DNA of 47,070 nt from Bacteroidales bacterium (GTDB lineage Bacteria > Bacteroidota > Bacteroidia > Bacteroidales > UBA932). Made by a program: the position numbers and the translations under genes. Shown here one piece after another: positions 1 through 47,070 of the stretch. Position 1 is the first letter of the stretch, and each line of letters opens with the position of its first letter. Under the pieces are notes generated by a model. That model was not told the DNA's origin. It saw only the letters and a program-made list of their open reading frames with translations, and searched no databases. The stretch lies in assembly GCA_017559545.1 (NCBI GenBank), contig JAFYRK010000038.1:1-47070 (forward strand). The letters are read 5' to 3'.

Positions 1-7
1 ACCACGC

Positions 8-76
8 AGGATACGTTGGGAGGGGCCGGAGTGAGCGAAGCGAACGGAGTCGTCCGCAATCACTGCTATCCTCCCG
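8..76. other. GC-rich intergenic stretch with inverted arms
   Basis: No gene is visible in the first 171 bases. The arms GGATA (8-12) and TATCC (68-72), with GGGAGG and CCTCCC nearby, could fold around a centre that reads GAGTGAGCGAAGCGAAC. It may be a dispersed repeat or the tail of an element cut by the window edge. No RNA family was recognised. Confidence 0.25.
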
Positions 77-93
77 GTGTAATATAAAATGAA

Positions 94-147
94 AAAAGAG
101 TGACTAATCAGTCAATTAAGACTTTTTAGTCACCCTCTTTTATTAAT
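94..147 (+). terminator. Rho-independent terminator upstream of dacB
   Basis: The arm AAAAGAGTGACTAA (94-107) pairs with 126-141, with a two-base bulge on the right arm, and a T-rich tail follows. It would end a plus-strand transcript that enters from the left of the window. The dacB promoter box starts directly after it. Confidence 0.6.
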
Positions 148-151
148 TTTG
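144..151 (+). promoter_or_regulatory. dacB promoter -7 box
   Basis: TAATTTTG matches the Bacteroidota -7 consensus TAnnTTTG. It lies 20 bases before the dacB ATG, giving a very short leader. No exact TTTG is seen at the -33 position. Confidence 0.5.
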
Positions 152-171
152 CACTGACATAAACCAAGAAT

Positions 172-1650
172 ATGAAAAGAATATTATCCATATACCTGCT
201 GCTGTGGTGCACAACTGCAATGGCGCAACTCAAGCCTGAAGCAGACCAGGCACAGACAGTCATCAAGTCCATAATCTCTGATCAGTCAGTGGAAAACGCC
301 GTAATAGGAATCTATGCAATCAGCGGAGACGGGCGCACGCTTGCCGACATCAACTCCCGCACCATGATGGTACCGGCATCAAACATGAAACTCATCAGCA
401 CAGGGGCCGCTATCCACAAACTTGGGCCGGATTACAGATTCGAGACTGCCATAGGACACGATGGTACAGTTGAGGAGGGCGTACTGAAAGGCAACCTGTA
501 CATCATAGGAGGAGGCGACCCTACCCTCGGGTCAAAAGACTCCATTGCCGTCAACCTGGACAAAGTGTTCGCACAGTGGGAAAACATGGTACGCAAGGCT
601 GGAATCAGGAAGATTGAGGGCAGGATCATTGGAGACGGACGCTGCTTCGAGGGAATGATGGAGGAACCGACATGGCTATGGAATGACATAGGAACATACT
701 ATGGTGCAGGTATATCAGGACTCATGTTCTACGAGAACATGCAGTCGTTTACCGTCGCGGCTGGAGACAGCATCGGAGCGCCGGTAAAGATTTCTCCTTC
801 ATATCCTGATACGCCTTGGATGGAATTCAGATATAACTGCACAACAGGCGAAAACGGCACAGGAGACCGACTTTTCATGTACACATGCGATCTCGCTCCC
901 GTGGCAGAAATCAGAGGCACATTCGGCCTGGACCGTGGTAAGAAAAGACTGGACTGCAGCAATAAATTTCCGGAATACACATGCGCATACTATTTCACTG
1001 ACTATCTGAAAAAGAAGGGAATAGCGTGCACAGAAGGGCCAGGAGACTACAAACTGGAAACTGATTGGAAGACCAATGGCGAAGTCAACATCCTGGGAAA
1101 GACATATTCACCCACCCTTGACAGAATCATCTTCGAGACAAACCACGCCAGCAACAACATCTACGCTGAGACACTCCTGAGAGGTCTTTCACGCGAGATG
1201 ACCGGAAGCGCAAGCTACGACTCTGCATATGTAGCATTAGGAGATGTCTTCAAGGAGTTGGGAGTTTCAGCCAAAGGAGCGGACATCCAGGATGGAAGCG
1301 GACTGTCAAGACAGAACTATATATCAGCAGAGTTCTTCTGCAGATTCCTTGAAGGTATGATGTCGTCACCGAATTTCGAGGCATACGCATCCAGCCTGCC
1401 TTCCCCAGGAGGCAACGGCACGCTTAACTATAACATGAAAAGCTATCCGGTCAGCATTAAGGAACGCATACTTGTAAAGAGCGGTTCCATGAACGGAGTC
1501 AGGTGCTATAGCGGATACGTCATCCCTACAGAAGGCTGCAAGGATGACTGTATCATATTCTCTATTCTGGTTAATAACTGCACCTCACCAACATGGCAAG
1601 TGAGGCCGCTGCTGGATAAGATAATGGGATACCTGGCAGGGCTGAATTAG
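172..1650 (+). CDS. dacB: D-alanyl-D-alanine carboxypeptidase/endopeptidase (PBP4 type)
   Basis: This is a 492-residue class C low-molecular-weight penicillin-binding protein of peptidase family S13. It trims the terminal D-Ala of peptidoglycan stem peptides and can cleave cross-links in the periplasm. Residues 1-19 form a signal peptide ending in AMA. The SxxK motif is PASNMK (S70, K73). The DGSGLSRQN block near residue 375-382 and KSG at 436-438, which replaces the usual KTG, complete the active site. Length fits the DacB family. The start follows a terminator and a -7 box. It converges on the next gene, and the two stop codons overlap (TAG 1648-1650 against TAA 1649-1647), so neither transcript has room for its own intergenic terminator. 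Confidence 0.93.
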   Translation: MKRILSIYLLLWCTTAMAQLKPEADQAQTVIKSIISDQSVENAVIGIYAISGDGRTLADINSRTMMVPASNMKLISTGAAIHKLGPDYRFETAIGHDGTVEEGVLKGNLYIIGGGDPTLGSKDSIAVNLDKVFAQWENMVRKAGIRKIEGRIIGDGRCFEGMMEEPTWLWNDIGTYYGAGISGLMFYENMQSFTVAAGDSIGAPVKISPSYPDTPWMEFRYNCTTGENGTGDRLFMYTCDLAPVAEIRGTFGLDRGKKRLDCSNKFPEYTCAYYFTDYLKKKGIACTEGPGDYKLETDWKTNGEVNILGKTYSPTLDRIIFETNHASNNIYAETLLRGLSREMTGSASYDSAYVALGDVFKELGVSAKGADIQDGSGLSRQNYISAEFFCRFLEGMMSSPNFEAYASSLPSPGGNGTLNYNMKSYPVSIKERILVKSGSMNGVRCYSGYVIPTEGCKDDCIIFSILVNNCTSPTWQVRPLLDKIMGYLAGLN

Positions 1651-3113
1651 CGTCCGTGCTTTGAACCCAATGCCAGCGAAAGTCCGAAGTGGAAGTTAGT
1701 CCTGAGCGAAGCCGGAACAAGCGCATGCTCATAACCTTTATTCGCAAGGGACGAAGGCATCTGCATCATATTATCGAGTATAGGAGCCGGGATCCACTCT
1801 CCTGGAAGGTAATCGCATCCTACGCAGATATTGACTCCGGCCTTAGGAGTGAGTTCGAGAAGCCATCCGAATGTTCCCCTGGTATTATACATCGAATAAT
1901 TAAGTCCCAAAGCAAGCCACTTGAGAGGCATCAGATTGCATGATGCCGTAACCTCCTGTCTGTAATAGCTATGGCTGAATCTTCCTGAGTAAAGGAGACC
2001 GAAGCTGATTCTGTTCCAAAGAATCGGAACCTCAAGTCCGGCATATACAGACGGCATGGACGAACGAAGCATACCGCCCTGCATATCCTCCTGAGTCAGA
2101 TTTATGAGTTGATCCTTGGCAGACTCGACGAAATCGTTGATAGCCGCCTCGATATCCATATTGTCCATCGACACATCCTGGAAACCTACCCAGTCAACCT
2201 TTCCTGCAGTAGAGAAGGCCGACAGAGCATCCTGCTTATAGCTGATCACTCCCAGGTCAGTCACTGCAGCCGAGAGAGAAAGGCCTTTGAAGAAACCCTT
2301 TCTTATAATCTGCCAATCAACACCAAGGTCAACGGAACCGCCATATCCGGCAAGCACCTTATTGGCAAGCATACGGTTCAGGTCAAAGCTCACTTCCGGC
2401 ATCAGTTCCCCTTCCGGAAGATTGACATCAAGGCCTTGAAGGGCACCATATACATATCCTTCTGTCTCCACTGTCCACTTCTCGTGAGAAGTACTCAAAC
2501 GGACATTCTCCAGGTTAAGAGCCGCATAAGCCAGCGGAGCGATGAAACGCGCCTTCACTCCGATACGCACTCCGTCAGACACATTGCGCGACCAGCCGAG
2601 TGCAGCCTGTACCGAAGCTGAAGCATACGCATTGAAATTGGCGATATTGAAGCTTTCGCCTGATGTGCCTGTACCCTTCTTCACAAACATGAAAAGGTCT
2701 CTTGGGACATCCACATCAAGTCCCGCACGCACTGAAAGGTCAAATGTCCAGAACGCCTTTTTCTTATTGTAGAATCCGAAGTTCAGGATGTTTGTCGCCA
2801 TGTCCATATCAAAGTGAGGATACTGCGCCAAAGCCTTGTCAAACTCCGCCACGGACACATTCTTATGAAGGAATGTGAGGAGTTCACCTTCATACGGATA
2901 CAGGAATGTAGGAACATCCAGGTTTGTCATAGCTCCCATGCCCAGGTTTCCGACCACAGGAATCTGAAGATAGTTTGCCCTTGGGGCAAAAGCCGGGTTC
3001 ATCTTGTTTCTGTTCAGGGAATTATCCATGAAATATGAACCCTTGAGGGCTTGCGCTCCTGAAACAAGTGGGAGCAACATGACTGCTACTGCAATGATTA
3101 TAGATCTTTTCAT
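1647..3113 (-). CDS. DUF5723-like outer-membrane barrel protein
   Basis: The product is about 488 residues. It has a signal peptide (MKRSIIIAVAVMLLPLVSGAQA) and then the NxNxxNPA-type start (NSLNRNKMNPAFAPRA) seen in DUF5723 and PorP/SprF-like Bacteroidota barrel proteins. The remainder alternates hydrophobic and polar residues with many Gly and aromatics, as expected of a beta-barrel. The start at 3113 is preferred over an in-frame ATG 21 bases upstream, because an AGGAGG ribosome site lies about 8 bases before it and the signal peptide begins there. The upstream lipoprotein gene stops 4 bases before this ATG, so the two are co-transcribed and probably work as a pair. Molecular role is unknown. 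Confidence 0.75.
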   Translation of the reverse strand: MKRSIIIAVAVMLLPLVSGAQALKGSYFMDNSLNRNKMNPAFAPRANYLQIPVVGNLGMGAMTNLDVPTFLYPYEGELLTFLHKNVSVAEFDKALAQYPHFDMDMATNILNFGFYNKKKAFWTFDLSVRAGLDVDVPRDLFMFVKKGTGTSGESFNIANFNAYASASVQAALGWSRNVSDGVRIGVKARFIAPLAYAALNLENVRLSTSHEKWTVETEGYVYGALQGLDVNLPEGELMPEVSFDLNRMLANKVLAGYGGSVDLGVDWQIIRKGFFKGLSLSAAVTDLGVISYKQDALSAFSTAGKVDWVGFQDVSMDNMDIEAAINDFVESAKDQLINLTQEDMQGGMLRSSMPSVYAGLEVPILWNRISFGLLYSGRFSHSYYRQEVTASCNLMPLKWLALGLNYSMYNTRGTFGWLLELTPKAGVNICVGCDYLPGEWIPAPILDNMMQMPSSLANKGYEHALVPASLRTNFHFGLSLALGSKHGR

Positions 3114-3117
3114 AACG

Positions 3118-6100
3118 TTACTCCTCCTTTCCATTCATAAGTTCCTTCGCATCCACTGTGATACCCTCTGGCACCAACGCCTGAAGAGAGGCTTGAATGA
3201 AACACTTGTCTGACAAAGGCACGCCTGCCACTGCTGCAAGATTGAACTCAAGTTCGATCGCGCTGACGCCCTCGACCTCTGTGCCTTCCTTTTTCTGAAG
3301 TCCAAGATAGAGGTTGGTTACCGCATGCTCGCCATCTGGAGAGCATCCTGAGATCTTCTGGACAGAAGCTGTCTCATCGAGAGGAATCACAGCTCCGTCA
3401 TTATCCAGGAGGTTCACCTTCATAGATATCTCAAATGGGAGACTGCTGGTCACCTCACCGGTAAGCACGAGACCACCCATAGCAAGAAGCTGCTCAACCA
3501 TCTCTGGAATCTCTGGGATTGTGTCTCTGTAAGTCACAGCGGCACCATCACCGAACTCGAATGGGATAGCCACTGAATAAGCCGCCTCGACAACATACTT
3601 CTGAGTAGGTTCAACCACACACGTCTTCGATGGGTCAGAACCTGCCTCGACAACGATATTGAGACTGTCAGGCATATCCTTGAGATATTCCCTGACAGGC
3701 AGATGTATATGAGTATATCCCTGAGGTCTGTCTTCTGACATAGACTCCTCATCCAAAGACAGCCAATATCTTGTGTATGTCGTATCTGCAGCAGACTCAG
3801 AGTGGTTAAGAGTTATGTCTGTTGACCAAGCCTCTGCCGCATTTCCACCTGAATATGGAGTAATGACGAGCTTCGCTCCAAGAGGAACACCCACATTCGT
3901 CTTGATTTCCGCTGCGATATTGAGCTTTGATATAAGGTTCTCTATTCCTGTGATTTCAACATTGTCACCCTTGAGGTATCCTTTATAAGGAGTCAGGTCA
4001 AGAGATGTCTCAACTGCAGGAATCTGCACATCCACCTTACCAAGAACCTTAGATATCACGATATCCTTGATGCCGGCATCAACCTTCACTTCGAGATTCT
4101 TGCCCAACCATTCATTGATATCAAGAGCGATATTGTCAAGGACAACCTTTCCGTTGATTGTAACTATATCCTTGAGGTTCTCAAGATCCTTAAGGTCTAT
4201 CTCGGACAAGTCAAGAGCAGCAATCCTTACAGGTTCCACTACAATCATTCCTGACTTGTCAAGTTCTCCCCTGACAGAAAGAACATTTCCCTCTTTAATA
4301 TTGTCGGAATCCAGGACAATCATCTCAGGAAGGTCAATTTCAAAATCAAGGCTGAGGGTTGTGGTTCCAAGATCCGGAAGCTTAGTTGCATCAAGATTCA
4401 TTGTAAAATACACATCCTCGAACTCAACGCAATCAATGCTTACAAGCTGCTCTGGAAGATCATCGATTGACATCATTCCGATTTCAAAGTTCTTCTCGAT
4501 AAGCTTCTCATAAGGCTTGTCCATGGCCAATGTGCCAAGTCTGATCTCCGGAATCACTGCCGACATACCCACTACGCATTCAGGAGCAGTAAGGGCAGTA
4601 ATATCTTCCTTGGTGATGCTTCCGGCCGGAATAGTCACTCCTCCGGACACCGCGAAATTGCCTCCTGCCCAATACTTACCATCATCTCCCTTGACTGGAG
4701 CAATCTCAAGACAGTCTATAGGAAGCCTTATCTCAGAAGGAAGCTCCCCTATTATGGTTATAGTTCCCTTCGTTTCATCATAATTATATCCATTAAGCGC
4801 CTCTTTCCTGAACTTGAGCATCTGTGGGAAAGTTATGACAAGATTTTCCTCTGGATCGGCAACTATCTCCATTCCAGTGTTCGGCAGCATGATATTGACC
4901 ACGATTTCCGGATCGCCATCAGGAATCACGTTAACGGTTCCGAACTCCTCCATACCTGTCACGTCAAACTTAAATTCCTGACCGAAATCTATTGGATATT
5001 CATATCCTGTAATCGACACTGAATAATCATCAATCACCAGGTCGACTGCCTCGACTTTAACTGTCACGCTCAAATCAGGCTCCCCTTCGTCAGGAAGGTC
5101 AGCACATCCGACTGTTCCACCAGCGTTCACTACGGCCTCGACAATAACATCCTCGTCCAAAGTAATTTTGCCTCCATCCGGTTCAGGAAGAGTGATGCGT
5201 TCAATCTTTATCTCACGGCTGTAACCATCTGACAAATCCACATCCACGATCTCAAGCACACGATTCTGCGCGCCCTCAACCTCTATTCCTTCCGGGAAAG
5301 TAAGTTTCAAAGAAGCCAACTTAAGCTCAAAACCATCAGGCATAGCGTTCGGAACAATTGACATAGTGATCTTGGAATCATCAGAAAGAGTCACATAGTC
5401 AATATCACTTATAGGAGAGTCAAGCGAAATAGTCTGCTTGAAAGGAACTTCCATCTGATCACAAGGAACTTCTATCTGATCCAGCGTCATCTTCACATCA
5501 TCCACCTGAAAATTCACAAACTTCATCTCAATGAAGAAGCCCATCTTCTGATCAGATGTTGCGCATCCCTTGAGATGGTTGACAGTCGTCTTTATCTCAT
5601 CAGCATCATAATCTATTTCTCCCTTGACATTGAGTTTAAGATTCTTACTTAATTTAAGAGATCCGTCAGCTGCCGTTGTCCAATCATCATCTGAAAGAAC
5701 GAGATCCCCTATCTCAAACTCCATGACAGCTTCGTTACCGTTCACTGGAACCTTAAACACACCGCCTATCTTGTCATCAACGTCATTATCTCCAGACACT
5801 ACATCAAAAATCTTGCTGACATCAATTTCATTGATCTTCAACTCTATCTTACCATCTGTAAAGAACGAGTTTGTAAATCCGACACTCATTACGAGCTTCG
5901 CTCCTTCCTGAAGGACAATATCTTCTACTGAAGTTATGCCGGCTGGAAGAGACATCTCGAAAGATACTTCCTTTTCAACTGGTCCGAACCCTGGAACTAT
6001 AGGCATGTCCTCTTCAAGATTCCAGTCTGAAACGAACTGACCGATCGAACCGATACCGACCTGCGTATCCCAAAGCATAGGAAGGGCATTTATCTCTAGT

Positions 6101-6702
6101 ATCTTATCCTTTTTCTTCAGTTCTGCAATATCATCACTATAAGTAACCTCCGGAAGATTCAACTTGAGAGTCTCCGCATCTGGCTTATAGCCATGAAGTC
6201 CCGCATAGATGGTAAAGCTGGTATCAAAGCCGTCGAATGATAGTTCAGGAACATCTATTTCATCTCCTAAATGAAATGTATTCTCATACTCAGCCTCCGG
6301 AATCTTGAGGCTGGACACATCAACCGAATTAAGGTTGAACGAGAACGCCTCAGATATAGCGACATCCGGAATCTCTATATTCGATAGAAGATTATTCAAT
6401 GTATCAGAAAGGTCCATACGGTCCGACAGAGCCACACCGTATTCACCATTAGCTCCAACTGTAAAGTATTTCAGGAGAGACTCATCCTCCACATTAGCCA
6501 GGAGCGAATCCTTGATGTCTTTCAGCATGATTTTACTTGTGCTTCCCAAAGGCACAGAGAGACCGTCCTGAAACACAGTCATCTCCAGATTGACCCTATC
6601 TTCCGAAAGAGTGTATTCCTCATTCACGCACGAAGAAAATAACAGCAAAAGCGATAAAGCGACAACTACAGTCATCGCTTCGAGTAGTCCCGTTCTTTTC
6701 AT
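3118..6702 (-). CDS. Very large acidic lipoprotein, unknown function
   Basis: This 1194-residue protein starts with a lipoprotein signal whose lipobox is LFSSC (C25). It is rich in Asp, Glu, Val, Ile and Leu, and consists of recurring short segments that look like beta-strands (for example LSLDFEIDLPE and VEVDAG-type runs). I see no enzyme motif. A stacked beta-sandwich adhesin or surface scaffold is possible. It has its own perfect promoter and is followed after 4 bases by the DUF5723-type barrel gene. One reading is a barrel plus its surface-exposed or periplasmic partner. I did not recognise a named family. Confidence 0.8.
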   Translation of the reverse strand: MKRTGLLEAMTVVVALSLLLLFSSCVNEEYTLSEDRVNLEMTVFQDGLSVPLGSTSKIMLKDIKDSLLANVEDESLLKYFTVGANGEYGVALSDRMDLSDTLNNLLSNIEIPDVAISEAFSFNLNSVDVSSLKIPEAEYENTFHLGDEIDVPELSFDGFDTSFTIYAGLHGYKPDAETLKLNLPEVTYSDDIAELKKKDKILEINALPMLWDTQVGIGSIGQFVSDWNLEEDMPIVPGFGPVEKEVSFEMSLPAGITSVEDIVLQEGAKLVMSVGFTNSFFTDGKIELKINEIDVSKIFDVVSGDNDVDDKIGGVFKVPVNGNEAVMEFEIGDLVLSDDDWTTAADGSLKLSKNLKLNVKGEIDYDADEIKTTVNHLKGCATSDQKMGFFIEMKFVNFQVDDVKMTLDQIEVPCDQMEVPFKQTISLDSPISDIDYVTLSDDSKITMSIVPNAMPDGFELKLASLKLTFPEGIEVEGAQNRVLEIVDVDLSDGYSREIKIERITLPEPDGGKITLDEDVIVEAVVNAGGTVGCADLPDEGEPDLSVTVKVEAVDLVIDDYSVSITGYEYPIDFGQEFKFDVTGMEEFGTVNVIPDGDPEIVVNIMLPNTGMEIVADPEENLVITFPQMLKFRKEALNGYNYDETKGTITIIGELPSEIRLPIDCLEIAPVKGDDGKYWAGGNFAVSGGVTIPAGSITKEDITALTAPECVVGMSAVIPEIRLGTLAMDKPYEKLIEKNFEIGMMSIDDLPEQLVSIDCVEFEDVYFTMNLDATKLPDLGTTTLSLDFEIDLPEMIVLDSDNIKEGNVLSVRGELDKSGMIVVEPVRIAALDLSEIDLKDLENLKDIVTINGKVVLDNIALDINEWLGKNLEVKVDAGIKDIVISKVLGKVDVQIPAVETSLDLTPYKGYLKGDNVEITGIENLISKLNIAAEIKTNVGVPLGAKLVITPYSGGNAAEAWSTDITLNHSESAADTTYTRYWLSLDEESMSEDRPQGYTHIHLPVREYLKDMPDSLNIVVEAGSDPSKTCVVEPTQKYVVEAAYSVAIPFEFGDGAAVTYRDTIPEIPEMVEQLLAMGGLVLTGEVTSSLPFEISMKVNLLDNDGAVIPLDETASVQKISGCSPDGEHAVTNLYLGLQKKEGTEVEGVSAIELEFNLAAVAGVPLSDKCFIQASLQALVPEGITVDAKELMNGKEE

Positions 6703-6727
6703 TAGATTAAATTTTCGATTTTGTCTG

Positions 6728-6758
6728 CAAATTTATGTAAACGTTGATAATTATCAAA
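6728..6758 (-). promoter_or_regulatory. Promoter of the giant lipoprotein operon
   Basis: On the minus strand TTTG (6758-6755), 19 bases, then TAAATTTG (6735-6728) matches the Bacteroidota sigma-ABfr consensus TTTG-N19-TAnnTTTG exactly. The lipoprotein ATG is 26 bases downstream. Confidence 0.75.
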
Positions 6759-6761
6759 TAA

Positions 6762-8141
6762 TTATCCCTTAAACAAGCTCCTGCAAAGCGCAGGCACATC
6801 CGTAACCTTTATAATCTCTATGCCGTCAGCCTGACCTGCAAGAGCTTCCAGGCTGCTGAAACTTGATACATATATCTTCTTAAAGCCCAGACGGGCAGCC
6901 TCGATTACACGGCGCTCGGTCTGCGCCACAGGGCGCACCTCGCCGCTGAGTCCAATCTCTCCAGCAAAACATATATCAGCAGGAATAGCGAAATCAAAAT
7001 TAGAAGAAAGCACTGCACAGATCACAGCCAGATCACATGCCGGGTCATTGACTTTCAGACCTCCTGCCATATTCAGGAACACATCCTTGACACTCAATTT
7101 GAAGCCGGCACGCTTCTCAAGCACTGCCAAAAGCATGTTCAGACGGCGCACATCAAAACCTGTAGCGCTACGTTGAGGTGTTCCATACGCAGCCGAACTT
7201 ACCAGTGCCTGAACTTCAATGAGAAACGGTCTTGTACCGTCAAGCATAGCGCTCACTGCGACTCCGCTGAGGCCTTCCTCATGCATAGGAATCAGCATTT
7301 CCGATGGATTGCTGACTTCGCGCAACCCCTTTCCCGTCATCTCGAACACCGCCAGTTCCGAAGTGGAGCCGAAACGGTTCTTTATGCTTCTGAGCAGTCT
7401 GTATGTTCCCCTATTATCACCCTCAAACTGTAGGACGACATCCACGATGTGCTCCAATATCTTTGGACCTGCGATACTACCCTCTTTGGTAATATGACCT
7501 ATCAGAATCACTGGCACACCGGTCTCTTTAGCAAACCTCAGAAGCATGGCAGCAGTTTCCTTGATTTGAGTAACCGAACCAGGAGACGACTCTACATTCT
7601 GCGAGAACATGGTCTGCACCGAGTCTACAATCATCAGGTCCGGCATCATTTCACGCGCCTCTCTGATAATATTTTCCATCAGTGTCTCGCTGTATATCAT
7701 ACAGTTCACATCATCACCACCGATACGTGCCGCCCTGAGCTTCACCTGACGTGCGCTTTCCTCGCCTGTTACATAAAGTGTCTTGAGGTTTTTGCAATAT
7801 AGAGGTATCTGAAGCGACAGGGTTGACTTTCCTATGCCCGGTTCACCGCCTATGAGCACAAGCGAACCCTCGACAAGACCTCCTCCGAGAATCCTGTCCA
7901 TCTCAGCATTATTCAACGATATACGGGTCTCGACTGATGAGTCAATATGCGACAACGGCACAGGCTTGTGACCTGCTCCAGGCACGGACATGACTGCCCC
8001 GGACTGCTTCTTTCCAGTTGCAACCGTCTCCTCCACCATAGTGTTCCACTCCCCGCAGGCAGGACATCTGCCCATCCACTTAGGACTCTCGTTTCCACAT
8101 TCCTTGCAGAACCAAACTGTTTTTGTCTTTGCTGTCGGCAT
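6762..8141 (-). CDS. radA: DNA repair protein RadA (Sms)
   Basis: RadA is a RecA-like ATPase that drives branch migration during recombinational repair. The 459-residue product has the N-terminal C4 zinc finger (C12, C15, C26, C29), a Walker A loop GGEPGIGKST (98-107), the RadA-specific KNRFG motif, and a C-terminal Lon-protease-like domain ending in a hydrophobic segment. Length and domain order are normal. It stands alone, with two possible -7 boxes upstream and the giant lipoprotein promoter starting only a few bases before its stop codon. Confidence 0.97.
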   Translation of the reverse strand: MPTAKTKTVWFCKECGNESPKWMGRCPACGEWNTMVEETVATGKKQSGAVMSVPGAGHKPVPLSHIDSSVETRISLNNAEMDRILGGGLVEGSLVLIGGEPGIGKSTLSLQIPLYCKNLKTLYVTGEESARQVKLRAARIGGDDVNCMIYSETLMENIIREAREMMPDLMIVDSVQTMFSQNVESSPGSVTQIKETAAMLLRFAKETGVPVILIGHITKEGSIAGPKILEHIVDVVLQFEGDNRGTYRLLRSIKNRFGSTSELAVFEMTGKGLREVSNPSEMLIPMHEEGLSGVAVSAMLDGTRPFLIEVQALVSSAAYGTPQRSATGFDVRRLNMLLAVLEKRAGFKLSVKDVFLNMAGGLKVNDPACDLAVICAVLSSNFDFAIPADICFAGEIGLSGEVRPVAQTERRVIEAARLGFKKIYVSSFSSLEALAGQADGIEIIKVTDVPALCRSLFKG

Positions 8142-8171
8142 ATCTGTTTCTTAGTTTTTGTAAATATGTTC

Positions 8172-8187
8172 CAAATTTACAAAATTA
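8172..8187 (-). promoter_or_regulatory. Candidate radA promoter boxes
   Basis: Two adjacent minus-strand boxes, TAAATTTG (8179-8172) and TAATTTTG (8187-8180), both fit TAnnTTTG. Neither has TTTG 19 bases upstream. Either could serve radA, whose ATG is at 8141. Confidence 0.45.
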
Positions 8188-8191
8188 TACA

Positions 8192-8228
8192 AAAAGACAC
8201 CGTGCCGACATTCGTCACGGTGTCTTTT
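8192..8228 (-). terminator. Strong terminator after the Cys-rich lipoprotein gene
   Basis: A perfect 13-base-pair stem, AAAAGACACCGTG (8192-8204) with CACGGTGTCTTTT (8216-8228), encloses an 11-base loop and is flanked by A and T runs on both sides. It lies 15 bases past the stop of the small lipoprotein gene on the minus strand and shields radA from read-through. It is symmetric enough to work in both directions. Confidence 0.85.
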
Positions 8229-8243
8229 AAATTAAATTATCAA

Positions 8244-8423
8244 TTACTTGCAGCAAACTGTATCGCAAGTAGCAGTGCTGTCGCAGCTAGCGCACTTTGT
8301 TGAATCGCAGCACTCGGTTGCCTCTTCGCAGCAAGTGTCAGCCTTCTTCTCATTGTTGCATGAGCAAGCAACAGCAGCAGCCATAGCAGCTACAATTGCC
8401 AATGACATAAATACCTTTTTCAT
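8244..8423 (-). CDS. Small cysteine-rich lipoprotein
   Basis: The 59-residue precursor begins MKKVFMSLAIVAAMAAAVAC with a lipobox-like VAC at C20. The mature part is short and carries 11 cysteines out of 40 residues, several as CC pairs (CCEE, ECCD, VCCK) between Asp, Glu, Ser and Thr. That pattern suggests metal binding or a disulfide-rich knot. The start at 8423 is chosen because the signal peptide begins there. A longer in-frame extension to 8480 would have to be transcribed from upstream of its own promoter. The gene is well bounded by a perfect promoter and a perfect terminator, so it is a single-gene unit. Function is unknown. Confidence 0.75.
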   Translation of the reverse strand: MKKVFMSLAIVAAMAAAVACSCNNEKKADTCCEEATECCDSTKCASCDSTATCDTVCCK

Positions 8424-8466
8424 AATCACTAATAAATTAATAGGGTTAAACATAACGCATTTGGGA

Positions 8467-8497
8467 CAAAAGTATAGCATTTTATGTAAAATACAAA
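8467..8497 (-). promoter_or_regulatory. Promoter of the Cys-rich lipoprotein gene
   Basis: On the minus strand TTTG (8497-8494), 19 bases, then TACTTTTG (8474-8467) fits the Bacteroidota consensus exactly. The inferred start of transcription is near 8460, giving a leader of about 37 bases. Confidence 0.75.
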
Positions 8498-8503
8498 AAA
8501 AAA

Positions 8504-8998
8504 TTAACGATCCAGCTCAAAAACTTCCATATCAGTGATTTTTCCTGCATCCAAACGGAAGCGCAGAGCTGTTCTGACCAGATGAAAACCCTGAATTCCA
8601 GCAGCTCCCGGATTAATGACCAACATATTGAACCTGGGATCCCTCACCACTTTCAGGATATGCGAATGGCCGCAGACGAAGATGTCAGGTTTCAGTTCAT
8701 CGATCAGTTTTCGCGCTTTTACATCATATCTTCCGGGATACCCTCCTACATGAATCATCAACACCTTGAAACCTTCACATTCAAAGAACCGATGTACCGG
8801 ATAAGTATAACGGAGATCATAGTTATCACAGTTTCCGGCAACACCGACAAGCGGCTTGAATGCCGCAATCTCCTCTGCGGTCTGAAAACCGCCGCCAAAA
8901 TCACCTGCGTGCCACACCTCGTCCACCGGAGCGAAGAACTCCCTGAACTGCTCGCTGAATACCCCATGGGTATCGGAAATAAGACCTATATATTTCAT
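8504..8998 (-). CDS. YfcE/MJ0936-type metallophosphoesterase
   Basis: This 164-residue calcineurin-like phosphoesterase shows the metal-binding motifs in order: SDTHG near residue 8, HAGDFGG, GNCDN, and CGHSH, with a final NPG segment. Family members hydrolyse phosphodiesters in vitro, and the physiological substrate is usually unknown. The start at 8998 (MKYIGLISDTHG) is preferred because the first motif must lie close to the N-terminus and a -7 box lies just upstream. The gene is divergent from rsmE across a short shared promoter region. Confidence 0.9.
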   Translation of the reverse strand: MKYIGLISDTHGVFSEQFREFFAPVDEVWHAGDFGGGFQTAEEIAAFKPLVGVAGNCDNYDLRYTYPVHRFFECEGFKVLMIHVGGYPGRYDVKARKLIDELKPDIFVCGHSHILKVVRDPRFNMLVINPGAAGIQGFHLVRTALRFRLDAGKITDMEVFELDR

Positions 8999-9019
8999 TA
9001 GAGAACATGGTTTAGTATG

Positions 9020-9045
9020 CAAAATTAGCATTTTGATTATATTTG
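9020..9045. promoter_or_regulatory. Divergent promoter region, phosphoesterase and rsmE
   Basis: A minus-strand TAATTTTG (9027-9020) serves the phosphoesterase gene, and a plus-strand TATATTTG (9038-9045) serves rsmE. The boxes are 10 bases apart, so the two polymerases must compete. No exact -33 TTTG is seen for either. Confidence 0.5.
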
Positions 9046-9069
9046 CACGCCCAAAAAGCTCAAAGAAGA

Positions 9070-9792
9070 ATGGAACTTTTTTATTCACAAGACATAGAAA
9101 GCGGTACATGCCGTCTTGATCACGACGAATCAGGACATTGCATCAAAGTGCTAAGGCATCGTTGCGGAGATGAGATCTCGGTAATTGACGGAAGAGGCAC
9201 ACTTTACAGATGCCGCATCATCTCTGACAGCCATAAGGAAGTCGTGGCTCAGGTCATAGACAGCATCCAGGACTGGGGAGCACACCCGTACAGGCTGCAC
9301 ATGGCTGTGTGCCCGACCAAAAACAACGACAGGTTCGAGTGGTTTGCAGAAAAGGCATGCGAAATGGGATTCGACGAGCTGTCACCCGTCATAGGAGAGC
9401 ACTCTGAGAGGCGCATACTCAAGACGGCCAGAGTTGAGAAGATTCTGATCAGTGCATCGAAACAGTCTCTCAAAGCTGCAGTGCCAGTGGTCAATGAGCC
9501 TATCTCCGTCAAGGAGTTCATTGCAGCAAACACTGACAAGGACGGACTGAAACTGATCGCATATTGCTTTGACGACGAAAAGGTTCCACGCAGAAGCATC
9601 AAAGAGGTGCTTAACGGATATGAGGGCACTGAAATCATTGTAATGATAGGCCCGGAAGGAGACTTCTCACACGAGGAAGCAGAACTTGCGCTGCAAGCCG
9701 GATTCATTCCGGTACACTTGGGAGCCTCCAGACTGCGCACAGAAACTGCTGCAGTCACTGCTGCAGCAGCTGCTTATTTTAAATATATGTAA
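9070..9792 (+). CDS. rsmE: 16S rRNA m3U1498 methyltransferase RsmE
   Basis: RsmE methylates N3 of U1498 of 16S rRNA using S-adenosylmethionine. The 240-residue product has the SPOUT knot signatures: IGPEGDFSHEE for cofactor binding and LGASRLRTETA at the C-terminus, preceded by an N-terminal PUA-like RNA-binding part. The start at 9070 (MELFYSQ) is chosen because it matches the family N-terminus and lies about 18 bases after the inferred transcription start. The gene ends exactly where a dispersed repeat begins. Confidence 0.95.
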   Translation: MELFYSQDIESGTCRLDHDESGHCIKVLRHRCGDEISVIDGRGTLYRCRIISDSHKEVVAQVIDSIQDWGAHPYRLHMAVCPTKNNDRFEWFAEKACEMGFDELSPVIGEHSERRILKTARVEKILISASKQSLKAAVPVVNEPISVKEFIAANTDKDGLKLIAYCFDDEKVPRRSIKEVLNGYEGTEIIVMIGPEGDFSHEEAELALQAGFIPVHLGASRLRTETAAVTAAAAAYFKYM

Positions 9793-9924
9793 AGATTCCC
9801 ACGTCGCTAACGCTCCTCGGAATGACGTATAGGACACGTCATTGCGAGGTCCTCACTCGTCATTGCGAGGTCCTGCAAGGGGCTCACACGTCATTGCGAG
9901 GTCCTGCAAGGACCGTGGCAATCT
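9793..9924. repeat. REP-like repeat cluster between convergent genes
   Basis: A left arm (9793-9827) reads as the reverse complement of CGTCATTCCGAGG...GTGGGAATCT. It is followed by three direct copies of CGTCATTGCGAGGTCC at 9837-9852, 9858-9873 and 9889-9904, and a closing CGTGGCAATCT. The cluster fills the whole gap between the rsmE stop and the next stop codon on the other strand. It resembles the GTCATTGCGAGG palindromic repeats found scattered in many bacterial genomes. It can fold as a large hairpin and may end both transcripts. Confidence 0.75.
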
Positions 9925-10550
9925 TAACCACGGATAATTTCAATCGAATAATCAAGTCCGACCTTTATTATGGATGAAGACTGGCCCGTAGACCCTCTTT
10001 CCAACGCCGGGTCCACGATATGATCCACTGCTGACTTGATCTGCTCTGATATCTCAGCGAATTTCTTTGGAGTAGGCTCTCCGGAGATGTTGGCAGAAGT
10101 TGACACGAGAGGACGACCTAGCCTGGCAACAAGTTGCTGACAGAAGTCCATCATCGGAATGCGTATGCCTACTGTTCCGTCTTCAGCAACCGTATTGAAT
10201 GCCAGACAACGGCGATCTGCCTTCGGAAGAGTCTTCTCTGTCGCGCCTGAGGTGACAGGTAAAGGGCCGACAACAGCGCCTGGATAGATGATGGTCATAG
10301 GCTTATCGTTTACCTCCACAAGCTGTACGGCCATCTCAGGAATCTCCTTCACATACCTGCATATCATATCCATGTCACTTGCAAGCAGCACAAGGGACTT
10401 GCTGTCCTCACGGTTCTTGATTGCATAAATCTTTGCAACAGCCGCTGGGTCGGTCGCATCACAACCTATCCCCCACACTGTATCTGTAGGATAGAGTATA
10501 ACACCTCCATTACGAAGCACCTCCAGTGCCTTCTGTATCGCGTCGTTCAT
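9924..10550 (-). CDS. L-threonylcarbamoyladenylate synthase (Sua5/YrdC/TsaC family)
   Basis: This enzyme makes threonylcarbamoyl-AMP from threonine, bicarbonate and ATP, the first step of t6A37 modification of ANN-decoding tRNAs. The 208-residue product has the YrdC-domain signatures YPTDTVWGIGCDA near residue 21 and the IKNREDSKS basic motif near residue 45, plus the STSANISGE segment. It is a single YrdC domain without the long Sua5 extension. The upstream EEP-family gene ends one base after its start region, so the genes from mutL down to here form a tight minus-strand operon. Confidence 0.93.
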   Translation of the reverse strand: MNDAIQKALEVLRNGGVILYPTDTVWGIGCDATDPAAVAKIYAIKNREDSKSLVLLASDMDMICRYVKEIPEMAVQLVEVNDKPMTIIYPGAVVGPLPVTSGATEKTLPKADRRCLAFNTVAEDGTVGIRIPMMDFCQQLVARLGRPLVSTSANISGEPTPKKFAEISEQIKSAVDHIVDPALERGSTGQSSSIIKVGLDYSIEIIRG

Positions 10551-10551
10551 A

Positions 10552-11631
10552 TTATAATGCTATTTCTGTTATTACCGGATAATGGTCCGAAAGTTTGACT
10601 TTAGGGGTTTCATGAGTCACTACCGTGCATGATTTCGGACATAGGACATAATCAATCCTGAGCATCGGCCAAAGCCTTGAATATGTTGCTCCGAAGCCGT
10701 CACCCGCTTCCACGAACGTGTCCTGCCTGTCACGCATCATGCGGCAGTATGTATATGACATCGGATTATCATTAAAGTCTCCGCATACAAAGCTCTCCAC
10801 CGGACAACTCTCAATGTCATTGAATACCTTATCCACCTGTTTTGGTCTGCGAGATATCGAGCGTTTCATCTTGACTCCCGTCTCTGCAAACACATCCTTA
10901 TCTTGCTTCATCATCGCTCTTGCGATACCTGAGAAGGATATATTATAGCTTTCAAAATGACAATTATACACGCGGAACACCTTGCCGGCGTATTCATAGT
11001 CACTGAAAATCGCCAGATTGGTTCCTCCCTCGAACTTGATAACACCTCTATTTCTGACAGGGAAACGGCTCAATGTCAGGTTGCCCGCCGATCCATTCTT
11101 ACCTGTGAACACATAGTATTCGGAATGGTATCCCGGCATCTTCCTCTTAAGATACTGCTTTATCTTACGCGAATCCTTGATCTTGAATTCCTGCAGACAT
11201 ACTATGTCCGGCTTCTGCTCCAATATGTAGGCAAAAACAGAATCCGCACACTGATCAAAGCCACCGACACCGGAAGACGGGCGTGAGAGAGAGAATCTGC
11301 CCACGTTCCATGTAACCACCTTCAGAAGCTTATCCGGCAGCACTGCCGGCGGCTCCTCATCACCGCGGAAATGGGCATAACGACCCATGAAGAACAGCGC
11401 AGGAATTATTGCCAGAAGTGGAATCACGAAAGCCTTGGAACGGCGCATGAACGCCCATACCAGAAGGAAAAGGTTCAAAAGAAGGAAAGGGACGAACATA
11501 AGGCCAGCCAACGACATGAACCATAGTTTGGCCGGGTTTACTACCATTGACAGGTACGAAACTACAAGCAGGAATGCCGCTATCAGAAGCAGCACCCTGT
11601 TAGTAAGTCCGAAAAACCTATTCCTTGCCAT
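10552..11631 (-). CDS. Membrane-anchored endonuclease/exonuclease/phosphatase family protein
   Basis: The 359-residue product has about three transmembrane helices in the first 95 residues, then an EEP-fold catalytic domain. Visible motifs are WNVGRF, CLQEFKIKD, VCGDFNDNP and the terminal SDHYPV with the catalytic Asp-His. Family members cleave phosphodiesters of nucleic acids, lipids or other molecules, and the substrate here is unknown. With the helices at the N-terminus, the catalytic domain is likely tethered to the inner membrane. It lies between the rhomboid gene (3-base gap) and the YrdC gene. Confidence 0.88.
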   Translation of the reverse strand: MARNRFFGLTNRVLLLIAAFLLVVSYLSMVVNPAKLWFMSLAGLMFVPFLLLNLFLLVWAFMRRSKAFVIPLLAIIPALFFMGRYAHFRGDEEPPAVLPDKLLKVVTWNVGRFSLSRPSSGVGGFDQCADSVFAYILEQKPDIVCLQEFKIKDSRKIKQYLKRKMPGYHSEYYVFTGKNGSAGNLTLSRFPVRNRGVIKFEGGTNLAIFSDYEYAGKVFRVYNCHFESYNISFSGIARAMMKQDKDVFAETGVKMKRSISRRPKQVDKVFNDIESCPVESFVCGDFNDNPMSYTYCRMMRDRQDTFVEAGDGFGATYSRLWPMLRIDYVLCPKSCTVVTHETPKVKLSDHYPVITEIAL

Positions 11632-11634
11632 AAG

Positions 11635-12270
11635 CTAATTTCTACCGTAAAGCCTGTGTTTTTTCTTCCAGAACATGATAATGATGAAGGCAAAGATCAG
11701 ACCTCCAAGGTGCGCGAAATGCGCCACATTATCAGCAGGGTTATTGGAGATTCCCAACAGGAGTTCAATACCGGCAAATATGAGCACGAACCACTTTGCC
11801 TTCAATGACACAGGCGGGAATATGAGCGTAAGCATGGAATCCGGATAGAGCATGGCGTAGCCCATGAGAATTCCATAGATTGCTCCGGATGCTCCTACGG
11901 TCAAGGCAAACGAACCGGTCAGATACTGTACTCCAATATTTACCAACGCCGCACCTACTCCGGTCACGAAATAGAATGTAAGGAACTTCTTGGTTCCCCA
12001 TACATTCTCCAGGACGCTTCCGAAGATGAACAGCGTGTACATGTTGAAGAAAAGATGGCCGATGCCACCATGCATGAACATGTATGTCACCAGCTGCCAT
12101 GGTTTCCACAGGAATGTGATCGGATTCAACGCAAACCACTTGCTCATCAACGGATTGTTCAGGTAAGTAAGCACCAGCATCAACACATTGATGAGGATTA
12201 TATGTTTTACAGCCTTCGGCACGTTGCTCATGAAGCCGCCGTGGCTACCATTTCCATAATAAAAGCTCAT
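11635..12270 (-). CDS. Rhomboid-family intramembrane serine protease
   Basis: This 211-residue protein has about six hydrophobic helices. It shows the rhomboid catalytic serine in GASGAIYG (S128) and the partner histidine in HFAHLGG (H187), with the upstream HGGIGHLFFN loop typical of the family. Such proteases cut transmembrane substrates within the bilayer. The gene follows mutL by 2 bases and precedes the EEP gene by 3 bases, which indicates one transcript. No substrate can be named. Confidence 0.92.
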   Translation of the reverse strand: MSFYYGNGSHGGFMSNVPKAVKHIILINVLMLVLTYLNNPLMSKWFALNPITFLWKPWQLVTYMFMHGGIGHLFFNMYTLFIFGSVLENVWGTKKFLTFYFVTGVGAALVNIGVQYLTGSFALTVGASGAIYGILMGYAMLYPDSMLTLIFPPVSLKAKWFVLIFAGIELLLGISNNPADNVAHFAHLGGLIFAFIIIMFWKKKHRLYGRN

Positions 12271-12272
12271 AT

Positions 12273-14162
12273 CTAGAATTTCTTTTCAATTTCATCAATA
12301 GAAACTAACGCTATGACGCGTCGGCCCGAACTTGTGTATTCAGGATTCTCACATGCGAGGAGACTGTCAATCAATCTCTGTGCCTCCGCAGGGTTGGTTA
12401 TCGGATCTGAAGAATGCGCACCCAACTTGGCCAATCTTGCAGCCATATTGGACACCATCATCTCCGGAAGGGCACTATGATCCTCAGCAAGAACCAACAG
12501 AAGGTCGCTGATCATGGCATACACCTTTCCAGACTCCGCACTATATCCCTCAGGAACTCCGTTCACCACGATCGTGTCCGGCCCGAATGGAGCGATATCA
12601 AATCCAAGCGAAGCGAGCATAGGAGCATGCTCCTCGAACAGGCACATATTCTCCACTCCCACCTGCACGGTCACAGGGAAAAGCGCCGTCTGGGTCAGAT
12701 GGGCGTTCTTTGACAATGCCTCCGTGAATCTGTCATACAGGATACGCTCCATCGCACGAGAGGCGTTTATAATCATAAGGCCGCTGCGTGAAGTTGAGAC
12801 TATGTATTTGCCCTGAACCATGAGCACTGCCTTACCTGGAGACACCTTGTCCTCGAAGAGCTTGCCATAGTCGTCACGCCTCTGGACGTATGTTTCTGCA
12901 CCATACGCTCCATGCGACGGCTGACCATACGATGGCGTGCCACCACCAAATGTGCGTGCAACGGCAGCATGTGTTTCCTCTGCCTCCTTGTCCAGCCCTC
13001 CGATGGTATTGGCGAATGGCGAAGAAACTGAAGGGAATCCGTCATTGTCGAACGGATTGTATGTATCATCTATCTCCAGCTGCGGCTCTGTGATCGGTCT
13101 GAACTCGTCAAAGTTGCTTCCGAGAGCGGGAATTTCCGGCATGCCTTCACGATCGAAGTCTATGCTCTCACCGAACGAATTCCTTCCAAGCACCTCCCTG
13201 ATGCATGCGAAGAGTGTCTGGAAGATAACGCTGTCATCCTCGAACTTGATCTCCGTCTTGGTCGGATGGATGTTCACGTCCACCGCCTGCGGATCTATGG
13301 TCATGTATATGAAGTATGAAGGCGTATAGCCGTCCGGGATCATGTTCTCGTAGGCCTTCATCACCGCCTTGTGCAGGTATGGACTCTTGAAGAAGCGACC
13401 ATTCACGAAGAAATACTGGTTGCCGAGCAGCTTTCTCGCCGCGTCCGGGCGCCCTACAAAGCCGCTGATAAGAGCCACGGATGTGTCCGCTCCTATATCC
13501 ACCAGATCATCAGCCACATTGGCACCGACGAGATCCCTGACCCTGTATTTCAGGGACATGGCAGGCTTGAGTACATATGAATCCTTGCCGTTATGAGTGA
13601 GGGTGAAACCTATGTCGGGACGCGTGAGCGCCACCCTTATGAATTCGGTAACTATGTGCTTATACTCGACGTTATCAGATTTAAGGAACTTTCTTCTTGC
13701 CGGCACATTATAGAAAAGGTTTCTGACACTGAAGTTTGAGCCTTTCGGTGTCGAGATTTCGGTTGTCGCAAGATGCCTTGAGTCCGCAAAATCGACCTGA
13801 CATCCCAGTTCACTCTCCTCCTGACGGGTCTTGAGCGTCACTTCCGCCACAGCCGCTATCGAGGCAAGAGCCTCTCCGCGGAATCCGAACGTCAGGATGT
13901 TGTTAAGATCTTCTGCTGTCTTAAGCTTTGATGTAGCATGGCGCTCGAAGCAGAGCACTGCCTGGTCCGGAGTCATGCCACAGCCATTGTCAATAACCTG
14001 AATCAGGGTTCTTCCTGCATCCTGGATTACAACGGTCACCTGGTCCGCACCAGCATCCACGGCATTCTCCATAAGCTCCTTCACCACGGACGCAGGCCTC
14101 TGCACGACCTCTCCCGCAGCGATCATGTTCGCTATATTGCTTGGTAATATTCTGATATCCAT
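12273..14162 (-). CDS. mutL: DNA mismatch repair protein MutL
   Basis: MutL links mismatch recognition by MutS to downstream repair steps. The 629-residue product has an N-terminal GHKL ATPase with ELMENAVDAGA, DNGCGM and GFRGEAL motifs, then a variable linker around residues 340-430, and a C-terminal dimerisation domain. The start MDIRILPSNIANMIAAGEV is the conserved MutL N-terminus. The small membrane protein gene upstream is 35 bases away in the same direction. Confidence 0.97.
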   Translation of the reverse strand: MDIRILPSNIANMIAAGEVVQRPASVVKELMENAVDAGADQVTVVIQDAGRTLIQVIDNGCGMTPDQAVLCFERHATSKLKTAEDLNNILTFGFRGEALASIAAVAEVTLKTRQEESELGCQVDFADSRHLATTEISTPKGSNFSVRNLFYNVPARRKFLKSDNVEYKHIVTEFIRVALTRPDIGFTLTHNGKDSYVLKPAMSLKYRVRDLVGANVADDLVDIGADTSVALISGFVGRPDAARKLLGNQYFFVNGRFFKSPYLHKAVMKAYENMIPDGYTPSYFIYMTIDPQAVDVNIHPTKTEIKFEDDSVIFQTLFACIREVLGRNSFGESIDFDREGMPEIPALGSNFDEFRPITEPQLEIDDTYNPFDNDGFPSVSSPFANTIGGLDKEAEETHAAVARTFGGGTPSYGQPSHGAYGAETYVQRRDDYGKLFEDKVSPGKAVLMVQGKYIVSTSRSGLMIINASRAMERILYDRFTEALSKNAHLTQTALFPVTVQVGVENMCLFEEHAPMLASLGFDIAPFGPDTIVVNGVPEGYSAESGKVYAMISDLLLVLAEDHSALPEMMVSNMAARLAKLGAHSSDPITNPAEAQRLIDSLLACENPEYTSSGRRVIALVSIDEIEKKF

Positions 14163-14197
14163 ATTGTTGGTATAACGACCCTTCTGCAGGAATCGTT

Positions 14198-14512
14198 TTA
14201 TTTAGTCAGGGAATCGATCAGTATCGGGAAGTATTTGTATATCAGGAATATGACGGCAAACAAAAGAATAGTCGTAACGACTCCTATGATCTTTTGATTC
14301 TTACCGATCTCCTCTGTACGCGAGTAATTGCCGTCACGCAGACTTCCCTTTATGTATTTGCCTGGGGTATATGCCTCATCCTGGGCATCTTCCTGCTTTC
14401 CATATCGGGCATATCTCTTTCTGCGCTCCTCCTTTTCTGGATCATAGAAACGAGGCTTGTAGCTGAACTTGCGCACTTCTTGTGTGCCGAAAAATTTGAA
14501 ACTGAATCCCAT
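14198..14512 (-). CDS. Small single-pass membrane protein upstream of mutL
   Basis: The product is 104 residues. It has a basic, aromatic N-terminal half (GFSFKFFGTQEVRKFSYKPR and an EEERRKRY-type run) and one transmembrane helix near residues 72-95 close to the C-terminus, so most of the protein should face the cytoplasm. The start at 14512 is chosen because MGFSFKFF is the first compact start after a candidate -7 box, and the in-frame extension upstream lacks a signal. I recall similar short proteins beside mutL in other Bacteroidales, but function is not known. Confidence 0.75.
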   Translation of the reverse strand: MGFSFKFFGTQEVRKFSYKPRFYDPEKEERRKRYARYGKQEDAQDEAYTPGKYIKGSLRDGNYSRTEEIGKNQKIIGVVTTILLFAVIFLIYKYFPILIDSLTK

Positions 14513-14596
14513 ATTATGTTTTTCTTTTACGCTATGATGCGTGGTCCGGCATTGGGGCATGGGTTATTTGCACCAGCTGCCATACGCATTAACAAG

Positions 14597-14624
14597 CAAA
14601 ATTAAGGATTTTTATTTATTTTTG
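14597..14624. promoter_or_regulatory. Divergent promoter region, mutL operon and ispF
   Basis: A minus-strand TAATTTTG (14604-14597) points to the small membrane protein-mutL operon. A plus-strand TATTTTTG (14617-14624) lies 14 bases before the ispF ATG. Both fit TAnnTTTG, and neither has an exact -33 box. Confidence 0.5.
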
Positions 14625-14637
14625 TGGAAATAATTTC

Positions 14638-15141
14638 ATGATTATGGATATAAGAATCGGTAACGGATATGATGTACACGCTCTGGCTGAGGGACTTCCG
14701 CTCTGGCTTGGAGGTATTCAGATCGAGAGCCCTATCGGCTGCATAGCACACTCTGACGGCGATGTCGCGATCCACGCTCTTTGTGATGCGCTTCTCGGTG
14801 CTCTGGCTTTGGGCGATATTGGCAAGCATTTCCCTGACACTTCAGACGAGTTTGCCGGAATCGACAGTAAGATTCTGCTGGCTCGCGTCATGGAACTTAT
14901 CAACGCAGAGGGATGGCACGTCATCAACGCAGACATCACCATCGCCATGCAGCGTCCTAAACTTGCTCCTTATATCATTCCTATGAGGGAGTGTCTCTCC
15001 GAGATCATGGAGATATCTCCGGCTCGCGTGTCTGTCAAGGCTACTACAACAGAGAAGCTTGGCTTCGTGGGTCGTAGCGAGGGTTGCGAAGTTTACGCAG
15101 TCGTGCTGCTGGGACGTGAGGATGATCTGATTTTCGGATAA
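14638..15141 (+). CDS. ispF: 2-C-methyl-D-erythritol 2,4-cyclodiphosphate synthase
   Basis: IspF converts CDP-methylerythritol 2-phosphate to the cyclodiphosphate in the non-mevalonate isoprenoid pathway. The 167-residue product has the zinc-binding DVH motif (D12, H14), HSDGDVAIHAL, and the C-terminal KATTTEKLGFVGR segment, all typical. A second ATG at 14644 gives the more usual family start (MDIRIG), so the real start is one of the two. A GC-rich hairpin follows the gene before the deformylase gene. Confidence 0.96.
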   Translation: MIMDIRIGNGYDVHALAEGLPLWLGGIQIESPIGCIAHSDGDVAIHALCDALLGALALGDIGKHFPDTSDEFAGIDSKILLARVMELINAEGWHVINADITIAMQRPKLAPYIIPMRECLSEIMEISPARVSVKATTTEKLGFVGRSEGCEVYAVVLLGREDDLIFG

Positions 15142-15190
15142 GACATACCGATCACCCAATCTACTGTCTATCAACAAGTTAAAACTATCA

Positions 15191-15212
15191 GGGTCGGAAG
15201 ATTTACCGACCC
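15191..15212 (+). terminator. Hairpin between ispF and the deformylase gene
   Basis: The stem GGGTCGG (15191-15197) pairs perfectly with CCGACCC (15206-15212) around an 8-base loop. There is no run of T after it, so it may be a weak terminator or a leader structure for the next gene rather than a full terminator. Confidence 0.35.
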
Positions 15213-15228
15213 TCACATCGTTAACAAC

Positions 15229-15858
15229 ATGAGTATCAAAACATTAAGTGCTCAGCTCATTTTGATGGCATCCATGGTCGTGGTTTCATGCAGCACGCGT
15301 GACATGCAGCCCAATGGGTTTACTGAGGCAGAATTGGCGCTGATTCAGGGAACTGACAGCATTATGAGGGTGCTGACTATAGATAGCCCTGAGGATCTGG
15401 CTGTTTTGAGAGCTGAATCGTGCGACCTTTCGGACTCTGCTCTAATATCTGACGACTATGAAAGGCTGGCAGAACTGATGGTTGCGACTGTGACGCATCC
15501 TTCCCAGGACGGAGTCGGCATAGCCGGTCCACAGGTGGGCCTCAACAGACGCGTTGTTGCAGTTCAGCGCTTCGACAAGGAAGGAGAACCATTTGAGGTA
15601 TATCCGAATGTGCGCATTATATGGGCTTCAGACTCATTGGAGATCGGTCCAGAGGGATGTCTCTCGGTTCCAGACAGGCGCGGCGATGTGCTCCGTTCAC
15701 AGGAGATCGTGATTGAATATACAGACTTGGCGACTAGTCCTCTTGAGAGTCGCTCCAAACTTCCGACAGCGCGCGACACTATCAGCGGCTTCACCGCCGT
15801 CATCTTCCAGCACGAGATCGACCACCTCGACGGTGTGCTCTATATTGACAGGCTTTAG
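15229..15858 (+). CDS. def: Peptide deformylase with lipoprotein signal
   Basis: All three deformylase motifs are present: GVGIAGPQ (95-102), EGCLS (142-146, C144 as metal ligand) and HEIDH (195-199). By family knowledge this Fe/Zn enzyme removes the formyl group from nascent proteins in the cytoplasm. Here the first 21 residues look like a lipoprotein signal, a short basic start then a hydrophobic run ending VVVSC, and a linker of about 25 residues precedes the normal deformylase N-terminus. The product would therefore be expected in the periplasm or outer membrane, where no nascent chain is available. No internal ATG gives a clean normal start, because the nearest Met (residue 46) already lies inside the domain. 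The active site looks intact. Confidence 0.88.
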   Translation: MSIKTLSAQLILMASMVVVSCSTRDMQPNGFTEAELALIQGTDSIMRVLTIDSPEDLAVLRAESCDLSDSALISDDYERLAELMVATVTHPSQDGVGIAGPQVGLNRRVVAVQRFDKEGEPFEVYPNVRIIWASDSLEIGPEGCLSVPDRRGDVLRSQEIVIEYTDLATSPLESRSKLPTARDTISGFTAVIFQHEIDHLDGVLYIDRL

Positions 15859-15931
15859 CCCGCAGAGCCCCCTGGTGGTCCGAATAGCGTTTCACTCAAC
15901 CTTCTGACCATCAGCAGTTTACGCAACCACA

Positions 15932-16441
15932 CTAGAATCGATATCGAAGGGAAAGGCATGGGATGGAGCCTAAAATTGCCTCTGCTCCATATATATTAAA
16001 GGTGCCTCCTTCTATAGAAACCCCCACTGCTGGCCTGATATCCAAGGAGATCTGGAGTGGGGAATCAAAAGAATACTCAAAACCGACCTGTGCTCCGACT
16101 GCGAGATAACCGCCAACCCAGAGGTAGCCAATCTTGACTGCAGGTCCAGCATAGAAACCCCATTGCCCTTTCTGCGTCCACCCAGGCTGGGCTATCATGA
16201 AGTTGTATCCAGCTGCAGCATTTAACCCTACTGTATAGCCATAGAGGAACTCCACACCGAAATCCACTTCCAGGAAGTTCCCCGTAGGCATGCCTGCTGC
16301 CCCATGACTACTGCCATTGATGCAATGCTCATAGCTAAGCTGGCAGTCCATACCTGCCCTCAAGCCCAAGGCCTTAGGTTGGGCAGAGGAAATGAACACC
16401 GCAGCAGAAGTGACTATCAAAATCAAAAGGAATCGTCTCAT
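15932..16441 (-). CDS. Secreted outer-membrane beta-barrel-like protein
   Basis: The product is about 169 residues. It has a signal peptide (MRRFLLILIVTSAAVFISSAQ) followed by alternating Gly-rich and aromatic strands (GLRAGMD, GAAAGYNF-like, GFYAGPAVKIGYL) and a final LSLRYRF whose terminal Phe is typical of barrel proteins folded by BAM. It resembles the small OmpW/PorT-like barrels of Bacteroidota. The start at 16441 is chosen from the signal peptide. Transport or structural role is unknown. Confidence 0.72.
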   Translation of the reverse strand: MRRFLLILIVTSAAVFISSAQPKALGLRAGMDCQLSYEHCINGSSHGAAGMPTGNFLEVDFGVEFLYGYTVGLNAAAGYNFMIAQPGWTQKGQWGFYAGPAVKIGYLWVGGYLAVGAQVGFEYSFDSPLQISLDIRPAVGVSIEGGTFNIYGAEAILGSIPCLSLRYRF

Positions 16442-16494
16442 AGGCAGTTTAATAGCGCTAATATATAAGTTTTCTGCATTTTTTTGAAAAAAGT

Positions 16495-16525
16495 TTTGCA
16501 TTTTAGTAAAACATTCATACCTTTG
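16495..16525 (+). promoter_or_regulatory. Promoter of the tRNA pair
   Basis: TTTG (16495-16498), 19 bases, then TACCTTTG (16518-16525) is a perfect Bacteroidota promoter. It lies about 30 bases before tRNA-Gln. Confidence 0.8.
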
Positions 16526-16555
16526 CAGTCCCAATTCAAAAAAGGGGTATCAAAT

Positions 16556-16626
16556 TGAGATATGGTGTAATGGTAGCACTACAGATTCTGGCTCTGTCAG
16601 TGAGGGTTCGAGTCCTTCTATCTCAA
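16556..16626 (+). tRNA. tRNA-Gln (CUG)
   Basis: The acceptor arms TGAGATA and TATCTCA pair fully. The anticodon arm ACAGA-TTCTGGC-TCTGT places CTG at 34-36, and the T arm carries GGTTCGAGTCC. The U at position 1 is usual for tRNA-Gln. CCA is not encoded. It reads CAG codons. Confidence 0.93.
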
Positions 16627-16645
16627 CAAAGTTCTTAAACATAAT

Positions 16646-16719
16646 GGCGGGATAGCTCAGCTGGTTAGAGCGCATGATTCATAATCATGAGGTCCGCAGT
16701 TCAATCCTGCGTCCCGCTA
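16646..16719 (+). tRNA. tRNA-Met (CAU), elongator type
   Basis: The acceptor arms GGCGGGA and TCCCGCT pair with one G-T at the end. The anticodon arm CATGA-TTCATAA-TCATG gives CAT at 34-36, and the T arm is CGCAG-TTCAATC-CTGCG. The paired first base and the absence of the initiator-type GGG/CCC anticodon stem argue for the elongator form. A lysidine-modified Ile tRNA cannot be fully excluded. CCA is not encoded. Confidence 0.9.
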
Positions 16720-16741
16720 CAAGCCTAAAAGGCTAATTTTC

Positions 16742-16775
16742 AAGCACTTACGAAGAAATTCGCAAGTGCTTTTTT
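16742..16775 (+). terminator. Terminator of the tRNA transcript
   Basis: AAGCACTT plus CGAA pairs with TTCG plus AAGTGCTT, with one A-C mismatch, a GAAA tetraloop and a run of six T. It ends the two-tRNA transcript. Confidence 0.85.
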
Positions 16776-16827
16776 CGTATCATTTTTGGCCTTGGGAACA
16801 CTGAGGGAACACAAACTATTTTATTTT

Positions 16828-19800
16828 TCAGTTTTTGACGAAATCTTTAGGAAGTGTTCCAAATTGTTTTTGGAAGCATGTTGAGAAATACGAATGGCTG
16901 CTGAATCCAACAAGGTAGCAGACTTCGTTTATTCTATATTTACCTTCTTGAAGAAGTTCTGCTGCCACTTTCAGCCTGACGAGTCTGATATAGTCGTTAG
17001 GAGCCAATCCGGTAACACCAATAATTTTTCTTCTCAAGTTGCTTCTGCTGACCGCCATTTCTGCGGCCAATACATCGACTGTAAATTTCTCATTAGTGAG
17101 ATTTTTCTTAATGATGTCGGTCAGCTGCTCAAGCCACTCCGCGTCACCAGCCTTGATGCCCCCTTTACCATAATTAAGGTTAGGCATAGAAGAAAATCTC
17201 TCAAACAGTAGTCGTCTGTTTTTCAAAAGACTATCGATTGTGGCCGCGACATGGTTTATAGAAAACGGCTTTTCAATGTAAGCATCAGCACCGTATTCCA
17301 ATCCGGCAATCTTTGAGTTGACATTGCTTTGGGCAGATAAGAGGATTACCGGGATATGGCAAAGCATCTTGTCTGACCGGATATTGTAAAGAAGTTCAAA
17401 TCCATCCATCTCCGGCATCGCTACATCGCTCAAAATAATATCTATAGAGGTGTCTTCAAGCACTGCCAAGGCTTCCTTGCCATTCGTTGCACCGAAAACC
17501 TTGAATTTCTGACCGAGATTCTTGAGAAGGAAATCAAGCATCTCTCTTGTATCTTCCACAATGAGCAAGCTTGCTTCCTGATTCCCTATGTTAATGAGTG
17601 ACGGAGTTTCTTTTATGCCTTCCCCCATGGCGCTTTCTTCACTGGTAACATTCTTTATCTCTTCTCCTTCAGGAATGCTCACGGTTATGGCGAGTCCGCC
17701 AAGATCGTGGTCTCTGCCCACCAGAATAGATCCGTCCATCTTATCTACAAGCAGTTTGACAAGGCTCAGGCCTATTCCGAATCCGTTTTCGCTGCCAGAG
17801 TCTGCAGACCTATAGAAAGGTTCCAGAATCTTTTCAGCTTCGCTATCCGACACACCTGGACCGTCATCCGAAACATTTAGTATAAGAATGTTTCTACCAT
17901 CTGTCTTGATGGCTTCCAATTTAACAACAATCCGTGTTCTGGCATATTTCAAACCGTTGGAAAGAAGATTACTGAGAATCTTTGTGATGGCTTCAGTATC
18001 AATCCAATAGCTCTTGGAAATTTCCGGCAATTCTATTCCTATAGAAATATCCCTGTCTGTACCATTGAATCGTTTTACGGTTGACTTCACAAGGTCGTTG
18101 ATATCTGTCAGGATATAATTTACCCTATAACCCTCCTTATCTATTTTTCTGAAGTTCAACAGCTGTCTTATCAGCTCCAGAAGACGGTTGGTATTTTGTT
18201 GCATAACCTTGAGGCTCTCCTGTGTCTCAGGATCACACTTCCCATTCTCAATAATGACATCAAGCGGAGCCTTGATAAGCGTCAGCGGCGTTTTGATCTC
18301 ATGAGCCACATGGGTAAAGAATTGGATCTTCGAGCGGTAATTCTCCTGTAACATGGACATCTCGATTTCTTTCTTCTCCCTTTCTCTTTTGTCACGATTT
18401 TCCTTACGCTGCCAGCGGATAAAAAGTATTACAATCAGAGTTGCTATCAAAAAATATAATAGTTTAGCACCTGCTGTCTTATAGAAAGGATTCTTTATGA
18501 CTATCTCTACGCGGCTAGGTTGGCTGCTCCACACTCCATCGTTGTTTGCCGCTTTAAGATATAGGTTATAATGTCCGGCAGGAAGTTCTATGAATGAAAC
18601 AGACGGTTTGTCTGTATATATCCAGTCTGCATGCAAAGGCTCAAGTTTATAGGCATACCTGTTCTTCGAAGGAGAAATATAACTCAAACATTCGAAGGAA
18701 ATATCGAAGGAAGCTACATCTGGATCCACAAGCACCTTACCTTTCGGCTTGATCGTTTCTTCACCGCTTCCCTTCTTGTGTAGGACAATCTCGGATATAA
18801 TGGCTCTTGGCTCAACCGTATTTGTCCTGAATTCCTCAGGGTAGAAACTGTTGAATCCATTGATGCCTCCAAAATAAAATTTTCCGTCAGAGGACTTCAT
18901 TGACGATCGGTAGTTGAACTGATCGCTCTGCATTCCATCATCTGCCGTGTATGTGCGGGATTCAAAAGTAGTGGGATTATATTGAACTATACCTTTAGTT
19001 GTGGATAACCACAGGTTTCCATCATCGTCGTCAAGGATTCCGTACACTATGTGATGATACAGTTTCTTTGTGTGATTATAATTGATGAACGAATCAGAGT
19101 CATAGTCATACCGGCATATGCCACCGCCTTCAGTGGCGAACCATAGATTGCCGGAAGAGTCAATATAGGACCGTATGATGTGGTTACTACCTATGGATGT
19201 GGTGTCGTTTTCATCGTGTTTATAGGATTTGAACTTGCCGTAATTGATACACCAGACACCATCGTTCTTGGATGAAATCCATATCCATCCTCTCTCATCC
19301 TCGACAATGTCATATACAAAAGTATTCTTCAGCTCCTTATAACGGAAAAAACTATTGCTTTCCGGAATCCATCGGCAGAATCCCTTCATCGTTCCTACAT
19401 AAATCTCTCCAGTCCTTGTCTTAAGGAAGCTGTATATGTGGTCATTTGGAATGGACTCAGGATTGTTTGGATCATGTCTGTAATTCCTGACGACCCTTCC
19501 TTTATTTGTGTCAAGAATGTCGATTCCCTTGGAAAAAGTGCCGATCCATAGATTGCTTCCGTTCAGCATCAAGGCGTGGATGTTGTTGTGACTTATCCTC
19601 TTGGGGGGGGCAGTATCTGCCTTATAGTGCGTGAATGTGCCGGTGCTGGTATTGAAATGATTGAGACCTTCGTCTTCAGTGGCTATCCATATATTCCCGT
19701 CGTTATCTTCGCAGAACTGACTGATAGCTTTACCTGAAAGTGAGTTCTTTTCTCCGGTCACTTCATGGAAACGGTTGATTTTCGTGTTTTGTGGAGGAAT

Positions 19801-20784
19801 GTAATACATCCCGTCAAAATAGGTTCCCAGCCATATTCCACCCTCGTGGTCCTGCATGAATGCATAGATTACAGCACGACTGAAGTCCTTGACATGCTTT
19901 ACCTTTCTTGTTCCGATATCAAAAGTAAACAGCCCATCTTCAGTGCCGATGAAAAGATTGTTGTCAGGTGTCCTATGTACAGCCCTTATCCATGTGTTGC
20001 CGTTCTTTCCAGCGCTGACACTGAATGATTGGAAACTGCCGGTAAGTCTGTCGAAACACAATAATCCGTCATAATGGGTTCCGATCCAGATTTCACCATT
20101 TACACCTTCTGTCATATGGTTAATCTCAAGAGGCTTACCATTGTTGTTGTTTCTGACCCATGCGTATGGTATGAACTTATTCAAACCCTTGTGAAATAAC
20201 GCCAGTCCTGCACGGGTGCCGACCCATATATCGCCAGAGCTATCTTTCAGCAGAGATAACGCGACATTGCTCGGTAGAGCTCCTTTGTCTGGACTGTATT
20301 TATATACATTGACGGTGTCGCTTTTCTCGTCATACCGGAATAGACCGTTTCCTGAAGCAATCCAAAGATTTCCGATGTTATCGTAGCAAATATCGTTTAC
20401 TGTAGAATTGACACCTATTTTTTCTGAAAGTGACATGAATGTCTCATCATGAGGATTAAAAAGATGTATCCCATCGACTGTTCCAATCCAGATTTTTTGA
20501 CCGTCACTATGCGGACATAACTTTATCACATCCAGAAAAGCCGCGTCGTTTTTCTTTGGATAGCCTCCATAATTGCGGAATCCGTCACCGTTGTACCTGC
20601 ATATCCCATCCTTGGTGCCCAGCCAGATGTAACCAATCTTATCTTGAACGATTGTCCTTACAGTATTCTCGGATATTCCATCTGAAATATCATATTTTCG
20701 TAGCGAAGAAAATGGTTGTGCTATGGCGAAGGCGGTCGATAATATACCACATGCCAAAGTGAAAATTATATGCTGCAACCTCAT
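16828..20784 (-). CDS. Hybrid two-component system regulator of the PUL
   Basis: This 1318-residue one-protein sensor and regulator has the full HTCS architecture: a signal peptide (about 1-22), a periplasmic two-component-regulator beta-propeller with repeated WIGT/WLGT/LWIAT blades (about 30-690), a Y_Y_Y domain (about 690-760) and a transmembrane helix (about 769-788). A HisKA domain follows with the phospho-acceptor H828 in HEIKTPLTLIK, then a HATPase (DDGPGVS and GFGIGLSLV), a receiver with D1120 in ILSDVAMPEMDG, and a C-terminal AraC-type HTH. By family knowledge it binds an oligosaccharide of the target glycan in the periplasm and activates the adjacent PUL. It is divergent from the GH31-led gene run, which fits that role. 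Confidence 0.96.
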   Translation of the reverse strand: MRLQHIIFTLACGILSTAFAIAQPFSSLRKYDISDGISENTVRTIVQDKIGYIWLGTKDGICRYNGDGFRNYGGYPKKNDAAFLDVIKLCPHSDGQKIWIGTVDGIHLFNPHDETFMSLSEKIGVNSTVNDICYDNIGNLWIASGNGLFRYDEKSDTVNVYKYSPDKGALPSNVALSLLKDSSGDIWVGTRAGLALFHKGLNKFIPYAWVRNNNNGKPLEINHMTEGVNGEIWIGTHYDGLLCFDRLTGSFQSFSVSAGKNGNTWIRAVHRTPDNNLFIGTEDGLFTFDIGTRKVKHVKDFSRAVIYAFMQDHEGGIWLGTYFDGMYYIPPQNTKINRFHEVTGEKNSLSGKAISQFCEDNDGNIWIATEDEGLNHFNTSTGTFTHYKADTAPPKRISHNNIHALMLNGSNLWIGTFSKGIDILDTNKGRVVRNYRHDPNNPESIPNDHIYSFLKTRTGEIYVGTMKGFCRWIPESNSFFRYKELKNTFVYDIVEDERGWIWISSKNDGVWCINYGKFKSYKHDENDTTSIGSNHIIRSYIDSSGNLWFATEGGGICRYDYDSDSFINYNHTKKLYHHIVYGILDDDDGNLWLSTTKGIVQYNPTTFESRTYTADDGMQSDQFNYRSSMKSSDGKFYFGGINGFNSFYPEEFRTNTVEPRAIISEIVLHKKGSGEETIKPKGKVLVDPDVASFDISFECLSYISPSKNRYAYKLEPLHADWIYTDKPSVSFIELPAGHYNLYLKAANNDGVWSSQPSRVEIVIKNPFYKTAGAKLLYFLIATLIVILFIRWQRKENRDKREREKKEIEMSMLQENYRSKIQFFTHVAHEIKTPLTLIKAPLDVIIENGKCDPETQESLKVMQQNTNRLLELIRQLLNFRKIDKEGYRVNYILTDINDLVKSTVKRFNGTDRDISIGIELPEISKSYWIDTEAITKILSNLLSNGLKYARTRIVVKLEAIKTDGRNILILNVSDDGPGVSDSEAEKILEPFYRSADSGSENGFGIGLSLVKLLVDKMDGSILVGRDHDLGGLAITVSIPEGEEIKNVTSEESAMGEGIKETPSLINIGNQEASLLIVEDTREMLDFLLKNLGQKFKVFGATNGKEALAVLEDTSIDIILSDVAMPEMDGFELLYNIRSDKMLCHIPVILLSAQSNVNSKIAGLEYGADAYIEKPFSINHVAATIDSLLKNRRLLFERFSSMPNLNYGKGGIKAGDAEWLEQLTDIIKKNLTNEKFTVDVLAAEMAVSRSNLRRKIIGVTGLAPNDYIRLVRLKVAAELLQEGKYRINEVCYLVGFSSHSYFSTCFQKQFGTLPKDFVKN

Positions 20785-20832
20785 ATGGATCAGTCTATTT
20801 TTTTGTAAAGTTATTCTCTTTTTTGATTTCTG

Positions 20833-20862
20833 AACAGTTTGTACTCAAGAAAAACAATTTGT
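20833..20862. promoter_or_regulatory. Direct repeats, candidate HTCS operator
   Basis: AACAGTTTGT (20833-20842) and AACAATTTGT (20853-20862) are direct repeats exactly 20 bases apart, about two helical turns, as expected for a dimer of AraC-type domains. They lie in the 214-base gap between the HTCS gene and the GH31 gene. Related AACAAT halves recur at 20874 and 20935. Confidence 0.4.
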
Positions 20863-20969
20863 GATAATTTATGAACAATAAGAGTTATTAGCCCTTTCCA
20901 GTATTCGTCGGTGGCAGTTTATTTCTAAAAAATGAACAATCCGGAATATTTTATCCATGTCAGTCTGGG

Positions 20970-20977
20970 TAACTTTG
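20970..20977 (+). promoter_or_regulatory. PUL promoter -7 box
   Basis: TAACTTTG fits TAnnTTTG and lies 21 bases before the GH31 ATG at 20999. There is no TTTG at -33, consistent with a promoter that depends on an activator. Confidence 0.5.
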
Positions 20978-20998
20978 TCAATATTTAATATTGATTAC

Positions 20999-23806
20999 AT
21001 GAAAACAAGACTTCTAACCACTTTACTATTGTCGCTTCTAGCTGTTTGTGCCGTTGCACAAAATATTCCCGAACCGTTGAACTACCATCCGGAAGCATCT
21101 TCTGATGCGATCGTTCTTGCCGGCAAGGCGAGATTTACAGTATTGACTCCAAGACTGGTTCGAATGGAGTGGGTAGAAGACGCTTCGTTTGAAGACAGAG
21201 CGACTCTCGGAGTCGTCAATAGGGATCTTGATGTTCCTGAGTTTTCAGTAAAAAAGAGCAAATCAAAAGTTGTCATCAAGACATCTGGACTTACTCTGTC
21301 CTACACTGGTCAGGAAAAATTTTCAAGCGAAAACTTGAGCGTGTCTTTTATAATGGCGGATCCATCTGCAAAGAAAGGTATTAGAACTGTTACATGGACT
21401 CCTGGCATGGATGATTCTGCTAATCTTTTGGGAACAGTCCGTACGCTTGATAAATTTGACGGAACCCAGACAAGGGAGCCATATGACAAGGGTGTTCTTT
21501 CCCGTGATGGATGGGCTATCTTGGATGAAAGCGACAGACATGTCTTTACATCTGTAGATAGTGATTGGCAGTATTGGCCAGAGTGCAGAGACAAGAAGGA
21601 AAGGCAGGATATTTACTTCTTTGGTTATGGCCATGACTATACTCAAGCATTGGGTGATTATGTAAAAATTGCCGGAAGAATTCCTCTCCCTCCAAAGTAC
21701 GCCTTAGGCTATTGGTGGAGCCGTTATTGGGAATATTCTGATACGGAACTTGTTGGCCTTGCCGATGATTTCAGATCATATGGTGTGCCTATTGATGTAA
21801 TGATAATTGACATGGATTGGCATGAGACATGGAATGAGAAGTCAAGAAACTCCACCAGAAGACATTCAAGCAATCGTTACGGTCTTGATGAGTTCGGAGA
21901 ACGTATCGGCTGGACCGGCTACACATGGAAAAAAGAACTTTTCCCTAATCCAGCTAACCTTATGGAGGCTCTGCACCGCAGAGATGTCAAGACATCCTTG
22001 AATCTCCACTTCATGAACGGTATTCAGCCTTTCGAAGAACCGTACGATAGATTTGTTAAGGATTACCTGTCCCGCACCGATAACTACGACGGCCCGAAGG
22101 ACTATGTATATACCGACAAACCCTATGTGTTCCAATCGTATAAAGAATCATTCGCAGTAGAGGGCCAGCAGGCACCTGTTCCTTTCAGAATATGTCAAAT
22201 GGAATGGGCGGATGCGTATTTCAATTCAATTATTCGCAAATTCGATGATTTGGGAGTTGACTTCTGGTGGCTGGACTGGCAGCAGTGGAGAAACAGCAAA
22301 TATATACCAGGATTGAATAATACATTTTGGCTCAACCATACATTTTTCAATGATAAAGTTCGCCAAACAGCCTCACAAGGCATCCGCGCACCAAGACCAT
22401 TGATATATCACAGATGGGGAGGCATTGGAAGCCATCGTTATCAAGTGGGCTTTTCAGGTGACACCTATGCCTCATGGCAGGTTCTCGGATATCTTCCATA
22501 CTTCACGGCAACAGCCTCTAATGTCGGTTATGGCTACTGGGGTCATGACATTGGTGGTCACATGCAGCCGAAAGGCGTAAATAAAACTGATCCTGAACTT
22601 TATACAAGATGGATACAGTCCGGCGTGTTTAATCCTATTTTCAAGACACACTCGTCTAAGAATATGACCATGGAGAAGAGATTCTGGGTATTCCCTGATC
22701 ACTTCAAGGCGATGAAGGATGCAATACGCCTCAGATATGATCTGTCACCTTATATCTATAATGCTGCAAGACAGGCATACGATACAGGAGTTTCGATATG
22801 CAGACCTCTTTACTACTATTGGCCAGAGGATGACAAGGCTTATCAATGGAAGGAAGAATTCATGTTCGGTGACGATATTCTGGCCACAGTAGTATGCAAT
22901 CCTGTAGATAAGATTACAGCCCTTGCGGAGCGCACTATGTGGTTCCCGACAGGAACAGATTGGTATGATGTGTCAACAGGAGTGACATATAAGGGTGGCT
23001 CAGAGCATACTCTTCTATATACCGTAGAAGAAAACCCATACTATGTGAAAGCAGGCGCTGTAATTCCTATGGCATCACCGGAAATTATGCATCTGCAGAA
23101 GCAATATGAAGATATACGTCTTTTTGTAGCTCCAGGTGAGGGTGAAAGCAGGACTATTGTCTATGAGGACGATGGGAATTCGCAGGCTTATGAGTCAGAA
23201 TATGCCCTAACAGAGGTCGTCAAGAAGACAGAGAATAATACTGTGACAATAAGTGTAGCTCCACGAAAAGGAACATTTGAAGGGATGAAGGACAATCGTA
23301 GAGTGAGTGTCGTGCTTGAATGCGTCTTACCTCCGACAAGTGTCAAGGTTAACGGACAGCTCGTTCCGTATTCTCGCTTTGCCTCATTTGACCAGAAGAA
23401 TGGTGAACCGGTCTGGGGCTATGATGGAAGCAAACTGCAGACTCAGATATGGCTTGCAAGTACAGATGCCTCTCAAGCGCTTGAAATCGCATGCACATTT
23501 GACAGCCCTATGTCTGAACAGACAGCGATGCTCTCAGGCAAAAAGGGTCTCTTCACCCGAATGACTCTTATAACACCTGAGGCAAAGCTGAGATTCTCGC
23601 AGATGAGAATTGCGGACATTCAGTTGCCGGCAGAACTTATGGCTGTTGCACAAGGTGGTAGCTTCATTACTGAAGATCCTGAAAATGCTGTGAAATACAT
23701 CAACGCATTAGATATAGATGCAATGAACCAGAATCTGGCAAGCTGGGAAAAACTCTCTCTTGACTTCAAGACAAGGGTTGCAGCACAGACTAAGTTTGAG
23801 AAATAA
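20999..23806 (+). CDS. GH31-family glycoside hydrolase
   Basis: The 935-residue secreted enzyme starts with a signal peptide (MKTRLLTTLLLSLLAVCAVAQ). It then has the GH31 N-terminal beta-sandwich, the (beta/alpha)8 barrel and a C-terminal DUF5110-like region. Signature stretches are ALGYWWSRYWEYSD, VMIIDMDWHETW, DFWWLDWQQW with the predicted nucleophile D426, and FSGDTYASW with the predicted acid/base D488. The WLDWQQ form differs from the WxDMNE of classical alpha-glucosidases and points to another GH31 subgroup, so alpha-glucosidase, alpha-xylosidase or alpha-galactosidase specificity cannot be chosen. The start at 20999 is preferred over one 42 bases upstream because the signal peptide begins there. 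It is the first gene of the PUL transcript. Confidence 0.93.
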   Translation: MKTRLLTTLLLSLLAVCAVAQNIPEPLNYHPEASSDAIVLAGKARFTVLTPRLVRMEWVEDASFEDRATLGVVNRDLDVPEFSVKKSKSKVVIKTSGLTLSYTGQEKFSSENLSVSFIMADPSAKKGIRTVTWTPGMDDSANLLGTVRTLDKFDGTQTREPYDKGVLSRDGWAILDESDRHVFTSVDSDWQYWPECRDKKERQDIYFFGYGHDYTQALGDYVKIAGRIPLPPKYALGYWWSRYWEYSDTELVGLADDFRSYGVPIDVMIIDMDWHETWNEKSRNSTRRHSSNRYGLDEFGERIGWTGYTWKKELFPNPANLMEALHRRDVKTSLNLHFMNGIQPFEEPYDRFVKDYLSRTDNYDGPKDYVYTDKPYVFQSYKESFAVEGQQAPVPFRICQMEWADAYFNSIIRKFDDLGVDFWWLDWQQWRNSKYIPGLNNTFWLNHTFFNDKVRQTASQGIRAPRPLIYHRWGGIGSHRYQVGFSGDTYASWQVLGYLPYFTATASNVGYGYWGHDIGGHMQPKGVNKTDPELYTRWIQSGVFNPIFKTHSSKNMTMEKRFWVFPDHFKAMKDAIRLRYDLSPYIYNAARQAYDTGVSICRPLYYYWPEDDKAYQWKEEFMFGDDILATVVCNPVDKITALAERTMWFPTGTDWYDVSTGVTYKGGSEHTLLYTVEENPYYVKAGAVIPMASPEIMHLQKQYEDIRLFVAPGEGESRTIVYEDDGNSQAYESEYALTEVVKKTENNTVTISVAPRKGTFEGMKDNRRVSVVLECVLPPTSVKVNGQLVPYSRFASFDQKNGEPVWGYDGSKLQTQIWLASTDASQALEIACTFDSPMSEQTAMLSGKKGLFTRMTLITPEAKLRFSQMRIADIQLPAELMAVAQGGSFITEDPENAVKYINALDIDAMNQNLASWEKLSLDFKTRVAAQTKFEK

Positions 23807-23819
23807 TCAATACTACGAC

Positions 23820-24227
23820 ATGAAAGCACTGAGAAAGATTTTAGGGCTCTTAAGTATTTTGTCATTGACAATTTCCTGCTCTCCGGAGTTGACTGACAAT
23901 ACTACATTCTCGTTACATTATTATGACGCAGAGGTAATTATCGGTGGATCGAGCGTAATCTTATCTCCGTCTTATATAGGAGATAAGCCAACGGATTTCA
24001 GGATTGACAATATCACAAGGAATGGCATGATTGAATATGATCCCATACTCGATGGCCCTCTGACTGAAAAGGATGTATTTTATATATACCCGGATACTGG
24101 AGACCTGATAATTCAAAATACAGCCGGCAAGAAGACAGGAACCTATCATGTCAGTATTTCTTGTAGCTCAGCAGGAAAGTCATATAGTTTTCCAGAGTTG
24201 ATAACTCTTAAAATGCTATCAGAATGA
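23820..24227 (+). CDS. Small PUL lipoprotein, unknown
   Basis: The 135-residue product has a lipoprotein signal ending LTISC (C20) and one Ig-like or cadherin-like beta domain of about 110 residues that ends in a strand just before the stop. It sits directly before susC and overlaps it by ATGA at 24224-24227, so the two are translationally coupled. A surface or periplasmic partner of the SusCD complex is plausible. I do not recognise a named family. Confidence 0.72.
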   Translation: MKALRKILGLLSILSLTISCSPELTDNTTFSLHYYDAEVIIGGSSVILSPSYIGDKPTDFRIDNITRNGMIEYDPILDGPLTEKDVFYIYPDTGDLIIQNTAGKKTGTYHVSISCSSAGKSYSFPELITLKMLSE

Positions 24228-27200
24228 AGAAGATTATAATTTACCTTTCGGGCATTTTCTTCGGTATTCAGCTATATGCCCAGGATATTCAGTTATCTGG
24301 AACTGTTAGAGATAACCAGGGTGAGCCCCTAATCGGAGTTGCTGTTTTTATAGAGGGGTCTTCTAATGGAGCGATGACAGATATAGATGGCAAATATTCC
24401 ATTTCTGTTCCTTCAAAGGCCGTGGTGACTTTTGACTATATGGGGTTCCGCCAAGTAAGGGAGTCTGTGTCCGGCAGAAAAATCATTGATGTTGTAATGG
24501 AAGAAGACAGGACTCTTATAGATGAGGCTGTTGTAGTAGGTTATGGAACAATGAAAAGGAGTGATCTTACGGGTTCGGTTTCTTCTGTGTCTGCCAAAAA
24601 TCTTGAAAATTTCAAAACTGCGAATGTTCTGGAAGCCCTTGGTGGACAGGTGGCAGGAGTAAATATCACGACAACAGACGGTACTCCCGGATCAGGCCTC
24701 AATATTATAGTCAGAGGCGTGGGTACAGTTAATGGAGATTCCTCTCCTTTGTATATCGTAGATGGTTTTGAAGTTGATGGCATCGATCATATTGCAAATC
24801 AAGATATTGCGTCAATAGAAATACTGAAGGATGCTTCAGCGTCTGCTATTTATGGAGCTAGAGCCGCAAATGGAGTGGTCCTTTTGACAACAAAATCTGG
24901 ACGCGAATCCAAGGCCGTGATATCATATAGCGGTTCTGCCAGCTTCAGAACATTGTCAAAGAGGCTTGAAGTTCTCAATCCTTATGACTATGTTTCACTG
25001 CAGTGTGATAGAAACTTTGATAATGCAGATATGTATTTCTCCTTGGGAACTGATGTCAATGGTGTACCTTATAAATATCAGACTGTAGAGGACTATAAAG
25101 GCTTGTCGGGAATCAATTGGCAAGACGAAGCTTTTCATAATACTTGGTCTCAGAGCCACGATATAAGTGTTTCCGGTGGTTCTAAGTCAACAAAGTATGT
25201 GGTTTCCTTCTCTCATTTTGATGAGGATGGCATCTTCCTAAATAGTGGATACGCCAAGAATTCGGCTCGCGTGAAACTTCGTCAGCAATTCCGCGAATGG
25301 CTTGATGCAGACTTGAATTTGAGTTATACACATCAGAATAAATATGGTCTAGGAACCGGAGGGTCAGTCTTGAGGAATATTCTTTGTTATAGACCGACAG
25401 GTGGCTTACGCTACACTGATGCTGAACTCATAAATTCAGCATCAGACCCTGGTATCGATAATAGTTATAACAGCCATTTCAATCCGCTGATAGCAACAAC
25501 GACTGCAGATTTAGGGAAAGTAACCCATACCTGGGTAGCAAACGGCTCTCTGAATTTTACCTTATATAAAGGACTGACCTTCAAAACATCTGGAAGTTTC
25601 AATCAGTCGTTTATCAGAGATGATTATTTCTATTATGACGGTAGTGAATATGCGGCTCGATCAGGTGGCGCATATGGTCAGTCAACAACGTACTTGAACT
25701 ACAGATGGGCAATTAGCAATGTTCTTACTTATGAGAAGACATTTGCTAAAAAGCACAAAATGACAATAATGGGTGGTCAGGAATATCAGGTTCAAGGTTC
25801 AGAGTACCTTCGAGGACAGGCTAAAGAATTGTCTTTAGATAAGTTAGGAATAGATAAGCTTGATGCAGGCGAACCATCCTTAGTGGAAACTACACGTTCC
25901 GACAAGAAACGTCTCTCCTTCTTTGCAAGAGGATTCTACAGTTACGATAACAGATATATGTTCACAGCAACAATAAGGGCTGACGGTTCTTCTGTGTTTG
26001 CACCGAAGAACCGATGGGGAGTGTTCCCTTCCTTTGCAGCAGCCTGGACCATCTCCAACGAGCCGTGGATGTCGTCAACAAAGAATTGGATCGATAATCT
26101 AAAACTTAGAGTGGGCTATGGCACCGTTGGTAATGACCGAATAACAAGTTATCAGACCGCTGATCTATATTCAATATCTAAATATGGTCATGGCTCTTCT
26201 TCCGTTGCTGCTCTGCTGACCAATTCTTGTTATAACCCTGATTTGCGATGGGAAGGTGCAACTACCATCAACGCGGGTGTTGACTTCTCTGTATTTAATA
26301 GTAGATTGTCTCTTTCTGTCGATGCGTTCCAAAAAGATACCAAGGACCTGCTTCTTCAGCAGAACCTTGCTTATGTCTCAGGTTGGGAATCGCAATGGCA
26401 GAATGTCGGAAAGATTCGCAACAGAGGATTGGAGTTAAGTTTGAAGACCATCAATATCAATAAGCGTAATTTTTCATGGTCAACAGAATTTAACATATCC
26501 TTCCTGTCCAACAAGCTTGTTTCACTTCAGGATGGTACGGAGTATATGCAGGTAAGGACTAACTTCGATTCGAACAATACCAACAACGACTATATCGCTA
26601 TTGTAGGTCAACCTTTAGGTAATATGTATGGTTATGAGTTCGATGGAGTCTATCAATTCTCGGATTTTATAATGAAGGCAGACGGCACCCTAAAGCTTAA
26701 AGATGGTGTCGTGGATAATTCTGCGCACACAGGCTTGGATCCGGTTCCTGGCTTTGTAAAATACAAGGATCAGTTGACCATAGATACCGACGGAGATGGA
26801 ATTCCGGACAAAGGCGATGGGAAAATCACCTCGGCCGACCGAACCGTCATCGGTAATGGATATGCGGACTGGTATGGCGGTATGACAAACACATTCCACA
26901 TCTATGGCTTCGACCTTTCTGTAGTACTGCAGTATTCATACGGAAACGATGTTTATAATGTAACAAGATATCGTGCGACTCAGACTACTGAAAACGGTCT
27001 TAACATGCTCGCAGAAGTTCGTGACAGATGGACTCCATACCACGCATCTAACGCTGTACCATCCGTGAAAGGAATCAAGATGCATGACATTTATTCACGA
27101 TACATCGAGGACGGATCATATTTACGCCTCAAAAATATCACATTGGGATATACATTTCCGGATAAATGGATAAACCGCATCAAAGTGAGCAAGCTCAGAT

Positions 27201-27355
27201 TGTATGCTACTGCAAACAATCTTTATTGCTTCACCAGATACAGTGGTTATGATCCGGAGGTTAATGGAAAGAATAGTCCTCTAATGCCAGGACTTGACAA
27301 TGGCTCTTATCCTAAAAACACAGCCTATACAATGGGCTTGGAAATCACTTTCTAA
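24224..27355 (+). CDS. SusC/RagA-family TonB-dependent transporter
   Basis: This 1043-residue outer-membrane importer has a signal peptide ending YAQD, and a carboxypeptidase-like regulatory domain (GTVRDNQGEPLIGVAVFIEG, about 25-105). It then has the SusC signature with a plug domain (DEAVVVGYGTMKRSDLTGSV, GTPGSGLNIIVRGVGT, about 110-230) and a 22-strand barrel that ends in an aromatic residue (GLEITF). With SusD it imports oligosaccharides by a TonB-powered pedal-bin mechanism. It overlaps the preceding lipoprotein gene and is followed by susD after 12 bases. Confidence 0.97.
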   Translation: MKKIIIYLSGIFFGIQLYAQDIQLSGTVRDNQGEPLIGVAVFIEGSSNGAMTDIDGKYSISVPSKAVVTFDYMGFRQVRESVSGRKIIDVVMEEDRTLIDEAVVVGYGTMKRSDLTGSVSSVSAKNLENFKTANVLEALGGQVAGVNITTTDGTPGSGLNIIVRGVGTVNGDSSPLYIVDGFEVDGIDHIANQDIASIEILKDASASAIYGARAANGVVLLTTKSGRESKAVISYSGSASFRTLSKRLEVLNPYDYVSLQCDRNFDNADMYFSLGTDVNGVPYKYQTVEDYKGLSGINWQDEAFHNTWSQSHDISVSGGSKSTKYVVSFSHFDEDGIFLNSGYAKNSARVKLRQQFREWLDADLNLSYTHQNKYGLGTGGSVLRNILCYRPTGGLRYTDAELINSASDPGIDNSYNSHFNPLIATTTADLGKVTHTWVANGSLNFTLYKGLTFKTSGSFNQSFIRDDYFYYDGSEYAARSGGAYGQSTTYLNYRWAISNVLTYEKTFAKKHKMTIMGGQEYQVQGSEYLRGQAKELSLDKLGIDKLDAGEPSLVETTRSDKKRLSFFARGFYSYDNRYMFTATIRADGSSVFAPKNRWGVFPSFAAAWTISNEPWMSSTKNWIDNLKLRVGYGTVGNDRITSYQTADLYSISKYGHGSSSVAALLTNSCYNPDLRWEGATTINAGVDFSVFNSRLSLSVDAFQKDTKDLLLQQNLAYVSGWESQWQNVGKIRNRGLELSLKTININKRNFSWSTEFNISFLSNKLVSLQDGTEYMQVRTNFDSNNTNNDYIAIVGQPLGNMYGYEFDGVYQFSDFIMKADGTLKLKDGVVDNSAHTGLDPVPGFVKYKDQLTIDTDGDGIPDKGDGKITSADRTVIGNGYADWYGGMTNTFHIYGFDLSVVLQYSYGNDVYNVTRYRATQTTENGLNMLAEVRDRWTPYHASNAVPSVKGIKMHDIYSRYIEDGSYLRLKNITLGYTFPDKWINRIKVSKLRLYATANNLYCFTRYSGYDPEVNGKNSPLMPGLDNGSYPKNTAYTMGLEITF

Positions 27356-27367
27356 AACAATCTGGTA

Positions 27368-29146
27368 ATGAGAAAGATAATATACATAATTTTAACGGTG
27401 TCGCTTATTGTGCAGTCATGCAGTCTTGACGAGAACTATTATGTGCATATCGAGAAAGATTCATATATAGAGGATGCTTCAACAGCTAGAGATGTTCTCT
27501 TTGGTCTATATCGCGATTTGGCCAGCCTGGATCTATATGGACATCGCCTATCTATATGTTATGACCTTCCCACTGATATATCCAAGGTTGATGGCAACTC
27601 ATTAGCCAATAACAGGGACTTTTGCAATAACGCACACTCTTCAACAAATGCCTGGGTCCAAAATACCTGGAGAGCTGCTTATAAGACAATCTATGATGCC
27701 AATAGCTTTATTGAAAGCGTGGACAAATCTTGGCCAAGACTTTCAGAAAATGACAAAAAGATTGTTGAAGTCTATGTGGCTGAAGCTCGAGTGATCAGAG
27801 CTCTTATGTATTTCGAGCTTGTTCGCAACTGGAAAAATATCATTCTGATTACAAGTGTTGAAGAGTCGAGACAACACCCATCAACATTTGAACAGGATGA
27901 TCCTGAAGATGTGTATGAGTTTATTGAAAAAGAGTTGAAGGAGTCTGCAGCTGTCCTACCATGGGCCACATCTGACAATATTAGAATGGACAATAGCTTT
28001 ATGGTCTCGAAAGGTAGTGCCTATGCCCTCCTTGCTCGCGTCTGTGTTACATGGGCTGGATATCCTATGCATAATGAATTGAAATGGAAAGAAGCGAAGG
28101 ATGCTTGTGACTCAATCATCACATCAGGTAAACATGGACTCTTGGCTGATTATGAGGATCTATGGAAGAACTCATGTAATTCAAAATGGGATCCAACCGA
28201 AAGTCTATTTGAAATAAGTTTCTATTCTCCGTCCATTTCAAGTGCTTCGTCAAATAACTGTAGTGGATATATTGGAAAATGGAATGGTGTTTATGTCGTG
28301 ACTAACACAACCTCTTTAGTGCGTGTTGATGCAAGATATAGGGCCATTGCGACCTTTGCTGCAGGTTGGCCAGAGCCTCGTAGAGATAAGAGGTTTTCTC
28401 TAAGTATCGCAGATTATTATTATGAGGGAACCACGAAATTAGGAAAGCAAACTATTGACGACGCAGGTACCGTGAGGTGGTACGAGGAGTCCTCTAGAGA
28501 CGGCATTCGAAAGGTTTATCGTGTAGATGGCAGTAATAAAATTGATTTTATGACAACTATTGATAATCCATATAATCTATCTGCCAAATTCCCATACAGG
28601 GAGGGACTATATGTTGCCAAGTGGGATCTTACCAAATATGTTGAGCCGGGGAAGCAGCTTGCTGACGGCAATCAATCAAACGCGAATTGGTATCTTTTGA
28701 GATACTCAGATGTACTTTTAATGTATGCTGAGGCTATAAATGAAATTTCTGGCCCCAATGCAGATGCTTATGCAGCTGTGAATATGGTCCGCCGTCGAGG
28801 ATACGGATGCAAGTCTTTATTAGAAGACGCGCCGGACATTGACCTGCCGTCAGGTTTGAGTCAAGAGCAGTTCCGCGATGCTATAAGAAAAGAAAGGGCA
28901 TATGAGTTGTGTTTTGAAGGGAACAGAAAGCAGGACTTAATCAGATGGGGAATATATGCCAAATCCGTTGTGGATGTCGCTCCTGCTATGAATGTCTGGT
29001 GTGATGGTGCAAGTTCATACATTCTCGCAGCTCAATATACTGACTATGTTGACGGAGAGGAAAGTAAGCACAATTTACAGCCGATACCTCAAAGAGAACT
29101 AGATCTTATGACCAAATTTGAACAAAACCCTAAATGGGGAAAATAA
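27368..29146 (+). CDS. SusD/RagB-family glycan-binding lipoprotein
   Basis: This 592-residue lipoprotein (lipobox IVQSC, C18) is the lid and ligand-binding partner of SusC. The TPR-like N-terminal half with ARVIRALMYFELVRNW and the C-terminal RKERAYELCFEGNRKQDLIRWG motif are diagnostic of the family. Length is typical. The next lipoprotein gene starts 17 bases after its stop codon. Confidence 0.97.
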   Translation: MRKIIYIILTVSLIVQSCSLDENYYVHIEKDSYIEDASTARDVLFGLYRDLASLDLYGHRLSICYDLPTDISKVDGNSLANNRDFCNNAHSSTNAWVQNTWRAAYKTIYDANSFIESVDKSWPRLSENDKKIVEVYVAEARVIRALMYFELVRNWKNIILITSVEESRQHPSTFEQDDPEDVYEFIEKELKESAAVLPWATSDNIRMDNSFMVSKGSAYALLARVCVTWAGYPMHNELKWKEAKDACDSIITSGKHGLLADYEDLWKNSCNSKWDPTESLFEISFYSPSISSASSNNCSGYIGKWNGVYVVTNTTSLVRVDARYRAIATFAAGWPEPRRDKRFSLSIADYYYEGTTKLGKQTIDDAGTVRWYEESSRDGIRKVYRVDGSNKIDFMTTIDNPYNLSAKFPYREGLYVAKWDLTKYVEPGKQLADGNQSNANWYLLRYSDVLLMYAEAINEISGPNADAYAAVNMVRRRGYGCKSLLEDAPDIDLPSGLSQEQFRDAIRKERAYELCFEGNRKQDLIRWGIYAKSVVDVAPAMNVWCDGASSYILAAQYTDYVDGEESKHNLQPIPQRELDLMTKFEQNPKWGK

Positions 29147-29163
29147 ACTATAAATATAATTAT

Positions 29164-29649
29164 ATGAAACATTTAAAACTACTCGTATTTCTTGCTGCGG
29201 CATTGTCTGTAATGATGGTGTCTTCATGTAAGAAACAGTCCGAGCCAACAGTCTCGGCAGAATTGTCTGTTGAAATAACAGACATAAAGGCCGTCAGTGC
29301 CAGACTCTCAATTACTTGTGAAAAAGGCAACCCGACACTAGTTCGTTATCTGGCACCAACACTCAAGTCCGATGTAATCGCAGCTACAGGTAGCGTAGAG
29401 AACAAGACAGCAGTTGAAACATTTATCACAAGAAATGGTAATGCAATAGCACTGCCATATAATGTTCTATTGAAGGATCTTATGCCGGAAACAGAATATG
29501 TGGTAGGAGTTGCGGCATTTGACTCTTCTATGAAGGTTATTGCTAGCGAAGTGAAAGTGTTTACGACTCTTGATCTGAATTCCATGTTTGATGAATCTCT
29601 CGGTGACCCGAGCGGTGCTGGAGATTTGACTGAAAATATCATTAAATAA
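29164..29649 (+). CDS. PUL lipoprotein with fibronectin-III-like domain
   Basis: The 161-residue product has a lipobox MVSSC (C22) and one FN3-like beta-sandwich in which LMPETEYVVGVAAFDS matches the typical L-x-P-x-T-x-Y strand signature. The C-terminus is a short acidic Gly/Ser-rich tail. It occupies the slot after susD where surface glycan-binding proteins are usually encoded. Binding partner is unknown. Confidence 0.75.
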   Translation: MKHLKLLVFLAAALSVMMVSSCKKQSEPTVSAELSVEITDIKAVSARLSITCEKGNPTLVRYLAPTLKSDVIAATGSVENKTAVETFITRNGNAIALPYNVLLKDLMPETEYVVGVAAFDSSMKVIASEVKVFTTLDLNSMFDESLGDPSGAGDLTENIIK

Positions 29650-29657
29650 GTATGGTC

Positions 29658-31901
29658 ATGAAAAAATATATATTCATTATGGCGCTTGCGTCACTGACTC
29701 TCTCTGCTTGCGTCAACGAGACTTTAGAGCCGACTCCTTCTCAAAAGAAAGGTAAGGAGATTTTCTTTGAGGGCTCATTTTCAAAATCTTCTACAGCAAC
29801 GAAGGTCGAGTTCCAAGACGCTGTAGATGGAATCCATGCATTGACATGGTCAGAGGGTGATCAGATCGGTATTTTTACGTACAACGGTTCTACGACCAAT
29901 AATAACATGAAGGCCACTCTTCATAAAGAAACGGCAGGAAATGCTACTGGTGTGTTTGTGCCAGAAGATAGAGTCGTTATCATCCCGCCAGAAGAGGAAG
30001 GTGGTGAACCGACAGAAGATATCATAGAAATTGAATATCCTGCCGAAGGCGCTGATGAGGAAGATTTCCTTATTTATTATCCTTATCGTGATGGTATGGA
30101 GATCAATGCAGATGATTTCTCTCTTCATGCTTCAGTTGCCCATGATCAAGTACAGGACAAGATTGGCGACAGAAAGGTTATATCTAATGGTCTTGCTACT
30201 GCGATAGCAAAAGTTCTCCCTGGATCAAATAAAGCAACATTCGCCTTGACTCATAAGTTGGCCTATGTTTGCGTAAAGGCTTATTCATCGGAATTTGTGG
30301 GATATCAGCTTCATGCTGTCCATATGTTTGATATGGATGGACAGGCCGCTCTCTCAGGAGATTTTATAATTGATCCGGAAACAGGAACATTTACCGTAGA
30401 TAGCCAATCAACAAAGCCATCAGTAAGGGTAGATGTGGCTAATCATGATTTCTCTTCCAATCCAGAAAAGAATGAACTCTATCTGGCTGTTCTACCTGGA
30501 GACTACTCTACTGCTGATATCTATTTTGAGGTCACATTCATCAATGCATATGGTGCCACCAAGAATATTCCCCTCAAGTTTGATAAGACATGTAAGTTCC
30601 CGGCAGGTTCCTTGTCAACCATTGATTTGGGAGAAATCACATCATCAATGGTCAATCTCCCTTGGTATAGCATAGACGAAGAAAGAGATCTTGTAAAGAG
30701 ATGTGCTTACGGCTCACAGAATACTTATTTTGCACAAAGACCTGCGTCAGGTTCAAGTACAGCTGTTACAATCGACGTAAAGGCTCGTGGTGATTTCAGT
30801 AGAGTCAGAGAACCGAAGTATTATGCTTTGTTGTCACCATCAGAATATGGATGCGTAACTGCAGGTTCGGGAAGAAAGTTCCTCAGTCTCGACGGTACTA
30901 CTGAAAACGCTTCTATGTCATCTAACTACGGAACTGGCAAGTACGAGACAATCGGTTCGGACTATGAGTTTACTGTCTATGTGGTAAGTCCGACGACCGA
31001 AAGACAGGGAATGTGGGGTACTGTTGCAATATATGATGAAAACAAGAATATATTGTGGTCATATATGATTCAGGGTTACCTTGAAGATGATGTGCCTCAG
31101 GATATGGATTATGGTGATTTCAAACTTCTTGACAGATTTTTGGGACAGGGCATAGGTAGCAAGAAGGCTGTTGAATATAAGGATCTGGCAACAGATTCTC
31201 CTGCATATTTCCAGTGGGGCAGAAAGGATCCGTTTGTGTGGTCAAATTCAAAAGCACCGATGTATACTGCTAAAGCGGAGAAGTTCAAGGATGTGGCAGA
31301 TGCGGCATCTGAACCATGTGCAAGGGTGATGCTCAACTCTGAAAAATGGTATGAGGGCGAAACCCGCTTTGACCTTTGGGGAGGTTCAAATAATACAGAG
31401 AAGGGCTGGTATGATCCGCAGGCTAAAGGCCATAAGACAGTCTATGACCCATGTCCTGCGGGATATAGGGTACCTGATGCCAAGGTATTCAATACAATCA
31501 AGCAGACTGCACAGCCTTGGGAAGTATCTAATGGCCTGGCACACCAGATTGCAGAAAACATCAAGACAGATACTCCGTTTACAGGAGGTACTACGCACGG
31601 ATACAAAAAAGCGCATAGTGCATTGGCAGTACAACTGTCTGGGGATACATATGATTATTTCCCGTATTGCGGTTTTCTATGGAGCAAAACAGATAAGGCA
31701 TATAATGAGCGTTCAACTAATAACGTGGACCGTATTATGTTGACTTGGTCAAATTCTGCTACTGCTTCTGAAATGCAGAAAAAAGGACCTTTTGCTGTTA
31801 TGTTGGAATACGGCTATTGGTCAAGCAGTGCTCAGATGGGAACAGATAATGACCAATCAATGAATATGGCATTCCCAATCCGTTGCCAGAAAATAGACTA
31901 A
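29658..31901 (+). CDS. Fimbrillin-like lipoprotein 1 in the PUL
   Basis: The product is about 747 residues with lipobox TLSAC (C18). Residues about 30-330 look like the fimbrillin/Mfa-type beta-sandwich (TWSEGDQIGIF, LTHKLAYVCVKAYS, LYLAVLPGDYS). A second beta domain follows. The C-terminal part has the features YFQWGRKDPF, YDPCPAGYRVP and GYWSSSAQ, which resemble the FISUMP-like surface domain. The ATG at 29658 is preferred over 29652 because it starts the signal peptide directly. It shares this layout with the gene at 32081. In the PUL it may act as a surface glycan-binding protein rather than a pilin. Confidence 0.8.
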   Translation: MKKYIFIMALASLTLSACVNETLEPTPSQKKGKEIFFEGSFSKSSTATKVEFQDAVDGIHALTWSEGDQIGIFTYNGSTTNNNMKATLHKETAGNATGVFVPEDRVVIIPPEEEGGEPTEDIIEIEYPAEGADEEDFLIYYPYRDGMEINADDFSLHASVAHDQVQDKIGDRKVISNGLATAIAKVLPGSNKATFALTHKLAYVCVKAYSSEFVGYQLHAVHMFDMDGQAALSGDFIIDPETGTFTVDSQSTKPSVRVDVANHDFSSNPEKNELYLAVLPGDYSTADIYFEVTFINAYGATKNIPLKFDKTCKFPAGSLSTIDLGEITSSMVNLPWYSIDEERDLVKRCAYGSQNTYFAQRPASGSSTAVTIDVKARGDFSRVREPKYYALLSPSEYGCVTAGSGRKFLSLDGTTENASMSSNYGTGKYETIGSDYEFTVYVVSPTTERQGMWGTVAIYDENKNILWSYMIQGYLEDDVPQDMDYGDFKLLDRFLGQGIGSKKAVEYKDLATDSPAYFQWGRKDPFVWSNSKAPMYTAKAEKFKDVADAASEPCARVMLNSEKWYEGETRFDLWGGSNNTEKGWYDPQAKGHKTVYDPCPAGYRVPDAKVFNTIKQTAQPWEVSNGLAHQIAENIKTDTPFTGGTTHGYKKAHSALAVQLSGDTYDYFPYCGFLWSKTDKAYNERSTNNVDRIMLTWSNSATASEMQKKGPFAVMLEYGYWSSSAQMGTDNDQSMNMAFPIRCQKID

Positions 31902-31919
31902 CACATTAAAATAACACGT

Positions 31920-32069
31920 ATGAAAAGAACAGAATTTTATCTTGCTCCTGCAGTTCAGGAGCTTGATATTAACACAGAAGGTATTCTGTGTGGAAGTTCG
32001 CCTGATATTACCTCGGCAGGAGAACTCGATGATAATGTATGGGGTGGTTTAACATTTGGAGAAAATTAA
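31920..32069 (+). CDS. 49-residue small protein between the fimbrillin-like genes
   Basis: The ORF starts MKRTEFYLAPAVQELDINTE and ends in a Gly/Trp/Asn-rich tail (VWGGLTFGEN). It has no signal peptide. The pattern M-K-x-x-x-Y-x-x-P-x-x-x-x-L-x-I-x-x-E-x-x-L is one I recall in a large set of short, unannotated Bacteroidota proteins. It starts 18 bases after the stop of fimbrillin-like gene 1 and ends 11 bases before the ATG of gene 2, a spacing that fits an operon member. Codon use looks like its neighbours. Function is unknown. Confidence 0.65.
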   Translation: MKRTEFYLAPAVQELDINTEGILCGSSPDITSAGELDDNVWGGLTFGEN

Positions 32070-32080
32070 TAGTGACGGTT

Positions 32081-34090
32081 ATGAAGAAGATTTTTTATTT
32101 AATGAGCGTTTGTGCTCTGGCCTTCATTTCTTGTCAGAAGGAAGAGATGGCTGACAATGCACAGTCAGGAAAGTTTAATTACACTTTCACAGCAAATCAT
32201 GTCTTGGATACAAAGGCTACTGTAAGTGATAAAACTGACAATAAGTGGCCGGTTCTTTGGGAAAAGGGTGACCAGTTGGGCGTTTACCTTGCTGACGGAA
32301 CATTTGTTGGTATTGCAAATCTGACAGATGAATCTGCTGGAAAGAACAGCGGAACATTCACACTCTCTACCGAAACAGAAATTGCAGACGGAACAGCCCT
32401 TAAATTCTCTTACCCTTATGTGGAGAATGCTGTTTCCGGAACAGGTGTTGTGGCTGCAGAGCAGACTCTTGCTTCAGCGGCATCTGCGGGTGTCGGAGCA
32501 AATGCTGTCGCTTTTGCGGAGGCAGTATATGTCCAGGGCCAGACCAATGTAGTCCTTAATCATGTTAATGCATATTTGAAATTCAATATCGCATCAGCGG
32601 AAGACGCCTTCGCAGGATATAATCTTGATGGAATTACTCTATGGGCGGACGATGCTGCTGTTTCCGGAAACATTGATGGCAACGCCTACAGCAACACGGG
32701 CGATTATGTAAAGGTTTCTTTGACTTCGCCAGTAACAGTGGGAACACAGGCTCAGCCTCTTTGGCTCACATCCCTTCCTGCTGATCTGTCAGAGTGCAAG
32801 AAAGTATATGCGATTGTTCACATGAGTAAAGGAACTGAAACGGTCACACTTCCAGTAAGATTGAATGGTGCAGGAAACCTTCCTGCCGGTTCTGTGACAG
32901 AAATTACACTTCCATCTCTTACAAAATCCCTCGCACCTGCATGGTATGAGCCGGTAGAAACTCGTTATATTGCAGCTTATGGAGAAGGCTGGTGCTATGG
33001 TCCTGAGAACACTGTGCTGTTTACAGCAAAAAATGTTGCCAAGACAGTTGAACTGAAAGCGAGAGGAAACTTCATGAATGTAGTAGAACCAGTATATGTT
33101 CAGGTATTGTATGCGTCTAACCAGTCACAGGATAAAACAACGGGATTCGTTAAATTTGATGGTACGGATTCCTACAGTGGAGGATTCATTGACCATGAGA
33201 TAGGTGATGATTATTCTGTGTCTGTTTCAATAGGAAATGTCAACAATTCTTCTGCCAATGGCCAGATTTCAGCTGTGCTTGTCAAGGATAGCAACAAAAA
33301 TACTATTTGGGGAATCAATCTATGGGCTTGCTTTAATGCTTTGAAAACGGTGACATACGACAATGGTACTATTCTGACATATGATCTAGGTGCTGGCAAC
33401 ACGATTGATGCCTATAACGATTGGAAGAGTCAAGGATGTTATTTCCAATGGGGACGACCTTGGGCTTTTCCATACTCTGATAAAGACGAATTTGGCTGGA
33501 CTAGAGTTCCTACATCAAATGCTGTAACGCTTGCTAAGTCTGCATCAACACCGTGGGCGATGTATAACTATAATGGCGAACCATATGATTGGTATTGGGG
33601 TGATGGAAATAAAACAGACCGCTCTGGTGATCTTGATGACTTGTGGGGTAATCCGACTTCTTCTGGAGTAGGTGTGAAGTCTATTTATGACCCATGTCCT
33701 AAAGGTTACAGGGTAGCGGACCCCGCAATATTGAACGAAATTGAGAGTGGAATCAACGCCTCGATTGATGAGACAACTGGCGCTATTACATCGGCTGAAG
33801 GGGCTGCTACTGAAATTGTTACTTCTACTTCTCTATATTACTTGAAGCATAAAGGAGTTGCATGGAGTTTTGCTGGAGCACATCAGAATGCTTCCGGTAG
33901 CAATAGCAGAATCGAGAATAAGGTAGATGCAGCTGTTTATTGGTCAAATGCTATCTCGGGAAACCAGGCAAGAGCGATGTGGGTTAGAAAGAAGAAAGCC
34001 AATAATAAGTATTCTATTGAGCGATTGACAGGCCGTTCTCGAGCTTTGGCGGCACAAGTACGTTGTATGGTAGATACAGAAGATCGTTAA
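32081..34090 (+). CDS. Fimbrillin-like lipoprotein 2 in the PUL
   Basis: The 669-residue product has lipobox AFISC (C18), a fimbrillin-like N-terminal region (LWEKGDQLGVYL, VVLNHVNAYLKFNIA, LWLTSLPADLS), a middle beta domain and a C-terminal region with CYFQWGRPW, YDPCPKGYRVADP and VYWSNA. The order and motifs match the gene at 29658, so the two arose by duplication, although they have diverged clearly in sequence. The start at 32081 begins the signal peptide directly. An intrinsic terminator follows the stop. Confidence 0.8.
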   Translation: MKKIFYLMSVCALAFISCQKEEMADNAQSGKFNYTFTANHVLDTKATVSDKTDNKWPVLWEKGDQLGVYLADGTFVGIANLTDESAGKNSGTFTLSTETEIADGTALKFSYPYVENAVSGTGVVAAEQTLASAASAGVGANAVAFAEAVYVQGQTNVVLNHVNAYLKFNIASAEDAFAGYNLDGITLWADDAAVSGNIDGNAYSNTGDYVKVSLTSPVTVGTQAQPLWLTSLPADLSECKKVYAIVHMSKGTETVTLPVRLNGAGNLPAGSVTEITLPSLTKSLAPAWYEPVETRYIAAYGEGWCYGPENTVLFTAKNVAKTVELKARGNFMNVVEPVYVQVLYASNQSQDKTTGFVKFDGTDSYSGGFIDHEIGDDYSVSVSIGNVNNSSANGQISAVLVKDSNKNTIWGINLWACFNALKTVTYDNGTILTYDLGAGNTIDAYNDWKSQGCYFQWGRPWAFPYSDKDEFGWTRVPTSNAVTLAKSASTPWAMYNYNGEPYDWYWGDGNKTDRSGDLDDLWGNPTSSGVGVKSIYDPCPKGYRVADPAILNEIESGINASIDETTGAITSAEGAATEIVTSTSLYYLKHKGVAWSFAGAHQNASGSNSRIENKVDAAVYWSNAISGNQARAMWVRKKKANNKYSIERLTGRSRALAAQVRCMVDTEDR

Positions 34091-34103
34091 TTTTGTACAT
34101 GGA

Positions 34104-34147
34104 GAGGGTGTGTTCTCGGGAAGACTCTTGGAACATACCCTCTTTTT
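34104..34147 (+). terminator. Terminator inside the PUL, before the lyase genes
   Basis: GAGGGTGTGTTC (34104-34115) pairs with GAACATACCCTC (34131-34142) with one G-T pair, then TTTTT. It lies between fimbrillin-like gene 2 and the first lyase gene, all on the same strand, so part of the transcription should stop here and the lyase genes would be expressed at a lower level or from their own promoter. Confidence 0.75.
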
Positions 34148-34163
34148 AAAAATATTATTTTCA

Positions 34164-36239
34164 ATGAAGAGATTGATGTTTCTTATATTTTTACTTTCGT
34201 GTCTGTCATTTCTGAACATAGGGTGTTCGGAACCAGATCCTATTGTACCGGATGATACAGAAATTAATGGCGGAAATAATGATGACGGAGGTTCTGAGGA
34301 TAATGGAAATGTCAATCCAACCCCTCCGGACGAATTTATTGAGGAACCGAATGATCCTTCTGCCGACCCTCAAAGTGCCTATGGCTTGGATTACTCTAAG
34401 CTTGCATCAGCAGGACATCCGCGATTGTTGATTGATGATGAGGGATTCAAGAGTCTTAAAAAGAAGGTAACAACCGATAAGCGGTTAAATAAGACTCTTT
34501 ATAAACTTCATACACAAATTTTGAAAAGGGCGGAGAAGATTGTGACCGAGAACAGGCAGTTTGCCGTTCCAAATGACCATTACTTAATTGTTGACAATCT
34601 TGTCTATTGCTCTTATGCCTATAAGATGACCGGTCAATCAGGATACCTTACAAAGGCAAAAGCAGATCTTTTAAAGACCTGTCGTTTCGGTGCTTGGAAT
34701 CCTTCCGGTCTTTCTATCGGCGAAATCTCTCTTGCTGTTGCGCTTGCGTATGATTGGCTGTATTACGACCTTTCGCTTGATGAAAGAAAATTAGTACATA
34801 AAGCCATGGTTGATAAAGGTATCCGACCTATGTATAATAGAAGCTATGCTGCAACAATTGGAAACTGGAACTCTATCTGTCTTGGTGGTGTTGCATGTGC
34901 TTCACTAGCTGTTTATGAGAAGGATAAAGACATTGCAGTTAAGCAGATAGAGAAGGCAATCAAAGAAAATCTTGTGGGAGTTAAGGGCATCTATAGTCCC
35001 GATGGAAACTATGCAGAAGGCTGCGGATATTGGGAATATGGCACTGCATGGGAGGTCTGCTTCCTATCATGTCTTGAAGATATATTCGGACAGACGGCAG
35101 GGATTAAGGAGACACCTGGTTTTATGCAGTCAGGTAAATATGCCATATATTCCCACGGAACCATGAATTCTCAATTCTCATATAACGATGGAGGCGGATC
35201 TGCGGATTCTCCATTCATTACATCATGGTGGTTTGCTGCAAAGAATGATGATCCTTCTCTTATATATGCAGAAAAAAGGATGCTGGACAATGGCGTATAT
35301 TCGGATGTTCCTTTGGAAAAGGAGGGATTTCGTCTGTTACCTGCCATGCTTTGCATGATTGAGGATTATGACTTTGAATCAAAGACAATAGCTCCTCCAA
35401 CTGACGATATCTGGCAGGGAGATGGTGAGATGCCGATAGTGATAGTCAGAAAAGGTTGGAACTTTGACGAGTCAGATGTATACCTTGGCATCAAGGCCGG
35501 TCATTGCAATACATGGAAGACATCAGCGACAGCTCATTCTCATATGGATATTGGTTCGTTTGTTTTTGAGGCTGAAGGCGTAAGGTGGTCAGACGACATC
35601 CAACGTCCGGGCTACACGGCATGGTTCGATGCATTGAGCAAGGCAGGAAGCCGTTCAGGAGACACTTCTCAATCAGGTCTCCGTTGGGATACTTTCCGAG
35701 TAAGTAATCTATGCCACAGCACAATAGTATCTTCTACAAATGATGGGTCCGTAGCCGGCAAATTGCACTCTACAGATTATTATGTCGATGGTAACGCCTT
35801 AATTGATAAGGTAATTGACTCTGATGGAAGGCAGGGTGCTCTTGTCAACATGACAGAGCCGATGAAAGGTCAAGTGGCAAGGGCTTATCGTACTGTAGAA
35901 CTTGTAAATGGAAACGAATTGGTGGTTACGGATGAAATAACAGCACTTTCATCCATGGATTGTAAGTTAGAGTGGCGAATCTTTTCAGTTTCTTCATCAT
36001 CCGTTACAGACTCAGAAGTTGTCCTTACAAAGAATGGAAAGAAACGAACATTGACAGTGAGTTCATCCAATCCATCTGTTACAACACAGTACACGACCTG
36101 GCCAGCGAATAAGCCTACTGGAGATGGCTGGGGTGTGCTGAATTTTGCACAAGGTATATCCGACAGAACAATAGCAGGCTGGACAGCAACCATACCAGCA
36201 GGTATGACTGTGAAATTTGTTACAATCCTGAAGAAATGA
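34164..36239 (+). CDS. Heparinase II/III-family polysaccharide lyase, lipoprotein
   Basis: The 691-residue product has a lipobox LNIGC (C21) and then an acidic, Asn/Pro-rich linker (about 25-75) that would hold the enzyme away from the membrane. An (alpha/alpha) toroid follows (about 85-400) with GNWNSICLGG, and then a heparinase II/III beta-sandwich with AHSHMDIGSFVFEAEG (H458, H460). Such enzymes cut uronic-acid polysaccharides by beta-elimination and leave 4,5-unsaturated ends. The exact PL family and substrate cannot be set from sequence alone. The gene overlaps the next by ATGA, linking it to the PL8 lyase. Confidence 0.87.
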   Translation: MKRLMFLIFLLSCLSFLNIGCSEPDPIVPDDTEINGGNNDDGGSEDNGNVNPTPPDEFIEEPNDPSADPQSAYGLDYSKLASAGHPRLLIDDEGFKSLKKKVTTDKRLNKTLYKLHTQILKRAEKIVTENRQFAVPNDHYLIVDNLVYCSYAYKMTGQSGYLTKAKADLLKTCRFGAWNPSGLSIGEISLAVALAYDWLYYDLSLDERKLVHKAMVDKGIRPMYNRSYAATIGNWNSICLGGVACASLAVYEKDKDIAVKQIEKAIKENLVGVKGIYSPDGNYAEGCGYWEYGTAWEVCFLSCLEDIFGQTAGIKETPGFMQSGKYAIYSHGTMNSQFSYNDGGGSADSPFITSWWFAAKNDDPSLIYAEKRMLDNGVYSDVPLEKEGFRLLPAMLCMIEDYDFESKTIAPPTDDIWQGDGEMPIVIVRKGWNFDESDVYLGIKAGHCNTWKTSATAHSHMDIGSFVFEAEGVRWSDDIQRPGYTAWFDALSKAGSRSGDTSQSGLRWDTFRVSNLCHSTIVSSTNDGSVAGKLHSTDYYVDGNALIDKVIDSDGRQGALVNMTEPMKGQVARAYRTVELVNGNELVVTDEITALSSMDCKLEWRIFSVSSSSVTDSEVVLTKNGKKRTLTVSSSNPSVTTQYTTWPANKPTGDGWGVLNFAQGISDRTIAGWTATIPAGMTVKFVTILKK

Positions 36240-38266
36240 GAAAGATGACGAATAGAGTTTTGGTGTTTTTAGTGGCAGTCACATTATCTCTGAATCTATC
36301 TGCTTCTCCCCTTGATGACCTCCGCAGATCCTTTGTGGAGGCTTCCGCTGTTTCATATGCTCCAAACGACGAGGTGACAGAGAGATTTGTAAAATATTCA
36401 GATAATGGTAGGGCAAATGATGTTCTGCTATTGCAGCTCTATATGTCTGTCCACCTACCCGATGCAGAGGTGGAAAACCTCCTTGCAGAGTTTGATTGGG
36501 AGAAGAAATGCTGGAAGGATATAGATTATGCAGATATGAACAGAGGCCGATGGCCATCGACTCTCCATATAACTCGTATGTATTCTTTGGCTAAAATATA
36601 CAAAGCCGGCAATGCTAGGTGGAAGGATTCTGAGCAGATAAGTAGACTTCTCCATCTTGCAATGTCCTGGTGGTATGAGAATATGCCTAAATGTCCCAAC
36701 TGGTGGCATAATGATATCGGAGTACCGAAGAAACTTACAGCGGTGCTTCTGATGATTCGGGACGAACTCTCGCAGGAAGAGATTTCCGGTGGTCTTAAGG
36801 TCTTGGAAAGGTCGAAGTTCGGTAGGACCGGACAGAACAAGGTGTGGCTTGCCGGAAACAATCTGATGAAAGGCCTTCTTATAGATGATGAGGCTCTTGT
36901 AATCAAGGCTCGTGACTTGATTGCTGAGGAAATGTGTCTGACTGATGAGGAGGGAATACAAGAGGATTGGTCCTTTCATCAGCACGGGCCACAGATCCAG
37001 TTCGGAAACTATGGACTTACCTATGTTGAGACTATATCCTTCTGGCTTCGAGCTCTTAAAGGAACGAAATATGATTTCACCCCTGAGCAGAAGCAGATTG
37101 TATGTAATCTGATGAAGGAGGGTATCTGTTGGTCTGTATATAAGGGTGTAATGGATCCGAGTTATTGCGGAAGGCAGAATTTTATTGACGGAGGAACTGG
37201 AAAGGCATATTCATTGGCTGTCGCTGCCCAGAATATGGCTGCCGCAATAGATGCAGAAAGAGATTTCTTTACCAATGTATCAAACGAGTGCCTTCTTCCC
37301 GAATTGTATGAAAATTCTCTGACCGGAGCCAGATATTATTGGCGTTCTGATTGTGGCATTTATCGAACACCTTCATGGTATGCTTCTGTGAGAATGCATT
37401 CTGAAAGGACAGTCGGCTTTGAGTTTACCAACAAGGAGAACACGCTTGCCAATTTCTCTGCCGATGGCGCAGTGATACTTATGCAGGATGCCAAGGAGTT
37501 TGAAAATATATTTGCATATTGGGATTGGCGCAAGGTCCCAGGTGTAACCTCATATGACGATGGCAAACCTATTAAATGTGACGATTCAATTGAGGGTAAG
37601 AAAAACAACTCGTCTCATGTAGGCGGTATTGTGGCTGAAGGAGTGATGGCAGCGACAATGGAGTTAAACAGGGATGGACTATATGCTTTGAAGAGTTCTT
37701 TCTTCTTTGATGATTGCGTGGTTTGTCTCGGTACAGATATCCGAGGGTCAAATCTTGAATTCAAGTCCATTATCACAACTATAGATCAGATTCATCTTCA
37801 GGGTAAGGTCAAGACTGGCGACAATTGGGTGCACCATGCCGGACGAGGCTATGTCAGTTTGGATGGAGCTAAGATTAATGTTACTACTGATCTGCAGAAG
37901 GGCAAATGGGATCTGATAGATCCTGCATTTAAGGAGAAATGGGACGAAGGAAAAGTGTTTAAATGTTGGTTTGAACATCCTGTGAACGGTACTGCCGGTT
38001 CATACGCATACGCTATTTTACCTTGTATTAAAAAAGGCCAGGTTGCCGCTATGGCTAAGAAGATCAGCGACACAAAAAAATCTCCAATAAAAGTTCTTCG
38101 CAATGATTCCTTGTGTCAGGCAGTGAAACATGATGATGTACTTGTGGCAGTGTTTCATAGTGAAGGCCAATACGAACTTGATGGACAAATCTTTGTTGCA
38201 GAATCTCCGAAGATTGTCGTTAAAGGTATAGAGAAGGCAGAGTGTAAATTAGTTAATCTAGAATAA
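36236..38266 (+). CDS. PL8-family polysaccharide lyase
   Basis: This 676-residue secreted lyase has the PL8 alpha-toroid with NWWHNDIGVP (155-164) and DWSFHQHGPQIQFGNYG (244-260). Aligned by motif, H250, Y259, R313 and E396 keep exactly the spacing I recall for His225, Tyr234, Arg288 and Glu371 of Flavobacterium chondroitinase AC, so the active site looks complete. The signal peptide (about 1-24) has no lipobox. Family members cleave chondroitin, hyaluronan or xanthan by beta-elimination. An internal ATG at 36245 is a possible alternative start. It sits between the heparinase-type lyase and the GH88 gene, which handles the unsaturated product. Confidence 0.92.
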   Translation: MRKMTNRVLVFLVAVTLSLNLSASPLDDLRRSFVEASAVSYAPNDEVTERFVKYSDNGRANDVLLLQLYMSVHLPDAEVENLLAEFDWEKKCWKDIDYADMNRGRWPSTLHITRMYSLAKIYKAGNARWKDSEQISRLLHLAMSWWYENMPKCPNWWHNDIGVPKKLTAVLLMIRDELSQEEISGGLKVLERSKFGRTGQNKVWLAGNNLMKGLLIDDEALVIKARDLIAEEMCLTDEEGIQEDWSFHQHGPQIQFGNYGLTYVETISFWLRALKGTKYDFTPEQKQIVCNLMKEGICWSVYKGVMDPSYCGRQNFIDGGTGKAYSLAVAAQNMAAAIDAERDFFTNVSNECLLPELYENSLTGARYYWRSDCGIYRTPSWYASVRMHSERTVGFEFTNKENTLANFSADGAVILMQDAKEFENIFAYWDWRKVPGVTSYDDGKPIKCDDSIEGKKNNSSHVGGIVAEGVMAATMELNRDGLYALKSSFFFDDCVVCLGTDIRGSNLEFKSIITTIDQIHLQGKVKTGDNWVHHAGRGYVSLDGAKINVTTDLQKGKWDLIDPAFKEKWDEGKVFKCWFEHPVNGTAGSYAYAILPCIKKGQVAAMAKKISDTKKSPIKVLRNDSLCQAVKHDDVLVAVFHSEGQYELDGQIFVAESPKIVVKGIEKAECKLVNLE

Positions 38267-38267
38267 G

Positions 38268-39458
38268 ATGAAAAGAATATTTTGGGCATTGAGCATGGTT
38301 ATTATGGTAGCTTCGTGCACTAAGGAGGAAACGATGGAAGAACTCACTGAGCGTGTTTTCAAGCGTGCTGCAGTTCAAATGGAATATCTAGATACCGTCC
38401 TGGACAGTGTTGCAGTTTCTAAACCAGGAAATGCAGTATATCCTCGATCTATAAGACCGGACGGAACTTTTTGGGAGAGCAACTACAAATGGTGGTGCTC
38501 TGGCTTCTATCCCGGAACTCTCTGGTATGTATATGAATATACCGGCAACGAGACGTTTAAGGAGCTCGCTCTTAAGTATCAATCAGGTCTGGAGCCTCTC
38601 AGGTATCGTACAGACGACCATGATGTAGGATTTCAGCTGATGTGCAGTTATGGTAATTGCCTTCGCTTGACTGGAGATCAGGAGTGTGTGCCTGTGCTTA
38701 TCGACGGCGCAAATTCCCTTTCCACTCGTTTCAATCAAGAGGTAGGATGTACCCGTTCGTGGAGTTTCGGTAAATGGTCGTTCCCTGTCATCATTGACAA
38801 TATGATGAATATGGAACTCCTGCTTAAGGCGACGGAGTTGGGTGGAGATGATTCGTTGAAGAATATAGCAATTGCTCATGCACATACAACAATGAAGAAC
38901 CACTTCAGGGACGATAACAGTTGCTTCCATCTTGTGGACTATGACCCTGAAACAGGAGCGGTGGTAGGTAAGCAGACGGTTCAGGGATATGCTGATAATT
39001 CTGCGTGGGCACGTGGACAGGCGTGGGCCATATATGCATATCCAATGATTTATCGCTTTACTAAAGATCAGGAAATGCTGGATCACGCAGTTGCTATTGC
39101 AGAATATCTTCTTCCAAGAGTACCGGATGACGGTATTCCATATTGGGATTATGATGCACCGGATATTCCTGACGATGTTCGTGATGCATCGTCGGCAGCA
39201 ATTATGGCTTGCGGACTTATCGAACTGAGTACATATGTAGATGCTGAGAAGTCAGCCCGCTATCTTGCAATGGCAGAAAAGTCACTCCGTACATTGGCCA
39301 GTGATGAGTACTTGGCCGCAGAAGGTGAAAATTATGGTTTTCTGTTGAAGCATAGTACAGGTAACAAGAACAGAGACCAGGAGGTTGATGTTCCATTGAC
39401 TTATGCTGATTATTACTTCCTCGAAGCTCTTATGCGCTGGCAGAAACTTGTAAAATAA
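38268..39458 (+). CDS. GH88 unsaturated glucuronyl hydrolase, lipoprotein
   Basis: The 396-residue product has a lipobox MVASC (C17) and the (alpha/alpha)6 GH88 domain with WWCSGFYPGTLW, YADNSAWARGQAW and RDASSAAI. The probable catalytic Asp residues are D119 (HDVGF) and D177 (IDNMMN), at a spacing close to that of Bacillus unsaturated glucuronyl hydrolase. It hydrates the 4,5-unsaturated uronyl end left by a lyase and releases it. It starts 1 base after the PL8 stop, fitting a consecutive lyase-hydrolase step. Confidence 0.94.
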   Translation: MKRIFWALSMVIMVASCTKEETMEELTERVFKRAAVQMEYLDTVLDSVAVSKPGNAVYPRSIRPDGTFWESNYKWWCSGFYPGTLWYVYEYTGNETFKELALKYQSGLEPLRYRTDDHDVGFQLMCSYGNCLRLTGDQECVPVLIDGANSLSTRFNQEVGCTRSWSFGKWSFPVIIDNMMNMELLLKATELGGDDSLKNIAIAHAHTTMKNHFRDDNSCFHLVDYDPETGAVVGKQTVQGYADNSAWARGQAWAIYAYPMIYRFTKDQEMLDHAVAIAEYLLPRVPDDGIPYWDYDAPDIPDDVRDASSAAIMACGLIELSTYVDAEKSARYLAMAEKSLRTLASDEYLAAEGENYGFLLKHSTGNKNRDQEVDVPLTYADYYFLEALMRWQKLVK

Positions 39459-39466
39459 TTATGCTC

Positions 39467-40624
39467 ATGAAAAGGTTGTTATCTTTCTTGTGTATGGTGA
39501 TGGTTTTCACTGGAGCATATGCTCAGCACTATTATCAGGATGCAAAAAATCCACAAATGCTACGACATGCCACTCGCCACGAGCCGGTAAGAGTTGATAT
39601 AGTACTACCTCTGGTAAACGGATATAATATCTATACAGCAGATCTCCACACACATACAGTGTACTCTGATGGTCGTGTGACTCCATCTCATCGCGTTCAG
39701 GAAGCATGGCTTGATGGTATCGATATTATAGCCTTGACAGATCATATTGAGTATCGCCCTGTAGAAAAGGCTTTCTATAATTATTTGAAAGAATATACAG
39801 ACGAAGATTATCCTAAAAAGAGGGAAGATGCCTTGGCTAAGGTAGATTTGAACGTTTCGGTTAAAGAAGCTATAAGCGAGGGAGAAAAATACGGTATGGT
39901 CGTGATACCCGGTATTGAAATAACAAGAGATGGAACAAAGGTAGGGCATTTCAACGCTCTGTTCACTGTTGACAATAATCGTATCTATGACGAGGATCCA
40001 CTCAAGGCAATCCGAAATGCAAAGTTACAAGGTGCTCTTGTTATGCACAACCATCCAGGGTGGAGAAAGACAAGCATTGACTTCACTGAGACAGAAAAGC
40101 AGGCCTACCAAGAAGGTTTGATAGACGGAGTAGAGGTTATGAATGGTTCAGAGTTCTATCCGGGAATCATAGACAGAAGCCAAGAATGGAGATTGTTCAT
40201 CGCTGCAAATACGGATATTCATGGATCAACAAGCGATTATAGACTTCATGGACATTGGAGACCGATGACTTTGGTCTTCTCAAAAGACAAGACACTGGAA
40301 TCAGTTCGGGAAGCTCTGGATTCATGCCGGACTATTGCCCTAGGATTCGATACTTTGTGCGGCGACTCAGACCTGTTGAAAGACTTCTTTGCAGCATCTG
40401 TTGAAGTCGATCAAGTTGAAGTAGGTGACAATAGGTTTGTAATATTAAAGAATAAGACATCAATTCCTTTCTATGTGCAGAATGGAAATAGCAATCCTTA
40501 CTATCTGGAACCGCTTTCATCTATACGTAAAACCGTTAGTAAAACTGCAAAAAAAATTAAACTGACAGTTCTCAATATGTGGGATGGCGCTGACACCCAC
40601 CCTGTCGTGGAAATCAAGTTGTAG
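39467..40624 (+). CDS. Secreted PHP-domain phosphodiesterase (Sb-PDE-like)
   Basis: The 385-residue product has a signal peptide (MKRLLSFLCMVMVFTGAYA) and a PHP metal-dependent hydrolase domain with ADLHTHTVYSDG, LTDHIEY, IPGIEITRD, GHFNALF, MHNHPGW and ANTDIHG, which supply the metal-binding His and Asp ligands. A beta-rich C-terminal domain follows. Related proteins are named Sb-PDE-family phosphodiesterases. In this locus it could remove a phosphate ester or diester from the glycan or from a released sugar. The upstream ATG at 39461 is an alternative. It is the last PUL gene. Confidence 0.85.
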   Translation: MKRLLSFLCMVMVFTGAYAQHYYQDAKNPQMLRHATRHEPVRVDIVLPLVNGYNIYTADLHTHTVYSDGRVTPSHRVQEAWLDGIDIIALTDHIEYRPVEKAFYNYLKEYTDEDYPKKREDALAKVDLNVSVKEAISEGEKYGMVVIPGIEITRDGTKVGHFNALFTVDNNRIYDEDPLKAIRNAKLQGALVMHNHPGWRKTSIDFTETEKQAYQEGLIDGVEVMNGSEFYPGIIDRSQEWRLFIAANTDIHGSTSDYRLHGHWRPMTLVFSKDKTLESVREALDSCRTIALGFDTLCGDSDLLKDFFAASVEVDQVEVGDNRFVILKNKTSIPFYVQNGNSNPYYLEPLSSIRKTVSKTAKKIKLTVLNMWDGADTHPVVEIKL

Positions 40625-40670
40625 ATACAAAGAGAAATCAAAACTACTTGCCTTTGTGATCGGATTGAAT

Positions 40671-41540
40671 CTATCTCACCTTCTTCCATTTGAGTTTAAG
40701 GTTTCTGGCATCTTCAAGAGAAAGCATCCTTTGGTCTTCCGTGATTCGGACGGAGCCGTCTTTTCGAAAATGTGCAGACTTGATGACATCTGTGCGGTCA
40801 GTGTAGTCAACGAGCCTTTCGTATTCTCCATACCGAATGCCGTTAATGTAGATTGTGCTGTCTTTTAAGATACGGCGAAGGGTATCGGCGTACAACTGAA
40901 AGTCGGCTTCTTGTGATCTGCTGAGCTTTATTCTAGCTTTAACATCTTCCCTTCTACCAGCTTTTGCCTCCTGATATGCCAGATGATATCCGGATGCGGG
41001 GTAAGGATGATGGCGTTCGATATAGGATTTGTAAAGCGTGTGCCCTAAGTACATCGGCGTATTTACGAACCAGAAGTATCCTGCAACACCTGCTCCGAGC
41101 AGAATCGTTATAATGATGACTAGAATCTTTGCAGAAATGTTCATGTTGACCTTCATCAGAGGCGGACGCTTCAATGAGGCATCCATCTTCTCAATTCTCT
41201 GATCGATCCTCTCGTAGCAGGAGTCTGCAATGCTGGCCTTCATGCTGAATCCTTTTAAGGCAGCCTTCATTGAGGAACTCACTTCTTCTTTGACCAGTTT
41301 GCGCACGTCTTCCTTGGTGCAGACTTCAATCGTGTCGCCTTCTGCTTTCTGTTGCTTCATCTCCTCAAATGCTTCCTTTAGGGAATCGTTATGTGTGATG
41401 ATGGTGCTGAGGCAGGTCTTCTGGTCCAGCTTGGTCTGATTGATATCTTGCTGTATGGTGTCAATCTTCGGTTCGATGACTTCAACAACGTATGCCTCTG
41501 CTGTCGTTTCTGTCTTGACTATTTTCTTTTCCTTTGCCAT
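40671..41540 (-). CDS. Membrane coiled-coil protein of the mobilisation module
   Basis: This 289-residue protein has a cytoplasmic N-terminal half rich in Lys, Glu and Gln that is likely coiled coil (about 20-130), then one transmembrane helix (about 134-158) and a basic C-terminal domain with no recognised motif. Its ATG overlaps the relaxase stop by one base (TAATG), so the two are translationally coupled. Proteins of this layout accompany relaxase genes in Bacteroidota mobilisable elements. A coupling or docking role is a guess. Confidence 0.7.
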   Translation of the reverse strand: MAKEKKIVKTETTAEAYVVEVIEPKIDTIQQDINQTKLDQKTCLSTIITHNDSLKEAFEEMKQQKAEGDTIEVCTKEDVRKLVKEEVSSSMKAALKGFSMKASIADSCYERIDQRIEKMDASLKRPPLMKVNMNISAKILVIIITILLGAGVAGYFWFVNTPMYLGHTLYKSYIERHHPYPASGYHLAYQEAKAGRREDVKARIKLSRSQEADFQLYADTLRRILKDSTIYINGIRYGEYERLVDYTDRTDVIKSAHFRKDGSVRITEDQRMLSLEDARNLKLKWKKVR

Positions 41541-42763
41541 TATAAACTTAATTTTGGTCCAAGCTTTTGACTTGGTCGGTTATCTTCATATCTTTCCTGT
41601 TGTGGCCTGAATGTCTGCTTGATGCTCTTGATATCTTTGGCGATATCTGCCCGTTGGCTTTGAATCCTTGAGAGTCTGTTATCCTGATATGCAACTACGA
41701 GTGATGCGGTGAGTGCTGTAACCAGGGCTGTAAGCGGGGTGCTGAACGCAATCGCCATCATGACTGCCAAAGCGCCCTTAGCGATGTTCAGTGGTAGACT
41801 CTTCTGCAGTCTTCTTTCCTCGCGGCTCAATCTGTGCATCTGTTGTCTCAGTTGCTCGCACTGTCGTCTTACATTTGTCGGGATTTCGTGCGTGTTCCTG
41901 ATTTGGGAATGAAGGTCAAGAATCTTCTGTGCCTCTTGGCGCAGTCGTGGGAAGTCGTGCCAGATGTTGATGATGTTCTCCAGGTTTTTGCAGCTGTACT
42001 GTCTGTCGATCTTGCTTCCGCTGAATCTGCATGTTACTGTATTGCCGTTCTCATCCTTCACCTGTTTGGAAAAGGATATGCCGCATGGTCTGCCGTTGCT
42101 GTCCAGCTTGAGGTCTGTAGTAACTCTGTATTTGATCATAAGTATAGCAGGGAGGTCCTTGATGCTCTTTGCTTCTGGAATTGCACAGGCTACGTCCCTG
42201 GCTATCTCATAGCGTGCGGCTTCGTAGGTGCGTTGTCGGCAGTCAGTCGGAATCTCGCTTTGCTTTGCAGATTTATGGCTTCCCCAAGTGAATCCCATAT
42301 CGTTGGTGATTTTCTTGCAGATATCAGCACTTCGCTTGCGCTCCATGTAGTCGTTGATCTTCTTGCCGTCGTTGTCAACAGCATTGACTACTACATGGCA
42401 ATGCGGGTTGTCAGTCCCAAGGTGACGGGTAATCAGATACTGCGTGTTGTCGTATCCCATCTCTTTGAGATATTGTCGTACGGCTTCCGTCATTACCTTA
42501 TTGGTAAGAATGGCTGCATCGTCGGGATGCCAGCTGATTGCAAAGTGTTTGACTGGTTGTGAAACATTTGGGTTTAACGCCGCCTGCATCTCAAAGCTGT
42601 CAGTTATATCCTGCACGTTTGGTGCGAATCGCCCCATGCTGTCGCAATCCATATCGATTCCTTCAAAGCCGATAGTTTCATATACCTGTTCCTTGCCGAG
42701 TAAACCCTCGTCATACTTTATTGCTCCACCGAAACTGGATCCGGTTGTAATCTTTACCATCAT
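41540..42763 (-). CDS. Relaxase / mobilisation nuclease
   Basis: The 407-residue product is a PF03432-type relaxase that nicks at oriT and pilots the strand. The N-terminal domain shows KHFAISWHP and the metal-binding HxHxxxN site, HCHVVVN (H121, H123, N127) with H114 just before. A coiled-coil region and a hydrophobic stretch (about 325-350) occur in the C-terminal part. The gene begins with ATG overlapping the stop of the accessory gene (ATGA), which places it in one operon with its neighbours. Confidence 0.93.
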   Translation of the reverse strand: MMVKITTGSSFGGAIKYDEGLLGKEQVYETIGFEGIDMDCDSMGRFAPNVQDITDSFEMQAALNPNVSQPVKHFAISWHPDDAAILTNKVMTEAVRQYLKEMGYDNTQYLITRHLGTDNPHCHVVVNAVDNDGKKINDYMERKRSADICKKITNDMGFTWGSHKSAKQSEIPTDCRQRTYEAARYEIARDVACAIPEAKSIKDLPAILMIKYRVTTDLKLDSNGRPCGISFSKQVKDENGNTVTCRFSGSKIDRQYSCKNLENIINIWHDFPRLRQEAQKILDLHSQIRNTHEIPTNVRRQCEQLRQQMHRLSREERRLQKSLPLNIAKGALAVMMAIAFSTPLTALVTALTASLVVAYQDNRLSRIQSQRADIAKDIKSIKQTFRPQQERYEDNRPSQKLGPKLSL

Positions 42764-43242
42764 TGCTTTAGCTTGTTTTGAAAAGTTTTTACCAAATCTC
42801 TGATATGCTCCAGTTCTCTTTCCATTATCGCTACGTAGTCAGTATAGTCAGTGTTGTCATCGGATTGCATGGTAGCCTTTATTGCTATCGGCCTGATGTT
42901 GACTCCGTAATTTCTAACTTGCATGCTCAAGTCCTTGTATGTTTTGATCTCTTCTACAGTCACTCGCGGATATACGACAGATTGAATGACGCATAGCCTC
43001 ATCACGTGTGAGATGGAAAATTCATCTACGACCTTTAGGAATGTCTTGTAGTCTTTCTCGCTGATCTTGCATTCGTTCAGAGCTCTTCGGAGATACTCAT
43101 ACAGACTCATCTTGTACTCTTGTATCTTGGCTTCCAGAATCTGAAGCTCTATGTCGTTCAGCTTTGTTCCGACGCAGTGCTTGCGTTTTTCTTTTTCAGG
43201 AAGCGGTGTTCTGCCTCCTTTGTTTTTCTTATGTTCTTCCAT
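42760..43242 (-). CDS. Accessory mobilisation protein (MobC/MobA-like)
   Basis: This 160-residue basic protein has a Lys-rich start (KNKGGRTPLPEKEKRKHCVG) followed by a helical region with a ribbon-helix-helix-like segment (TKLNDIELQILEAKIQEYKM...LYEYLRRA), as in relaxosome accessory proteins that bind oriT. The start at 43242 is preceded by AAGGAG at a good distance. It opens the three-gene mobilisation operon, and the candidate oriT lies 30-70 bases upstream of its start. Confidence 0.82.
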   Translation of the reverse strand: MEEHKKNKGGRTPLPEKEKRKHCVGTKLNDIELQILEAKIQEYKMSLYEYLRRALNECKISEKDYKTFLKVVDEFSISHVMRLCVIQSVVYPRVTVEEIKTYKDLSMQVRNYGVNIRPIAIKATMQSDDNTDYTDYVAIMERELEHIRDLVKTFQNKLKQ

Positions 43243-43613
43243 AATTTATCTCCTTTGCGAACTTGAGAGCTGCGCTGCCCGGGAGGGCAGGTTTTGGTTA
43301 GCCCAAAACACAAACTCGCTTTATCTCACTACGTTCGATTTTTTGATGTTAAACAGTACTCTTTTTGATAGTTTCGGTTAGCTAATAACCATAACGAATT
43401 CTCTTTGACCATATCTATACTATTAGCAACATGGCAAAATTGGCAAAATAGAGATATGGATGGCCTTTGAGATGCGTGAGAGGCTGAAAACTCTTGAAAT
43501 ACTTTGCCAAATTGAGTGGCAAAACAATGGCAAAAGCCTCAAGTGTCAGGTGATTGGCAATTTGCCACATTCTTGCCAATTGAAATGGCAAGAATCAGTG
43601 GCTAAAATCGCGG
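43243..43613. other. 371-base intergenic region of the mobilisation module
   Basis: No gene is supported here. It holds the accessory gene's ribosome site, two adjacent hairpins that look like oriT, an AT-rich stretch (43320-43430), and most of an array of TTGCCA/TGGCAA boxes that continues into the end of the DUF3987-type gene. Confidence 0.7.
43275..43309. other. Candidate oriT hairpins
   Basis: Two hairpins lie side by side: CTGCCC-GGGA-GGGCAG (43275-43290) and GTTTTGG-TTAGC-CCAAAAC (43291-43309). They sit just upstream of the accessory and relaxase genes, the usual place for oriT. The nick site itself cannot be assigned. Confidence 0.5.
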
Positions 43614-43662
43614 TCAGACATGCTTCGGTTGGTATTTTTCTCCGGAAATTGCCATTTTGCCA
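43432..43662. repeat. Array of 11 TTGCCA/TGGCAA boxes
   Basis: TGGCAA occurs at 43432, 43441, 43517, 43528, 43555 and 43586, and TTGCCA at 43504, 43562, 43573, 43649 and 43657. Eleven copies in 231 bases is far above chance (about 0.1 expected). Several form palindromes such as TTGGCAATTTGCCAC. The array runs across the intergenic region and into the 3' end of the DUF3987-type gene. It looks like a binding array of a DNA-binding protein or a replication/excision control region. Confidence 0.7.
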
Positions 43663-45086
43663 CTATTAGATAGTCTGTATCTTCCGTGTTGGCTTTCCAA
43701 GTATGAGCCTTTCAACTGTCCTAAATATCGGTCAATTGTTCTTGGCCTCATTCCGTGATTAATACAGATGCTTAGAATTTCACTTCTTGCAATGAACCTA
43801 TCAGCTGGAAGTAGTCTAAGGAATACCTTCTGATCCGCTAGCAAAGGCTTAGGGAACATCTTTGACATCATATCTAAAGTCTGCAGAGCTCCATCTAGAT
43901 AATAGTTCATAATGTGGGTTGCCGCCATGGCGATCTGCATACCGATGAAATCTTCGTTGCCTGTTGGGTCTTCGTCTGTAGGCAAGTCCCCCTTGTCGCC
44001 ATCTCCAATCTCTAAAACATCTTCGTTGCATGCCCTCCATAGCACCTTGAGGATGAGAGCAATCTTGTGGACGTTGACCTGTACTTTTCTCCAGACTGAT
44101 AATTCTTTTTGTGGACGAGAAGAAGTGAATTCCCATTCTCTCTCATTTTGCCAATTCCTGACTGTTGCCCAACCGTTTTCTGTGTACCGGATCTGTTTCG
44201 GATGTTCGTAATCTACGCCCAATGACTGATCGAAAATCGATAATATGATTTTCGACCAATCTTTGCATAAATTCTCGTCCGGCTGTTCGTCATTCCAGAG
44301 GAGTGGGCACGCCGGATGCTCGGAGTGTGTCATGAGTATTCTCCAAAGCAAACCGTCTTCGGTGCCGGCACCTTTGAATGCATCACATAAGATGTAAGGC
44401 TGGATCGATCCTATCAAGGATACAAACGGACGCTTGATGTGGAGTACTTTTGAATTTCCTTTTCTGTTGACGATAAGGTCATCCCCATCATAGATTACAA
44501 TCCATTCGCCCTGTTCGGATACGTGTCCTTTCGTGTATCTTGAGAAGGATTTGATCCACAACGCTAACTCGTCAAAGACGTCCATTATACCACGTGGATT
44601 TTCATGAAGAATTTCTTTGATGGCTTCTATTGTGGCGTCTTGAATGATATACTGGGTCTTGCGCGGTCTCTCAACATCAAGATTGCCTTTTGCTGTCTCC
44701 TTCTGATAGTGTTCGAGATCTTTGTTGTATTCGTCAAGGATTTCCCCTGCCCGCTTCCATAGTGGCTCCATGAACCATTTTATCGGCTGGCTCTTGTTCT
44801 CTCCACTCTCTCCGATGATAGCCATGAATATATTTGCATATACGGTATATCCATTGTTGGCGCATAGTACCTTTGAGTTTGCTATTGAACCGGAAACTGC
44901 GGTGAGGATGGTGGAGAAACAGTATGGTATTGGGAACTTCATGGAGTTGTGGAGTTCCCAGATAATGTTCTGCACCTTGTGTGGCAGATACTTCAGCAGC
45001 ATCTGTTCGTTCTCTGTCAGCGAAGTGTCTTTCTTGAATTTCTCGATAAGAGAGAACGTCGTGTGGATCGTAATCTTCGCTGCCAT
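43614..45086 (-). CDS. DUF3987-type P-loop protein (primase/helicase-like)
   Basis: The 490-residue product begins MAAKITIHTTFSLIEKFKKD. A P-loop-like GESGENKS occurs near residue 100, and DVFDELALWIKSF nearby could be the Walker B region. The C-terminal part ends in a winged-helix-like stretch (SEILSICINHGMRPRTIDRYL) that may read DNA. Proteins of this family are common in Bacteroidota integrative and mobilisable elements, where a role in replication is assumed. The start at 45086 is chosen because GGAGG lies at a good distance and the upstream gene stops one base earlier. The longer reading frame back to 45203 has no such site. Confidence 0.8.
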   Translation of the reverse strand: MAAKITIHTTFSLIEKFKKDTSLTENEQMLLKYLPHKVQNIIWELHNSMKFPIPYCFSTILTAVSGSIANSKVLCANNGYTVYANIFMAIIGESGENKSQPIKWFMEPLWKRAGEILDEYNKDLEHYQKETAKGNLDVERPRKTQYIIQDATIEAIKEILHENPRGIMDVFDELALWIKSFSRYTKGHVSEQGEWIVIYDGDDLIVNRKGNSKVLHIKRPFVSLIGSIQPYILCDAFKGAGTEDGLLWRILMTHSEHPACPLLWNDEQPDENLCKDWSKIILSIFDQSLGVDYEHPKQIRYTENGWATVRNWQNEREWEFTSSRPQKELSVWRKVQVNVHKIALILKVLWRACNEDVLEIGDGDKGDLPTDEDPTGNEDFIGMQIAMAATHIMNYYLDGALQTLDMMSKMFPKPLLADQKVFLRLLPADRFIARSEILSICINHGMRPRTIDRYLGQLKGSYLESQHGRYRLSNSGKMAISGEKYQPKHV

Positions 45087-45087
45087 A

Positions 45088-45426
45088 TTACTTTCCTCCC
45101 TCACCGTCTGAGTCCTTCCTTGACCTATTATAGACACATCTTCTTGAGTACTTGTTTGCAAGTTCCCAAGCGACGTCCGCATCCACCAGCACATGACGAC
45201 CATGTTGTACCAGTGCCGGTCTGAACCAGTCTGCGTTCTTGATCCGCCAAGCTGTTGATGTTGAACACATAAAGAAATCCTGAAGACCCTTAAGACCTTT
45301 AATAAGATTTCTCTTCTTCACCTGATGCTCCTTCTGGCCAAGATATTCCTGCTCAATCTGAAGGAGTCTTTCGTAATCCTCATATGCCAACTGGACACTT
45401 TGAGGCTTGATTTCTTTCCTTTGCAT
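45088..45426 (-). CDS. DUF3853-like DNA-binding protein
   Basis: This 112-residue basic protein has a LxLxxEQEYL-type N-terminal segment, a helix-turn-helix-like FFMCSTSTAWRIKNADWF region (about 50-70) and a VDADVAWELANKY segment, all as in excisionase-like proteins. The product would bind DNA and may control the operon or excision. It starts at 45426 (or at an ATG two codons earlier, 45432) below a classical -7 box. It is the first gene of the replication and mobilisation block. Confidence 0.78.
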   Translation of the reverse strand: MQRKEIKPQSVQLAYEDYERLLQIEQEYLGQKEHQVKKRNLIKGLKGLQDFFMCSTSTAWRIKNADWFRPALVQHGRHVLVDADVAWELANKYSRRCVYNRSRKDSDGEGGK

Positions 45427-45451
45427 ATTCATTTTCTTTTAAAAGTTCTGT

Positions 45452-45462
45452 TGGCAAAGGTA
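45452..45462 (-). promoter_or_regulatory. Promoter box of the DUF3853-DUF3987 operon with a TGGCAA box
   Basis: The minus-strand TACCTTTG (45462-45455) is a classical Bacteroidota -7 box, 29 bases before the ATG at 45426. A TGGCAA box (45452-45457) overlaps it, the same word as in the array at 43432-43662, so a protein binding that word could repress here. Confidence 0.5.
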
Positions 45463-45559
45463 GAAGGGTTAGAAAGGGGAAGACAGGTGAGGAAAGGGTA
45501 TTTTCTCAATGAAATAAGAGTCGATAACATGCTAAAAGTCAGCACATTAACAACTCTAC

Positions 45560-45581
45560 ATCAAAGGGGGATCAAAGGGGG
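45560..45581. repeat. Tandem 11-base repeat
   Basis: ATCAAAGGGGG occurs twice without a gap at 45560-45570 and 45571-45581, directly past the stop codon of the 389-residue gene. It could be a short recombination or binding site. Nothing more is seen in this 150-base gap. Confidence 0.4.
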
Positions 45582-45582
45582 A

Positions 45583-46752
45583 TTATGCCTCCTTTCGGAA
45601 TTTTAGCCAATCTTTGACAATTGGATACAACTTATATGCTCCTGATTTTTCTTTTTCAGAGTCTGTGAAGACATCATTACTATGAGCCTCAAATGTTTTA
45701 TAATTCTTACCAAAAGATTCCAGTACACCATTGATCCAATCTTGAGTTTGCCCCTTATCTATAAGAAAATCCTTGAGTATGCGGAGAACGTAATACAAAC
45801 CGTCAGCATATATAAGTTTTATTCCTGTTTCCGGGTCAGGAAGGTTCAGATTCATCAACTGATAGAAATTCTCCTCACTACAATTTGCAAGAAATAAATC
45901 AACGGCACCTGAGCGATAGAAACTTTGGCAGGTATCACCGTTCAGATATACTTTTGCTGCACTTGGACGCTCTTCAATAATGAGGGTCTGTTCTGACTTG
46001 GACTCATCCTCTGCATTATTACATGAGGACACGACATTGCTACAAACTTCGATTTCTTTGCAGAGAACATTATGTATCCTTTCGGCTGTCATAAATGCAC
46101 ATTCTGCATAATTTGATGAAACAGAAGTCATGCAGCGACCTTTATAGTTCAAAAACTCATTATACTTCTTGTCGTGTTCCCGATACATATCTTCAGACTG
46201 TGAGAACCAGAACTGAGGATTGTCTGGATTTATTGTTACAGTATATTTCGTTTCCAGTTCATCAAGTGCTTTGTAATACATCTTTGTATCGCGACGATAC
46301 ATACAAAGCAATCTTTCCAATTCATAGTCAACCTTTCTTCTCTTCGCAAGTATCTCCATTGTCGGATCGAACTTCTTATCCAACTCATTAACATGATCCC
46401 ACATCATGTCACGCAATGTTTCGCGATTCTGATATAATGATGAAAAGAACTCGGTGTTAGAGCGATATATGGACATTATCGATACGATATCGTTAAGTAG
46501 CATCCTGGCGCATGACTCAAAGCCAGGTATGGTAACCCGAAGTTTTGCCAATGTAACCTCAAGGTGCTCTCCCTTATTCGGATTCGAAAGGTTGTCATAC
46601 ATTGCTTCATTAATATGAAACCAAGAAATCCAATGAATAAAGATGTCGTGATAATCAGAAATACTGGCACTTTTTTTGGCGACAATATTTTCCATTAGGG
46701 TCACAATCGCCCTTGTATGTATCTTTGACTGTATGAGATAATTATCTTCCAT
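45583..46752 (-). CDS. Protein of unknown function, 389 residues
   Basis: I recognise no family. The sequence is mainly helical, hydrophilic and rich in Glu, Lys, Asn, Tyr and Met, with a WISWFHINEAMYD-like region, and ends DWLKFRKEA. There is no signal peptide or membrane helix. The start at 46752 (MEDNYLIQ) is inferred. A candidate start at 46767 would lie inside the terminator that precedes the gene. It sits between the mobilisation block and a DUF4143-type gene, so it may be cargo of a mobile element. Confidence 0.65.
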   Translation of the reverse strand: MEDNYLIQSKIHTRAIVTLMENIVAKKSASISDYHDIFIHWISWFHINEAMYDNLSNPNKGEHLEVTLAKLRVTIPGFESCARMLLNDIVSIMSIYRSNTEFFSSLYQNRETLRDMMWDHVNELDKKFDPTMEILAKRRKVDYELERLLCMYRRDTKMYYKALDELETKYTVTINPDNPQFWFSQSEDMYREHDKKYNEFLNYKGRCMTSVSSNYAECAFMTAERIHNVLCKEIEVCSNVVSSCNNAEDESKSEQTLIIEERPSAAKVYLNGDTCQSFYRSGAVDLFLANCSEENFYQLMNLNLPDPETGIKLIYADGLYYVLRILKDFLIDKGQTQDWINGVLESFGKNYKTFEAHSNDVFTDSEKEKSGAYKLYPIVKDWLKFRKEA

Positions 46753-46785
46753 AAAAAAGCCACCCATCTTTAATGATGAGTGACC
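46752..46785 (-). terminator. Terminator of the DUF4143-type gene, abutting the next start codon
   Basis: On the minus strand GGTCACTCATC (46785-46775) pairs with GATGGGTGGCT (46768-46758) including G-T pairs, and six T follow. The T run reaches the ATG at 46752 directly, so no leader is left after it. It ends the DUF4143-type transcript. Confidence 0.6.
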
Positions 46786-46856
46786 TCTAATATACAAACT
46801 TTTCCTGAATTGTCATCAGTTGAAAATCAGGATAAGCATTTCACACATATAAGTTA

Positions 46857-47070
46857 TCAGAAGATCAAATCCTCCGGATTTTGTTCTTTAGATGATAAAA
46901 ACATTACATTGTATATAGGGGCATAAGTGACATTATTTACTACTCTTATCTCCCTATCGTCATTAAGAACCAATGCTGATGATATATGATAGTCCGGCAC
47001 TTTCATGAAATTATCCAAGGCACTATGCTTCGTATAATCTTTACCCGACTTCACTTCTACAGGAAGGATG
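46857..47070 (-). CDS. DUF4143-type AAA ATPase, C-terminal part
   Basis: Only the last 71 codons are in the window, and the gene continues beyond 47070. The reading frame is open to the window edge, so a start at the GTG near 47054 would be false. The segment ILPVEVKSGKDYTKHSALDNF followed by YAPIYNVMF is the typical end of DUF4143 ATPases (VEVKSGK...HSAL). These predicted ATPases have no established role. Confidence 0.75.
   Translation of the reverse strand, partial: ILPVEVKSGKDYTKHSALDNFMKVPDYHISSALVLNDDREIRVVNNVTYAPIYNVMFLSSKEQNPEDLIF

Follow-up and report, generated by a model that had tools for sequence, protein, structure and literature searches.

A mosaic SusCD-type PUL pairing PL35-like and PL8 lyases, with a putative unsulfated or low-sulfated glycosaminoglycan-type substrate

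The window analyzed here, a whole stretch of 47,070 nucleotides (contig JAFYRK010000038.1 of Bacteroidales bacterium assembly GCA_017559545.1), carries a PUL that is a mosaic of a surface block (SGBP-SusC-SusD-lipoproteins-PL35) and a PL8-GH88 block, which occupy separate loci in two relatives. This mosaic make-up is what is new here. The gene content suggests that this SusCD-type PUL targets a GlcA-hexosamine polymer, unsulfated or low-sulfated, of the hyaluronan or chondroitin kind, a reading to which we assign a probability of about 0.55. If true, it would give this gut genus a glycosaminoglycan (GAG) pathway without need for desulfation, and would show how PULs are reassembled when a conserved periplasmic block is combined with a surface block that can be swapped. 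In literature on the genus with GAGs, the genus name was absent among the matches listed.

Layout and products of the locus

Sequence and domain profiles reveal a compact plus-strand operon (20999-40624) encoding a GH31, SusC/SusD, four lipoproteins besides SusD, a heparinase II/III-type lyase, a PL8, a GH88 and a PHP metallohydrolase. Adjacent susC and susD are accompanied by enzymes and by a divergent hybrid two-component sensor/regulator (HTCS; 16828-20784, minus strand; Pfam Reg_prop, Y_Y_Y, HisKA, HATPase_c, Response_reg and HTH_18). The genes named in the original prediction are present in place on the plus strand by Pfam/NCBIfam profiles and PDB matches, while the HTCS, the lipoproteins and the PL35-like nature of the lyase had been overlooked. 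Among the loci compared, the best full-length match of the HTCS is the sensor adjoining the PL8/PL35 locus of relative G041 (42%); the HTCS of a heparan sulfate-type PUL on contig C31 of the same genome matches at 30%. Minus-strand genes (40671-43242), namely an uncharacterized 289-aa gene and the mobilisation genes for a relaxase and a NikA-like protein (PF03432 E 2e-29, PF21983 E 1.8e-6), adjoin the PUL and lie outside the sugar pathway. A search for island attachment repeats gave nothing convincing, and comparison of the right flank with plasmids returned a single 68-base match only.

The surface block includes a small lipoprotein (23820-24227, start inferred) that aligns to the N-terminal portion of the profile for BT4661-like surface glycan-binding proteins (PF16319 E 1.5e-17, profile positions 6-128 of 731), a SusC-type TonB-dependent transporter (24224-27355; TIGR04056, 895 bits) and a SusD-type lipoprotein (27368-29146; PF07980 E 1.4e-36), all on the plus strand like every operon gene below. 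These are followed by a small lipoprotein without a Pfam match (29164-29649, start inferred), an Mfa_like_1 (fimbrillin-like) lipoprotein (29652-31901; PF13149 E 5.7e-10) and its kin (32081-34090, start inferred; without a Pfam match, 30% in G793:C56). The latter two match the same genes in relatives and are each probably surface glycan-binding proteins.

Inspection of the heparinase II/III-type lyase (34164-36239, start inferred, ORF opening at 34110; PF07940 E 3.8e-6) reveals PDB matches to PL35 enzymes (8khv E 1.3e-80, 8khw E 1.2e-63, 9o3q E 4.2e-34), with residues 101-669 aligning to 8khv. Hand mapping places a triad at N252, Y307 and H476 and metal ligands at H478, D480, D496 and H536, corresponding to GAGase II residues named in the available part of PMC12088678. 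The lyase resembles GAGases II (8khv) and VII (8khw) in sequence, catalytic triad and metal ligands, as far as the available parts of PMC12088678 and PMC11262172 describe them. In contrast, their neutralising Asn is replaced by G251, a position occupied by His in an alginate-active GAGase. Because its scores are 275 and 219 bits (8khv and 8khw), we regard the lyase as a distant PL35 member. By eye, its lipoprotein signal has a cysteine followed by acidic residues, which makes a location at the cell surface probable.

The PL8 lyase (36236-38266; PF02278 E 1.4e-54 and PF08124; 1cb8 E 1.2e-64) has both Lyase_8 and Lyase_8_N domains and the conserved Asn, His, Tyr and Arg; N201, H250, Y259, R313 and N399 correspond to residues named in PMC8733870, and Arg292 of 1cb8 aligns to Phe316. 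By PDB comparison it is nearest to chondroitinase AC, with xanthan lyases and a mannuronate lyase matching less well. It is not filed as chondroitinase AC itself because it scores 289 bits against the cut-off of 1000 bits for the NCBIfam equivalog NF043001. A signal peptide seen by eye makes it probably periplasmic. The adjoining GH88 unsaturated uronyl hydrolase (38268-39458; PF07470 E 1.2e-8, above cut-off; 3wiw E 1.7e-101, aligning at residues 57-394) has a lipoprotein signal by eye.

Two enzymes at the ends of the operon are add-ons to this set. The GH31 (20999-23806; ORF 20957-23806, likely start 20999; PF01055 E 8e-57) has its best match in the GH31_u1 (alpha-1,3-glucosidase) group, to which this match and the active-site residues assign it with a putative activity. 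By hand mapping, its H351, Q442, F499, D502 and H535 are the five active-site residues named for LlGH31_u1 (7wj9) in the available part of PMC9061262, whereas Tyr99 of that enzyme is Arg143 here; LlGH31_u1 comprises 759 aa, compared with 949 aa including a signal peptide. This N-terminal signal, identified by eye, suggests a probably periplasmic enzyme. Where the original prediction read alpha-linked side or terminal sugars from GH31, the group of this enzyme points to alpha-1,3-glucose as a putative target. Among 21 GH31 neighbourhoods surveyed besides the window, including two whose identity is just 30-31%, there was no general partner: metallophosphoesterase together with MFS genes occurred in two, and GH97 matches in two. 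The G041:C11 relative (57-59%), from the same genus, shares its gene run with a metallophosphoesterase-GDPD protein and an MFS transporter, and that of G204 lies between metallophosphoesterases, near an MFS gene.

The PHP-family metallohydrolase (39461-40624; PF02811 E 2e-8, 35.2 versus a Pfam cut-off of 26.4; 3e38 E 1.2e-49; signal peptide by eye) falls below the cut-off of the CehA/McbA metallohydrolase model NF038032 (71.4 versus 80 bits). It carries His/Asp/Glu motifs that we take to be its metal site. The earlier label of phosphodiesterase is too strong because the presence of a PHP domain points no further than to a likely metal-dependent hydrolase, and PHP alone does not imply the phosphate ester that had been read from it. 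Fifteen PHP neighbourhoods (L096-L108, L152 and L153; L102 and L104 span less than 4 kb) held no match to PL8, PL35, GH88 or GH31. A second copy in the same genome (C28, 52%) adjoins GH109 and hexuronate-catabolism genes, and a relative in G492 (51%) lies near GH97. One idea, xylose phosphate of the GAG linkage region as the PHP target, was dropped; a literature search found no paper on it.

Two blocks and their distribution in relatives

The surface block recurs in two relatives, G645 and G189, at loci (G645:C1 and G189:C15) where SusC, SusD and PL35 are 62-74% identical to the window (SusC 71-74%) and three lipoproteins 46-54% (47-50% for the small one at 29164-29649, 51-54% for the fimbrillin-like one); the lipoprotein at 32081-34090 has no match there. 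Neither locus has a PL8 or GH88 match, and both genomes carry the PL8 block elsewhere, on C24 and C9, respectively. In trees, the window PL8 falls within an 11-row clade (100/99), and the window PL35 falls outside the 12-row clade formed by the PL35s that accompany the PL8 members of the first clade, on a long branch flagged as unsure in a tree that leaves out the G645:C1 and G189:C15 rows.

To describe linkage, we considered 21 PL8 loci (47-70% identity) in 20 genomes, sampled from 199 family and 400 genus genomes; we infer the relatives to be Cryptobacteroides. PL35 lies near PL8 in 17 of these loci, plus one weak match (23%), and GH88 in eight. The flanking DNA examined contained a sulfatase at none of the 21, where several loci end at contig ends and one spans 5.3 kb. 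GH31 and PHP were likewise found in the flanking DNA examined at none, and the 12 kb between GH31 and PL8 in the window exceeds that flanking DNA at some loci. Genome-wide searches in ten of the 20 genomes located GH31 in G041, G002 and G491 (E 1e-20) and PHP in G492 (E 1e-10), all off the PL8 contig, provided that genomes reached through loci keep the same contig numbers. The 21 do not include eight genus loci at 35-40% (nine PL8 genes), three family loci at 35-43% and weaker family matches; the eight and three had no PL35 match in the flanking DNA examined. A distant PL8 (27-29%) in G149:C32 is flanked by two PL35-type genes. PL8 and PL35 share a single open frame in G041 and G846, as do PL8 and GH88 in G645, G536 and G817, and all five fused frames tested lack an internal stop. 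These fusions offer ready single-chain enzymes for testing.

Sulfatases and candidate substrates

The claimed lack of a sulfatase in the locus was borne out: the Pfam scan of the PUL genes gave no Sulfatase match, the mark of a sulfated-GAG PUL, and a six-frame motif scan of the window gave none. The same motif pattern recovered both C31 controls. A genome-wide profile search of this genome, whose assembly is 69% complete, returned three PF00884 matches, all on C31 and C68, with that on C68 lacking the motif. Those on C31 are GlcNAc-6-sulfatase-like (5g2v E 9e-271) and 2-O-GAG-sulfatase-like (3b5q E 3e-59, 5g2t E 9e-57). The contig also carries a radical SAM/SPASM gene that may be the sulfatase maturase. 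Sulfatases elsewhere, which the original prediction counted against itself, therefore exist as two GAG-type genes, but within a separate heparan sulfate-type PUL. That PUL shares with the window SusC (55-56%), SusD (43%), a BT4661-like protein and a related GH88; it has three PL12-type, one heparinase II-type and sulfatase genes where the window has PL35 and PL8.

For the hyaluronan or chondroitin reading, we infer the following order of events. Surface lipoproteins and SusD would bind the chain, PL35 would cut it at the surface and SusC would take the pieces in. Periplasmic PL8 would convert the pieces to unsaturated disaccharides, GH88 would take off the unsaturated uronate, and the HTCS would detect a product and turn the operon on. 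If the polymer comes in a decorated form, GH31 might trim an alpha-linked glucose from it and PHP an ester; alternatively, the two might act on a different glycan. Two beta-eliminating lyases with GH88 on a uronate polymer, most likely unsulfated, is the part of the original prediction that stands. We favor an unsulfated substrate because of PL35 biochemistry and the lack of sulfatases at the 21 PL8 loci; PL35 GAGases are blocked by 4-O-sulfated GalNAc and by 2-O-sulfated uronate (available part of PMC11262172), and BcPL35 cleaves CS-A only once desulfated (available part of PMC12269599). The PL35 match and active site, the likeness of PL8 to chondroitinase AC, the PL35 and GH88 genes near PL8 in relatives, the fused frames, the sensor match, the two-block make-up and the trees also speak for this reading. 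Points against are that plain hyaluronan or chondroitin would give GH31 and PHP nothing to act on, together with the long, unsure PL35 branch, G251, the xanthan and mannuronate lyase matches, the SusCD likeness to C31 and a sulfatase with intact motif adjoining PL35 (38-41%) and GH88 (48%) at a more distant locus, G555:C346. In Bacteroides, moreover, the clustering of PL8 with GH88 was no guide to hyaluronan use, according to the available part of PMC12877422.

That sulfated GAGs are the substrate, with sulfatases acting from elsewhere in the genome, is rather unlikely. The C31 sulfatases and possible maturase, the incomplete assembly and the G555:C346 sulfatase would allow it, as would the PF00884 matches (2 to 10 each) in all ten relative genomes searched and the precedents, in the available parts of PMC6994673 and PMC12269599, of B. 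thetaiotaomicron BT1596 lying outside its PUL and BcPUL25 being thought to borrow a sulfatase. Against it stand the heparan sulfate-type setting of the C31 genes, the blockage of PL35 enzymes by 4-O and 2-O sulfate and the PL8 loci without sulfatase. Matches in G183, G189, G041 and G002 all lie off the PL8 contig, and the remaining relatives' loci were checked only by the motif scan and by tblastn, for which both C31 sulfatases served as queries. Heparosan or unsulfated parts of heparan sulfate as main substrate is the least probable alternative: the SusC, SusD and BT4661-like lipoprotein resemble those on C31, and PL35 GAGases also cleave unsulfated heparan sulfate parts (available part of PMC11262172), but the PL8 has chondroitinase AC as its best match, the HTCS is more like the one at a PL8/PL35 locus and the closest SusC/SusD orthologs (G645:C1 and G189:C15) have no PL12 or sulfatase match in the flanking DNA examined. 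Surroundings of SusC genes at 48-58% were viewed for C31 only.

It is improbable that the substrate is a capsule or exopolysaccharide of bacterial origin, built on a GlcA backbone and bearing alpha-glucosyl side groups for GH31 and perhaps a phosphate ester for PHP. The glucose-binding residues named for an alpha-1,3-glucosidase are conserved in the GH31 apart from Arg at the Tyr99 position, the G041:C11 and G204 relatives of this enzyme lie near metallophosphoesterases and MFS genes, and xanthan lyases belong to PL8; that setting occurs in only two of 21 GH31 neighbourhoods, however, and neither the PHP neighbourhoods nor the PL8 loci join the two sets of genes. Equally doubtful is a decorated GAG-like capsule, in which PL8-GH88 would finish a GlcA-hexosamine backbone while GH31 and PHP would strip alpha-1,3-glucosyl groups and an ester. 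With GH31 and PHP, the locus poses a specific question on glycans that are GAG-like but decorated.

Comparison with known GAG PULs

The original view that the locus is unlike the usual GAG loci is unsupported because the CS/DS/HA PUL of B. thetaiotaomicron is laid out in the same way, with SusCD, a surface lyase, PL8, GH88 and HTCS. As described in the available part of PMC6994673, that PUL (BT3324-BT3350) combines SusCD, a surface lyase and binding proteins, periplasmic PL8, GH88 and HTCS, as in the window. In contrast, its surface lyase is a PL29 and the PUL contains two sulfatases, while the window has PL35 and no sulfatase and adds GH31 and PHP, which that part of the account does not name. 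B. caccae PUL25 likewise pairs PL35 with GH88 and has no chondroitin sulfatase, and its PL35 is active on unsulfated chondroitin (available part of PMC12269599). It differs in having GH109, for which the window's PUL genes gave no Pfam match, a GH154 dehydratase and M60-like proteins, whereas PL8, GH31 and PHP, all present in the window, are not named in that part of the account.

Operon organisation and setting

The operon at 20999-40624 is real, with all genes on the + strand and intergenic gaps of no more than about 180 bases (starts inferred), and 20999, the start originally given for GH31, is likely the true one. A hybrid two-component sensor/regulator (HTCS, 16828-20784) is encoded divergently to the operon. 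The original observation that no sulfatase is present also held: Pfam detected none among the PUL genes scanned and a genome search placed all three PF00884 matches on contigs other than the window's. Signal peptides and lipoprotein signals were read by eye.

Across 16556-47070, GC is 0.49 just before a tRNA-Gln/tRNA-Met pair and 0.41-0.45 beyond it; a relaxase gene, a NikA-like gene and DUF3987 are found towards the distal end. The left-flank stretch 4001-6000 is likewise at GC 0.44. The PUL could be part of a mobilisable island with the tRNA pair as its insertion site; attachment repeats were looked for and not found.

Relatives of the surface and periplasmic blocks

Among 350 genus genomes searched, the closest SusC and PL35 genes are co-located on contigs of two related genomes, G645:C1 and G189:C15. 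Identities to the window are 46-48% for the BT4661-like protein, 71-72% for SusC, 64-66% for SusD, 47-50% for the small lipoprotein, 51-54% for the Mfa-like protein and 62-64% for PL35. Both surface blocks are bordered by an AAA/DUF4143 gene and alanine racemase, and the 36-37 kb around them contain no match to PL8, GH88, GH31 or PHP. These copies may be decaying, because each PL35 has one in-frame stop (L208:16887-18980; G645:C1:123828-125903). The PL8 block lies on different contigs from the surface block in both genomes, which retain another PL35 at the PL8 locus. On G793:C56, a further surface block combines GH88 (50%) with two PL35 genes (44-46%) and large lipoproteins of both kinds.

The window thus unites two blocks found apart elsewhere. 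The trees are in agreement with such a joining: the window PL8 falls inside an 11-member clade (100/99), and the window PL35, on a long branch of unsure exact position, falls outside the 12-member clade containing the PL35s that partner those PL8 proteins.

A PL8 survey of samples of 199 family and 400 genus genomes returned 21 loci, spread over 20 genomes, with PL8 identities of 47-70%. PL35 is near PL8 in 17 loci, weak (23%) in one more and not seen in three (G742, G610, G653); GH88 is near PL8 in eight. Within the locus DNA examined, sulfatase, GH31 and PHP neighbour PL8 in none of the 21. Single open frames fuse PL8 to PL35 in G041 and G846 (L037:4210-8067, L143:6239-10084) and PL8 to GH88 in G645, G536 and G817 (L136:12276-15482, L138:9444-12647, L050:9896-13213). 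These fusions are good evidence that PL8, PL35 and GH88 act together. The PL35 set of G790 is enlarged, with three PL35-type genes within 8 kb on C34 (L212:3623-11446) and two more adjoining PL8 on C5 (L148:5735-9591). At G149:C32 (L213:3550-10337), a distant PL8 (27%) accompanies two PL35-type genes (33% and 40%).

Enzymes of the PUL

The gene called "heparinase II/III" matches the solved PL35 enzymes 8khv, 8khw and 9o3q. Mapping by hand from the alignment, with residue names from excerpts of PMC12088678, equates the triad Asn192/Tyr246/His401 with Asn252/Tyr307/His476; metal ligands are kept and Asn191 is replaced by Gly251. Among solved structures, PL8 is closest to chondroitinase AC (1cb8), followed by xanthan and hyaluronate lyases and, more weakly, a mannuronate lyase. 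Its catalytic residues are kept, and Arg292 of 1cb8, assigned to substrate binding by docking of a related enzyme (PMC8733870, excerpts), becomes Phe316. The nearest solved match of GH88 is 3wiw.

By sequence, GH31 is placed in the GH31_u1 alpha-1,3-glucosidase group; it retains His280, Gln343, Phe391, Asp394 and His427, with Tyr99 replaced by Arg (residues from excerpts of PMC9061262). The PHP protein carries metal-site motifs. Its solved relative 3e38, presumably a Bacteroides protein, is labelled merely as a predicted phosphoesterase. A second PHP copy in the same genome (52%; L096:9047-11780) adjoins GH109 and hexuronate-catabolism genes.

Metallophosphoesterase and MFS genes accompany GH31 in two of 21 GH31 neighbourhoods, both with a GH31 of the window's group: in G041, MFS and then a metallophosphoesterase-GDPD protein follow it, and in G204 metallophosphoesterases flank it with MFS nearby. 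These neighbourhoods are the single hint tying GH31 to phosphate chemistry, and the proximity may be chance. The run of GH31_u1, an MFS transporter and a metallophosphoesterase-GDPD protein at L151:9321-15767 possibly serves a glucosylated glycerophosphate compound.

Candidate substrate

Excerpts of PMC11262172 describe PL35 GAGases that cut non-sulfated and 6-O-sulfated parts and halt at 4-O-sulfated GalNAc or 2-O-sulfated uronate, and excerpts of PMC12269599 report that BcPL35 cleaves CS-A only once desulfated. The locus is a mosaic PUL whose target is most likely a hyaluronan/chondroitin-like polymer with little or no sulfation. Counting against this verdict, a more distant PL35 (38-41%) and GH88 (48%) at G555:C346 adjoin a sulfatase with an intact motif, showing that PL35-GH88 loci of the genus can contain sulfatases. 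Among the papers listed by literature searches, no title or abstract opening gives an account of this gene set; PUL databases lay outside the search.

The window's own assembly (2.13 Mb, 150 contigs, 69% complete) also encodes a heparan sulfate-type PUL on contig C31. Besides GH88 and a radical SAM/SPASM gene, that PUL has one heparinase II-type gene, three PL12-type genes and two sulfatases, whose nearest solved structures are a GlcNAc-6-sulfatase and a 2-O-GAG sulfatase. SusC of this PUL shares 55% identity with its window counterpart, and SusD 43%. Two points from known systems also count against the substrate verdict: in Bacteroides, hyaluronan use was not predicted by PL8 and GH88 clustering (PMC12877422, excerpts), and known GAG PULs rely in part on enzymes encoded elsewhere (PMC6994673, excerpts).
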